Shown piece by piece: positions 1 through 64,000 of a DNA stretch of 64,000 nt. The stretch is from assembly GCA_016748015.1 (NCBI GenBank), contig JAAOMT010000648.1:277160-341159 (forward strand). The letters run 5' to 3'. The DNA is from Geosiphon pyriformis (Eukaryota > Glomeromycota > Glomeromycetes > Archaeosporales > Geosiphonaceae). Both the position numbers and the translations under genes were made by a program. The first letter of the stretch is position 1; each line of letters begins with the position of its first letter. The notes beneath the pieces are model-generated. The model searched no databases. It had not been told where the DNA came from and was given only the letters and a program-made list of their open reading frames with translations.

Positions 1-1131
1 CAAATTCAGCGAAATATCGGTTCCCTAGACGAGGTTGGCCAAACGTTACTGCTACCGCATGAACGCTATTAGGGTTACGGGTTCCCAAAGGGGATATTGT
101 ATGGTATTTTAGTTTAAATGCCAGCCCTGCAAGAACAGCATATGCTAATTTACAATTTGTAATTTATAAAAAGATTAATCATATTATTCTCAAAATTAAT
201 TATAATTTCTGAAATTAAATTTTTTTAATTGCTTACCCCCACCAATTCCATGTCCCACAAAGTGTAATCTTTCAGCAGAATACGGTGTTATACGATTAGC
301 GAATTTAACCATTTTCCAAATCTTTTCAAAAAGTCTTGGTTTCATTGTTTCGACGTCTTGAAGCCAACGTTCATCAACTAAATTCTTTGGATCCCACTTC
401 CACATTTTAGCGTTTTGTGGCTCAGGATATTGTGTCAGACATATCGTCCTCGTCTTCCATTGGTCCAGATTATAAATTGCACCTTTGAAAAATACAATTA
501 TATTTTTGGTTTTTTGGTCACGGAAAACGTCAGCTTTAGAAATATTTTTAGAAATATTAACTTTTTAGTCAATTTTTCATTATATTTTATTTTTTTTAAA
601 AAAAAAGGATAAAAGTTTAATATTATTCGAACCTTTGACTTCAGACCGTTTGAGGAGGGCTCCAATTTCATTATGAGAAGTACAATAAGCGTAACTGGTA
701 TCAATAGCAAATCTTGCTATCCTTTTGAAAGAAACACTATTTCGTGGTAAAAAATATTTTTTTGCAGGATCTGGATTTTCATGAAATATCTTTTGAAATA
801 GGTTTACATTCCGAATCCAAGGAAATAAGGTGGCATTGTTGATTCTTGGTATCCTTTTAGATAATTGATGAGAGGTATAACTCGTTGAAGATGGTTTAGA
901 ATGGGTAGGAAGGAAATTTAGAGTTGAAAATTTTGAGGGCTGTGATGCAGTATGGCTAAAAAATTTTTCTCCATAGGCCCTTTTTAAATTAACTATAAAA
1001 TTTTTATTGCTTTTAACTAAATTATTTTTTAAAAGTTGACCAATTGTAAAAGAAAGCGACAAAAAAATTGCAAGAAAAAACAATCTGGGTATTAATTTTG
1101 AGTTGAAAAGTGAGTGTGTTTTTGATGACAT
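1..1131 (-). CDS. Class 3 lipase paralog, copy 1, nucleophile Ser replaced by Gly (3' end outside window)
   Basis: Exons 1131..633, 533..237 and 144..1 (cut by the window edge), GT-AG introns, both phase 1. The family is Rhizomucor miehei-type triacylglycerol lipase (alpha/beta hydrolase). Residues about 17-33 form a hydrophobic anchor or signal segment, followed by a Ser/Lys-rich linker with dibasic KR sites, then the conserved 'SYAYC' block that opens the lipase domain. Exon 2 carries the oxyanion-strand motif IIVFFKG and the elbow GHGIGG, so residue 262 is Gly where the catalytic Ser belongs. Exon 3 carries the TFGQPRLGN motif. The catalytic Asp and His lie beyond the edge. I start at the ATG at 1131; an in-frame ATG at 1203 would add 24 residues before the hydrophobic segment. 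Probably a secreted or anchored non-catalytic lipase-like protein; absence of activity is inferred. Confidence 0.85.
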
Positions 1132-3460
1132 TTTAAATTTGTTCGTAAAAATAAAAAAATTGGTTTTAATTTTTTTTGATGAACACTTTAATGATCCCCC
1201 CACCCTTTTTATTTATTTTTGAAAACGGAAAATGTATACTAGAATCTTTAAATGTTAAAAACAAATGAAAAATTTGATAAATTTAATCAGCGTAAATCTT
1301 GAGCAAATTTGTTAGCCGAATCATACCGGCCCCCTGAAGCTCCCAATTCATTATAAACAATGATATATGATTACTAAAAAAAGAGATGAAAGATTAATTA
1401 AAAACAAAAAAACATTGGTCATAAAATATTCCTGTAATTTTTTAAAATTTAGCAAAAGTTTTCTCCAATAAGCTAAATTTTTATTGGCATGTGTAAACTT
1501 TAAATTCCCAATTCTAAGTGTGTCCAATTTAGCATCATTCACTAACAGATGAGATTAATTGGTGTACAATTTTTACATTACTCATATTCGATAATATCAA
1601 AAAATTTTATTATTGTCTGACCGAACAAAACTTTTTTTAAGTGGTGGATCTCATTCTTAAATCAAATATATATTGCAAAGTTCAAATTTAGTAATTCTCA
1701 AATAATATAAAACTTAAATTTGTTTATTTAGATCTCCTTGGACAAAAAAACACGTGTAATAGTAAAATAGGATCATCTTCATTCACGAAATTATATAGTC
1801 ATCCCAAAAATTTTGTCATTCGGAAAGCTTATTCAGAGTTTACGTTTAGTTTACGGATTATCAAATTCCCAATCATATGAGTTTCCATTGAAATGTGAAA
1901 AGACAATTGGTTCTGAAATGAACTTTTATTTTGATCGAAATATTACTATATTTTAATGTTTTCTTCTGTGACTTTTTAATCAAGGAAAAATACTTGCCGT
2001 TTTAATTCGAGATTCTTTGAAAGTGGAAGAGTAATAGAAATTTGCAGATCATACAAATATTTTTTCAACTCAATGGTTGATTGAAATAGTGACAGATTTT
2101 ATTATTTTAGTTTGACGTCATGATTTATTGACATATTTTCATGAATCTATGTTTTAACCAGATCCATTTTCCCAAGATTTCTTGTATTAAATTTTAAAGG
2201 AACAAATCAAACTTAAAACTATTCATCAATCTCTTTTTAAGATTGTGTGAACTTTTTCGTTCATTCTTTAAATGATCTTCTAGATGACACGAAAAAACGT
2301 GTTGAAATTCATAAATTTATAAATCCTTTTTTTGATTGAAAAACAGTAATTAAGAAAACAAAGGTTCTTCAACAATAGTAAAAAACTGGGGAAAATGTTT
2401 TCAAAAATGAGATTTAGATTATCAGTGAAACTCGATGGTGGTCAATAATTTTATCCGTAATAAAAATTATTTCCGGAACTATGATCTCTAAAAATAATGA
2501 GTTTTACACATTGGGTTCTGATTTCATGACAAATAAAATCTATATTTTTTTTCATGAGCTTTGATATTAGACAACAAATTAGGTTTGGTCTAATATAATT
2601 TTGATACCTTTTTATTAATCTTCTTAGATTTTAACAAATTAAAAGCAAAATAATGTTTTTAAAATTATCTACATAAGCTTTGTTGAACTTTTTCAATTTT
2701 CTCTTTGGATTAATGAATATCAAATATATAAATTATATATATATTTAATTTTTATTTTTTAATTTATTCAAAAAATTTTTAAAAGAATTTTTAAATAAAA
2801 GAATTATTAATGAAAAATTATTTAATAATGAGAAAATATTTTTTTTTATTACTGTTTTGAAAATAACAATTTTTAAAATAAATTTGAATCAAAATAATTA
2901 TTATATTTTTTAAAATAAAATAAATTTTTATTTAAATTTAATTAAAACTTAAATAAAGGTTTTAAATTTTAATTTTAATTTAATCAAAAATTTTTTTAAA
3001 AAAATTAAATTTCAAATTTTTATTATGTAAATGTTTTTTTTTCTTTTAAAAAAATTGTTTTAATTAAGTGAAAATATTTCACTATCAACTTTAATGTTTT
3101 TATCAATTTTTAAATTTCAAATTAATTTAAATATGCAAATTAAGCATTAAAAATATTCAAATTAAACTCTTGAGTGATTACTGAACTGAATCGAATTGTG
3201 ATACATGAGAAAAATCTCTTATATTATTGGTCAGAAAATTTTTATAAATATTTTCCCAAACATGAATCTAAAGCAAAAAAATTGTTAGCATCAAAGCTCA
3301 TTACCAGATTAGCCTTAGGGAAAATTTTTAGAAAAATCTATTTTTTGCCATATATATACTTTTCTTGGAAATTGGGTTTGCTCTTGTTAAAAATTTATTT
3401 AAGCTTTACCTTTTTTTGAGGGGTACCAATAACCAGAAACAGAATCTTTTAAATTGAAAC
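1132..3460. other. Intergenic, AT-rich; possible short coding relic near 1.3-1.55 kb
   Basis: No supported gene. On the minus strand 1351..1542 encodes a 63-aa open frame starting MNDAKLDTLRIGNLKF. Just downstream lies a strong acceptor-like tract (poly-T then ag) followed by another open stretch containing GASGGRYDSANKFAQDLR and a stop. The frames do not join cleanly, so this may be a decayed gene. The rest (2.6-3.2 kb) is extremely AT-rich with long homopolymer runs. Confidence 0.4.
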
Positions 3461-4990
3461 TTAAAAAAATATCTTATATGGAGATCCTCTTTCCAAACTG
3501 CATTCCCCTATATTGATTCCAAAATAAGGCCCTTTGTGTGCTTTTAATTCTTCTTCGAGGGTACCCTTTTGACCTAAATTACATTGCTATTTTTAAAGGA
3601 TAAAAAACTTTAAATTAGACACCCAAAAATTCTGAATATTCTAAACCTAATCCAATACTAACCGGATTTTCAAAAAAGCCAGCAGGTTGAGGATATTCTC
3701 CATTGCAAAAATAAATCTGAAAATCTTCAGCGGACTCGACTGTTTTAATTTGACTTTTATATGAACAATCACAAGATTGATTTGGTATCCAAAACTCATT
3801 CCCACTATGTCCAAATATATCTTGATTCATGAAAAGCCTTGGAATAAAATCATTGCTATGAGTGATTCGGTGTAAATTCTGTTCAAATTTTGCGCTTGCA
3901 AGTTTTGCAAAGTCTTTGTTGCCCGTCCGTGGTTGTCCAAAAGTGAACACTGTGACAAGTATATCCACATCTAAATCATGAAATGTTGGGCCTTGTTGAT
4001 CATACTCCTCTTGCAAGGCTAAAGCGGCAATTACTGCATATGCTGGAAAAATGAGAAATAATGTTATTGAGGAAAAATGGAATTTGGAAATTTTAGCAAA
4101 GAAACATACCTCCACCGACACCATGACCGACAAATCTTACGTTTACATATGGAATGAAATCGTCCCATAAATGAGCAATACTATCACTCCAAGTTTTAAG
4201 TAGAGATCGAATCCTGTTGAAGAGTCTTGGTTTCATTTTTTTCACATCAGAACTCCAACTTTTATCAACTTTGGCTTTGGTTCCGATTTTATAATTTTTA
4301 AGGGAAATATTTCTTGCTTTCCATTTTTGTAATGTTAATTCTTGTCCTCGAAAGTATGCAACTATCTCTTTGTTTCGACTATCAAGAAACACATCGGCTG
4401 AAAGTTCAAAAAAATACATTTGAAAAAATAGAAATTTTTACAACTTTTTTTAATTTTCAAAATTTACACCTACCGACTACACCTTTTTGCTTAATTCCCA
4501 CTCGATTTTCATTGAAGCAATAAGCAAAATTAGCAGCCCTAGCCATTCTTGGAAATGGTTCCAAAACATATTGATTAATCACCAGGTATTTTTCTGGATA
4601 TCCATCTTTTAATGGTTTTGTAAATGTTGTTGATGATTTAGTTTGCCGTTTGAGCTTTGTTTTTGAGCCATGAAACTGATGAAAAGGTTCACTATTATTT
4701 AAATTTTGTGATTTACTTGACTTTGAGGTTGTGAATGAATAATTAAGTTGGCTAAAATTTTTATTTTCGTAGCTAACTCTATAATACATTAAGACTGAAT
4801 CATTAATAATAAACTTTGGTTCAACCTTTGCCATTAGAATCCCAAATTTGTTCAAGTAGATTGTGTAAAACACTAAGAATACCAAAAATAAGTAGATCAA
4901 AATTTCCAGAATATATTTGAGTAAATATCTACTTTCATACTTTCGCTGAGATGCAAGTAAATTTCTCTCTGATCTTGGCTCGTATCTCAT
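3461..4990 (-). CDS. Class 3 lipase paralog, copy 2, Ser-to-Gly elbow (GHGVGG)
   Basis: Exons 4990..4474, 4397..4110, 4042..3663 and 3586..3461 (intron phases 1, 1, 0) give a 436-aa protein. A basic N-terminal tail of about 22 residues precedes a long hydrophobic segment (about residues 25-48), suggesting a type II membrane anchor. A linker with a KLKRQ dibasic site follows, then 'ARAANFAYC', VAYFRG, the elbow GHGVGG with Gly at residue 265 instead of Ser, TFGQPRTGN, HSNDFIPRL holding the catalytic Asp, and GHSGNEFWI holding the catalytic His. The last exon has Cys, GPYFGI and GECS, matching the C-terminal disulfide-bonded end of R. miehei lipase. Asp and His are kept while the nucleophile is lost. 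Same orientation as copies 1, 3 and 4. Family assignment is firm; loss of hydrolysis is inferred. Confidence 0.88.
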
Positions 4991-5996
4991 CAGTTAAAAT
5001 TTTATTTATTTTACTTTGGGGTTTTCAAAAAATTGGTTCAATAAAACTTTTCAGACTCTATTTAAACACACATGAGATCCAATAAAATAAATATAAACAG
5101 ATTAATATTTTTTTTTGACGAACAAAAATTTAATAAAATTTATTTATACGGAGAAACCAAATTTTCTTTTCCTTAAAGTTATCCTATGTAGAAAGACTTT
5201 TTACTGTATATATCAGATTATTTTGAAATTAGTCGGGATTAATTATGATAACACGAAAAAATTTTAATATTTTATTAAAAAAATCAATAATTTAAGTTCA
5301 ATTTCCTTTTCATTTGAATTTTTTTGCGAGTTCCGAGTTTCCTCGCAAATCCAAAAGATCGATGTTTGCTTTTTTTTGAGAAAATTGTTTTCTAAAGTAC
5401 GAATTTGATGGCAAAACTTCTGGATTAGGGATTTGCAGGCAAAGATTTTATTGATATTGGGATATAATTTAGATTTTTATGATAAATATTAACTTGAATA
5501 GGAAAAGGAAGGTAAATAAAACAAAATTCCTTTGAAATTCAGAGTAATGAACTAGTATAGCAATCACCATAATTCTTACGAGTCATTACTATAATTAATA
5601 TATATATTCAATAAATCTTGTCCCACGGAAACTTTTAAATCGATATGTATTTTGAACATCTAGAGGAATCAATCTATTAGACTATTTCAAAGCAAACTAT
5701 ATCAACCATGAATGGATTAAATATTCTCCCCTTCTCCTTCTCCTTCCCCTTCCCCTTCCCCTTCCCCTTCCCCTTCCCCTTCCCCTTCCCCCCTTAAAAG
5801 CTTTAATAGATGCAAAATGTAAACTTTGATTTTTAATTTTTTTCGATTCATTATTTGAGCCAATAAATTTCATAGAGAAGCCTGAGCTGGTACTTCTTAC
5901 ACGCAATGGGATATATTAAATAGCCAGAATAGTTGTAACGTTTTTCAATCCATATCATTATAAAATAAAAATTTAAAGCTTAAATTATTCAGAATT
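4991..5996. other. Intergenic between lipase copies 2 and 3
   Basis: No gene supported. AT-rich, with one pyrimidine-rich minisatellite (5725-5795). The open frame it creates on the minus strand is a low-complexity Gly/Arg artefact. Confidence 0.6.
5725..5795. repeat. (CCCCTT)n hexanucleotide minisatellite
   Basis: About seventy bases of pure pyrimidine on plus, mainly CTTCCC/CCCCTT units preceded by CTTCTC variants, the most GC-rich stretch in an otherwise AT-rich intergenic region. A purine-pyrimidine strand asymmetry of this kind can form triplex DNA. Confidence 0.9.
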
Positions 5997-7567
5997 CTAT
6001 AGATGAGGGCAAATCATCATATAACTAAAGTACGGCCCATAATGGTTTAATTTAGAGTCACCTTTCAAGTTGGGTACAGAATTATTGCAAAGCTTAGAAT
6101 AAAAAATTATTTGGAGAGTTAATTTAAGTTGTAACTTTAAAAGTGTTAAAAATTATAAAAAAGTTAATTACCGTGGATTCGTTTACACCAGAATTCAAGC
6201 TAATGTCTTTACACTCAAATACTTGATAAATCTCTGGACAGTCACATGAAAAAGAAATCCAGAACTCTGTTTCATAATGCACGTAACCTGCTCTTCCTTT
6301 CTTTTCAGGGAACTGAGATACGTAATCATCGGTATGCGTGACTCGATAAATTGTTCCAAGTTTATTCTTTACATGTTGAGCAAAAAAACTATTTCCAATT
6401 CGAGGGCTTCCAAATGTATACACCTTCACCTCAAATTCATGTGTAAAGCGAGGGATATATTGAAGTTCTAAAGCAGTAAATGTAGCATAAACTAGAAGAA
6501 TGACAGAGTAAAAATAAGCAGAATTTTTAGGGAAAATTTTTCAAAAAATTTTACAAATCAGAACTCAATATCAAATAGCTTTAAAAGAGGAGAAAACAAA
6601 ATTTATATATATATATTTATAATCCAAACCTCCAGCTATTCCATGCCCTATCAACGTAATCTTTTTGTGGCTGTACAATAAATCTTTAATTTTTTCTTTA
6701 ACTTTGTGTGATACATTTGAATAATCTTCCCAAAAATAGGCGTCAACTAATCCGAGTTCCAAATAAGGATAATTAACCATTTTTTGGGGTCTGCCTTCCC
6801 ATTGCATTTTGTTTAACTCCAATTCTTTAAAAAAAAATATAATTTCATCGGCAATCACCTCAGCTTTCCCTAGATAATTAATAAAACTTTTTTTTTTTAA
6901 TTTCATATTATTTGAAACTTTACAATAAAAACAATTTACCATATAATCCTTTCATCAACATGTCATCTGCACTTTCCAGGCAATAAGCTTTTTGTGCATA
7001 ACTGGCGTAAAATCGAAAATCCGCAATCAGTTTTTCATCAGTGACTAAATTTTTATACTGAGAATTTATATCTGTGATTCTATTATCCTTTAAATCATCT
7101 CCATAATCATATTTCGACCTTTTTTGCCACGAAATATTTTCAAAGGATCTTGTAATATTAGATGAAATGACTTTTTGGGAAAATCTTTGATGTTTATTTG
7201 TAAGTTCCTGAGGTTTTCTAAAGCTTTTGTTATCATTTTGCGATATGTTAAAATAAATTTTGAAAGGTTTTTTTTGAAATGTATTGGATATATTTTTTTT
7301 GAAATCCCTCAAAGGCTCTTGTTCTGCTTCAACATTTGAGGTGTCCCTTCTCGTATGAAAACCTGGTTTAAATTTTATTTCACCAGAATACCCAGAAGAA
7401 AACAGTATAAAGAGTAACCATCCTAAAATTAAACTTTTTAAGATAATAGGAAATTTTTTCCAAAATTGTTGCTTATACGAAAAAGATTCAAATATGAATT
7501 GCTTCCTATTTCGATTTGAAGCAGGGTGAGATTTTGTAAAATCCAAGCAAACAAAATGCTTATTCAT
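5997..7567 (-). CDS. Class 3 lipase paralog, copy 3, degenerate elbow (GHGIAG)
   Basis: Exons 7567..6940, 6869..6630, 6491..6172 and 6092..5997 (phases 1, 1, 0) give 427 aa. The N-terminal tail of about 38 residues is basic and Phe-rich, followed by a hydrophobic segment (about 41-60) and a Lys/Asn-rich linker. The domain opens at 'FYASYAQKAYC'. The oxyanion region is IIFFFKE, lacking the usual Gly; the elbow reads GHGIAGG, so both the Ser and the next conserved Gly have changed (Gly at about residue 286). The Asp site is in HTDDYVSQF and the His site in YVHYETEFWI. The TFGSPRIGN motif is kept. The final exon has Cys, HYGPYFS and a terminal Cys. This is the most diverged core of the cluster and probably non-catalytic. 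The hydrophobic N terminus suggests export or anchoring. Confidence 0.85.
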
Positions 7568-8587
7568 TGAAAATGATTTGCATAGTTAGGAACTAAATTT
7601 TGTTTATGGGGGATTATTATATATATATATATGTACTTATACTTTTCTAAACTTCATTCAAGAAGGAGAAATGTTAGATTGATTATCTGAAGAGGTTTTT
7701 ATCGGGAAATTTAATGATTCGTTTTAGATGATCGACCATTTCGTGAGAAGGAAATTTTTACTTTTGAAACGAGTAGTTAAGTTTTCATGATTGTTGATAG
7801 CCTTCTCTAACAAGTTTTTTTAATTAAAAATAAGTGAAAAATTTTTTTTTTTTAAGTGAATAAAGATCTTAAAAAGTTTTAAGCAACTTTCTTTAAATAA
7901 TAAAAGGGATTAAATACATCAACGCGATTTTAAGAATCATTTCTTTTTGATTTTAAATTTTAATATTGATTGACCTCCAATGTCTTTTGGGAATAATTTC
8001 ATTTGATGAACGTGAATAAATTTAAGTGAGAAAAAAAAATATGATTCAATTAATAAAATATTAATATTAATTTGTGAATATATCGATTGAAATACCTAGA
8101 AAAAAGTTTCAAATTTTGAACTTTATTAATAAAAAATAAATTAATTCAAGAACCAAAGTAAAAATTAATTAACAATAAATAAAAAGTGTGTGAAAAAATT
8201 TTTGCCTAAAATTAAAAATTCAAATGAAAAGTTTTTAAGATTTTGTTTTCGGTCATTTCATAGACAAAATTTCATGTTAAATATTTTACTGGTTTTTTTT
8301 TTAAATATAAACAGATTGCTCGAATGTAATAGTACATTTTTTATCTGAAAAAAATTTTTATAAAAAAATATATATAATATATTATTATTATTTATATTTA
8401 TAATTTCTTTTTGAAATTCTTTTTTTTTTTTTTTTTCAGTAATTATTTTGATGATTTAATTTATTTTTTTATTTTAATCATCTTTTATTATTATCTTATT
8501 AATCTCATTACATATTTATTTCTTTATTTTGTTTACTAATATATTAAATATGTTTATGAAAAAACTGTAAAAAGGAATAAAATAAAG

Positions 8588-8618
<31 letters not shown>

Positions 8619-9909
8619 ATTAATTAATCCCCTAATTTATCAAATTTTCAATAAAAATTATACATTCTTATTTTATATCTCAAAAAAAAATTTTAATTTT
8701 TAATCTTTATATATTTATAATTCATTTTTTTACAAAATAATTTTATATAAAATAAATTTACTTATTAATTTCAAAATCTCATTTCAAAGACATTTTCTGA
8801 ACATTTTTAGAATCTTTTTCATAAAGTAGACTTCAAAAATGTATTCATTATTTTATGATGAATTCTAATGAATTATATATATATATATATATATATTTTT
8901 TAATATACATATATTAATCATTTATTCAATTCACATTACAAAAAATCTTAACCTAACTAAGTAAGTTATGTTTTAGTAAAAATGGGATAAATGATTATTA
9001 GAAAGTAAAAGAGATATTTATTCAACCGCTAATAATATAATGATAAATGAGTGTCTTATCGTATGAATAAAGGCCCGAATATAAATCTCGTAGTTTCACA
9101 TTTTATTTATTAGAGGATCAACAATAAATATTACCAATAAATCAAAAATTCCCAAATCAAAATCTTAAAATGTGAAACTAAAGCCCATATTTCCAATAAA
9201 GGTTTATACGGTTCAATATTTTCGGCAGCATGACCATAAGATGGCTATAGTATTTGTACAAATACCTTTTGTTGTGTCAGATTTTTCACACAAACATAGT
9301 AAAACTATATTTTTATGATCAAATTTTAATTACGGGATTAGCTTGAAAAATAAAACATTTACTTGATAACAAGTAATAAGCCATATTTTTTACTTTAAAC
9401 ATTCTTGGGAAAGAAATTTTCTGTAATTTTATTTATTTTTCAATTCGGAAAAATAATTCCCTTATTTTAGTTTAAAAATTTTTTCTCATTCGTTTTCTGA
9501 AATGGAAACTTCTAACCACGTTAAATTATTGTATTTTGGAAATAATTTAATGAATTAGAAAAATAAAAAGGTCGAGAACTTTTGTCACATGGTTATATCA
9601 TCTATAATTTTTTTTTCTTCTCCACAATCCATCTATCATGCTAATTGAGACAGGATTTTCAAACCATTTGATTCAAAGAAAAAGTATTCATGAATAGCAT
9701 AGTTTTAATGAGAATGAAAAATATTCGTTTTATGGTAAAACCAAATTTTGACGTACTCAGTCGAAACATGAGGAGAAGATTTTTAGCCAGAAAGTAAAAT
9801 AATTTACATTTTAAGAACTTGTATTTCTTCTTCAATTCGAAAAAATTTCATTTGACTTATTTTGCTTAAGCGTTATAAATCTTCATAATTGGTTATTATT
9901 GATTTAGCT
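7568..9909. other. Intergenic between copies 3 and 4
   Basis: About 2.3 kb without a supportable open frame. It has AT dinucleotide runs (8.59-8.62 and 8.87-8.90 kb), homopolymers, and one clear inverted repeat at 9091-9180 listed separately. The 16-bp palindrome GTATTTGTACAAATAC sits at 9250-9265. Confidence 0.6.
9091..9180. repeat. Inverted repeat with perfect 15-bp arms and 60-bp spacer
   Basis: TAGTTTCACATTTTA at 9091-9105 is perfectly complementary to TAAAATGTGAAACTA at 9166-9180. The flanks show weaker partial complementarity. It could be a small foldback element (MITE-like) or a hairpin; no protein-coding capacity. Confidence 0.75.
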
Positions 9910-11493
9910 TTAAAGGCAGTCACCCATGGTAACCCCAAAGTAAGTTCCTCGATGTTCTAAAAGACTTTTCTCCTCAGTCCCTGCCACCTGTCCAGCATTG
10001 CATTCCTTTAGAAAATTTTTGAAAAAAGTTAAAGATTAATTTTTCCTCATAACTTCTTCAATTTCACAGCTTAAACTTCTCACCGGATGTTCGCTCTCAA
10101 AATTTCCTTGCGCTTCCAATTCGGGGCATTCCCAAAGAATATGACCATTTAAAATCTCTGGGACCGTCTCGTCATCGTTATATTGAGGACAATTACAGTC
10201 AAACTTGGCCAACCAATATTCTCTTTGATGATGTCTCCAATCAATAGGAGATGAAACTCGAGGAATTGGGTCATTGGCGTGAGTTACACGATATACATTG
10301 AGAATTTTATTTACAAACTTTGCAAAAATTAAGTTTCCCATCCGAGGTTGGCCAAAAGTGATTGCTTCGACGAAGAGATTTGAAGCAGGAAAACTAGTAT
10401 CTCGTTTACGGAGTTCTTTTTCAAATTTTATAGCGGCTAATACTGCATAGGCTGTGAAAGGTGACAAGAAAAGTAAACTTTTACATTAAATAGCAGATTA
10501 AATTTATAACACAAATTATCATGATAATATAATTGAAATAATATTTACATCCTCCTATTCCATGTCCAGTAAATCTAATTGGTAAGACTATATTTGATCT
10601 TTTAAATGACTTCAAAAGTCGTAGAACTTTTTCCAAAATTTTTGGCCACATTTTTTCCACTGCTCCATTAACATAATAATCCAGTATTCTGTCTACATCT
10701 TCAAAGCTTACAGTTAAAGGTATAGCTTTTTGATCCCTGTCTATACTAGTGAATGGAGCCCCCTTGAAATATACAACTATTTCTTTGTTGGATGAATCCA
10801 CAAAAGCGTCAGCTTTAAATGATAATGAAGGGAATAAAAAATGAAATTTCATCAGTTTTTGAATTTCTTCCATTGTATCCCAGAAAATTTAAAACAATCG
10901 AACTTACCAACTACATTTTTTCCAGGCACAAGTTTTCCTATTGCATTGTTTTTTCGACAATAGCCAAAATTTGCATACGTTGCGAATTTGGCCAACATCG
11001 TGATAATATTAATATCTCGTACAATGGTCTTACCAGGATATTGTGAGCCAGAAGTTTGTAATTCTGAGGGAAGAAATTGAAAGTTTCTTTTCTTTTCTTT
11101 TTTGGAGGGTTCAATACTGTTCATATTATAATTTTCATTATTTTTTAACAAGCTTTTCTCACCTCTTTGGCTTTCATCATTTTCTTTACTTTGATTTCTT
11201 GTCACACGTGAATTAATGTCTACATTTAATTGAAGTGGTTGCTTGCGTTGATTCCAACTCTTCTGTTGCAACATTTTATTTTTCTCGGCTTCTATTAAAT
11301 TCACACTGTATTGTGAGGAAAAGATTAACGAACACAACCATATCGAAAATATTACAATAAAACAAATTGTAGGAATTAAAGTATGTTTCGGTGGGTTATC
11401 GATGAATTTTCTAGGTCGAGGATGCAAAGAAATTGGTTTCTGAAAATGTTTAGAGGCGAAAGTGTAATAATCAGAACCACGATTTTTTTTCAT
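9910..11493 (-). CDS. Class 3 lipase paralog, copy 4, Ser-to-Gly elbow (GHGIGG)
   Basis: Exons 11493..10908, 10812..10549, 10451..10084 and 10005..9910 (phases 1, 1, 0) give 437 aa. Hydrophobic segment at about residues 39-60 behind a basic tail, then a Lys/Glu/Asn-rich linker. The domain opens with 'FATYANFGYC'. Motifs in order: VVYFKG, elbow GHGIGG (Gly280 in place of Ser), ITFGQPRMGN, THANDPIPR (Asp), WRHHQREYWL (His). The last exon has ECNAG, HRGTYFGV and GDC. The elbow intron donor is shifted by a base pattern (GGAT|GTAAAT), so the residue after GG becomes Ser rather than Ala. Head-to-head with copy 5 (about 690 bp between starts), so the two could share a regulatory region. Confidence 0.87.
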
Positions 11494-12184
11494 GCTGACT
11501 CAAAATGAGAATTCAGTCTAAAATGGAGAAAATTGTAATAAAGGCTTGAAATTTACATTTACTATTTCGAAAGATGAAAACTTTTTAGGTTTGATCTGTT
11601 TATAAAAACCTTTTTGGTCAAAGCTGCTAACTTGAAATTTTTTATTAAAAGTTATCCATGGTTGAGAGTAACAACCAATAGAAAATCCGGCAACCGTATA
11701 GTAGTCAGGCTGATTGAAGCAATCACATGATTTGGTTAATTCCGAACCTCGCTTTAGATATAAAAATAAAAATAATGAAAGCCAAGGATGGCAAACGTAT
11801 TAAGGGACAAAATCAAGTAGACATTATATATTTCCAGAAGATATTTACTTTATAAAGATTTTTAAATCTTTCTTTCTCTCTCTTTCATTCATAAATCACC
11901 GGAATTATCAATTAGAATTTAATTACCGAAATTCAGTAATTTTCATGAGTTTCACGTAATGATAGATTTGCAATCTAAAATTTATAAAATTTATAATCAA
12001 TGAAACTAATGCCTTATCATGAAAACAAACATAAATCAAGTTCTTGAGATTATATAAATTTAATTGCGAAGAACTTTTGAATCCATTACTTTTAATCTTT
12101 CTTAGCTTTCAAATATTTCAAAAGTTTATTATAGTTTACTTTATTGAATTATAATAATTCAGAAAGAGTGATCACTTATCAAAA
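11494..12184. promoter_or_regulatory. Shared 5' region between divergent lipase copies 4 and 5
   Basis: The 691-bp gap between the two start codons must hold both promoters. It has no open frame of note. A CTTTCTCTCTCTTTC pyrimidine tract lies at about 11870-11887 and a TATAAA-like string near 11600. No specific operator recognised. Confidence 0.4.
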
Positions 12185-13891
12185 ATGTCTTGGTCTTGTA
12201 ATTTACACAAATCCTATAACTTTGTAAAGTTTATCGGATATGAAACTAGAAAAAAAATAATAGGAATTCACCTATTTCTTGCCCTTTCTTTCGTCTTTTT
12301 GATGTCTCACATTAAAGATGTAAACGCCATCTCATGGAAGCTAAAAAACTTCATTCAGAAACGACAAAATGAAATTCTCAGTGAAAACAATATTTCATTG
12401 GACTTTGAACCAATTCCTACTGTTAAATCATTTGAATCAAATTTCCTATATCCAATTTATAAAGAAGAAAATATCTCAAATAACAGGAAATATTACTCTT
12501 TGAATTCAAATGGTTGGTCAGATTCTATTTCTAGGCAAGAATCTGAAAAAAATTTTGATGACTTAAGCGATGAGTTTTTGGGTACTGAGACTGCAAGAAA
12601 ATTTGAAACCTCTGAGAATATTTTAACAAAAAGCCCATTTCCAATTGAAACTCAAAAATTTGACATCAATGGCAATTCATTGATTCAAAATGAAATATCT
12701 ACAAAAGAAGTTAACTCAATGAATCCATTCGTCGGTTCTAGTATGTTTAATTATGAAACGAATCAAGAAGGAAATTCGTGGTCAATTGCAGAGGATATTA
12801 TTGATAATCCAAGCATAGGAAATGAAAATTCTATAAACTCAATCAATCCGAATACCAAGATATTAGAGCGGTTTAAGTTGTTTGCCAGATATTCAAAGAT
12901 AACTTGGTGCAAAAATTCTGGCACAAAATATTTTAATAAAAATGTTTTAGGTAATTTTACCTCTAATCTTAAGTAATAATAATTCCCAAATAAAAGTTTA
13001 ATTTATATATTCTTTCTCATTTAAATTTTTATATTTAAGGAAATGTATTCTTTGAACCAAAAAATGACGAAATTGCAGTTATACTAGCTGGTAAGGATCA
13101 AAACGCCTCTCAGATGTTGGCAAATAATACTTATCTAGAATACCCGGGCAAAATCGGATTTCATGTGAACAGGGCTTTATACGAAACTTATGTGGGGGCT
13201 GAGAATAAAATAATTGAACAGTTGAGCCAATTATTGAATTCCGACCCTAAATCACCCATAAATCTGGCAGGCTGGAGTCTTGGTGGAGGTAATTTTTTTT
13301 AATGAATATTTTTCATTTTCGGGATTAATAAAATTACACAATTTTTACTTATAAAATTTATTATTAATGAAATGACAAATTAATTTAATAGCCTTTGCGG
13401 TTTTTGCTGCGATTTTTATCAACATAAAATTTCCAAACAATCAAGTGAACGTATACACCTATGGCCAACCACGTATTGGATTAAAAAATTTTAAAACGTA
13501 TCTGAGCTCTCGTAAAAACCTCCGAATTTACCGCATGACAACAAAAAATGACCCATTTGTAGATTTGCCCATGCGTTTTCCGTTAGGATATGTGCATACT
13601 GGTCAAGAGTATTTGACCAGCACCATTAACAAGATGGAAACATTCGAATGTCCTGATGGTCCTAATTCTGAAAATACGGTATTTGATGTGTTTTGGAACT
13701 TTTGATACAGTTCAACTGCAACATATAATAATACAAGAAAATCTTTTTAATCATTTTATTTCGCTTCATTTTAGCAATGTGCAAGTCAGTTAAACTTACC
13801 TGCTGCATTCAGACTTCGTAATAATGAATACAAATTATCACCACATAGTGGTCCATTTTTCGGGTATAATATGACCAATTGTAATTATTAA
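12185..13891 (+). CDS. Class 3 lipase paralog, copy 5, keeps nucleophile Ser in GWSLGG
   Basis: Exons 12185..12950, 13040..13288, 13392..13678 and 13775..13891 (phases 1, 1, 0) give 472 aa. Hydrophobic segment at about residues 26-45, then a long acidic Asn/Ser/Glu-rich linker (to about 225) with a KRQ site near residue 60. The domain opens with 'LFARYSKITWC'. The oxyanion strand is AVILAGKD. The elbow is GWSLGG: Ser335 is present, but the neighbouring His of the family is Trp. Asp is in KNDPFVDLP, His in YVHTGQEYL. The YTYGQPRIG motif is kept. The last exon has QCA, HSGPFFGY and a Cys. It is one of only two members in the window with a complete Ser-Asp-His set; activity is plausible but the Trp next to Ser is unusual. 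Confidence 0.87.
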
Positions 13892-14570
13892 TTACAAACT
13901 CTCATTCGGAACTTGCTCACGGGAGGGTTATTGTTAAAATAATTTCAGGCCTAGCGTAAAATATAAACCATTTTTAATTCAATAAATAATTTAATTCATT
14001 AATTTTTCGAAAAAATGCTGAAACTCAAAATCAAAATATTAAAATTTGAGGAATAGCGTTTAAAAAATAGTAAAATTTCAATGTAACCAAAGGGTTCCAA
14101 AATTTCGGAGCTTTTAGTGACGCAGGAGTTTTTATAGCGAAAATAAACTCGAAAATTTAAAGCAATTCATTGATACAAATAAATAAAAAGATTTCAGAAT
14201 TTTCAATTGTTTCATGTAATGATATCCATTCAGTTGCTGCTGAAATTTGAATCAAAGACGAAGAATAATATTGAAGTTAGAAAAAATCCTTTGATACTAA
14301 ATTTATTAACCTTAGCATTCACTACGAATTTTATAATACGAAGAAAACTAATGGAAAGAAATTTTCAAGAAAATTAAAGTTAATACCTAATCTCAACTAA
14401 ATTTATAAAAAGGTCATTTACTTTGGAGTAATTTCCACTTTTAGCAACGGGTTAGCCGAAAAAGAGACAAAAGAAGCGTCAAATACCTGAATTATGAGAT
14501 ATGTAAAAGCCCCGATTAAAGTCGTCACGTGATAATTGATTTCGCAAATGTTGATTAAATAAATCATAAA
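13892..14570. other. Intergenic between convergent copies 5 and 6
   Basis: About 680 bp of AT-rich tail-to-tail spacer. No open frame, repeat or RNA recognised; expected to contain both polyadenylation regions. Confidence 0.5.
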
Positions 14571-16146
14571 TCAGGGAATAAAAATACTGTTTGGCCAATA
14601 CTCGAAGTGACATTGTCCCATTTTAAAATTAAGGTATGGGCCAACATGTGGATGAACCGGATTTTCGTTTTCGGCATTTAGTCTAGAGCCAGATTGTGAT
14701 TGAACCGAATTGGCACAGCTCTATAAAAGTGATTGCGAGAAGCATATTATACAATCTTAATTAATATCATGTTATAATTATAAACAATTCTTAATCCGAA
14801 TAACTTTCCTCACTCTCAACTCCAGGACTAGTGTCACATTTGTACACCGTATTAGCTGAATCAGCAATCCAATATTCTAATTTATGATGTGTATACCTGG
14901 TCTCCGAATCGCTGGCCGGCATTTGTACAAATGGATCAATTGTATGTGTAAAGCGATATATTTTAAAGTTTTGAATATTATCAACGTATTCAGCAAATTC
15001 TTTGTTTCCAATCCTTGGCTCTCCAAATGTGGTGATTATTATTTGTTCGTCTTGAAATGTGGGAATATTTATCAGCGCTAGACCTGCAAGCACTGCATAG
15101 GCTATAAGGATAAAGATATTGAACTCATTTTGGAATTTAGAAGAAATCTCAATAAAACACTTTTTATGATGAGAGAAGTTTATTTATACCACCGCCGAGA
15201 CCATGTCCAGTCAAAACAAATTTCCATTCAGGTCTTATTTTTTTTATTCTCACAAGGTTTTTTAAAATCTTGACTTGAGCACCATTAAATCTTTGATACA
15301 AGCCAGCATGAACTTTTGCGAAAGAAGAAAATGCAGCAGTAGGAGGATAATCGATTTGGCGGGTATTTTTTTTAAATTCAATTGGATGTCTTTCAACACC
15401 GAGAAAATTGAAAATAATTCGTTTCTTTTGTGGTTCCAATTGAGCAGAACCTGGAATGGATTAAAAACGTTTAAGTTTTAGAATCAATTTCATTATTCCC
15501 AAAAATGCCAAATGACCCGAAATTTACCTAAGATATCATTTGAAAACTTGGAGGTTTGGTCATTTAATTTTAAGCAATATGCTAATGCAGCCCATCTAGC
15601 ATATTCTTCTAAACCTTTCAGTTCTTCTATTGGCACGAGTGTTTTCAAAGTGTCTGTTTCTTGTGTTGATTCTACGGCAAACAATGAATTTATTTTTCCT
15701 TGTATTTTATTTGAAGAGCCTGAGTTTTCAATCGAAAGATTTACTGGAAATGCAATATAGTTAGATTTGTTGTCATTTGTGTAATTTGAGCTTGTAAAAA
15801 TCTCATGAGGGTAGTAATTGTCAATCCTCGAGTTATCCAAATATGAAGGTTCTTCGTTGAACGAGGACATTAATGGGACCAAGGGATCTACTGCGGTCAT
15901 TTCTGTTTCGAGAGAACCAATAACAAAAATTAAAAAAAGCATTATTTTTTCAACTAAAAACGAGTTCTGTCCTTGCTCACCAACTAGAATATCTTGATCA
16001 TAATCATTATTCTCATTTGAAAACTGATCTAAAATTTGTCGCGTTAGCAATCGTTGAACAGGTTTAGCTTGAATCAGACATTCATTAAGTAGGCCAAGAA
16101 GCAATAAATAAAGGATGAAATGTTTCGAGCCCCGCTCTAGAATCAT
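14571..16146 (-). CDS. Class 3 lipase paralog, copy 6, Ser-to-Gly elbow (GHGLGG), extra linker intron
   Basis: Exons 16146..15981, 15902..15528, 15450..15190, 15101..14821 and 14720..14571 give 410 aa. N-terminal hydrophobic segment (about residues 10-26) ending LIQA looks like a cleavable signal peptide. The first intron (15980..15903, 78 nt, gtgagc...acag) contains no stop and keeps frame, so unspliced reading would insert a false second hydrophobic segment. Domain: 'YARWAALAYC', IIFNFLG, GHGLGG (Gly264), TTFGEPRIGN, HTIDPFVQMP (Asp), YTHHKLEYWI (His). Last exon: SCANS, HVGPYLNF, GQC. The donor of the last intron is the weakest call: gttgag after 14821 preserves frame but is not consensus. 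Confidence 0.8.
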
Positions 16147-17296
16147 TTTTATGGGGTGGAAAAATATGAAGAGTAAAACGAAATTTTAGTAATGTCTATC
16201 TTATATCAGTAAATGGAAGGGGTTTATTTTCGAAACGCGCTGATTTTTGTTTGCTTTCCCAAAAATACAAGATTTTCAGTGGGACTTGATGTGCGAAATA
16301 TTGATAAAGAATGTTAATGAAAATAGATTTGATAAGTATCTAATTCTTTTAACATAAAACTCAATACCTTTTAGAATAAATTTTAGCTTATTTATTTTTG
16401 AATTATTCAGAAAAATTTAGCTGAAATTTAAAATTGATAAATATTATCTAGATCTAATTGACAAAATTTTCCAAGTTTTTAAACAAAATATTATTATTTA
16501 TTTTATATTTAAAAATTTAAATAATTTTTTACATAATTAATTTCAAATAAAAATTTCTCAGCTTTTAATTTATTGTAAATATATAAATATTAATGACAAA
16601 GTTAATTGAATTTTTTAATTTTAACATTTTTTATAATTATTGTTAAAGATGCTCACAAAATTTTTTTTACAAAAATAGGCTTAAATATTAGTTCAATTTC
16701 TAAAAAATTTTTAAACTTGAATTAGAAAATTCGAGTTTTCAATACAAAAAGATTACTAACTTATTAAATGGCCATATTAATAATATTTTTTGAGAGACTT
16801 ATATTAATTCTTAATGAAAGCATTTTGAAAAATTCTCATATCTCTAATTTTTTCTGCAGAAACAACTATAACATATAAAAAAATTTACTATTTATTTTCA
16901 ATATAATAAAATTAAAATAATTCTTTAATATTAGTGATAGATTATAAATTTTGCAAATGGGTTATTTTTCAAAATACATTGAAAAATTGAAACTTCAAAC
17001 AGATCAAATTGATGTTGCGAAAAAATACTGTAGATCAGTAAAGGTTTATTTTGGTTAATTGTAACACAATATTATTTAATTGTTGGTAAGGTTTCATCCT
17101 AGTTTCTTCTTGAATGATTTGTTATCGTTTCGAAGTTGGAATGTTTTTTGTTTTCTGTGATCAAATTAAAAAATGTGGTTTTAGCATCATAAAGAGAATT
17201 ATCAAGTAATGATTTTATTTGATAGATAAAATATAAATACATGTACTTTACCTTGATTCCTACATCACAAGTGGCAAAGGATTTTTAATTTTGAAA
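16147..17296. other. 5' region between divergent copies 6 and 7
   Basis: About 1.15 kb, very AT-rich, no supported gene. Contains the TATA-like element of copy 7 near its right end. Confidence 0.5.
17232..17239 (+). promoter_or_regulatory. TATA box candidate for copy 7
   Basis: TATAAATA lies 58 bp before the start ATG at 17297, a spacing that leaves room for a short 5' leader. Confidence 0.45.
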
Positions 17297-18984
17297 ATGC
17301 TCCATAATCTTTTGACAATCAAGGTGGCTTTATTATGCCCATTTATTGTAAAGCTTTTGCTCATTTTCCCATTACTAACAAGGGCAAGCCCAATTGCCGA
17401 AGAATATGCCGAGGAAACACAGAATTTACTTTCACAAAGTAATGGTTTCATGAATTCAGAATCGAATTTAATTTTACACGACATGAATCTCGATGAGTTG
17501 TCATCATTTGAAAAAAGCGAGAAAGATATCGTAGATTCAGATGAGATTGAAGCCTCTATTACATTACCAGAAGTTTCACAAGAGCAACAAAATTTAAACG
17601 AGAATCAAAACCTATTTGACGAGGTGGCTAAAAAATTCGATTCACTTAATCTAATTCCTGCTGAAGGAGGTTTAACTGATGAATTAAGGGAAGAAAGTGG
17701 CTCAAATATCGACGAGATAGTTTCATATTCAACGGAGGAACCAATATCAGGACCTTCCTTTGTTAATATAAAAAATGCTAAAACAAAAAAAGGGATGCTT
17801 GACCATGCGCGTGATTTCATTTTTGATGTGCTACATCATCGACAAGTTTTAAGCAAAAAAGATAAAAATATCAGCGATCTACAACTCTATGCAAAAGTTG
17901 CAAACGTTCCTTATTGCCAACCATATAACCGAATTTCAATAAGCTATTTCGGTTCGTTGAATCTAATCACTTTAAAAAGTTTACAAGTTCTAATTCTTTG
18001 AAAAATTTTTTCATTTCTAAGGAGCTGAGCAAACCAGACAATCAAATGTTAATGTCATCGTAGTGACCTTTGGAGCCCATAAAACAAGTTTACACGATTG
18101 GAAACGTGATAATGTCGTAATGAAAACTTTATATCCAGCTTACGTAACAGAAAAAGAATTTCATCGAAAAAATTTTTTCGACTGGAAAAACGAAATGGTT
18201 CATGGAGAAATGTATCGCGACTGGTGCCCCCATCAAAGAGATTTTTTAAACGAAATGAAGAAATTGGTTGAGAAATATCCTAACCATGGCATTCGGTTTG
18301 TTGGTCATGGATTAGGCGGAGGTTTGTCTCGTATTTTCTAACAAATTTATTGTCAAATTTAAGCTTTTTTAATCTTTTATTTTAAATTCTCTTCAAAGCA
18401 TACGCAATATTCGCGATGCTTGCGTTCATAATAAATTATCCAAAAAGTAGGGAAGTAGCGGCTTATACATTTGGCCAGCCACGTATTGGGAACCGAGCAT
18501 TTGCCCGATTTGTCAATGAAATGATATTTTTGAAAACAATAAAAGTTTATCGTGCCACTATATTAGGTGACCCAATTATTCTTTGGCCTGATACATCGAA
18601 TATGTCCGAAACTTCCCAAATAACGCCATTTCAACATCATGAAACGGAATTCTTTATCGATGAGGAAAACCAAGTGGTTCGTTGCCAGAGTGAAAATGAT
18701 GAGGGTACTGAAAACAAGGTAAATTTTCCAAACCATTAAATGAATTGTTTTAAAGCTATCAAGTTTTTAGCGAAAATTCAATATTGTAGAGTTGTTCTGC
18801 TGGTCATAATCAACAAAACACTGTAGATAAAAATACTGGTCCATATTTTAGCATTCCAATGGGAACTTGCATCGAGCCCCAGTCCATCATAATTCCGGAG
18901 ACTGGCCAAAATTTCATCAATCATTATTTTTATGTTGAATCTAGTGATTATAAACACAACATTTTACATAGAAGAAAGTATTAA
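17297..18984 (+). CDS. Class 3 lipase paralog, copy 7, Ser-to-Gly elbow (GHGLGG), long C-terminal tail
   Basis: Exons 17297..17951, 18022..18321, 18399..18718 and 18790..18984 (phases 1, 1, 0) give 489 aa. The ATG at 17297 starts MLHNLLTIK; the frame is open a little upstream without another ATG. Signal-like hydrophobic segment at about residues 8-28 ending LTRAS, then a strongly acidic linker. Domain: 'LYAKVANVPYC', VIVVTFGAH (RGS/FKG position altered), GHGLGG (Gly315), YTFGQPRIGN, LGDPIILWP (Asp), FQHHETEFFI (His). The last exon has SCSAG, NTGPYFSI and GTC, followed by a further 37 residues not seen in most paralogs. Followed on the same strand by copies 8 and 9, to which it is most similar (the KV/MVHxEIYRxW block). 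Confidence 0.87.
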
Positions 18985-20520
18985 TTTTAGTAAAACAGGC
19001 ATGTTTTTTTTAGCTAGAAGGATATTTATCAAATTTAGAGAGTTCGATTTATGATAAAAACGCAATCATCAGACATGAAACCTTTTATCACTCAGAGAAA
19101 AAGTGCGGGAACTTTCTATATACCAAAGATTTTATAGGCTTAATTTTCGAAATTAATTCTGTTATTTAAAAGGCCAAAGTCATTAATTTTTTAATTCAAG
19201 CCTTCTTGTTGAATTTTTGCCAACAGGTCAGTTTTTGACTTCATATATTAATAATAAAAACACTATCTGGGATGTTGATAATTAATGTTTCACATTTAGA
19301 ATTTCTCGGAATATTCTACTTATTACCTGTGAAACATATTTCAATACAATACATGTAATTTGAATTTGTTTTATTATTATAATTTCCGTAAAATCATTTT
19401 GATATATTGCCAAAAAGAAAAATCTTTATCACACATATTTTTATAAAGTTGAGGATTAATGTTCAAATCTATAATCTTTCTGTGTAAAATAAGAGGCCAA
19501 TTTTTTATTCACAAAATTATCTAAAGGTGATTGATATTGATTCAAAAATAAAATACTTTGAAGCAAATTCCTTTCCTAATGAGAACTCTTTTTAAATGTT
19601 GGCTTGCTTTCTTCCATCTTTTTCTCTATTCATTGAAAAGTGTCATTTTTTACTTTTTAGCAAATTTCATTAGTTTCATTTGTCATCATTGAATCAATTG
19701 ATCTGTTGTTAAAAGCTCTCTAATTTAAAATCATAATTTTAAACTTTATTTTCACTTGTTAATTTTATGCTAACCTATATTTACATATGTTACTCATTGA
19801 GAGCTTTGTTTTAATATTATTAAAATTTATTAATTTTTATTTAACTCAATTTACTGGAAAAAAACAAGTTTTAATACTTTAGGTTTTAGGATAAAGTTAA
19901 ATATTAAAATCATTCAAATATTATCATTGAAATGATTTTATCCTTAAGAATTTGCTTTTTTGCATTTCAGTTTCTGAAGATAAAGGTTTTAAATTTTGTT
20001 TCTACTTGTACTCATATGAGCAGACTTGGAGTCTCTTATTTCTTGAAGAATTTTCTACAAATTTGGTAATATTATTATTAAAACATTTTTCCGTTGAGAA
20101 TTTTTATTTGAATGAAAATTTAAAGATAGACTTTCTTTCAAAGAAACGAAATCTTTTAAAAAGAACATTTTGCTCGTATTAAAGTTATGTCAATTTCCCA
20201 ACAGAAATTTGCAATATTCTTTTTTATATTATTATTATTATTATTATATATAAAAAGTCATCTAATTCAAATGATTTAATATTCATTATTTTCGGAAATT
20301 TATTTTAAAAGTTTCAAACAATTATAAGAGGGTGTTCATATTCTAATCCGAAATGAGTTTTTATAATTTTTCCGATTAAAATATTAGACCCTAAAAGCGA
20401 ACTTATCGAATCCCAACAAGTATAAAACCAAAAAAGCTTTAAGCTTTTGGAGGGAAAAACTTTTTAATTGAAATTTCCTTTTCATATAAATACCAGCTAG
20501 TCGAAAACTGAATTTTCCCC
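18985..20520. other. Intergenic between copies 7 and 8
   Basis: About 1.5 kb of AT-rich sequence. A 76-codon open frame at 19952-20182 has no ATG context or homology I can name and is treated as chance. A short ATT run lies at about 20231-20246. Confidence 0.55.
20485..20492 (+). promoter_or_regulatory. TATA box candidate for copy 8
   Basis: TATAAATA ends 28 bp before the start ATG at 20521, implying a very short 5' leader or leaderless-like transcript if it is used. Confidence 0.45.
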
Positions 20521-22403
20521 ATGAAGTGTTTAAATATTAATAATTTGCTAAATTTCCAAAAAAAGCCAAGAGTTTCAATAACAGAAACGTTTCATGCACT
20601 GACCTTAGTTTCTTTCATATTATTTACGTTTTCTTTGAGTTACCTTGTCACTTTCGCATATTCTTCACCTCTTTTAACAAATAACAACTATGATAATCAA
20701 AGACGACAAATAATGAACCTAAATTTTGATTCTGAATTTCAAGATCCACTTTTAGCTTCTTCAAGCGAAACAGAATTCAATGAAAATTCTCAACAGTTGG
20801 AAACAATAGATTCTTTAACTTCTCAGTCTGAATTATCGAATAATCAAATTAAGCCTCAGGAGTTTAGTTCGAATCTTTTAGGAACTGAACAGGGAGAGTC
20901 GATAGATATGCAAGTACCTGATTTATTCGCAACAGCTGATATAAATAATAACCCTGCAAGTGGCTTACGTGAGTTATGCTGTAATGTTTTTATAATTTAA
21001 AGTTAATTCTCTTGACCATTAATACCTTTCAACTTTCAATTGAAAGAAACATCAATCGATCAAGATGTGTTCGATAACGGAGGGTCTAATCCAACAAAAG
21101 TTTCTTTCGAATTCGGAAAATGGACTGAAGAGCACGTGAAAGATGTTAATTTCGTTTCAGGGAGCGATGCGGTTGAAGACAATTTAGCGTTATATGCTCG
21201 AATGGCAAATACGGCTTATTGTTTCAAAGAAAAAGTCTCTGCAAGATATTTTGGTAGGTCATGACTTTTCTTTACCATTTAGTTTTTGACATTTTTTTTT
21301 AACGCAGAAAATGGAATCAACTATTTCCATTAGATTTTGTTTTTTCTCAAGTTTGGACTAAATTTCCCCTATCTTCTTTCGTCCTTAGTCAATGAAAATT
21401 TTAACTTTCGGTCTCTCGTAACAGTTTTTAGCGGGCTCGAATCTGACTTGCATGAATACCAGAGTACAACCAAAATTGATATAACTACATATCCCGAGAA
21501 TAACTTGCTAAAAGAACTTGAATTTCGTTCAAATGTTTGGTCAGATGGATCAAAGAATCCACATGTTCACACTGAAATTTATCGTAATTGGTTGAATTAC
21601 CAACCAGAATTTTTGAACCAAATGAAAATAATGGTTTCAGATAATAAATATGCCGTATTTCGGTTTGCTGGGCATGGATTAGGTGGTGGTATGTTGTGTT
21701 TAATTGTGAGCTTGATCTTGGGATCTTTTGGTAAATGTATTTTAATAATTTAAACGTTTAAAATATTTGTCGCAGCATATGCAATCTTTGCTACACTCAC
21801 ATTTATGGCAAATTACCCAAATAATGACGTGAATACTTACACCTACGGAGAACCACGTATTGGTAATAGAGAATTCGCAAAATTTGTTAATACCCTAATA
21901 ACTAAGAAGATGTTATATGTATATCGGGCGACAAAAATCAATGACCCAGTTGTTCTCTGGCCCAATATTCCTCTATCATCAAGAGGGGATATTTTGCCCA
22001 ATCCACCATTTTCTCATCATTCTACCGAATATTTTCAGGATGAGAACAATCGTGTTATGAAATGTAACCGAGGGGAGCAAGTCTTGGAAAATAAGGTTTA
22101 ATTCATTTTACTAAAGGAATAACTTGAAATTTAGAGATTGTGAAAAATCTTTCGATAATTTTTATTCATGCAAATATTTTTTTCCTTCATAGAATTGTGC
22201 AGCAGGCAGGAGATCTGCTTTCAACGATCATAACGGGAAATATTTCGGTGTTAAGATGGGTGAATGTGTGGAGTTTAATATTGGTAACTAATTTCAAATT
22301 CTCATAAACTATTTAATAAACGAGTTTCTGTAGAAATTAAATTTTTTTCCATATTCTTCACGTTTTAGGATCAGCTTCAGACCCGCTTACTTTCGTAAAA
22401 TGA
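20521..22403 (+). CDS. Class 3 lipase paralog, copy 8, Ser-to-Gly elbow (GHGLGG), six exons
   Basis: Exons 20521..20968, 21047..21253, 21389..21688, 21776..22095, 22193..22283 and 22369..22403 give 466 aa. Compared with the four-exon core it has one more intron in the linker and one more near the C terminus, where a 35-nt exon encodes the last 11 residues. Hydrophobic segment about 23-44, then a linker with QRRQ and many Ser/Glu/Asn. Domain: 'LYARMANTAYC', VTVFSGLE, GHGLGG (Gly315), YTYGEPRIGN, INDPVVLWP (Asp), FSHHSTEYF (His), then NCAAG, HNGKYFGV and GEC. Close relative of copies 7, 9 and 10. Probably exported and non-hydrolytic (inferred). Confidence 0.86.
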
Positions 22404-22693
22404 AACTATTTCAACATAAGATTATTTGGAAAGTAAAATGAGATATTAGAAGAAAGTCAGGAAAATTTTTAGCATTGAAAAAAAAGAACCGGTGATTTTG
22501 TTTTTATTAAGAGAGATATCAATAAAAAGCGTGTTTATACAAAAATTAGTGGGGAATAAAACATGTTTCAATTTATAATTAAATTGGAATAGGAAATACA
22601 TGTGATTTTCCTTTAAATATGTAAATTTTTTACGTTTTCATGGGAGTTTAGAGATTTTGATTGATTTTTATATCTTGAACATTGAACTTGAAT

Positions 22694-24336
22694 ATGCATC
22701 TTTTTATTCTCGATTTTTCATCTTTCAGATTACCATCATTGAGCTGTAAGGCTTTGATGTTATTTTTTTGGTTATTTTACGTATCATTTCCAATAGCAGA
22801 TTCAAATCCGATTTTGTTTGGAAGCGAGCTTACATTTGAGAATGAAAAAAAAATGCCATATCAAATGTCAGCAGGATCTGACATTTCCCCTTCTAGGAAA
22901 GATTATATTCCGTTTGCTAAACCAACTATAAAATCATCGAATAGTATTCTCGGCAATATTATTATTTCCCCAGATCTTGAAAGACAATCGGAGGATGAGA
23001 ATACTTTGAACCCAAATATCGACATAGCTCAGTCCCAATTTAATGAAGCATCGGGAATTTTGGGAAGAACTCATTTAGCTCCAAATCTTGACAATACATT
23101 CCAAGAAATAAATCTTTACGCTGAAAATAATAAAATTCAAGAATTTGATATTGAAAGTGAACTTCTTGAAAATATTAAAGAATCTATGAATCTTCGTCGA
23201 CGAATTTCTTCCGAAAATTCTCTTATCGCAGATTTCAGGAAATATGCACGATTCGCAAAATTTGCATATTGTATTTCGGAAAATTCTGCGGCATATCTTG
23301 GTAGAATCAAAATACTTTTCCTTTCCCAACGTTGAAAAAATGTTTTTTTTCATATATAAAAAATTCCTGCGAGAATTTTTGCTAATCGTTTTTCTAACTT
23401 TGCATTTTCAAATAGTGTCAAAAAAAGCAGAAAAAAACTCAATAATCGTAACATTTCACGGTTTAGAACAGGATTTAAAAGATTACATGTCAAAAAACAT
23501 CACCAATTTTGAATCATATCATGTATACGATGACATAAAATTTCATGACAAGTTTTCATACTCATGGCAAGAGCAAAAAGTACACATGAAAATATATGCG
23601 ACTTGGAGAGGAATACAAGATCAATTTTTGACACAAATTAAGGAGATTATAAATCTATATCCCGATTACCCTATTAATTTGACCGGTCATAGTTTGGGTG
23701 GAGGCAAGATCTCTGAATATTTCTTGCATAACAATTTTTAATTCATTAAAAGTTGAAAGATTCCGATTTTATTATTATTATTATTATTATTATTAGCTTT
23801 CGCCATATTTGCATCCCTCGCTCTCGTTGAAAATTTTTCAAATCATCTTCAAGTTACAGTTTACACCTATGGTCAACCGCGATTAGGCAATGATGCTTTT
23901 GCAGCCTACGTCAATACTCTAATGACCAGACGTAAAATAGAAATATTTCGTATAACAAGAGCAGATGATCCAGTGGTTCAGTGGCCACAATTACCAAAAG
24001 CTACTGAAAAAGGAGCAAAAATATTTCAATTCAATAGGAATGAAAATGATAATTCAATTTTTAGGCATCACGGCAATGAATATTGGCTTACAGAGAGTGA
24101 AACAGTTTATGAATGTTGGATGAGTAATGGTGGGGATGAAAATCCGGTTTGTGTTTTTTGGATTTAGGCCTTATTTAAAAGTTAAAATGTTTTAAATTGG
24201 ATATTTTTCTTTTTAAACCTTCTAGAATTGTGCGAATGGTCAAATCCCAGGTCCTTTCTATAAACATCAGCTTCAATATTTCGAGATAAGGATAGATCAG
24301 TGTGAAAATTTCAAGAAACTTGAGTTGAACCAATGA
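22694..24336 (+). CDS. Class 3 triacylglycerol lipase, copy 9, intact GHSLGG and catalytic triad
   Basis: Exons 22694..23300, 23416..23703, 23797..24146 and 24226..24336 give 451 aa. Start is the ATG at 22694 (MHLFILDF). Hydrophobic segment about 20-36 ending PIADS resembles a signal peptide. Acidic/Asn-rich linker with an RRR site. Domain: 'KYARFAKFAYC', IIVTFHGLE, KVHMKIYATW (aligns with the R. miehei KVHKGF block), GHSLGG with Ser295, YTYGQPRLGN, RADDPVVQWP (Asp356), FRHHGNEYWL (His near 389), C-terminal NCANG and a final Cys. The elbow intron starts with GC (gcaaga) rather than GT and ends next to an ATT microsatellite. It is the only copy here with a completely standard Ser-His context, so the best candidate for a real lipase of this cluster. 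Confidence 0.88.
23769..23795. repeat. (ATT)n microsatellite inside the elbow intron of copy 9
   Basis: Nine or so ATT units run directly into the acceptor TAG at 23794-23796, so repeat-length changes would alter the branch-point-to-acceptor distance. Confidence 0.9.
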
Positions 24337-24988
24337 CCTACGCATAAAACTTTTTATTTAAGTTTTTAAAAATCAAACTTATATAATGGTATTGTATATT
24401 ATATTTAACCCAATTTATAAGATAAAAGAAACTACGTCACGAAAATTTACTAATAAATTTTCCTAAACATTTTTTAAATTAGAATCCTTAATATCAATCA
24501 AAGACAGGATTCAAGAAAGTACCCAAGGCTTTTTTTTCCAGTTTGCGAATAAAAAAGTATCAATTGCTTCTTTTAGTTTCAGTTAATATCTAATTTGTTT
24601 TACAACATTTTTTAATAACATAAATAGGCTAAAAAATTTCAAAAATATTATAATTTTTTCCGATAAATATATGATATTTTTTCTTTTTTAAAAATTCTTT
24701 TCTCAATGCTCCAGAAATAAATGAAAGAATTTATTTGTCTGGTTAAAAATAATTCAAAGCTAATATTTAATAGCACATCTTGAATTGGGTCAGCGTTTTT
24801 TTAAATCAGATAAAAAATCTCTGCCTTCAAAAACCATTATTTTAAATTTATCATTACCTAGCATTGATGAGAGACTATTATTCAAGCAATCTATAGATAA
24901 TCAGAGCTGTGTCATTTTAAAATAATTGACATGTCATTACAAACTTTTGTATGTATGTCGGTTTAATGGTGGAAAATGAAAATCAATT
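24337..24988. other. Intergenic between convergent copies 9 and 10
   Basis: About 650 bp, AT-rich, no gene or element recognised. Confidence 0.5.
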
Positions 24989-26987
24989 CTAATGATAACC
25001 ATTATTTGGTACTTCCTTTGGTGGTTCTTTTTTACGAAAGATAGATGGTAATTTGATGTTTTGAACCGGCGCTACATCTAGTGGCAACTTAATTTCAACA
25101 CATTTTCCCATTTTTACTTTGAAATATGGTCCCGTATGGTTAGCAAAACTTTTAGCGTCTCGACCAGTTGCTGCGCAGCTCTAAAGGAACAAAGAATAAA
25201 ATTTAACCGATACGAGAGTGTCTCAAAACAATAAATCTTAGCAAAACTGTTTATTTGAAAAGGCTTTTTTAAAGGTCACGAACCTCATTTTCCAATCCAT
25301 TATCTTCCGGTCTACATTCAAATGTGTTGTTGCCATCCGACCAGAATTCACTTTTGTGATGGAGAAAGGGAGGCGCATCTACAATTCCTGTAAATCTATT
25401 AGGCTCTTCAGAATTCGAACTAAGAGGTGGCCAGTGTATCATGGGATCTTGAGCAACTGTAGCACGGAATATTGTAAATCGACCAATATCGATTACAGCC
25501 GAAATAAAGTTTCCAAAATCACCATTGCCAATACGTGGTTGACCATAGGTGAAGATACCAAAATCACGGCGTCCCGATGATCTAATCACAAATGCTATTG
25601 CGGCAAAAACTGCGTATGCTACAGACAAAGAAGAGATTTACCAAAAAAGAAATAGTTGATGATTTTCTAAGTAAACTTGTAAAATTTTTCACATACCCCC
25701 ACCAAGTCCATGTCCGACAAATCGGATAGGCGAATTTGGATTTTGATTAGCGAGTGGTTCAAATGTATTGAAGAATTTCTCTTGATAACCCATCCAGTTT
25801 GTATAAATTTGTTTATGAACCTTTTCTCTCTTCCATCCATTTGAATACCATCTTTTATGAAAAGTTTTCTCCTTATCAATAACAGGATAACTCATTTGAT
25901 CGACTATCCCCTTTTTCATGTAATCTTCTAGCTCAGTCTCTAATCCGGCAAACGCCACAACAACAATTTTTTTTTTATTTTTTCGTCCCAATGCATTCGC
26001 TGGAATTAAAAAGATTAATCAATAATGTCTTGAAAGGAAAAAGAATTAAAGGAAAAAAGAAAATTCTTCTTACTATAAAACCGAGTTGAAATTTTTTCTT
26101 TTTTGCAATAAGCGGCGTTGGCCATATGTGCATATAATTTGAGATTAATAATTTTTGGATCATTTGGAAGAAGATAGGTTCTTTTTAACATGAAGTTCTG
26201 TGAAGGGTCTGTTTCACCACCTTCCATTCCACCTTCTCCATCACCACCTGGGATTCCATCACCACCTGGGATTCCACCGCCGCCTGGAAATCCACCACCG
26301 CCTGGAAATCCACCGCCACCTGGAAATCCACCACCACCTGGAAATCCACCTGGGAATTGAGCGAGAATTTTTTCATCAGATTGGGTATTTTTAGCTGAAA
26401 TTGACGTTTGGGGGTATGCGTCCTCAAGATTTAAATTCAGTTGTGATTCTTCGTCATTTTCATTTATATCTATTTATCAAATGACCTGAAGTTATTTAGT
26501 TTTGAAATCAATGTTCGGCTATGAGCTCACAATGTTATCAAACAAAACTGAAAATGGTATTACCAAAATTTGTGTCGAGATTACTAGATGCTGTAAATTC
26601 GAATGGATTTGATGATGATGATGATGTTTCTTCGATAAATTTAGAATTAATGTATGGCTGCGAGTCCATCGAGCCTTGATCGTACAATTCTCCATGGTTA
26701 AAATCACCTGCTGCGGGGAGAGCACTTTGATATTCTATAGGTATGGATTCCAAATCATTGAAGTCAAGTTCATTTTCATTTAATTGGCGTTTTTCGGTTT
26801 TAAATCTGGCCATTTCGTTTGGCTCTTTTCCCCAAAATGAGTAATTTGCGAGAAAATAGCCAAAAAATGTGACTAAAATCAGAAAGGAAATCTTTTGTTT
26901 TAAAGACCATTTGGCCCGATTCCAGTGATTATTTAATGCTGGAGATGAGGAAAAAACTAATGAAAGGGGTATCGACTCAGTTGGCAT
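24989..26987 (-). CDS. Class 3 lipase paralog, copy 10, Ser-to-Gly elbow, collagen-like Gly-rich linker
   Basis: Exons 26987..26564, 26469..26074, 25999..25697, 25618..25284 and 25180..24989 give 549 aa, the longest member. Basic tail, hydrophobic segment (about 33-52), KTEKRQ dibasic site, acidic linker, then a Gly/Pro/Phe repeat (FPGGGG units, then IPGGDG units, about residues 172-213) unique in the cluster. Domain: 'LYAHMANAAYC', VVVAFAGLE, KVHKQIYTNW, GHGLGG (Gly371), FTYGQPRIGN, VAQDPMIHWP (Asp), FLHHKSEFW (His), SCAATG, HTGPYFKV, GKC and a basic C-terminal extension of about 32 residues containing FRKKEPPKE. Linker intron (26563..26470) as in copies 6 and 8. Probably a pseudo-enzyme; the Gly-rich segment may act as a flexible stalk (inference). 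Confidence 0.86.
26230..26360. repeat. In-frame 18-bp tandem repeats coding the Gly-rich linker of copy 10
   Basis: Plus-strand units of CCACCTGGAAATCCACCG type repeat with small changes, then CCACCTGGGATTCCATCA variants. On the coding strand they give FPGGGG and IPGGDG. Near-identity of units indicates recent expansion by slippage or unequal exchange. Confidence 0.88.
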
Positions 26988-29900
26988 TTCGAAAATATTT
27001 TTCTCAGATAATTCGTGAAAAAATCAAAATCAATTCTTGTTAAATGGCATCGTGTGTTGGGATTTTTATTTGAATGATTAGCAGTTAAGAGAGATAGGAT
27101 AAAAAAAAACAAAGATCAAAGTTTTCTATATTTCGGGAAAACTATAATTGAGATATTTTGAAAAATCAATTTAATCAATATTTTGGCAATAGAATATCTA
27201 TCAGAACGTATCAAATATCATTTATGAAAAAGTAGAAGGCACTTTACATGTTCGTTAGTTTGTTGTCTTATTTTCTAATTTAGAAATTACTTTTAATTGT
27301 TATTGATTGAGTTTTTTAATATTGAGGGAAAAGTATTTAAATTTACAACATTTTGTAAATTGTTTAGTCCTAATTTAAAACTAGTACTCTTCTTTATGCT
27401 ACGCTTTTTTATTGAAAATATTTATTAAATGACTTGAGATTTCAAGTAAATGTAACCGATAACTATATTCTTTATCCTAATATTTTGTTGTATGAACATC
27501 ATTTTAGAATTTGAATAGGTAATTTTTAGCATTTGATATCTTTCAATAAATTTTGTAAACATTTAAAAAATCGGATAAATCGTGTGCCTGTTTGTACACT
27601 TGAAATATAAATATTGACTATTTTGTGAATTGTATGTGGTCAATAAGTTACCAAACAAAACTAATATAGTTCCGTAGAAATTTTTAAAGTTAAAGTTTTC
27701 TCGTGGAATTAGTTGATAATAGTTATTTAGTGTTTTGACTTGAATCAATACCTACAACATTGGAAAATTATTAATCCAAAGTGAATTATTTTGCTACTTT
27801 TTGAAATTAGGAATCTTTTAAATAAGAAATTTGCAAAATTTATTTCATCCCAAATAATATCTAGGAGTAATAATTTTAAATTTTTAAAAAAATATCAAAA
27901 TAAATTTGACAAATTACTTTATATGAATTTTATAAGCTTTTATTTAAGCAGTTTTTTGAATTATTATATTGTGCTTGGACGAGTTATAGAATGCAAAGAG
28001 AATTGTTTTAATTTTTCTATTTGTGTATTTTATTCAACATAATACGTATATGTGTAAAGAATAAAAAGTTTTTTTTTCAAATTGAATAATAAATTTTGTG
28101 AAGCTAAACCAGAATTTAAATTAATGTTACTTTTTTAAATTATATAAAAAAGCGTTTTTCATTGCAATTTCTTTAACAAATAATTTTTATTGAAATTAAA
28201 AATTAAGCATTTATATAAAATGAAATATTTTTTGACTGTTCTAAAGAATAAAATATATTTCTCAATCAAATATTTATCATTTGAAAGTTATAACCTTAAA
28301 TCTTTTTAAGAACATTCTTAATATCAATAAAAAATTTTACATGGCAATGAAGATGTTTATTACAAATTTCCCCATTTTACAAGTGCCACAATTCAGATAT
28401 TAAGTTTCTTGAGAAAAATTTATAAAAAGCTTACGTCTCCAAGAATCTCAAACTTGAACAAAGTAACGATCTGATATTTTTAATTCCTCTTTTAAACAAA
28501 TTATTTCTATCAATTACTTGCCTCAAAGTTACAATTACAAGATTATCTTGGAGTTCTTCAAAAAGCTTGTACTTGTGAATCGGAAATATTGCTTCATTGG
28601 GGTCATAATAATTGGTTTTCATATGCTTCAACAGTCACACTTGAGGGTTACATGATTGATTCACGTACACTTTTAACGGTTGTTCGTGTAGGATCAGGGT
28701 TATCTTTGAAAATATAAATAAATAAGGAATGATCAGGCTAACTATTACGTAAAATGTAATGACTGCTAATATTAATATATTGATAACATATGAATAAAGA
28801 ATTAAGAATTTTTTAAAAACATGTACAAAATGAAAAAAGTGACTAATGATAATTAAAAAATCATGTATAAAAATCAATTAAAAAAAAATAATCATATAAT
28901 TTATTGTGAATAATTTAGAATTTTACTTAAAGAAAATATAGTTTTTTTATAGTAAAAAATATAAGTTTCTCATTTACTTAAAATACTGTTTGTCAAATAT
29001 AATTTTTAAATAAATAAAATAAAAATAATTATTTCGTAAAAATTATTTTTTACTAATATATTAATTAATGTTTCATCCATAAAACTTTTTATTTAATTTA
29101 ACATTTTTAAAAACTTTCAAAATAATCTATCTAAAACATTTTTAAACTCTTTTCATGTATGAAAATTTGATTTTTAATTTTTTTATGTATGAAATAATGG
29201 TTTAATATTTATTTTTTTAACTTATTTGTAACTTACATAAATAAAACCTTCAAACAGTATTCTTTAATATCAAAATGTTTCAGAAGAAATATCTTCAAAA
29301 AAGTTTTTGATATTAAAATTAAATTTAATAATGAATCTTACAATGCACTTGACAAAAGCAAATGAAAATCAATTGGGTACATTGTTAAAATTATGTCTGG
29401 TGCCATTCAACTTCCAATTGATTATACACATCTGTCATGCAGTAAGCCAATAAAACTGGGAATTTTTTTTTTTATCAGGTTTGATATTTAAAATTTCAAC
29501 ATGAAAAAGCACAAAAAGTATATATAAACTTATTACACGTATATCATGTTGAAAAAATGAAGGGAAAAACAACCTGGGCGATCAAGTAGAATATGTAATG
29601 ATGTTACACATTAACTCATTAATTGGCTTCCACTTTTTAATTATAAGATAGTGTGTGTCGAAGTTTTAATCACCAAATGGAAAGATGTCATTAAAAAAAA
29701 TTATAATTTTCTGCTCGTACAATAAATCAATTAATATTTCTTACTTTTTGCGCAAATTATATTTTAATATTACATTAAAAGATGAGAAAAAAAAACGAAA
29801 ATAGATATTACACTCACCTATATTGAACTGTTTTCAAATGTGCTCAAAGCTTCTTCCTGGTTGTGACTAAAAATTGTTTCGAATATTGGAACTAAATACG

Positions 29901-30135
29901 TTTTCAAAATCATAAATAAGAAACTCATCATTTCTATATGAGTTATTTGTTTATTATTTATATTAGAATGAGACATTATCAAGTTCTTCAAAGGTCTCAT
30001 GATAAGTGAAAAGATATTCATATTCAGGTAACAGATCATATCTGAAATTCAAAAAGTTCATTTCCTAAAATCATAATTACCAAGACTATATTTGGTCCCC
30101 TTTCCTAAAACCAAAAAAAAAATTTTTTTTGTGAG
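26988..30135. other. Intergenic, about 3.1 kb, no confident gene
   Basis: Several short open frames occur on the minus strand (30039..29818, 28877..28635, 28631..28431). The middle one is mostly hydrophobic and the last contains YYDPNEAIFPIHKYK, but they do not join into one frame through acceptable splice sites. A good donor (gtgagtg) follows 29819. Possibly a decayed gene; I cannot name it. Confidence 0.35.
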
Positions 30136-30795
30136 ATGAAAATGATTGGTGGCAATAAAGCCTTCCTTTTATGGTTCAAAACCACTATTGTCACTCATTA
30201 TATGAAATTTTCGATGAAATATCACCTACACTTGAATCCTTTCAAAATATTATCACTTTCTTTTTTTCTTTTACCCTTGATTCTTCTTTACTTTAACATG
30301 TTAAGTTTCCATGAAATTGCTCCCATTTTTGAAACTCCAAATTTGATACGGAATCTCGAAGTCATACCCAAATCTTTTCAGAAACGGCAGACAAAATTAG
30401 TTTTTCCAGAGATAAGGTTTAAAGCTTTGAACCGAATTGAGAATTCATTCTATATTAAGGGTAATCCTACTTGGTCTAAACAAACAAATGCAGAGTCTTC
30501 TTCATCTGTACCAAAAGAAACTGAGAAACAAAACCCTGAACAAACAAATTCAGTGTCTTCTTCGTCTGTACCAAAAGAAACTGAGAAACAAAACCCTGAA
30601 CAAACAAATTCAGTGTCTTCTTCGTCTGTACCAAAAGAAACTGGGAAACAAAACCCTCCTAATGGACAGTCATTAAAAGACCCCTCAAATAACTATTCTC
30701 ATCCTCATTCTCATAAAACTCAAAACCCAGATAAAAATAACCTTGTAATTGATTGTGACTGCCAAAATAAGCTACAGCGAAGCTTAAAACTTTAA
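30136..30795 (+). CDS. Orphan N-terminal module of the lipase family with 20-residue tandem repeats, no lipase domain
   Basis: Single open frame of 219 aa. A basic tail, a hydrophobic segment (about residues 38-55) and SFQKRQTKL match the N-terminal layout of the neighbouring lipases (anchor then KRQ site). After that come three near-identical 60-bp repeats (30481-30660) encoding units of the form QTNSVSSSSVPKETEKQNPE, then a His/Asn-rich end. No 'YC' block, elbow or C-terminal lipase exon follows; the next 640 bp are AT-rich. It could be a truncated lipase paralog, a separately evolved secreted or anchored protein, or the first exon of a gene whose rest I cannot find. Three intact repeats with no stop argue that the frame is still under some constraint or is recent. 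Confidence 0.6.
   Translation: MKMIGGNKAFLLWFKTTIVTHYMKFSMKYHLHLNPFKILSLSFFLLPLILLYFNMLSFHEIAPIFETPNLIRNLEVIPKSFQKRQTKLVFPEIRFKALNRIENSFYIKGNPTWSKQTNAESSSSVPKETEKQNPEQTNSVSSSSVPKETEKQNPEQTNSVSSSSVPKETGKQNPPNGQSLKDPSNNYSHPHSHKTQNPDKNNLVIDCDCQNKLQRSLKL
30481..30660 (+). repeat. Three 60-bp direct repeats
   Basis: Units start near 30481, 30541 and 30601 with CAAACAAATNCAG. Units 2 and 3 differ by a few bases, unit 1 by slightly more. All keep frame with the 219-aa protein. Confidence 0.93.
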
Positions 30796-31434
30796 ATTAT
30801 TCTAATTTTTTTGAAATGGAAATAATAACTAAATGGAAATGATTTCTCAGATGGCAAAGCTGGTGGTTTCTAAACTCAAACTTTATAAATTCTAGAGATT
30901 GTCCCGTCAATTTTAAAGCATAATATAGTTTATATTCAAAAAAATGGTTGCATAATTCAAAAATATTAATATTTTTTATGATATTAAAATATAATTTTCC
31001 AATTTCATATTTGACATATTCAGAATATGTAATAAAAAGACCTTATAACTTAAAGAAATCCCTTTCATTTAGAGCGTTACTATTTTTTAATATTTTTTAA
31101 TGAATAAGAAAAAATTCATTCATTTTTAAAATAAAGTTTCTTTGAAATAAAAATTTTAATTTTAATTCACTATGTCAAATAGTACAGTTTTCTATGAAAA
31201 AATTATTTCTAATTTATATATACATTTACATGTATTTTCAATTATGCTCAAAGATATATTTGAAATGGTTAAATGGGGATTGCAATCGTCGGGAAAACCT
31301 TTTTTTTATTTTTTTTGTTATTGATGTCTGAATTGATAAACACGTGAAATCTTTTTAAGACATTGAATTTTTTCAAAATGTCCCCACTGCAATAGCAGCC
31401 CTTTGGTCAAAAGAGAAAGCTATTCAAGTCACCC
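30796..31434. other. Intergenic, AT-rich
   Basis: No supported feature; no lipase-domain remnant was recognised in either strand. Confidence 0.5.
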
Positions 31435-32918
31435 ATGAAAGTCTTGTTGAAATGCGAAAAATGTATCTGGATATTTATCTTAATTACCACGGTGTTCGAT
31501 AAATTTACAATATATTGCCAAAAAATTTCTTCCTCCTCCTTAATAAACCAAAAGACGCACTCTAAAAGGAATAATTCAAACTTGGAAATTCTACCAATAA
31601 ATTTTATTCCCGTTTTAAAAAGTGAACATTTAAAATATGAAAAGTTTCCTTTATACGTTCGTGAAAATAAATTATTGATCCTGGCAACTCAAGGATTTGG
31701 CAAATACACAAAATCATCACCGCCAAAAATCATAGTCAAAGATCCCGAAATTATAACTTTATTCACATCAATGGCACAAATGGCTAACATTCCATTTTGT
31801 AAAAACAGTGATACGATGACTATAAAGGAAAAGGGAATTATAGGTAATTAATTTTTGTTTTGATTAAATTAAATTTTTATCATTAATTGCGATGCTTATG
31901 TTTATGTTCAAAACACGATTTTCTTTTTTAAGGTAACATTATTTCAGTAGAAAAATCTGGAAAAATTTTTGGGTACTTTCGAGGTATAGCTTTTCTTTGA
32001 ATTTTTGATTCTTTCAAGATATAAAACTATCCTAAAACGAAATTTCTTTACCCAAGGTCCAGAAATGAATGCAAAGGAATGGGCTCGAAGAAAATCAGAT
32101 TTTATGAAATTTAATATCGCTCCGAAAGGCTGGTCAGTGGATAATACCTGGGCAAAACCATTTTTAGCATTAGACGGCCCATTTGCTACAATTTTATCAA
32201 AAATTATTCACTACTGTGAGCAGATGAAAAAAGTTGAACCAGAGATATATTTAACAGGTCATGGAATTGGAGGAGGTGAATTTTTATTGCAAATTGAATT
32301 TAAAATTTCGAATCTGGTAATATATATATATATATTACCTTTTCATTCAATTTTGTAGTCTATGCTCTTTATGTTGGAATACTATTGCACGGTTCAAGGT
32401 CAATATTTGAAAAAACGATCCCAGGTCAAACTCGGCACTTGACGATTGTTACCTTTGGACAACCAAGACCAGGAAATGAAAAGCTAGCGCAATTCATTCA
32501 ATTCAAAAAGAAAAATTTTAAAGTTTACAGAGTAACTAATAAGGACGATATGGTACCTCACTATCCCATAAAATCTTCTCAGGGAAAACGATACTCTCAT
32601 GTTGGGAGCGAGTATTGGATTAGTGATATTAGTTGCGATTGTTCAACAAAAAACCCAAAGACAAAGGATTCCTTGTCATTTGCTCTTTACGAGTGTCCAA
32701 GTGTCTTTTCAGAGGATTCAGATGGTGTTGGAGAAAATATGGTAATTTATAAAGAAACTTTCAAAAAGGGTTAATAAATTCTGATATCAAAATTTTTTTT
32801 AAATTTTTAGAATTGCAATCTAGGAACACTTGGGACAAGTACTTCCACACACTATGGTCCCTATTTTGGAACTACATTTGGAAGATGTGAAGATTATCAA
32901 CCAAAAATTGGTGAATAA
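31435..32918 (+). CDS. Class 3 lipase paralog, copy 11, Ser-to-Gly elbow (GHGIGG)
   Basis: Exons 31435..31843, 31933..31983, 32057..32275, 32359..32741 and 32811..32918 give 389 aa, the shortest complete member. Hydrophobic segment about residues 11-28; short linker with SKR. Domain: 'MAQMANIPFC', GYFRGPE, GHGIGG (Gly223), TFGQPRPGN, TNKDDMVPHYP (Asp), YSHVGSEYWI (His), then NCNLG, HYGPYFGT and GRC. An extra 73-nt intron sits directly after the FRG codons; its acceptor (cccaag|GTCC) restores the family pattern FRG-x(4)-EW seen in copies 1 and 2. Relationship is closest to copies 1-4 (the WxxD and MKPRL-type middle) rather than copies 7-10. Probably non-catalytic. Confidence 0.85.
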
Positions 32919-34911
32919 ATGATCCTTTTTCCAAAAATCAAGAAAATTCTTAAAGGTAAAGCAAAGTTTTTGATGAAGAATTCAGGTAAATAATATTTCC
33001 TAATATTTTGCTGCATCTTAAGATTTTCAAAGCTTGTAATCAATTTTGATGCCTGGTTGTGATTTCTTTTATTTTATTCCATTTTAATTCTTTATTTTAA
33101 GAATTAGGACGGTAGGGGGAATTCACGGGATCATGGAGTTGAAATTTAGATTGAAAGGTTTATATAAAGATTCAGTTAATTGAAATTTGATATGGAAACA
33201 AAGTTTTCCGAAAATTTAAAGTATAGTTTTTTTGAAAATAAATATTATTTTATTCGTTTTGCCTTAAGTTTTTAGAAATGATTTGAACGTCAATATTTTT
33301 TTCATTAAGGTTACTAATGCTAAAAATCAAATTACCTTTAAATAATAAAATCAATGCTAAATTACAATTTGTAAATACAAATTGATCAAAACCAGTTATA
33401 AATAAAAATTTCCTTTAAACTCGGAAACATTTTTCTTTGAGTACGCTTTTATTTCAAAATATTTTTTTTAATTGGTGACTGAGACCATCTGCTACTTTAG
33501 TTTCTGGTCAAAAAATTTCTCTATCAACTGATCAAACGAGATATTACCAGTAATAAAGTCTTAAAATCGATCAAAGAAATCAATCTATTTTATTAATCAA
33601 TTTTGAAAATTTACATGGATTAGTAACCGGAAAATAATTAAGATAGAAATAAATAAATATCAATGATCTCTTAGAGATTATCCAAAAATTCCTCTCAAAA
33701 TGTCCGGCCGATCCGAATATAGTAGATAAAAAATAAAAAAAAATTTTAATTTTAACAAGTGATTGATTCCGAACATTATTTTCATTGCTACTTATCGTTC
33801 TGCGTCATTTATCCTTTTTGCACACCCACTTATTATAGCTTTAAAAGATTGTTGGAAAAAATAAGTTCTTTCGATGAAATTTTTATTCCGAGAATACTTT
33901 TTTAATGGTCTTCTTTGTCAGTGATTATATTAAAAACTTTTATTATCAATCATATAAATTAAATTTTTAGTGAATTATAAATCAAATGGCAAACTTCAAT
34001 AATTTCTCTGATATAACTTGGGATCACCCAAATGGTACATCAAAAACACAATTAAAAACCTGAATCGCAATGCGAAGGATAAAACTGCATTGAAGACAAA
34101 TATATTTTAGCATGAAAGCTTTGTTTATCAAGATTTCCCGTATTTTGGAGGCCATAGCTAAAAAAAAATTTGAGTGACTTCACTTTAATTAACCATTCAT
34201 TCAAAGCTAGAATAGCTAATAATAAAGTGAATTAAAAGATAGGCATTATCAGGAAGTATTATTTTAGGATATCAATTAAGCCTCTAAAATCAAGAATCAA
34301 TAATAAAATTCCATGCTTAATTTATTTAGATTATTTTAAGATTTGCTGGTCCAAGAATAGAATATTGCTTTAAATAACTTGATTTTTACACTTGACCATT
34401 ATTTTTTTTTTCTGATTATAAAAATATTTACACAAATTTTTGAGTAAAAATTTAACTGATTATTCAGAATTTTCAATAAAATTGGATTCAAATTTTATGC
34501 ATTTATGAATTCAAAAAAAGAATTGATTATATTATTGTATATATACAGTATAAAATTTACCATTATAAAAAAATTTAAATTTTATTTAAAAAAACAAAGC
34601 ATTATTAATTTGATAATTAATACATTTCTTTTTAAGTAAATATTCTTTTTTTTTTTTTGGAATTTTTTGAATATATTGCAAATATTAATCTTAGGTTTCT
34701 TTGTGGAAATTATAAATTTTTTATTCATAAAATAATTCAATCGACTGCATTTATAAATTGTATTAACCATAGTTGATAGTACAGGCATTGCTAAAATATT
34801 TTTCATAATAGGAATTACTAATATTTTATTTTTAAGCATTAATTACTCAACAAAATTTTCAGTAACTCAAAAAGCGATCTTAATAGTCTCCAATGACAGC
34901 AATCAGAAACT

Positions 34912-34956
34912 AAACGAACGAACGAACGAACGAACGAACGAATGAATGAATGAATG
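34912..34956. repeat. (ACGA)n(ATGA)n tetranucleotide repeat
   Basis: Seven or so ACGA units pass into ATGA units, consistent with CpG-type C-to-T change inside an expanded tract. Confidence 0.92.
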
Positions 34957-35752
34957 GGTAAAGTTTAGCATCACTAATCTCTGTATTATTTCACAGAAAA
35001 TAAATTTCATAAAATGAAAATGAAAAAAAATTTCTAAATAATTTTTCATTTCTTTACTATATAAAATTTGACATAGAATAACCAGTTCACTAATAATCAA
35101 TAACTGTCATATGAAGATAAATATCTGTTGAAAAGACTTGACAATTTATGAAATTTTCATTAAAAATCTTAATTGATTACAATAATCAGGCTTTTAATTT
35201 AATAAATTTCAAAATCATCCCTTTTAGCTGCTGCTGCTGGTGCTGGTGCTGCATCAAAAACGTCGAGCAGTTTGAAAAATCTCTTAAAATCATAATATTT
35301 ATTTATTCTCACGAAAGTGATGTGAGGGCATTGCAATTACGTGTTTTTAATTTCGAGTGAAATTCTAAATAAATAAATAAATAAATTAATAGCATGAATG
35401 CACTTTTTGTACATTAATAAAATTTTATTCAAATCAAAACCTTTTAGAACATAGTATTATCAAGACTTGAGACAAAATGTTTATGATTTGTTAAGTTATT
35501 ATTATTAAAAAAGAAGATTTTCCCGTTCCATGGTATTTCCGCTGCCAAATTAAATTAATAACTTTATTCTTCTAAACTTCTTTGTTCACCGTATAAATCA
35601 ATTCAAGGTTTTGTCTTCGGATAAACTCAGAGTTTATCAAAAGTAATGTACATTGCGGGATATTATTTTTAATCTTTTTTCCAGAATTCATTAAGACCTA
35701 AAATGAGATACATGCTTTTCTGAATTTGCTAAAAAATTTCCAAAATAACAAC

Positions 35753-35780
35753 CGTCGAAAATTTTGAAAAGATATAAATA
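35753..35780 (+). promoter_or_regulatory. Core promoter block with TATAAATA, upstream of first small secreted gene
   Basis: The 28 bases ending in AAAAGATATAAATA match those at 37604-37631 at 25 positions. TATAAATA is 180 bp before the ATG at 35960. Confidence 0.6.
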
Positions 35781-35959
35781 TGGGCTCTAAATTTTTTGGA
35801 TAGCTATTGAGATATATTTCTTGCGAAGCTTTTTATAAAAATAATTTCTTTTTCTATTTCTATTTCTTTGGGCTAAAGATTTTCAAATTTAGAAAAAAAA
35901 TTTACCACTACTTCACATTAAAGCTTTAATAATACACTGAAAATTTAATCACCCTCACG

Positions 35960-36307
35960 ATGAAGAATATCTTTCTGCTCACTTTATTAGTTGTGCTTAT
36001 CTTTACCAGCTGGTCTGTTAACGTCAACTCTGCACCCATTACAGATCTTGATTATTATGGGGAACCAAGCGATTATCCAGGCCAAATATTCCCAAATTCC
36101 GAAAATACTAGCATGCCAAAGGAAACATTACCAGCATCTGACTCTAGCTTTAACTATGACGATAAAAACCTCTCAAATGAAAACCTTCAGGCTTTTCCAG
36201 ACTTTCAAAATTCTTTCAATCAAAATCCTTTTGCTGGAAAATTACCTAACCTTGAAGAAACAACCAAAAGAGTTGATAATTGGTTGAGAAAAACCCTTAA
36301 TTATTGA
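35960..36307 (+). CDS. Small secreted protein (115 aa), unknown function
   Basis: Single exon. A classic signal peptide of about 24 residues (MKNIFLLTLLVVLIF core, ending VNSA before PITD), then an acidic, Pro/Asn/Ser-rich mature part without cysteines, ending in VDNWLRKTLNY. Its N terminus pairs with the gene at 37772 (MKN..L..TL..., SWS, then S.PI), and both share an upstream promoter block, so they are paralogs or have recombined 5' ends. Length and composition fit a secreted effector or wall-associated peptide, but no domain is recognised and function is unknown. Confidence 0.7.
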   Translation: MKNIFLLTLLVVLIFTSWSVNVNSAPITDLDYYGEPSDYPGQIFPNSENTSMPKETLPASDSSFNYDDKNLSNENLQAFPDFQNSFNQNPFAGKLPNLEETTKRVDNWLRKTLNY

Positions 36308-37771
36308 AGAATTTAGTTCAATTCTTAATTCCTAAATACATAGTTACATATATAGAGATTGATTGCTAAGTCATAGTTTTGGATAAAAAATTGGCAAACT
36401 AATTTTCTCAGGAATATTAGTTTTAGATTAAATTTTTCTTAACTCTTTGTATTTTTTCATTTCCATGTTTTTTTTTATAAAGAAATATAATAAATTAAAA
36501 AATTCCAAATTTGGACTATATATTAACTCATTTATCTTTTGTTTTTTTTTCTGCAGAAATTGAAAAAGAGAAAAAAAAGCAAGATATCTTAAAACTTATT
36601 ATTATTATTATTAACACAAAATTTAAAATTGATTTCAAGAAATAAATTTTGTAAATTTTAACTTTAAAAATAATACCAGTTTAATTATTTATAAAAATAC
36701 TTTTGAAATTATCACTAATAAGAATTGCTATTATTATTATTTTTTTTTGCATATAAAAAGTTTTTTTTTCTTTTAAGCTATTTGTATGTAAAAAAAAAAC
36801 TCCCCATATTTTTATAAACAACAAAATTTCAACCTTAATTTTTGTTTATATTAATTTCAAAGATTTTTTTATTTTATTAATGAGATAGGAATTTAAAATT
36901 ATTTTTATACGATACATATTATCCCACGTACTTCATTAAAATTTAAATCGATATATATATATATTATAAAAAAAAGAATTATTATGAAAAGGTCAATAAA
37001 AAATTTCCCAAATAACCGATATTCATATGGAACAGTTTGTAATTTTTGACGAGCCGAAATATAGTATCTCCATAATATTGATAAGGTCAGCCAGAGTATT
37101 AATTATTAGGTTACAGAAATCTTGACGGTGACACAAGCCCGAGAGGTATAAGCCGGTAAATTTTGCTAAATTTTTTAAAAGATTATTATATTTTTTAAAT
37201 TTAAAATTAATAAGTAATAATAAAAATATTATTATTATTATTATTATTATTTACCCTTAAAAAACACTTTTTGAATTTTACAATTAACTATATTATAATT
37301 TGTAAGAATAGTTTCATTATTCATAATACTAAAAAGAGCTGATATCTTGCCACTATGAATTGAATTACTTATTACCTATCAGTAATTCTGAAACAAAAAT
37401 TTCGGTAATTTTATATCCGGAAATTTTAAAAAAATTAAAAAAAGATTCTCGGAGCGGAAAATTTTAATAAATAATATGCTGAATTTCCTTTTTTTAATTA
37501 AAATATCGTGATGTTTAAAAATTTTCCAAAAAAAATAATCATACATGAAATATGAAATCTTTTTACCTAATACCTTAGAATATATACTTAATTAGATATC
37601 ACTCGCCAAAAATTTTCAAAAGATATAAATACAAAAGCAAAAGTATTTGTCAAAAAAAAAAAAATTTTATAAAATCAATCATTTTTTGTATTAAATTTAA
37701 ATTGAAAAGTTTTTGAGTAAATTTTTGACAACATTAAAAACCTTAAAAATACTCTTTAAATTATTTCTAAA
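36308..37771. other. Intergenic, about 1.45 kb
   Basis: Very AT-rich; short ATT runs near 36598 and 37229. No gene recognised apart from the promoter block of the next gene. Confidence 0.55.
37604..37631 (+). promoter_or_regulatory. Core promoter block with TATAAATA, upstream of second small secreted gene
   Basis: Near-copy of 35753-35780. TATAAATA lies about 140 bp before the ATG at 37772. Confidence 0.6.
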
Positions 37772-38263
37772 ATGAAAAACTACTTGCAATTTACTTTATT
37801 TGCAACTTTAACTGTTATCAGCTGGTCTGGTCTAATCTACTCAACTCCAATTCCCCTTGGCGAAGGAATCAATTTCCCTGACGACACTTTTGCACTCCCT
37901 TCTGGATTTGATTTCTCTGACGACGCTCCTGTTTCCCCCCCTATATTTCAAGAGAATAATTTAGCTTCAATACCATTTTTCTCAACGGCCGACAATGTTA
38001 GCCCTGTCCTTGAATCTATCCCTAACCTTATCCCTAATATGAAGAATTTTATTCAAAATCTTACTCCTTTTCCTACTTCCACTTCTAGTTATTATTCTAA
38101 CCCTAACTCTAGCCCTACTTTTAGTTCTTTTTTTATACCTACTTCTACTTCTACTTCTACTTCTACTTCTACTCCTACTCCTACTCCTAACACTCGTATT
38201 TCTATTCCTAAGGCTGCCTTCAATTTTTACCCTGACTCGGAGGAGGATTTGTTACTAAATTAG
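37772..38263 (+). CDS. Small secreted Ser/Thr/Pro-rich protein (163 aa), unknown function
   Basis: Single exon. Signal peptide of about 24 residues ending near LIYST-PIPLG. The mature part is acidic, then becomes a Ser/Thr/Pro tract (about residues 100-142) including an STSTST run followed by PTPTPN, the kind of segment that is heavily O-mannosylated in fungal surface proteins. No cysteines. Paralogous with the 35960 gene over the signal peptide and the promoter. The repeat is coded by ACTTCT/ACTCCT units, so its length is probably polymorphic. Function unknown; a cell-surface or secreted role is inferred. Confidence 0.7.
   Translation: MKNYLQFTLFATLTVISWSGLIYSTPIPLGEGINFPDDTFALPSGFDFSDDAPVSPPIFQENNLASIPFFSTADNVSPVLESIPNLIPNMKNFIQNLTPFPTSTSSYYSNPNSSPTFSSFFIPTSTSTSTSTSTPTPTPNTRISIPKAAFNFYPDSEEDLLLN
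38140..38189 (+). repeat. ACTTCT/ACTCCT coding microsatellite
   Basis: Hexamer units in frame inside the 163-aa secreted protein; encode Thr-Ser then Thr-Pro dipeptides. Confidence 0.88.
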
Positions 38264-39248
38264 CTTAAAAGTTTAATAATAGCAATTTTTTACAAGTCGA
38301 CATTTCTGAATAAATTTATTTTTTATTTTTTCAATGATATTATTATTATTATTATTATTATTAACTTATTATTCAACTACTCGTTAAAAGATCACTTTAA
38401 AATCTGTATTCATACTAATATTCGCAGATAATTATAATGTGAAAAACCTCCGTTTAATTATTTGTACCTTGAAAATAAAGTCCCTTATCATATAAATTAA
38501 AACCCTCAAATTACTGGAATAATTTATACTAAAAATTTGTACGAATTTTTCGTTATATATATATATTTATTTATTTATTTAAAGAAAATTAATTGAAATC
38601 GAACATATAATTTTTTTTTTTCAAAAAACTTTAACTCGGGAAGGGTATTTTTATTTTATACGACTTTTTTTTTTGAAATTATACCTATTTATTTATATCT
38701 AGAAAAAAATATTTTAAATTTTCAAATTTCTTTCCTTATATTAAAATTTTTAAAATTATTTTGTTTATAAAGAAAAATTTTTTTTTTGTATAAATAAATT
38801 ACTAAAAAATTTTCTGAACATAATAATTTTTTCTATATTTTACCAATTTATAGATTAAAAACATGTATCAATTTTTTTATTTTTTTATTTATTTTTATTT
38901 TTATTTTTATTTTTATTTTTTTGTCAATACTAAGCTTTCAAGTCTAATTAATATATTTTTTTATCAAAATTAAATGACTTACCGCTCATTATTAATTATT
39001 CAAACAAACAAAAAAACTTATTGTATTATTTTAAAAATATATAAATTAATACTCTGTTATTTATATCATCAATAGATTCTCTGCATAAAACAAAAAAATC
39101 ATTTGACCTAATATTAAGATTTGTGTAAAACCCTCCTCCCCCAAGAAAATTTTATCAGGTGTAATGTTCAAACTTTCTGTTACTCAAAAAAGTCTTGATT
39201 CTCTTTTTAATGTACAAATTTTACAAATAGTTTATTTGATTTAATTTA

Positions 39249-39322
<74 letters not shown>

Positions 39323-39708
39323 AAAAATGAAAAACTTTTCTATGGAACCAACCTTTCAGAATTAAAAAACCGAAATTCACAAAAGAAAATTTGTGCAAAG
39401 GAAAAATCTTTTTACCGTCTATCATTTCCTTTGACTCATTACGGTAACCAAAATATTTTCATGGACAATCTTTTCATTTCCATTTTCATTGAAAACCCAA
39501 TATTGGTAAAATTCATTGTAGATTCCTTGATTGCCAAGTTTTCAAAGATGACAGAATAAAAATTTTGATTATTTAGAAAAACCTGGATTCCCATATGTAA
39601 TCATGCTCGCATTTTAGGATCAACATTTAGTTTAACCAAGCAAAGCTAGCCAAAACGAGAATCATCATTTAGTACTTGGGAAATCATTAAAAAACAGGTT
39701 ACTATGGT
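38264..39708. other. Intergenic, microsatellite-rich
   Basis: Contains ATT runs (38338-38362 and 39250-39319), TTTATTTTTA runs near 38880-38925 and no confident gene. On the minus strand 39590-39410 a short spliced frame can be built (MITYGNPG then IYNEFYQYW...) but it is only about 40 codons. Confidence 0.5.
39250..39319. repeat. (ATT)n microsatellite
   Basis: About 23 uninterrupted ATT units. Confidence 0.95.
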
Positions 39709-39752
39709 GGGGGGGGGGGGGGGGGGGGGGNNNNNNNNNNNNNNNNNNNNGG
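39709..39752. other. Assembly gap: 22-base poly-G followed by 20 N
   Basis: G runs from 39709 to 39730, then N from 39731 to 39750, then GG. A poly-G run of this length abutting a fixed-size gap looks like a sequencing or scaffolding artefact rather than biology. The join and distance across it should not be trusted. Confidence 0.95.
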
Positions 39753-39753
39753 T

Positions 39754-39852
39754 TTTTTTTATAGAACAATGATAACTTATTTTCAAGGATTAAGCAGTGA
39801 ACTCCCCACGTTTAGCAGTCATCAGCATCGTCGTCGAAAGACCGAAATTTAG
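39754..39852 (+). other. Possible terminal exon starting in the gap
   Basis: An open frame enters from the gap side and ends at TAG 39850-39852, containing QGLSSELPTFSSHQHRRRKT. Its base composition is clearly less AT-rich than the surroundings, as in real exons here. There is no start and no recognisable domain, so this is a weak call. Confidence 0.25.
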
Positions 39853-40467
39853 AATATTGACGTTACATCTTCTTATTATTTGGCTGTTGATTGATTGATT
39901 GATTGAATGAAAAAAAAAAATTTTTCATAAATCGGCGTATTGATTTTTGACAGTTTTAATTCAATTAAAAAATGTTTAAACTACTAACAACAAGTTACGA
40001 CTTTCTTCTTCACTCGAATAGATTTCGATCGAAAACTTCAATGATTAATATACATAAAAAAAGCATTATACGACATTTAGAATTTGTATTAAAGTTGCAG
40101 AACCAAAACAATATGAAAACATTATGATATTTAAAATTATGATCATTATAAAGTGGTTTTTTTACAAGTATTTGAATAAAATTTTTTATCCTTGATTGGC
40201 AAAAAAGAAAAGTATTCTTTTGAGAAATGAAACGTGAGGGAGGTTTTTAAATGAAATTGTTTTTGTGGAGTTTTCGATTCGATTAAGGAATTTCCAGGTA
40301 CTAAACTGGAAGTTAAAGGGGAGAAAAACATGGTATGAAAGAAGGACAACGATAAAGTTTCAAAGATTCTAGACCTGTTCACATGATATAAAGTGGCACG
40401 AATCTTTTAATATCCTTTCATCCATGAAATTTCCCGATTGGGGGTCCCTTTTAACTCACCCAAAAGT

Positions 40468-41724
40468 TCAGGAGCTGAACAAATCGGAATCTTCTCTGTC
40501 CTTAAATCCTTTATTGACCCCAATCCAAATCAAGATAAACACCAATGACAATATGTAACCGAAGCTATATGATTGTAGCACTAGTCGTCGTCCTTTGCTA
40601 AACAAATGCCCACTTCTCAACAAGTAAATGACCAATGGGGTACCAATCACCAATACATAGACCAAGCCAACAATTGTTCCCTTTGGGAAATTGATTGCAA
40701 CACCGGTTAAAAGAATCGCATAGGCAATCGATCCGAGAATAAAAGGGATGAGCGATAAAGTGTTTTCAATCGCATCATGACGTTGCCTTCTGAACGCTAG
40801 TAAATGTGACCATGTAATTAATACTGCTCCCCCTGCGTATAAGTAATGTCCAATCTTGGAGTGGCAAAAATTGAGAATTTTTATAGTATTGGCTTAAAAT
40901 TTACAAGTTACTGTGATAAATGTTTGTCCGAAAAGTGGATTAAATTTTTTCCATTTACTTACCACATGTTCTAAATCTGTTCGTAAAAAAGTGTAAGCGT
41001 CTTGAACCTCAGGATATTGAGATATGATCTCGGGATGTTTTATGATAATGTCCTTAATTTTGTGCTTTGCCAGTACGGCAGTTGAATGCATCCCAGCTCC
41101 TGAAATTCAGGAAAAAGTTGAAAATGTTTAAAAAGAGTTATTTCAAACCAAAAAATAAAAAAATTACGATTTCCCAGCATACCTTGACCATAAATTGCAG
41201 CTCCAATCATGAATAAAAATTTCGAAAATACTTGTTCAGGTATTAGACCAACTAAAAGGTTAAAAATCTTGTGATTAGCATATTAAGTAACTTTCAACAA
41301 ACTCACATGCATTGTTATTACATACAGTATTTTCGTGTATGCTCTAAACGATCAGAAAAAATTTCTGCAGACGATAGAATAAAGTACATTAACGTTAACC
41401 CGACAAGTGGTTCAGTAAAACCTAAAAAAAATCAAAATTTCAAATATGAGATTCTTAATATTTTTGCAGCTTTTCATGACGAATTATTTTGTTTAAAAAC
41501 TTACGATAAAGATCCGCCCAAATTCCTTGAAATTTTACTATCACTGGTATTGCAGTGAAAAGCAACGTCCAAATAGGGGCAATTAGTAAAAGCCAAATGG
41601 TTCTGTTATCGTAATTCTTATCCATTAAGCTTAATTTTCCCTCCATCATTGATCCAAGAAAAATCGATTGCTCCCCTTTACCCGTGAAACGACGTGGCGA
41701 GTATGGAAGTGGTGTTGTCGACAT
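40468..41724 (-). CDS. Polytopic membrane protein, five exons, unknown family
   Basis: Exons 41724..41505, 41421..41326, 41251..41183, 41099..40963 and 40854..40468, all GT-AG, give 302 aa. Hydrophobic spans: about 45-62 (IWLLLIAPIWTLLFTAIP), 78-93, 113-125, 187-203, 217-236, 239-255 and 275-291, so about six or seven membrane segments. Between them are polar conserved-looking motifs: GQGAGMHSTAV, a HPEI..YPEV loop, and EHVIGHYLYAGG followed by TWSHL. Histidines and a Glu near membrane edges would suit a metal-binding or hydrolase-type site, but I cannot name the family. The extra charged C terminus (KDREDSDLFSS) is probably cytosolic. GC-richer coding sequence and clean splicing indicate an active conserved gene. 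Confidence 0.8.
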
Positions 41725-42598
41725 TGATAATTATTATTTGGGGGGAGGGGGGGGTGGTGGATGAAATGTGGAAAGGGTAAAGTTGAAGCGAGAATTTCAA
41801 AAATCACTTTAAAAATTTTGCTTGCGCAGTTGTATTTATAATTTTTTTATGAGATTTATCCCAAGTACTTTTCTTGGCCTGTTTTTTTCCTTTTATCTTC
41901 TTTTTATTTATTATGTGTATTACTACTTGAATAGGGGACGGAAAATATGGGGCTGGGTGGTTAATCATTATATAAAGGTGTAATACAAGTATGATGGGTT
42001 TTTTTTTTGGCTATGTTCAAAGGGAATCTATCTTATTAGAGGCTAATAATCATTGTGTGGAATGATTTCTATGAAGAATGTGCTTTTGATTTATTATTTA
42101 TTTATTTATTTATTAACACTTGGACTATGATAGAATGATGCATATGACGATCATGATAGTTGTTCAATTGTAAACTATTAATAGTAGAGCCTATCCTAGT
42201 AAAGTTTGATTATTGATATGGCGCATAAATTTTAATTATAACATACTCACACAATCAAATTGACTAAAAATAGTGAATATTGTTTTGTACTAGTTAGAAT
42301 GTCCCTTTAAATATATAATTGTTATTTAAGATTTGAATCTTTTAATTTTAAATATAAAAATCCTTTTATTTACAACTTTTCTCATATAATAATTGTAGTA
42401 TAAATTCAAAAAAGATTAAAATGGAAAATTTTTTTTTAAGGTTTTAAAATTTCTAGGACCATATTGAATTCATGAAAAAAAAAAACCACCACAGAATTCT
42501 AAATTCTCATACTGTATTGCGATTCATGGATTATTGAAGCGAAATAGATAGTAAAAACAGTAAAAAAGGTTTCCAATTTTTTTCTATAAAATCCTTCT

Positions 42599-42617
42599 AT
42601 TATTATTATTATCATCA

Positions 42618-42679
<62 letters not shown>
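42599..42679. repeat. (ATT)n microsatellite with ATC interruptions
   Basis: About 27 trinucleotide units; three ATC units interrupt the 5' part. Confidence 0.95.
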
Positions 42680-43789
42680 TTTCTTTAAACACTTTATTCA
42701 TGGAATTCAAAAATTAAAACAGTCAAATTAATTGATCGCAGTTTTGAAAGCCAGACGATTAAACGGTTTTCTTTTTTGAATTTCTACATCGAAAAATGTA
42801 ATGATTTATAAATTTTAATAAATACAAATAATTTTAATAAACACACATTATTTTAATAAATACACATAAATTTAAATAAATAATGCATTCATTTCCATTT
42901 TTAACTATTTAAATTATAAATCTTTTAAGTGTAAAGCTTTTTAAAATTGAATTAACATTAAAGTATTCGTCCTGTCATAATTTTTAAAGTTGGATTTGTT
43001 TGGATTTGGTTTATGATGATTTCTAAGGACGGGGCTGTTTTAGGCAATGAAAAGGATCTGAGGATCCGAATTGATAATCAGTTCAAGAATGTGTTCGAAA
43101 TTTTGTCCAGTCGATAAAAAGACCATTTTTAATGAAATTATTTTTGTTTTAAGAAATGGACAAATATTGAATATTCAATATTTAGATTTTAAATTTTTTA
43201 AAGCATATAACAGGTTTAGCCAGAAAACTTTTTAAATTAAAATTTTTCAAGATGTAGTAAAAAAGGCCTTTTTGTTAATTAATTATCAAAGATATTAAAA
43301 TCTTAATTTTGGATTATAATAGTCTAATTTTTATATTAGAAAAATAAAAAAAATAAAAAAAATAAAATATTTTTACAATTTTTATTTATTTTTCAATTTT
43401 ACTAAAATTATTTCATATAATAAAAAATATATTAAAAATGGAATTATACCTTATTTTTCTAATTTCAAATTAAAAGTTACGGATTAAAAAGGTGAATTCT
43501 TTAAAAAAAATCAAATAAGTCAAAGCAATATATTTTTTTGGTTAATGAATTTTTGAAATTCTAAATTAAGAAAAATTATTTGCTTTATTCTATTAAGTAA
43601 CTAAAGTAAATTAAAATTTTTGAATTAGATATAAAAAAAAAAGTAACTTATATACTTAATAGTTTTGGTCAATATCATTATGATTTTTTTTATTAGAGAT
43701 TATTGAATTAAAATTGCATTAATATCAAATTTATTTTTTATTCATTTCTCATCATTTTTTAAACCCAGTTCAACATTTAAACTTTCTTT

Positions 43790-43828
43790 TTCTTCTTCTT
43801 CTTCTTCTTCTTCTTCTTCTTCTTCTTT
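43790..43828. repeat. (CTT)n microsatellite
   Basis: About 12 CTT units directly downstream of the 75-aa minus-strand gene, beginning 10 bases after its stop codon. Confidence 0.93.
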
Positions 43829-43837
43829 TACCTGATA

Positions 43838-44147
43838 TTATTCAAGTACAGGAATTTTAAACGAAACCTCCCCAAAAAACTGGTCAATAGGAGTTAAGCT
43901 TTTTAATGTTTCATTTTAAAAAACATTATTTTTTAAAATAAATGCCTTTTATATTTCTTACCGGAACAAAACCATCGTAAAGAATCTTTCCATCAGCTTC
44001 AATTATTTCAATTCTGGGAGATTTAGGACCCATTTCGGCAGCTAACTTTTTAGATTTTTCCTTATTCTTGACACCAAGTTTGTAAAACACCCTACTTAAT
44101 CTTTTTTTGATTCGTAATTTAGGTAGAAAAGAGTCCTGCGAACACAT
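43838..44147 (-). CDS. Small two-exon protein, 75 aa, unknown function
   Basis: Exons 44147..43962 and 43879..43838, GT-AG, phase 0. Reading through the donor instead adds VRNIKGIYFKK and stops, so both forms are short. The N-terminal third is strongly basic (KLRIKKRLSRVFYK, KNKEKSKK), followed by a compact part PRIEIIEADGKILYDGFVP and, after splicing, FFGEVSFKIPVLE. The basic start could bind nucleic acid or act as a targeting sequence. No family recognised. The chosen acceptor (attgaccag) keeps a sensible hydrophobic/polar alternation; an earlier acceptor would give an immediate stop. Confidence 0.5.
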
Positions 44148-44641
44148 TATCTCTTTTGGCGTTATTGAACAAGATTTATAATCTTTTGTAATTTTCTAGA
44201 AATATTTGTAAAATACTTGATGACGTAATCCTGTACGCACATATGATATCGTTTCACTTTGGCGTGAGAAGATAATTCAGATGATTGATTGATGTACCAA
44301 AAATAATAAACAAAGTATTCAGAAAAAAAAGTTTTAGCTAGACAAATTCTATCAGCTCATTAAAGGACTAATTTAAAACCATACTTTTAAAACAACTTGT
44401 ACAAGTGAATTGGTAAACAAAAATATATATTCTTTTAAACAGATTTCAAACTTACAGAAAGTAAACCAAATCTTGTATCTTTATTATGTAACTCAAACAA
44501 TATAACACCTGCATGTAGAAGGTAATACTGTATTTAACTTTAGGAATTATTCTGATTGATTAAAATTTAAGCTAATCAAAATATGAAAATAGGTTGATCT
44601 ATTACTTAATAGGATATCAATTACTTTATTGACCAAAAAAA

Positions 44642-44649
44642 TATAAAAA
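44642..44649 (+). promoter_or_regulatory. TATA box candidate for the BTB gene
   Basis: TATAAAAA about 90 bp upstream of the ATG at 44740. Confidence 0.45.
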
Positions 44650-44739
44650 CGCAGTGTGTGACTGAAAAAAAAATTTTCATGATACATCATCAAGCCAAAT
44701 TCTGTACTTTTTAAAAAACCCTTTTCTTCTGATCATAAA

Positions 44740-45471
44740 ATGTCGAAAAAATCAGAAATTCATTATTATCTTGATGGGGATATCATTCTCAACATTGATG
44801 ATACCCATTTTCGTGTTCACAAATCAATTCTCTCTATGGCTTCGCTTGTATTTAAGGATATGTTTATGAACGAAGCTGTTCAAGAAACAACAGAAGTCGA
44901 AACTGTTATTACTCTTTCAGGCGACTCGGCCAGCCATTTTTGCACACTTTTGTGTTACATCTACCCTCAACACTATATTCAATTCAATTTTGAAGATGCT
45001 GTGGATGTGATTAAATTAGCCGATAAATATCTCATGGATCCAGTTTTGAAATATTGTCAATCTGTTATAATGAATCTTTACTCTGAGCACCCTCTCAAAG
45101 CCTTAATTGTGGCCGATAAATTTAAATATCCCGATCTTTATATGGAGGCTTCAAAACTTGTTCTTGAAGAATTTTATCACTATAAGACACAGAAAGAGTT
45201 TACTCAGTTATCAATAGAGACCAAGTATAAACTTCTCAACTGTCACGTCAATTTCAAAATTGCTGTTACAAACTTACTAAAACTATACAAGCATTTGAAT
45301 ATTGCAAAATTGAATTTGCTTACTCCTTCAAAATTATATAGTGAATTGTTTAATATTAATTTTGATTCATATAAAACCTTTTTTGAAGATTATTTTGTTA
45401 AATTTGAACCAATAGGGTTATCTTCAAGTCATTATATTTACATCAAATTGAATGAAGATTTACTAGCTTAG
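44740..45471 (+). CDS. BTB/POZ domain protein (243 aa)
   Basis: Single exon. Residues about 11-120 form a BTB domain: DGDIILNIDDTHFRVHKSIL is the standard opening, followed by SLVFKDMF and the helix DAVDVIKLADKYLM. The rest (about 120-243) is helical and resembles the BACK-like tail of short fungal BTB proteins, with no kelch, MATH or TLDc module. BTB domains dimerise and often recruit substrates to cullin-3 ubiquitin ligases; such stand-alone BTB genes are numerous in Glomeromycotina and Agaricomycetes. The likely role is a protein-interaction adaptor. No introns, a TATA box and an intact frame indicate an expressed gene. Confidence 0.9.
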   Translation: MSKKSEIHYYLDGDIILNIDDTHFRVHKSILSMASLVFKDMFMNEAVQETTEVETVITLSGDSASHFCTLLCYIYPQHYIQFNFEDAVDVIKLADKYLMDPVLKYCQSVIMNLYSEHPLKALIVADKFKYPDLYMEASKLVLEEFYHYKTQKEFTQLSIETKYKLLNCHVNFKIAVTNLLKLYKHLNIAKLNLLTPSKLYSELFNINFDSYKTFFEDYFVKFEPIGLSSSHYIYIKLNEDLLA

Positions 45472-46070
45472 CATTAATTATTTTTCGAGAAATTAAAAAA
45501 AAAAAAAAAAAAGGGATCTCTTTAAAACTTTTATACCATTATAAAGTTACTCAGCACTTTATATTAACATCTTTACCATAATGTTATTATTTTTTAAAAT
45601 TTAAATATAAAGATAATATTGTTAATACAATTATTATTTGCTTTGCCAATTATATAAAAAAAGTTTTTAAAAATTATAAATCATTTAAAAAACAATCAAT
45701 TATAAAGTCTTTTTTTTTTAATAACATTAATTTGAAAATTAATAAAAACTACTTTATAATTTGTATTTAAGGACAGTTTTTAAATAATATTAAATTTTAG
45801 AATATATTGGCTACATTATTGTAAAATAATGAGCTTTTATTTATTTTTGTCTAAATTAAAAAATATTGACTTTTGTCTCAAATTCAAATAATGTTAATTA
45901 CAGTTTTTGTTCATTTATATCTAAATTAAAAGCATAAGTTTTATTCTGATTATTATTCTGATTATTATTATAGCTTACATTTCTTTCGCTTAAATTTATT
46001 TTATAATCTTTGAAACACATTGTGTTTTAAAAAAAGAGGGTAATAACGAAAAAGTACATGATAACTCCCT

Positions 46071-46101
46071 TTAATCCGAAGTTGATTGTTCTTCGGATTA
46101 A
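46071..46101. repeat. Perfect 11-bp hairpin, loop of 9
   Basis: TTAATCCGAAG (46071-46081), loop TTGATTGTT, CTTCGGATTAA (46091-46101). The GC content of the stem is unusual for this desert. It could be a small structured RNA, a terminator-like hairpin or a transposon end remnant. Confidence 0.7.
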
Positions 46102-49100
46102 CTGAATCTGCATTATTATTCCACGTGATAATTAATACAACAATTAAAATTGGTAATCTTCGCGATTATCGTCCTGTTACATGTACTACTGTTTTATATA
46201 ATAAAAAATCATTAGAAAAAAAACTTAACCTTGGTTTTTATTTGAAAAAAAACTTTAATAAAAGAAAATAATAAAAAATTAATTACATTTTAATAATAAT
46301 AATAATAATAATAATAACTGGAAAAAATTTAAAAAACAATAAATTTGGTTATAATGAAATATTTTTAAAATTATTTTAAATTAAGAATTAATTTCTTTAT
46401 CTCTTTTTCCAAATTATTTTCACTTTTGAAATTAGAAATTTTTTTACAATCTCCTCACAATTTTTCTGTTCAATATATTTATGTATAATATTTAAACTAT
46501 ATTTATAACAGTTTCAAAATAAATAAAGTTTCGTTAATTAAAAGTTAATTGATAATATTTTATATTGTTTATTTTAATGTGATTTAATGTATATATTTTT
46601 AATGTTTTTTAATTTTTTAAAATAACCAAAAACATATTGTTACAAATTAACAGATTTTAATTTAACAACAACAATTTCATCAATAATTTTAAACCATTTT
46701 TAATGTTGTTATAGAAAATATGTCAAAAAAATATATAAATTACAAAGTATAAATAAATAAAAGTTAATTTAAAAATTACAAAAAAATTTAAAAATTTAAT
46801 TATTATAATAAGAAAGTAATTAAGTAAATTCAATTTTAATAACAACATTTAAAAATTTTTTAAAATACAACTTTATATAAAAAAAACTTGATATTATTTT
46901 TAAAATTTAACTTAAAAGTCAAACGTCAATTGAAATAAAATTTTTATATATAACTCTATTTAAGTTTAAAATGGTACTAAAACGGAAGCCAATTATTTAA
47001 AAATTTTTTAATAACTGGTAATAAATTTAGTTTTACAAAAAAAAGAAAATATGTTAAAAAATAACTTATTTTGTTTCTTAATAAATAATTACATTATTAT
47101 AAATTAAAGTAATATATTAATAAATAGTAAAAAAAAACTGTAATTATATAGCAATAGAAATAATTAAGAAATTTTTTAAACAAAAAAGCAATTTAAATAA
47201 CTAAGTAATTTAATTAATCTAATAAATTTCATAAAATTACTGGGTTAAAAATTTTTGGCTTATCTTAAAAAAAAATTAATGGTTTGTCCAATAAACAAAT
47301 TATTGATTAGATTAATAATTAAATTAAAAACTAATTAAAAATAGAGTGGCTAAAATATTTAACATTAATGGTTAGTTAATACACGATTAAAATAATTAAA
47401 AATAAATTATATAAAAAAAAAAGATTGATTGAATCATAACAATATTAAATAATAAAACAAAATGTTAATTTTTATCAATTTTTAATAAATTTATTGTTGT
47501 TGCTGTTGTTGTTTAAATAATAATAATAAAAATATTGTTTTTTACAGCAGAATTAAAACTAATTATTATAGTTGAACTTAGTAAAAAAATAATATTAAAA
47601 AATTCAAAACTTTATTTTTTAAAGAAAAAAAGCTGGCTTTAAAACAGTATGAATAAATTTTAAGTTCTTAAAAAACTCAGATTTAATGCTTTGAATAATA
47701 ATAATAAAACTTTTTACTGAAATTCAAAAAATTTGCTGTTGTTAAGATTAATAATCATAGTATTAGTTGTTTTTTAGCTGCTTTAAACTTTTTGGCCATT
47801 TAAAAAATAGGAATGGTCGATAAAAAAATAGTAGTTTTAATATTAATTTGTTGTTAAAAATTCTAAAATTTTTGGCTGTAATTGTAACAACATTAAGGCA
47901 GTTTTAGTGTATTATTTCAAAAAAAAAAAAAACTTACGATTAAAGAAAAAGATGTTTCTAAAACAATTAAAGTTCTGCTTTAAATCTGTATTATTTAAAA
48001 GAAATGTTTTTACAATATTTATCAAAGTGTTTTTATTATTGAGAAAACTTATTTATTTATTGCTTTCTTAGCTATATTAAAAAAAATGATAAAAACTTTT
48101 TTTTTTGTTCTAATTATAAAAGAGACTTAATTTTTTATTTTTATTAAACTTACAATTTAGATGTAAAAGGTTAATTTCTAAATATAATTCTATTTTATAT
48201 ATTAGCATTTTATAAATTATAATATAATTTTTAAATTATTTTAAGCATGTTTTTAATTAAAGTTTTTTACAAATTATTAATATATTTTATTTAATATTTT
48301 TTTTGTTTATTAGAATTTTTAATTTTTTAATATTTTTTTAAATATCTTTTACTATATAGATTTTGTATAATTATGCAAAAAATACATTTTATTATTAACA
48401 TAATATCTTGATAAATTGTTATTAGTGTAATGTTTGATTATTAGTATAAAAAATTCATTTATATAGATAGAATTAGTTATATTTGATTTAATGCTTATTT
48501 TTACATATGCAATTCTATTTTATTTGTGATTAAATATAAAAATAAAAGTTAATATAATTTTAGTTATTAATATTTTCTAAACATTTTTTAATTGATTTGA
48601 TTTTTTTTTTAAAAATGTTTATAAACTATAAATTTGCCAACATTTTGTTTGGTTAAAAATTATAGGGTTTGTTATTATAGCATATACCGTTAATATATTA
48701 TATTTTTTGTGGTTTTGTATTTTTAAAAGATAAATGTGATTTATTATTCCAAATAATTCGTTCAAAATATTTTCTTGTTTAATCTAACAGATTAATTTAT
48801 TAATATTAATTTTATAATAGTGGTACGAAAAAAATCCTAATTATATGCAAATAGCTACATATAATATTAATTATTTAATAAAATTTTTCAACTTTTATTA
48901 TTATCAATATTATTTAATTTCTATTATTTAATTTAATTTATAATAATTTAATTTTTAAAAATTATAAAATAATTAAATTTAATAAAATTAAACTTTATTT
49001 ATATATTGACAAACAGATTTTATTTTTTTTATCAAAATAATTTTTCAAATATTTATTAAAAGCTTAAAAGTTTGTAATTATTTATAAAAAAACACATACA

Positions 49101-50149
49101 ACATACTTAAAAAAATATTTTTTATTATATTAAGATATAAAAATTGTTACAAATTCAATTCATATAATAATAAATAGCAAAGAATAAAGGAACTAAAAGC
49201 AATATAAATGTGGCTAAAAAAATTTAATAAAAAGATGATTATTTTTAAAATAAATGTTTAGTATAATTAAAGTCCAAAAAATTGTTGTATTTATAGTATA
49301 AACATTTATTTAAGCATTATATGTAAAAAAAAATTTTGCACATAATAATGTCAAAATATACATATTTACAAAAATAAATAAATTGCTACTTAGATTAAAA
49401 AATAATTCTTAAAATAATTTTTTATAACAGTGTTACTAGCATATATTGACATAAATAATAAATTTCAATAAAATAATAAGTTTAAACATATTTTAGTAGT
49501 CTTTAAATTGAGTTTAAATATAACTGTCAACATATTTTTTATTTTAATTTTTATATAATTTAAATGTTTAAACATTTTTTAAGCAGAATATAAAAAAGTT
49601 TAAAAAATAATAACTATAAAAAAAATACATTACAAAAATATTTGTTGCAATAATGAAAAGAAGTAAAAAGTTGTTTTTTTAAAAAAAAATAATACTTAGT
49701 ATATCAGATTACATTTAGACTAAAAATGGTTTTTCGATTAAATGAGATTTTTTAAAATAATTACAGTTTTAGAAGTAAATTTTTCTAAAATTGCAAAATT
49801 TTAAATTTTCAAATAAAAATTTTACCTATTAAGTATTAATTAAAGTGTGCATAATTATTGGATGACTTAAAAATTCTTGAAAATATGTTTAAAAATGTAA
49901 AATAACGTTTCTTATTAATAAAGTTGATAAATCTTTTAATTAATTAATTATGTAATTTCAATTAGAATTCAGTGAAATAATTAATTATTTTGATTAAATT
50001 TTTTAAAAATAATTTTTATTCAATAAAATTTTCAAATTGAAATACAACATATATTGTGGTTATAATTAAAAATTTAAACAATTATTGGTTTTTCTAATCA
50101 AATATTTTTAAGATTAATCTTCAAAAACTAAAAGTTTTAAATTAATTAT

Positions 50150-50240
50150 AAACAATTGAAATAATTGTGAACAATTGCAATAATTGCAACAATTACAGTA
50201 ATTGTAAACAGTTGCAATAATTATAAACAATTGTGAAACT
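50150..50240. repeat. Degenerate CAATTG/AATTGC tandem tract
   Basis: AATTGTAAACA/AATTGCAATA words recur every 8-12 bases over about 90 bp with many self-complementary CAATTG-like cores. Confidence 0.6.
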
Positions 50241-51179
50241 TTTTAAAAAATTTTAAATCCCAACTTTTTGGTTATGATCCCATCTTTAATTCAGACGGCA
50301 TAAATGCAAAAAAGAACATACCAAAAAATTAATATTTTATAGCAGAAAGCTATTTGCATGTATTTTGCAAATAGAACCTTTATGTATAAATGTTTACCAT
50401 AAATTTTTTAAATTAAAATTAACTATAATAAAGATTTGCTAAAAACGTGATACTTTAAACCCTCAATGCAAACAAAATAATTGATAGATATTTAATAAAT
50501 TTTAAAAACTATTTTTTGTTTTCGAATTTAATGTAAATTTTTCATTGTATAAAAGCTTTTCATTTCCCAAAGTATAAGATGGAAAAGATTTTTAATAATT
50601 GGGCGTTTTAAAAATAAATGCTTATCAAACATGTCACACTTAAAATTATTTACAAGATCTTTCTATCTTTGGAAATAAAAAAACCTCGTATTAAACATAG
50701 AAATCGGCAAATCTCATTTGGACTTTTAATTAATTTCAGAAATGAGACCTCTAAGAAGGCACAAATTATTAAATAAGATATTTTTCAAGACTTAATTTTG
50801 GAAAGTTTGATTATAAAATCACTTTTTTAATCTTCTTTTGAATCTATGAGAAATCTTAAAAACATTTCTTAAAGTTACAAAAAGCACTGGAATTTATTTT
50901 TTATTAAACTTTTAGAGAGTAGGCACAGTCCCAAAATAAATCATGTGGTACAACAGTACGCCCATTGTACTTGAATCTTAAAAAATATTCTTGGTGCTAA
51001 ACCAATAAGACGTTTCCCGCTCTGTGTCACCTATTTTTTGTGTGTATCTACCTTTTCGGGAAGCATGAGGCCGCCAATAGTAATGTCTATCTTCAAATTC
51101 AAAAAATTATTTAAAGCCCAAAAAAACTTTCGAAAGTCATAATTTAATAATTATAACATTTATTACATTATACCTAGCT

Positions 51180-52080
51180 ATGTCAAACCAAAAGTCTAAT
51201 TATAATAATATCGTCGAAAACCAGGAACCTTTGAAAATAAATGATTATGCTTCTTATATAAATTTCTCTACAGAAAATAATGGATTTTCTAAACAAGCAC
51301 AGATTCCATTTTTTTTACGATCATGGCATAAATCTCAATAAAGATTTTAATCATAACGGCTTTAATGATGATGTTCTAGGATCGTTGAAAATTCAATCAA
51401 ACCAGCAATCCAATTCACAAAATTTAATGAAATCACCTTTCAACTCAGATTCTATTCAAAAACATTCAAATTTTGGAATTGTGAATCCTTTTCCTCAAAG
51501 GCTACAACGAAATAGCTCTCACGAACAAAATCAAAGACCGGTAAACTATGTAACTAGCTCTACGTCGACCCCATTAGGATCATTAGAAATTCAATCAAAC
51601 CATCAATCCAATTCACAAAATTTAATGGAATCACCTTTCAACTCAGATTCTATTCAACGACATTCAAGTTTTGAAATTATGAATCCTTTCGCTCAAAGAC
51701 TACAACAAATATCAATAAACAATCAACACGAATGTATCGCTGGCCTGCAACATACTATTAATAATAATCATCCTACTTCTTTTTCCGTGTATAACCAAAT
51801 TAACACTATCCGAAACAATTCTTCCCAATTTAATCCAATTATTTTACATCATTTTTGGAATTTAGAAAGAGATTCTTTCAATATGAAACAAGATTTAGCT
51901 CATTTAAAAGGTTTTCTTTTTGTTACGAACTCTCACGAACTCAATGAGCAAAGACCAATGAGCAATCACCAAGAATATATTGCTGGTCTACAACATCATT
52001 TTTTAAATTTAGAGAAAGATCTTTCCAATATAGAGCAAGATTTAGCTCATTTAAAAAGTTTTCTTTTTAACAGAAATTGA
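51180..52080 (+). CDS. Low-complexity protein with internal duplications; probable one-base frameshift near its start
   Basis: The long frame is 51280-52080 (266 aa). A second frame starts at ATG 51180 (MSNQKSNYNNIVENQ...) and runs into it; the two meet in a run of eight T (51309-51316), so a one-base length difference there separates or unites them. In the sequence as given only the shorter frame is intact. The protein is Gln/Asn/Ser-rich. A block of about 43 residues (GSLKIQSNQQSNSQNLMKSP... and GSLEIQSNHQSNSQNLMESP...) occurs twice, 198 bp apart, and a second motif (NLERDSFNMKQDLAHLKGFLF, NLEKDLSNIEQDLAHLKSFLF) also occurs twice and looks like an amphipathic helix. No known domain. Could be a nuclear or condensate-type protein; function unknown. 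Confidence 0.55.
51379..51706 (+). repeat. Direct duplication, two units of about 130 bp, period 198 bp
   Basis: 51379-51508 and 51577-51706 are highly similar at the DNA level (most differences are single substitutions) and in the same frame. Confidence 0.9.
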
Positions 52081-52229
52081 ATATAATGTTGAATTAATTT
52101 AAAAGTGATCCTCAGTGAGTCTTAATTGGATTCCTCTTCCTTACAATTGAATTCTATCGAGTTTCGAATACATATTTTTTCAGTTTAGTAATTACATTTA
52201 TAATAAAAGATTGAAACCTATCAAGTTAT

Positions 52230-53560
52230 AACTAGTTTCTATATATCATAATCTTGAAATAAAAAGTTAAAGCATCCCAACACTTTTCAATGAGTTTAGC
52301 GATACAAGGTGGAATTAAAGGCTATATTGCTAGCATTTAAAATTTTTTTTAAAATTTTTACTGCTGCTTTTGAACATTCTTTTGTAGAAATAGGACGAAA
52401 GATTTTTCATTGATTACGTTTTATCTGTGAAACTATCAGTTTCACTTTCACTTTTTTATGCAATTACCGTAGATTGTGTTACAACTTCATGAGAAGAAAC
52501 AACTTTTCAGGTAGAATATTTTACACGTTTTTCTATTTAAATGAGGGTCATAATAGGCTTTTTTTTTATGACAAAAAGATTGTTAATTCATTTCTGAGTA
52601 CTCTTCCAGGTTCTGTATATATTTTATTAAAGGAAAATTTCTTCTCTTGAATCAATTATATTAAGACAATCTGAAAGGTGTAATAAAATCACATAAGAAA
52701 CGCGATCTTGATTGTTGATTTTCTCAGTTGTTCATTTCTTTTAATAATCAATAAATTGTCTTATAATAGTTAATTACGAAATGTGTCATCTTTATGTGAT
52801 TGTTAAATTCAATCGTAAAAATCATAATTAAAGTTTCTCTGGGGATAGATGACTTTTGTAAGTTCTTTTAAAATGATTTCGATAAAGCAAAATAAAAGTT
52901 TTATGTTTTAAATTGAATCAATTAATCAATCAATCAATCAATCAGTCAATCAATCAATATACTTTAATTAATAAAACTGTTGAAAATCAACCATTTTGAG
53001 TAGTGAAAGATGACTTGTTTAGATTACTCCTGAATGAATTTATTGCCCTTGAAGCTTTTGCTTTTAAAAAATTTGTTGCAAAGGTTTTATTTTCGAGTCG
53101 CCTTTCATATTTTTTTTACCAAATCGAATATATTTTGATAAAGTCGTCGACTTCCACACTTTCTTTCATGCACTTCTCTGATCTTAAAAACTGTAGATTA
53201 ATTTTTGAATTAATTAATTTTTCCTAACTTCTTTTTGTTATTAATTCCCATAATAACATAGTAAAACTATAAATATCACCAGCTCAAGTAAACCTTTCTC
53301 CTCTTAAAACATCTGGGAAAATGTATAGAATTACTCCATATATATTTTTTTCTCCGACATTACTCTTCCTGGTGGTGTTGTTGTCGTTATTGTTGCTTCA
53401 TTGTTTGGTGTTGTTGTTTTTTTGAGCTTGACTCAATCCAAGGTCTCCAATATTTAGATAAATTTCACCATATTTTAAGATGTTGGCCAAGTGTAGGTTA
53501 CCATAAGCTAAATTAATAGAATGAATTGTCTCAAATCCAGAACCAGACTATATATCCCAT
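52230..53560 (-). pseudogene. Broken protein kinase (TKL-like as in arbuscular mycorrhizal fungi)
   Basis: On minus from about 53550 to 53210 one frame reads IHSINLAYGNLHLANIL (catalytic loop; the HRD/HxDxxxxN position is changed to YGNLHLAN), IGDLGLSQAQ (DFG position reads GDLG), NIYGVILYIFPDVLRGERFT (activation segment and APE-like region), stop, AGDIYSFTMLLWELITK, stop. At least three in-frame stops interrupt it. About 900 bp further on, the same strand reads PLIPPCIAKLIEKCWDA (52325-52270), the subdomain XI signature that normally follows the WEL motif by about 40 residues. So either one pseudogene carries a roughly 0.9-kb insertion, or two kinase fragments lie side by side. Wording matches the hugely expanded kinases of Rhizophagus-type fungi (established knowledge). 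Clearly non-functional. Confidence 0.75.
52923..52958. repeat. (AATC)n tetranucleotide repeat
   Basis: Eight or nine AATC units, one reading AGTC, inside the segment separating the two kinase fragments. Confidence 0.9.
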
Positions 53561-56500
53561 ATAATAGGACTTTGGCAAAACCCTGAAACATTCGAGTATG
53601 AAATTGTGATAAAGTTTGTCTTGTATGGAAATATTTATATACATATTTTTGGATTTTTTTTGTATCGTCGATTTTGTTGGCTCATAAAATTTTTGGCTGT
53701 TACCTAGAAGTGTAAAATCGCTTCGCATTGTATTTTCAAATAAAGTTTGTCATTCCAAAGTTTTTTTATTATAAAATAAAAAAAGGTTAATTAGAAATAA
53801 TGGAACATTTAAACAAAAAAATACCCTCTAAAAACCTAAGCATAAAGTTTAAGAGTTATCTGTCAATTAATCTAACTTTGGAAGTCAAAATAGTTAAGGT
53901 ATATATAATAATTTATTACTTTTTTGAAAATTTAAAAACTCTTCCAAAAGCTCATTATTGTTAAAATATACATAAATATAAATTAATTACTGTAGGGTGA
54001 TGCTAATTCTTATTTTTACAAGGCTTTTTATGCGTACAAACTTTTTTCTAGCATTTATGCATAGCTTAGAGCCATGTCGTTTTTCATGCTATTACCTTAC
54101 ACTTTGATCATTACATTCATTATTATAGAAAATTTTTATATTTCACATAATTCTGTCCTTTATACCACACTCTTTATCATATTAAATACAATTTTAATCT
54201 TTTTAATAAAAAACTTAGCAGTTAAATATTCAATTTGAGCTTAAAAATTTGATGTTATTTCCCCTGGATTATATATTCATATTATTCTAAAATGGTTACA
54301 GCAAAATCGAAATAGAAATCGTCAAAGATAAGCAAAACTGTAAATTACAAAATTCTTATTGACATAAGAAATTCGAAATTTGCCATATGACTTGTAATAT
54401 TATTCTCGAAATATATCTAAATCATTTTTAGGGATGAGCATCGAGCCTTTATTATTCCGAGCTTAATGTCAAATCCAAGTATTACTTCTATAATTGTAAA
54501 GATGATGAAAGGAAAAAATCATGGGATAAATTTTAGATGAAAAAAAATATATGTTCATTAAGAAAAAAGTAAAAAATCTTGTTTCTATCAAAATTAAAAG
54601 TATAGAATAGCGTTAAAAGGGGAAACATTTCCATTCAAACTCAAAATTTGCTAGCAAATTTATATAGCGGCTCTTTTACTTTCAGACTTTTTGATGTTCT
54701 TATCGTTACATGCTTTTTAAAGAATTTTTTTTAAGAGGTTCAATTTTAAGAAAAAGGAGTTATTCAAGTGAAATATTGAATATTTCAGGGAACTTTTTGT
54801 ATTTATGTTTTTTTATAACGCTAAACCGTTATTAAAATTACATGTTTGGTAACAAAGGGATGAAAATTTCATGAATTTAGAAAATTATTATGTAAATATT
54901 GTGATTATTTAATATGATTTATTTGTTTGTATTTTATACTCAAGTTTGATTGTATTTAATATCATGATAATCAATCAAATTAGAAATGGTATTTATAAAA
55001 CTAAAATATAGTCTTAAAGTTCAAATGAAAGTGAAGAACAAAAAGACTCAACAGTCCTGTAATATTTTTTAATTCTTAATTATTAAGAATTTGTTATAAA
55101 TTTAAAATATTTTTGATACTTATAAAGTTTTTGTTAATTTATAGAAATTAACAATGAATGAATTTAAAATTTTATTATTTAATTAAAGGGGGCTACACAA
55201 TTCAGTAGAAAAGAGTAAAATTGTGTCACCTGAAAGATTTTATGTATAAAGATAGTTGTCTACTGCCCCAGTTCTATACCTTACCACTAGACTGTTAGTC
55301 ATTATTTACCCCTTCCATATTATTATTATTATAATTATTATTATTATTATTATTATCAAAAACTTTTTTTACGTGTCTCCATTATAAATTCAAAACTTTT
55401 TACATTATACAGCTTCAACAATTCTTTCAAAAAAAATTGAATTATTGAAAATAATTTTTTATAATTTTATTTTTAATATCTATCTGTGCCAAATATTTTT
55501 AATGTAAAAATATTCGTAAAGTTTCCAAAAACTCATTTATCTAAAATTTATTTTTAATTAAAAAAAATGTACTAATCACATTATTGACATAATTAACAAA
55601 TCAATTAATTTAAAATTTAAAATAAATAATTAAAATCAAAGAATAATTGGTTGATAAATAGATAATAAATTTGAAATAATAATTAAATAAAATATTTTCA
55701 AATTAATATAATAAAAATTCATTAAAATAAAAAAATTGCAAATTGAAGAATTTATAAAATTTTAATTTTGTCGCTTTTTGATTTGATTTTTTAAATGTAT
55801 GCTTAAAAATAACATTTTTTAAAGTTTAATTTAATTTAATATTTTTTTATTTTCAAAAAGTAGTGCATAATTGTTGATTTATCCAAATAAAATTTTCATA
55901 TTATTCATATTAAACTACGTTTAAAAATTGTTAGAATATAATAAATATTTTTTTTATCCAGAAAGTTTATATTAAGTTTGAATTTTCAAATTCTATTGAA
56001 ATTGTTAATTTCATTTATCAAGTCAAATTTAACGTTTCGACAATATTTTTAAATTTTCCCAAATTTAATATTGTAGCTTTTATCAATTATTTATAATTTT
56101 TCTTTAATTTAATTACAAATTTCGAATATTTTTTGTCAAGCTAAATGTATGATTGTTATTGATAACATTTCTAAAGTAAATTTAAATGAAAAAATATTTT
56201 CAGCAATTGTAAAATTAAATAATCATATTTTTTAAAAATTTTTGTTTGATTTATCTGGTATTTTGTTTTGATTAATTTCTTTATTTATTTATAATAATAT
56301 ATTAAAATATTTTATTATAATGTTACTAGATAATATTTAATTATAAGTAATATTTTGGTTAATATGAATAAATGAATTGTAATAATAACAATTATAAGCA
56401 ATTAAATAAACAAAGTTTAAAATTATAAAAAATAATATATTAAGGTGAAATAAAAAATTTATTATAAAAATAATAAACAAAAAAGTTTTTATTATATTAC

Positions 56501-58647
56501 TTTTATTATCAAAACAAAATTAATATTTATTAAGTTAAATTAATTTATAATTCTATTATTTAAATTAATTTTGTAATTGATATTTAAATATTTAACCACG
56601 CTAGAAAAGAATTTTATAACAATGAATTTTTTTAAAATAATATATTAATTAAACAATATTATTTTAAAAAATGGTACTATAATTTTTGTTATAATAAAAC
56701 AATTTTATTATAACAACCTAAAAACAATAAATTTATAAATCTAATTAAAATATTATTTTATAAAAATGTTGTAAAATACAAAACTCAAAATTTAAAATAT
56801 TCATTTCTTTTTAATTTTGTTTCTTAATCGAAAGAAATTTTAGTTAGCATTTATTTTTTATTAAAGTTTTTGGCTTTTGTAAACTTGTTTTTTAAAAATA
56901 ACATCATTTTTAAAAAGTTAATTAGCAAATGGAGCAAATAAAGAGTTAATATTAAATTTTAAAAATGAATATTAGGTTCGAAAAATTTAACCCTTATAAT
57001 TAATCAATTGATAATTGTAATTAATTAAATAAATTTAAGCTTATTGCAATGTAATAAAATTAAATACCCTTATTTTAATATAATAATAAAAAGTTGATTT
57101 CGTGCAAAAATAATTGTTTTTATTAACAAAAGTAAAAAAATTTGTAAGAAATTCTACAATAAGTAAATAAAATGTTTTCTATAATTGGATTATTAGTAAA
57201 TAATGTTTAAAAACATAGAAACAAATATTAGTAATTCTAAAAATTGGTAATAAGAAAATTTTTGTTTATTAGCCACATAATTTACCAATTTTATGGTCTT
57301 AGAATAATTTCAACTTTTTATTAATGATTAATTTTAATTATTCTTTTTTTTGAATAATCTTTTGCTTAAATTCAATAAAAGTTGGTAAGTTTAAAAATCT
57401 TTATATTAATTTTTATTCAAAATAATTTGGCAAACACTAACCAGTCTGGATCTATAAAAATATAACCTTGTTAACAAATTATAATAATGAAAAAATAAGA
57501 AAATTAAATTATAAAAAATATATAAAACAATAAATCTTAAATGATTACACATGATTTGAAACAAAAATAATTATCTGAAATAAATTATTAATTTAATCTA
57601 GAAAATTATATTGAATCTTATTCATTTTTTCAATTGTTCTCTTTCGTTTTCCTTATATTCAAATGAGAATAAAATTAAGTATTTTAATAGTTTGTAATAG
57701 AAAATAATTTATTAGTTTAAATTTTTCGATTTAGATAGACATCACAAAAGTTTTTTTGTTTAATATTTTTTTTGCTTGAATTTGATTAACAAAATAGATT
57801 CAACTTTTTTTATTATGAAAAATCTTGCTTGAATTAAGTTAGAAATAATGGTCATATTATTAATGCTATAATGTGTTTAGGTAAATATATTACACTTTTG
57901 GTTACTCAGTTTTGAATTAGTAGCCATTATAAAACTTATCTAAAACTTATTATTTTAATTTAATTTTACAAATAAGCAGTTTAAATGTATTTTTATTGGT
58001 TTATATCAACTTTTTTATTTTATTAATAATAAAAAAGAACTTGTTTTTTTTTAATTAATCTTACATGAAAAAAATTTATAATTTTATTTCATTTACTACT
58101 TGATTGTTAAAAATTAATTATTTTAATTATAATTATTTTATTTTTATATCTGACTTTAAAGTAATCTTTAATCAACTCAATTAATGGTTTAACATGCATT
58201 TTTTAAACATATTTGAAGCATATTACAAGATAAATATCAATATAATTGATTTAATATATATAAAATTACTCCGCCAATCAATGATAATTCAGCTGATAGA
58301 AAGGGATTCCCATTATTCATTACTCAAATAGATTGAGCAATTTCAAGTAATTAAAGTTGACTTCGATTCTCCCCTTACAAATATTCTTACTAGCCATTTT
58401 TTATCAACAGAACATCCCAAAATTTGATAATCAGAGAACCAAAATCAATCTTTTAAGTTATTATTCAGAGCACAATTTTCAATCGTTTCTAGATAAAAAC
58501 TTAAAACTAACCAACCGACTAAAATTAAAATTACAAAATATGATACATCTCTATTGATAACAATAAAATTTACCAACTTTAGTTATTAAAAGCCTATAGT
58601 TACTAAAAAACGTGACCGACCTTCTCAAATATATTCTCACACTTTGG
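53561..58647. other. AT-rich gene desert (about 5 kb)
   Basis: No supported gene. 55.4-58.3 kb is almost pure A/T with poly-A/T and AATT words. An ATT run lies at 55317-55357. A less AT-rich island at 55190-55310 has a tRNA A-box-like string on minus. A 66-codon plus frame at 58357-58557 is not convincing. Confidence 0.65.
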
Positions 58648-60008
58648 TCACGAATCTGGCTTCATCAATGCTTCAATTACAGTAGAGAGAGGTTGCATCT
58701 CTTGTTGGTCAATTAGCGCAAATTCTTGAACAAATAGTATGAAATGCTTTAAGCTGGTGTTCAGATGTGGAGTTTCTTCCAACGCTACAACGGCGGACAT
58801 GTGTGATAGGTATATGTGAGCATATACGCGAAATAGTCGTTTAAATATTGTTCGAACAATTTCGCGAAAATTCCGAGGAAAAGGATCTCCTGGATGCGGG
58901 ATTAAATTATATAATTAATTCTAAAATATTAAAAATCAAAAACAGTGTAAAAAATTACGCAATTTACCGATTTTGATCGGAAAAATTGATTCATCATCTA
59001 ACTGATTCTGTATCCATTGCATTAAACGATCTACATAGGCCGGAGCTGACAGCTTTACTGGTTTCTTGTGTGCTCCATCTGACCAATGATATTCATGACT
59101 GGAAATATAAATCGAGGTTTTAATAAAGGGTGTTCATAAAGAATTTTGACAAATCGAAAACAAAACACATAAGAACATCACCTAGATCCGGCTGACATTA
59201 TAGGACACTGTTGGGGGGTACAAAATTCAGTTATGGTGCTATACAACATATTAATTTGGTTGAAAAAATCATAGGCTACAAAAAAAATATTCGATTAAAA
59301 TCAAATAAAAAATATAAAAAATATTTTCCTTTTCTCCAAAAGATTCACCAAATCCCCAAAACAAAATACTTACTATTAACGGCAAGCCATTCGTTCAAAT
59401 CCTCACCATCTGGCAACACCACCGCCAGCCTCAAATTTCCAGAGCCAAGTGTTGCCTTCGCATACTGTTGCAGCTGGTATTGTTTCGTGCCTTCAATCAA
59501 TGGCTTCTTACCTTTGAAAGTTTTCTTGTTGGGGCTGATTTGATATTTGACGTTGTAATCGGGGTTATTGATACCATTTTGGTGAGTTTTCCCGAGTTTG
59601 GAGGATTTTTGATCAGACGATAAAGGAAAAATTTTGAGCCTTTGTTATAAGTGTGTGGAATATTCAAAGCATCGTAAAGTATATATTATAATCAATCGGG
59701 CCAAGAAATAAAGTTGCATAAGTTTCAGACCGAACAGGATTTTTTTTTTGGGACTTATTTTTGCTATTGTTCGTGAGGCTCTTTTCCTGGACACAAAAGT
59801 CTCCATCTTGTGAAATCTTTGTTTCCAAAACTTTCTTCTTTTGTTAAGAATAACACACAAACTTCAGTGCTTCGCTTATGGTACACTTTTTTTACCTTTC
59901 TCTTTATCTAACTTGGTAATATATTTTACTCTCTCTTTCAATCTAAAACGCCACTACCCTCTCACGAATAAAATACGTTTGTACTCACAGACCACCTAAA
60001 AAGTTCAT
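58648..60008 (-). CDS. MOB1: MOB kinase activator 1 (Mob1)
   Basis: Exons 60008..59989, 59534..59374, 59275..59182, 59098..58968 and 58889..58648 give 215 aa, essentially the length of animal and fungal Mob1. Mob1 binds and activates NDR/LATS-type kinases (Dbf2, Sid2) in mitotic exit, septation and Hippo-like signalling. Visible signatures: MNFLGGL start, [39 protein letters not shown] with two zinc-binding Cys, EYHW, LPDGED-type acidic loop, and YAHIYLSHM with the two zinc-binding His. The first exon is only 20 nt and the first intron about 450 nt, long for this window; an earlier acceptor (59640) is also in frame but would add about 35 non-conserved residues. Very conserved and clearly functional. 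Confidence 0.95.
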
Positions 60009-60222
60009 ATTTCCGCCGAAGTTTTTTCCTCGTTAACTTGGCAGCAGTAGTATAATAGTAACGGAGCAATCGTCTATCTAAAACTCGCGAAACACGGGTT
60101 TCAGGCTTCTTGACAAGAGGAAATGAGAGAAAGGAAGTGAATCAAACCGAAGTTTCAAACTTAAAAAACGAGAATTTCGATAGCATAATTAAATTTGCTA
60201 ATCATTTTCTTTGGGTTTTATA
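60009..60222. promoter_or_regulatory. Candidate bidirectional promoter between MOB1 and the 110-aa gene
   Basis: 214 bp between divergent start codons; GC-richer than the window average; no TATA box evident, as expected for a housekeeping promoter. Confidence 0.45.
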
Positions 60223-60612
60223 ATGCTTGGGTACCACATTAAGAATGAAGAAATTTTGTATCACCATAACGAGGAGGCGAAGGAGCTACTGCAGGAGAGG
60301 GGTGCCACACTGTGGTGCCACGGTGGCAAGTTTCTTGAAAATCAGGTACATCTTGTTCATTGTTGAGTGATTACGGTATATTGGTTACATCATCATCATC
60401 AGACCTCTAGTCTGTACAATGACGAAGCAGTTGTACACCATGGAAAAAAAACTTTCTTTGCGGCAATTTTGCTTCGGAATGGCGGTGAACTTTTTCAGGA
60501 ATCAGTATTCCCAATTTTGTCTCCCCCTGAGAATAATCATTGTGCCCAGAATCTCAAGATTATTGAATCAAATACAATGGCTTTAATTAACGATACGAAC
60601 TTGTTTGAATGA
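60223..60612 (+). CDS. Small two-exon gene divergent from MOB1, unknown function
   Basis: Exons 60223..60345 and 60403..60612 (intron gtacat...catcag, 57 nt, phase 0) give 110 aa. Starts only 214 bp from the MOB1 start codon on the other strand, so they probably share a bidirectional promoter. Sequence features: MLGYHIKNEEILYHHNEEA opening, WCHGGKFLENQ, AVVHHGKKTFFAAILLRNGGELF, then a polar C terminus. His and Cys residues (YHH, WCHGG, VHHGKK) might bind metal, but I recognise no family. Base composition is less AT-rich than intergenic DNA, supporting coding status. Reading through the donor stops after six codons. Confidence 0.55.
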
Positions 60613-61940
60613 AAACTCCTGTTTTTTGAAACCGATATAAAAAAACTATTAATGTTTGCTTTTCTCAAAAAGAAACCTTTTTCGGCTGATAGAGTTCAAT
60701 TTCCAAGTTTGTTATAACCCATTGTATTCATTGTTCGGTTGAATATAGTATATAATAATAAATCAAGTTTTTCAACTTTGGATGTAATTTTGGAGACAAG
60801 TGGCATCGTATGATATCATAATATTAGTATACCGGGGTTGCTGATTGAAGGATGAGCAGGGTGCATTGCTGACAATGAGTGCAGCTTTCCCAAATGTTTG
60901 ATCGTCACCCTGCAAACTCCTGCATCATCCAGACTCATCCAAAAAAGAAAAAAAATTTTTAGGCCGCTTGCATTTAAGCTGAGTAGCATTCTCTTGCAAT
61001 CAAGTTGCATGATGATGCCTCTTTGCTTTTTTCAATTGTCATCTGTCACGTTATTCACGTCACAATGATCCCAAAGGCGCCTTTCAAAAGGTTATTAGTT
61101 TACGCGATCGCTATCATTTTCCCCAACATTTCTATCATCTGTTATAGGATTCATTTCGTACTCACAATTCTGATGATCCCCGATCTTTTAGTCTTTATTC
61201 ACAAATTCAGTTTAGAAGTGTTTCCCGATTCATGATTCTCAAATCTTAACTAAAAGTTTAGTGATTGATGCTACTTGATTACACCACTCACCCTCCACCA
61301 CTTTAAGATACATCATACTTTGCTAAAGATACAGATATGCCATGCCCGAAATAAACCACAAGAATTGAATACCACTATCTTTTTTTGCTATTTTCTCCTC
61401 TGATTTCTTCCCGACTTATTTGTATTGCTTAATTTATAAATAAAAAATAATCCGACCATTAGGCTTGTTTTCAAAACTTGATTAGGCTAATCAATTTTTG
61501 TCATATCCGAAATCAAAAGTCAAATGAAAAACAACCAAGATCTTAGCCAAATTCAGAATATAATAAAGAAATCCACCAACCAATCTAATCATAAATCAAA
61601 AAATATAATAAGTAAAAAAAAGGAGTTTAACCCATAAGAGAATGAAAATCCTAGGTTGAATATATTCCACACAAGTGTGGATTCCAGGAAAATCTAATAA
61701 GTCTAATTTCCCAAAAATAATAATAATTTTATAATGGAGAAATCTCCAAAGATAATCAAAAGGGTGGGAATAATGGAAAAAAATCTGTACATTTTATATT
61801 GTTCATGGTTTAGAAATAATAATATATTCAGTACTTTTGCGTTTTTGTAACGTGTATGGTTGTATGGTATAAAAATTCATAGGATAAAAGTTCTTGTTCG
61901 CAGATCATATCTATTACTTCAAAATGCAGAACCTGAAATT
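60613..61940. other. Intergenic with a GC-richer island
   Basis: 60.83-61.2 kb is markedly less AT-rich and holds short frames on both strands (minus: SLDDAGVCRVTIKHLGKLH...), perhaps a decayed repeat or gene. The rest is the 3' side of both neighbours. A 16-bp near-palindrome TCCACACAAGTGTGGA lies near 61668-61683. Confidence 0.45.
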
Positions 61941-64000
61941 TCAAGATTCCCATTTTTTGAACATTCCAACGACATCATCCTTCATCTCGTTGACAACTTT
62001 TCGTCGAATAGCATCTTCTTGTTGACGAACAAGGCCCTCAAGCTGCTCGATTCGACGATAACTATCTTCAAGCATTCGAACCGCTTTAGCTAATCTCTCT
62101 TGTAAAATATTTGCGGCTTCTTTTGAATCACTAATAGCGACATTGATGGGTGGCAAGAGTAATTCAGCAAAAGAAGAAAACTTTTGATCCCCATAGGTTG
62201 TTGAAGGACTTAATGATGACCAAGATAAACTCCTAACAGGTGGCGGTGATCCTAGTCTACTATGTTCTGGATACTGTTGTTGTAAAGGGTGTGGATGAAC
62301 ACGGAACGTATCATAATGACCTGTCATTGGGGTATCACCACTCGGCTTTCGCTTTGAACTCTTTTGAGGGGAAGAGGGCGTTGGGCTAGAGTTAGTCTGT
62401 GACATTGATGGGCCGCCCCCTATAGAAATACTGCGCCATTTGATTTGGGTAGCAGAACTGGAATTACTATGACTAGATCGTGAATGACCATTTTGGCCAG
62501 AACCCTCCGCGGTCGGTAGATTATTGGGAAGATGACTATATCTCATTTCGGGCATAGTGGTAGGAGAAGGATTCGGGGTGGGTATATGGTCAAAAGATTT
62601 TCCATTGGCTTTTCCAAGGTATAATAAAATCTCACGAGCTGGTGACCCATAAGGTCCAGCATGTCGCACAGAAGTTTTAGGAGATTTGCCACTACTACTG
62701 CTACGCTTATTAATGTCTTTAGTTTCTTTGGATTTGGGTTTTTCGTTTCCATCTTCATACATATACTGTTCATCATCCTCAGGCTCTTTGACCCAGCGTG
62801 GTCCACCGCCAACCTGAACGAGGCTCCTACGCGCAATCCGTAAATCTACTGATGCAGAATCGTCAGGATCGATTTCCATATTCTCCTCCCATGCATCCTG
62901 TTCTTCGTCATCATTTCCAGCAGATATGTCACTGCTTGCCTCCGAAAAAGTGACTTTAAGTCTTTTTTCTGGATGCTCTTCATTTCTTGAAGTTTGCTGA
63001 TTGTCATGCTTTCCCAAATTTTCATTCTTATCCCCATCTTTGTCATTTGAAACATCATTATCGTTACCAGCATTTCGACGAGTATATTTCCTCTTCTTTC
63101 GTTTACTATTGGCACGTTTAATGAGTTTGAGTACCAAGTCATTATCATCAGCCTCATCATCGATATTAGTCGTATCTTCTGCACCAGTTGGATTTTTATG
63201 TGGTTCTTGATAATACTCATTCGGTTTGGATAATAAATAGTCGAAAAAAGCATCTAAATGAATGGTTCGCATCCATTTCTATCAATGGGAAAATGGAGGG
63301 TAAAAAAAAAAATTTTGGTCAGAGAATAGATCATATCATAAATTTTGCGCCGGGCAGTTTGATTGGTTTTTGGAACCATTATCAAATTAGTACTATTTCA
63401 AGTACAAATCGCGCTCGATCGATGATCCGCGACTTGCATTAATCACACACCACAATGAAACAGGCTATTGAAACAGTGTTACAGTGCTATAGCAAGCTGA
63501 GACAATGTCACAATGTCGATCAAGCAAAGAAGGAACAGTGTACTAATCATACATGATGCATCATTTTTGTTACATTCACTGACCATAATTGAAATAACAT
63601 TTGACAGTTTAATAACATATTTGAGAAAATACCAACCTTTAGCCTCACAGCATATTGTTGGATTTTTTGAGGGCTAGACTCGTCCGTTCGTTCAACACCC
63701 AATTGCTGGGCCAATTTTGTCCAAGTTCTAATTTCGCCCGATTCATGTTTACGCACAAGTTGAAACAATAGCCAAGGATCAAAAGTTTTTCCATCGGATT
63801 TTGGAACGGCGTGAAAAGCACGTTGCAAGGAACTGATATCAGTCTCGATTGGTGCTGCTGGATTACAGTAAAAGATGAATTCGATATACCGGTCTGCAAT
63901 ATTCGATTCATTGATATCTTTTGAAGGAAGATTACGTCGTTGAATTGAAGGTCCAACTTGCTGATATGATGCAAGAGGCCTAGCCGATTGTATTGGAGAA
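61941..64000 (-). CDS. abp2: ARS-binding protein 2 (Abp2)-like DNA-binding protein, N terminus beyond window
   Basis: Exons 64000..63637 (cut at the edge) and 63278..61941 joined in phase 0 across a 358-nt intron. The first visible part holds the Abp2 family core: NLPSKDINESNIADRYIEF, FYCNPAAPIETD, AFHAVPKSDGKTFDPWLLF, RTWTKLAQQLGVE and KIQQYAVRLK, continued after the intron by KWMRTIHLDAFFDYLL. The rest is long and disordered: acidic stretches, a KRANSKRKKRKYTRR basic cluster (likely nuclear localisation), Ser/Pro-rich middle, then a C-terminal coiled coil from about ISDSKEAANILQERL to the end. S. pombe Abp2 binds AT-rich replication origins. A nuclear, DNA-binding role is expected; binding specificity here is inferred. 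Confidence 0.9.

Follow-up and report, generated by a model that had tools for sequence, protein, structure and literature searches.

Eleven class 3 lipase genes, each with an in-frame nucleophile elbow, lie in the window, by which we mean the whole 64,000-nucleotide stretch of DNA analysed, and in nine of them the elbow carries Gly at the position of the catalytic Ser (Table 1). The preliminary description had listed these nine Gly elbows, with GGA codons in seven and GGT in two, together with Ser (AGT) in copies 5 and 9, and reading the codons bears out all of these points. Exon ends are predicted at every elbow, where predicted splicing gives an in-frame GHxxGG or GHGIAG followed by [A/V/S]-[Y/F]A, and in the stretches read the frames end shortly after the exon carrying HxGPYFG...C. 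The cluster extends past the window: six more elbows, five with Gly and one with Ser, lie at C252:253980-272597.

Table 1 Lipase-like copies in the window. Outer ends are approximate and run from the open frame to the last-exon motif.
Copy	Position	Strand	Elbow (codon)	Asp codon from	Catalytic His codon from	Remarks
1	1..1212	-	Gly, GHGIGG (GGA 249-247)			3' half beyond window edge
2	3500..4993	-	Gly, GHGVGG (GGT 4122-4120)	3851	3538 (AHKGPYFG)	PDB alignment
3	6009..7585	-	Gly, GHGIAG (GGA 6642-6640)	6327	6044	
4	9916..11499	-	Gly, GHGIGG (GGA 10561-10559)	10272	9954 (EHRGTYFG)	Pfam Lipase_3 match
5	12158..13882	+	Ser, GWSLGG (AGT 13276-13278)	13550	13844	Oxyanion position Lys
6	14610..16185	-	Gly, GHGLGG (GGT 15202-15200)	14937	14648	Separate Ser-to-Gly change by reconstruction
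7	17237..18870	+	Gly, GHGLGG (GGA 18309-18311)	18569		Asn (AAT at 18832) at catalytic His position
8	20512..22267	+	Gly, GHGLGG (GGA 21676-21678)	21943	22229	
9	22679..24303	+	Ser, GHSLGG (AGT 23691-23693)	23967	24265	Oxyanion position Leu; GC donor on post-elbow intron
10	25100..27023	-	Gly, GHGLGG (GGA 25709-25707)	25448	25138	Grouped with copies 7, 8 and 9
11	31396..32888	+	Gly, GHGIGG (GGA 32263-32265)	32547	32850	Oxyanion position Pro

Membership of the class 3 lipase family (PF01764) follows from homology: two spliced Gly copies match the profile above cut-off (E = 8.8e-19 and 3.8e-21), and single exons match too. Spliced copies also match the chains of the R. miehei and T. lanuginosus lipases and feruloyl esterase A, with which they share common domain motifs, the Asp, the last-exon His and the Cys pattern. 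Unlike these enzymes, the window copies mostly have Gly for Ser, the Ser/Thr of the oxyanion hole is replaced, often by Pro, and the family has an N-terminal hydrophobic segment and a long spacer. Plant EDS1, PAD4 and SAG101, which are immune proteins with an extra C-terminal domain, are class 3 lipase-like chains that were likewise matched in the profile search.

Family size across the genome

The pattern G-H-G-[LIVMF]-[GA]-G occurs at 253 sites genome-wide, against 9 for the reversed pattern, so the Gly elbows are not chance matches; G followed by C or T stands at the family's splice-donor position in 249 of the Gly-elbow sites (reversed pattern, 9). The family holds about 250 Gly members, not nine. 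Ser, Thr, Cys, Arg and Trp elbow codons in a like pattern together account for 96 sites (14 for the reversed control). Among the matches listed, 129 of 232 Gly elbows have another within 15 kb, where 12.6 would be expected at random. An artefact of assembly, sequencing or annotation is scarcely credible: the assembly is a draft (406 contigs), which is all that we found in favour of this view, but some 250 separate places carry Gly, the sample includes every one of the four Gly codons, the flanks have diverged, and the number of independent copies practically refutes it. RNA editing is excluded by reasoning, given that A-to-I conversion cannot turn a Gly codon into Ser.

Among the profile matches listed, the 140 places matching the second half of PF01764 comprised 45 with a listed Gly elbow, 20 with Ser, one with Cys and 74 with neither, a census that yields no clean Gly/Ser ratio because the 74 may contain some of 21 unlisted Gly sites and other elbow forms. 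Three of the 74 were read and proved to be a Gly elbow (L001), GHGEGA (L002) and the GHSLGA of a different lipase type (L006). Distant relatives, searched without the elbow as a criterion, have Ser in 80 of 80. For the sample, 84 elbows were reduced to 71 rows by removing the duplicates L066 and L076 of window copies, the identical row L026 and ten models that the window edge truncated or whose 3' exon was short or broken (L014, L020, L023, L046, L054, L056, L062, L080, L082 and window copy 1); some of these ten were nevertheless read at the oxyanion position and at the His of the last exon. The Gly sample was chosen by elbow pattern, and the constancy of Gly at that column is therefore no independent evidence; its codons are GGT (35), GGA (13), GGC (3) and GGG (1).

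Catalytic residues

The nucleophile Ser of GxSxG expected in an active class 3 lipase is missing from the Gly copies. The catalytic Asp, which aligns with its counterpart in the T. lanuginosus and R. miehei lipases, is kept in 52 of 52 Gly copies and, as the preliminary description had stated, in all eight window Gly copies whose 3' half lies inside the window. Its column shows no amino-acid change and six silent changes on the tree, where the mean column has 25.0 amino-acid changes (170 columns). The same description had placed the catalytic His in HHxxEYW; that residue is indeed retained (51/52 Gly copies), but in alignments with the lipases of T. lanuginosus and R. miehei it falls on a His that has no catalytic role, which rules out the proposed function.

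The catalytic His lies in the last exon, in HxGPYFG...C, and its correspondence to R. miehei lipase His257 was established by alignment of the Ser copy L004 only; the alignment of a Gly copy ended before that exon, and the His of the Gly copies is accordingly assigned by the shared motif. Of the 55 Gly copies whose last exon could be read, 51 have it (46 by script, L017 re-read by eye, and L022, L033, L082 and L083 by eye), as do seven of eight in the window. Asn replaces it in L019, L081 and copy 7, L085 has none, and no last exon was found for L014 and L023. The residue adjoining this His is variable (H-x-G). In a pure pseudoenzyme it is odd to find both Asp and His kept, and some residual catalysis, or catalysis of an altered kind, could lie behind it.

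At the oxyanion position, the residue after F-x-G, reading by eye of the 35 readable Gly copies gave Pro in 19, Ser in 2 and Thr in none, so that the Ser/Thr of an active lipase is absent from 33 of 35; Pro has no backbone NH for oxyanion stabilisation. Thr occupies the position in five of five FRGT Ser lipases, and Ser/Thr in none of the seven other readable Ser copies, L043 and L049, the Ser copies that stand nearest to Gly sisters, being unreadable there. Column comparison with the other copies gave no clear candidate for an alternative conserved nucleophile in the Gly copies. Columns constant in Gly copies are mostly constant in the others too, with two exceptions: a CxC pair (47/52 Gly copies versus 10/19 others) and a Thr four residues before the Asp (52/52 versus 15/19).

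These residues bear on the idea that the Gly copies are still enzymes, with the Asp–His pair activating water, or some other acceptor, where the Ser used to be, to yield slow hydrolysis, a lyase reaction or acyl transfer. We consider this unlikely. Such chemistry would fit the Asp and His kept despite a high overall rate of change, the silent variation among Gly codons and the reconstructed returns to Ser (below), which imply a pocket fit for a nucleophile, but it sits poorly with the frequent Pro and rare Ser/Thr at the oxyanion position and with the lack of a clear alternative nucleophile.

Phylogeny and selection

The tree needs nine Gly/Ser changes, at least seven of which are forced by well-supported (starred) branches. 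A single Gly origin appears in 0 of 200 bootstrap trees, and a quick tree rejects the grouping of all Gly rows in one clade; together the tree and the rejected clade rule out one loss of Ser followed by duplication. On this phylogeny the Gly copies are several lineages, not one. Reconstruction rooted on the FRGT lipases gives four Ser-to-Gly, five Gly-to-Ser, one Gly-to-Arg and one Gly-to-Cys changes. Window copies descend from three of the four Gly gains (copy 1 was left out of the tree); support for the branch that unites copies 5 and 6 is weak (93/60). The reconstructed reversals suggest that a nucleophile is sometimes useful. Gly and Ser copies also occur as close sisters (L028/L043 and L073/L049).

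Over 54 close Gly pairs the median dN/dS is 0.69 and nearly all pairs fall below 1, one reaching 1.35; so high a ratio means that purifying selection on the whole domain is weak. The 3' exon is short or broken in 5 of 57 Gly copies. The preliminary description had proposed a tandem pseudolipase family with intact frames, introns and anchor segments in place of ordinary pseudogenes, and this is supported: the reading frames and splice junctions predicted are for the most part undamaged, the Asp and the true His remain, and an N-terminal hydrophobic segment is present in 30 of the 34 Gly copies with a first exon found. The outcome that it had regarded as fatal, dN/dS near 1 with many disabled copies, is avoided only in part, given the ratio and the broken exons above. 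Homology, a lost Ser and intact predicted genes would suit pseudoenzymes; constraint at the Asp site is strong, and whole-domain dN/dS is only moderately below 1.

Relaxed birth-and-death would explain the high dN/dS and the broken 3' exons by copies that are mostly dispensable, with Asp, His and Gly persisting only as fold stabilisers; Gly relieves the strain of the nucleophile elbow. The complete absence of amino-acid change at Asp, the His kept beside a variable neighbour, and the predicted splice sites and N-terminal segments that persist across diverged copies make this explanation doubtful in our view. A further, rather improbable, reading is that the proteins are secreted decoys or surface recognition proteins that are directed at the plant, perhaps to tie up lipase inhibitors or signalling lipids, and that owe their diversity to conflict and not to nutrition. 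Clustering in tandem, rapid change, N-terminal segments for secretion or anchoring, and KR/RR sites ahead of the domain in 31 of 34 Gly copies (a count without a chance control) would suit it, but the overall dN/dS is below 1 in nearly all pairs, and the identity of the host is itself inferred.

Discussion

We favour, with somewhat better than even confidence, an expanding and fast-evolving pseudolipase family, secreted or membrane-anchored, that would lack normal ester hydrolysis, would probably bind lipid and in which Asp and His would still be under selection. Many members are probably lipid-handling, not fat-cutting, proteins, because the Ser is so often Gly while Asp and His are kept. The branch probably parted from this genome's ordinary FRGT/GHSLGG lipases, and loss of the Ser/Thr in the oxyanion hole, now most often Pro, would have come first; once catalysis was lost, the strained elbow Ser would have been free to change. 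It would then have become Gly repeatedly, and sometimes reverted, AGT/AGC to GGT/GGC being one transition. The fold, the Cys residues and the Asp–His pair would be held by purifying selection while much of the remainder evolves fast. The old active-site pocket would probably still bind lipid or another acyl ligand, with Asp and His inside it, and the many copies would broaden the range of ligands or partners recognised at the fungal surface.

Drosophila yolk proteins and neuroligins are lipase/esterase folds without the active Ser, with Gly reported in some. They differ in belonging to other lipase/esterase families with few genes, and to our knowledge repeated reversals on a kept Asp–His pair are not known for them. 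As far as we know, pseudoenzymes are usually few and derived from a single loss. The available text of the literature searched yielded no published description of Gly-elbow class 3 lipases. Class 3 lipase families of very large size also occur in the early-diverging fungus Entomophthora muscae, whose 348 Lipase_3 genes are described as an entomophthoralean expansion; the available part of that report treats them as enzymes acting on host tissue and does not mention loss of the elbow Ser (PMC11105155).

The host is probably an arbuscular mycorrhizal (AM) fungus (Glomeromycotina), a possibility that the preliminary description had raised. An AT-rich genome of this size and a large Sel1 family are traits of this group; the genome here measures 124.7 Mb, GC in the window is 20–38%, and 150 Sel1 matches were scored of 1991 candidates in the genome. 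The type I fatty acid synthase profile PF08354 had 0 matches in the genome, in a search without a fungal positive control. A fungal Abp2 gene is present, and an 18S primer pattern had no match. In the available parts of the papers concerned, AM fungi are described as having no cytosolic fatty acid synthase (PMC6007072) and as receiving plant lipids (PMC5559270). One tentative scenario, to which we assign a low probability, is an on/off switch in which a single transition repeatedly adds or removes the nucleophile on a constant Asp–His pair, and the Gly state is itself functional, through Asp–His chemistry or ligand capture, in a fatty-acid-auxotrophic symbiont that takes up or senses plant lipids.

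A single genome here combines some 250 Gly members with canonical Ser relatives, and its close Gly/Ser sisters L028/L043 and L073/L049 make it possible to test directly what role a hydrolase fold plays once the nucleophile is gone and why selection still acts on Asp and His. Tallies of 'lipases' in genomes of this kind may take in many proteins without hydrolytic activity. Should the host prove to be an AM fungus, the family would be a strong candidate for capturing or sensing lipids at the symbiotic interface.

Results

Eleven class 3 lipase genes, some on each strand, lie in the window's first 33 kb. The preliminary description reported Gly for the catalytic Ser in nine of them, and the elbows (nucleophile-elbow motifs) read accordingly: GHGxGG or GHGIAG in 9/11 copies and GHSLGG or GWSLGG in 2/11. 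Splice prediction from the genomic sequence ends an exon at every elbow, and the codon is restored by GGxGG + N|GT...AG|NN, with GHGxGG-[A/V/S]-YA as the predicted product. Two splice-joined Gly copies matched the PF01764 profile far above the cut-off, and spliced copies could be aligned with the T. lanuginosus (TLL) and R. miehei (RML) lipases. Among the 34 Gly copies with a located first exon (24 models lacking one were left out), 30 have an N-terminal hydrophobic segment by a simple hydropathy rule and 31 at least one KR/RR site ahead of the AYC motif, a raw count without chance control. The lipase-like proteins seem to be secreted or held by a type II anchor, with a spacer; the signal or anchor segments, first described as intact, are found in these 30 and not detected by the hydropathy rule in the other four. 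The repeats in the copy 10 spacer make the predicted linker between anchor and lipase domain very unlike from copy to copy.

Positions of individual features in the window
Feature	Position	Strand	Observation
Copy 7, last exon	18793-18870	+	Asn at catalytic His position
Copy 9, post-elbow intron	23704		Begins GC, not GT
Copy 10, spacer	26018-26473	-	Tandem GGFPGGG repeats
Open frame between copies 10 and 11	30109-30792	+	N-terminal hydrophobic stretch; tandem SSSSVPKETEKQNPEQTNSV-like units
BTB/POZ-domain protein	44683-45471	+	Pfam PF00651, E 4.9e-16; outside lipase cluster
Abp2 gene, fungal	61941-63278		

Across the assembly (124.7 Mb, 406 contigs), the pattern G-H-G-[LIVMF]-[G/A]-G occurs at 253 places versus 9 for the reversed pattern, and at 249 versus 9 with G[C/T] at the donor position; the counterpart for Ser, Thr, Cys, Arg and Trp codons gives 96 versus 14, unrelated places included. 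In 129 of the 232 Gly-elbow places covered by the clustering analysis (of 253), another Gly elbow lies at most 15 kb away, where random scatter predicts 12.6, in keeping with the tandem expansion proposed earlier. Further Gly elbows are found on this contig upstream of the window, as far as C252:253980. The PF01764 genome search reported 163 matches with 150 of 748 candidates scored, so the size of the lipase family is a lower bound. Lipases of all kinds average 189 in Glomeromycotina according to one survey (PMC12574304); a count of about 250 for the Gly members alone is thus either high or a sign of incomplete annotation elsewhere.

The catalytic Asp, described as retained, is indeed present in 52/52 Gly copies. 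The HHxxEYW motif, taken initially for the catalytic His, is ruled out as such, since the alignments pair it with a non-catalytic His (TLL YSHSSPEYWI, RML FLHAGSEYWI). In TLL/RML-type lipases the catalytic His lies near the C-terminus, and in the canonical Ser copy L004 the last-exon THMGPYFG aligned to RML LDHLSYFG, whose His was numbered 257 by counting back from Cys268. The alignment made for a Gly copy ended ahead of the last exon, so for Gly copies the assignment depends on the shared motif HxGPYFG. By this motif the catalytic His is present in 7/8 window Gly copies, copy 7 having Asn, and in 51 of the 55 Gly copies of the window and sampled loci whose last exon could be read (5 of the 51 set by eye). 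Asn occupies the position in three Gly copies: copy 7, L019 and L081.

Of 84 elbows, 71 gave the domain models used for comparison, 52 of them with Gly, 15 with Ser, 3 with Arg and 1 with Cys. Codon parsimony over 170 columns gave per-column means of 25.0 amino-acid and 11.1 silent changes across the 52 Gly copies, with 0 and 6 in the Asp column and 0 and 15 in the elbow column of this sample selected for Gly. Zero amino-acid change was found in 14 columns, other motif residues included, so the Asp belongs to a frozen set and is not unique. For 54 close Gly pairs the median whole-domain dN/dS was 0.69 (range 0.38-1.35; Nei-Gojobori, AT-rich composition uncorrected), which with the column counts indicates a fast-evolving domain with a small frozen set including Asp and Cys. 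Of 57 distinct Gly copies, not counting copy 1 at the window edge, 5 have a short or broken 3' exon. The preliminary description had named dN/dS near 1 with many disabled copies among its refuting results; the family avoids this only in part, since the median lies lower and few copies are 3'-defective, while one end of the range exceeds 1.

The main tree, built without the elbow column and with 200 bootstrap trees, splits off to one side five FRGT lipases (Ser-elbow lipases with F-R-G-T at the oxyanion site; support 100/99). It requires 9 Gly/Ser changes, at least 7 forced by starred branches, and a single Gly origin appears in 0/200 bootstrap trees; a quick tree also requires 9, with 4 forced. 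Rooting on the FRGT lipases reconstructs 4 Ser>Gly, 5 Gly>Ser, 1 Gly>Arg and 1 Gly>Cys changes. The Ser copy L043 falls within the Gly group L025, L027, L028, L029 and L071 (support 100/98 in the main tree), but grouping these five without it is not rejected (p 0.41), so the exact position of that change is uncertain. The sister pairs L028/L043 and L073/L049 differ as GGT versus AGT. A constraint test on the quick tree rejected one group for all Gly rows.

Three loci forming a small subfamily (L039, L042, L063) have an Arg elbow, GHRVGG (AGA), near position 1501, with Glu for the catalytic Asp (NEFFPHF / NELFPHF) and the last-exon His retained. L003 (1320) and L046 (1501) have Cys (TGT) elbows (GHCVGG, GHCLGG), possibly an alternative nucleophile. 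Among IMG/VR relatives, retrieved by the elbow-independent pattern T[FY]G[QES]PRxGN, the elbow is Ser in 80/80 of the best of 328 confirmed (script count 78, the remaining two reading GHSLGG); all are distant and several look alike, giving a base rate rather than a close comparison.

A second lesion concerns the residue following F-x-G, which we take to be the oxyanion-hole residue (RML Ser82), its position in the copies being set by alignment. Read by eye, it is Thr in 5/5 FRGT lipases, all with Ser elbows. The 35 Gly copies in which it could be read have Pro in 19 cases, Ser in 2, Thr in none and another residue in 14; in a few (e.g. FKAP, FKSE, FKEL, FGAH) the preceding Gly is altered and spacing was used to fix the position. 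Ser/Thr occurs in 0/7 readable non-FRGT Ser copies. These counts omit 7 Gly copies with an exon start there (L015, L032, L038, L074, L077, L078, L079), 16 unreadable Gly copies, 6 Ser copies (L043, L049 and L055 included) and the Arg and Cys copies. Oxyanion loss tracks membership of the non-FRGT branch and not the elbow residue; contingent on FRGT rooting, this suggests that it preceded the elbow change.

Discussion

By sequence, the Gly family is homologous to class 3 lipases; we do not count its members as active lipases, since the nucleophile Ser and, in 33 of 35 readable copies, the oxyanion Ser/Thr, both defining features of the active site, proved on testing to be lost. Pseudoenzymes with a lost nucleophile are already known. 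The likeliest course of events begins at the base of the branch, where losing the oxyanion residue would have put an end to normal hydrolysis; the elbow Ser, held in strained geometry for catalysis, could then be replaced, and Gly suits that geometry. The Asp-His pair is not drifting and so would still be in use, most simply within a ligand pocket. The main rival, which is possible, has the same pair perform water-activated catalysis in the Gly copies.

The type I FAS domain PF08354 had no match in the genome, in a search without a fungal positive control; Sel1 repeats were abundant (1991 candidates, 150 of these scored). A search of the whole assembly with an 18S rRNA primer pattern gave no hits, so ribosomal DNA may be absent from it or masked. 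Fatty acid synthesis genes are lost in Pneumocystis, Malassezia, Encephalitozoon and Glomeromycotina (PMC11426481). Among these four, Glomeromycotina alone have genomes as large as the present one; R. clarus (~146 Mb, 27.2% GC) has no cytosolic FAS (PMC6007072). The host, fungal by its Abp2 gene, is probably an arbuscular mycorrhizal (AM) fungus. AM fungi receive plant-supplied lipids, 16:0 2-monoacylglycerol being a candidate form (PMC5559270). This supply makes it plausible that the Gly copies are non-hydrolysing acyl-lipid binders.

We found no description, in the literature searched, of a class 3 lipase family this large with such nucleophile loss. Within that literature, repeated and reversible loss of the nucleophile at this family size, on a conserved Asp-His, is apparently the new element.
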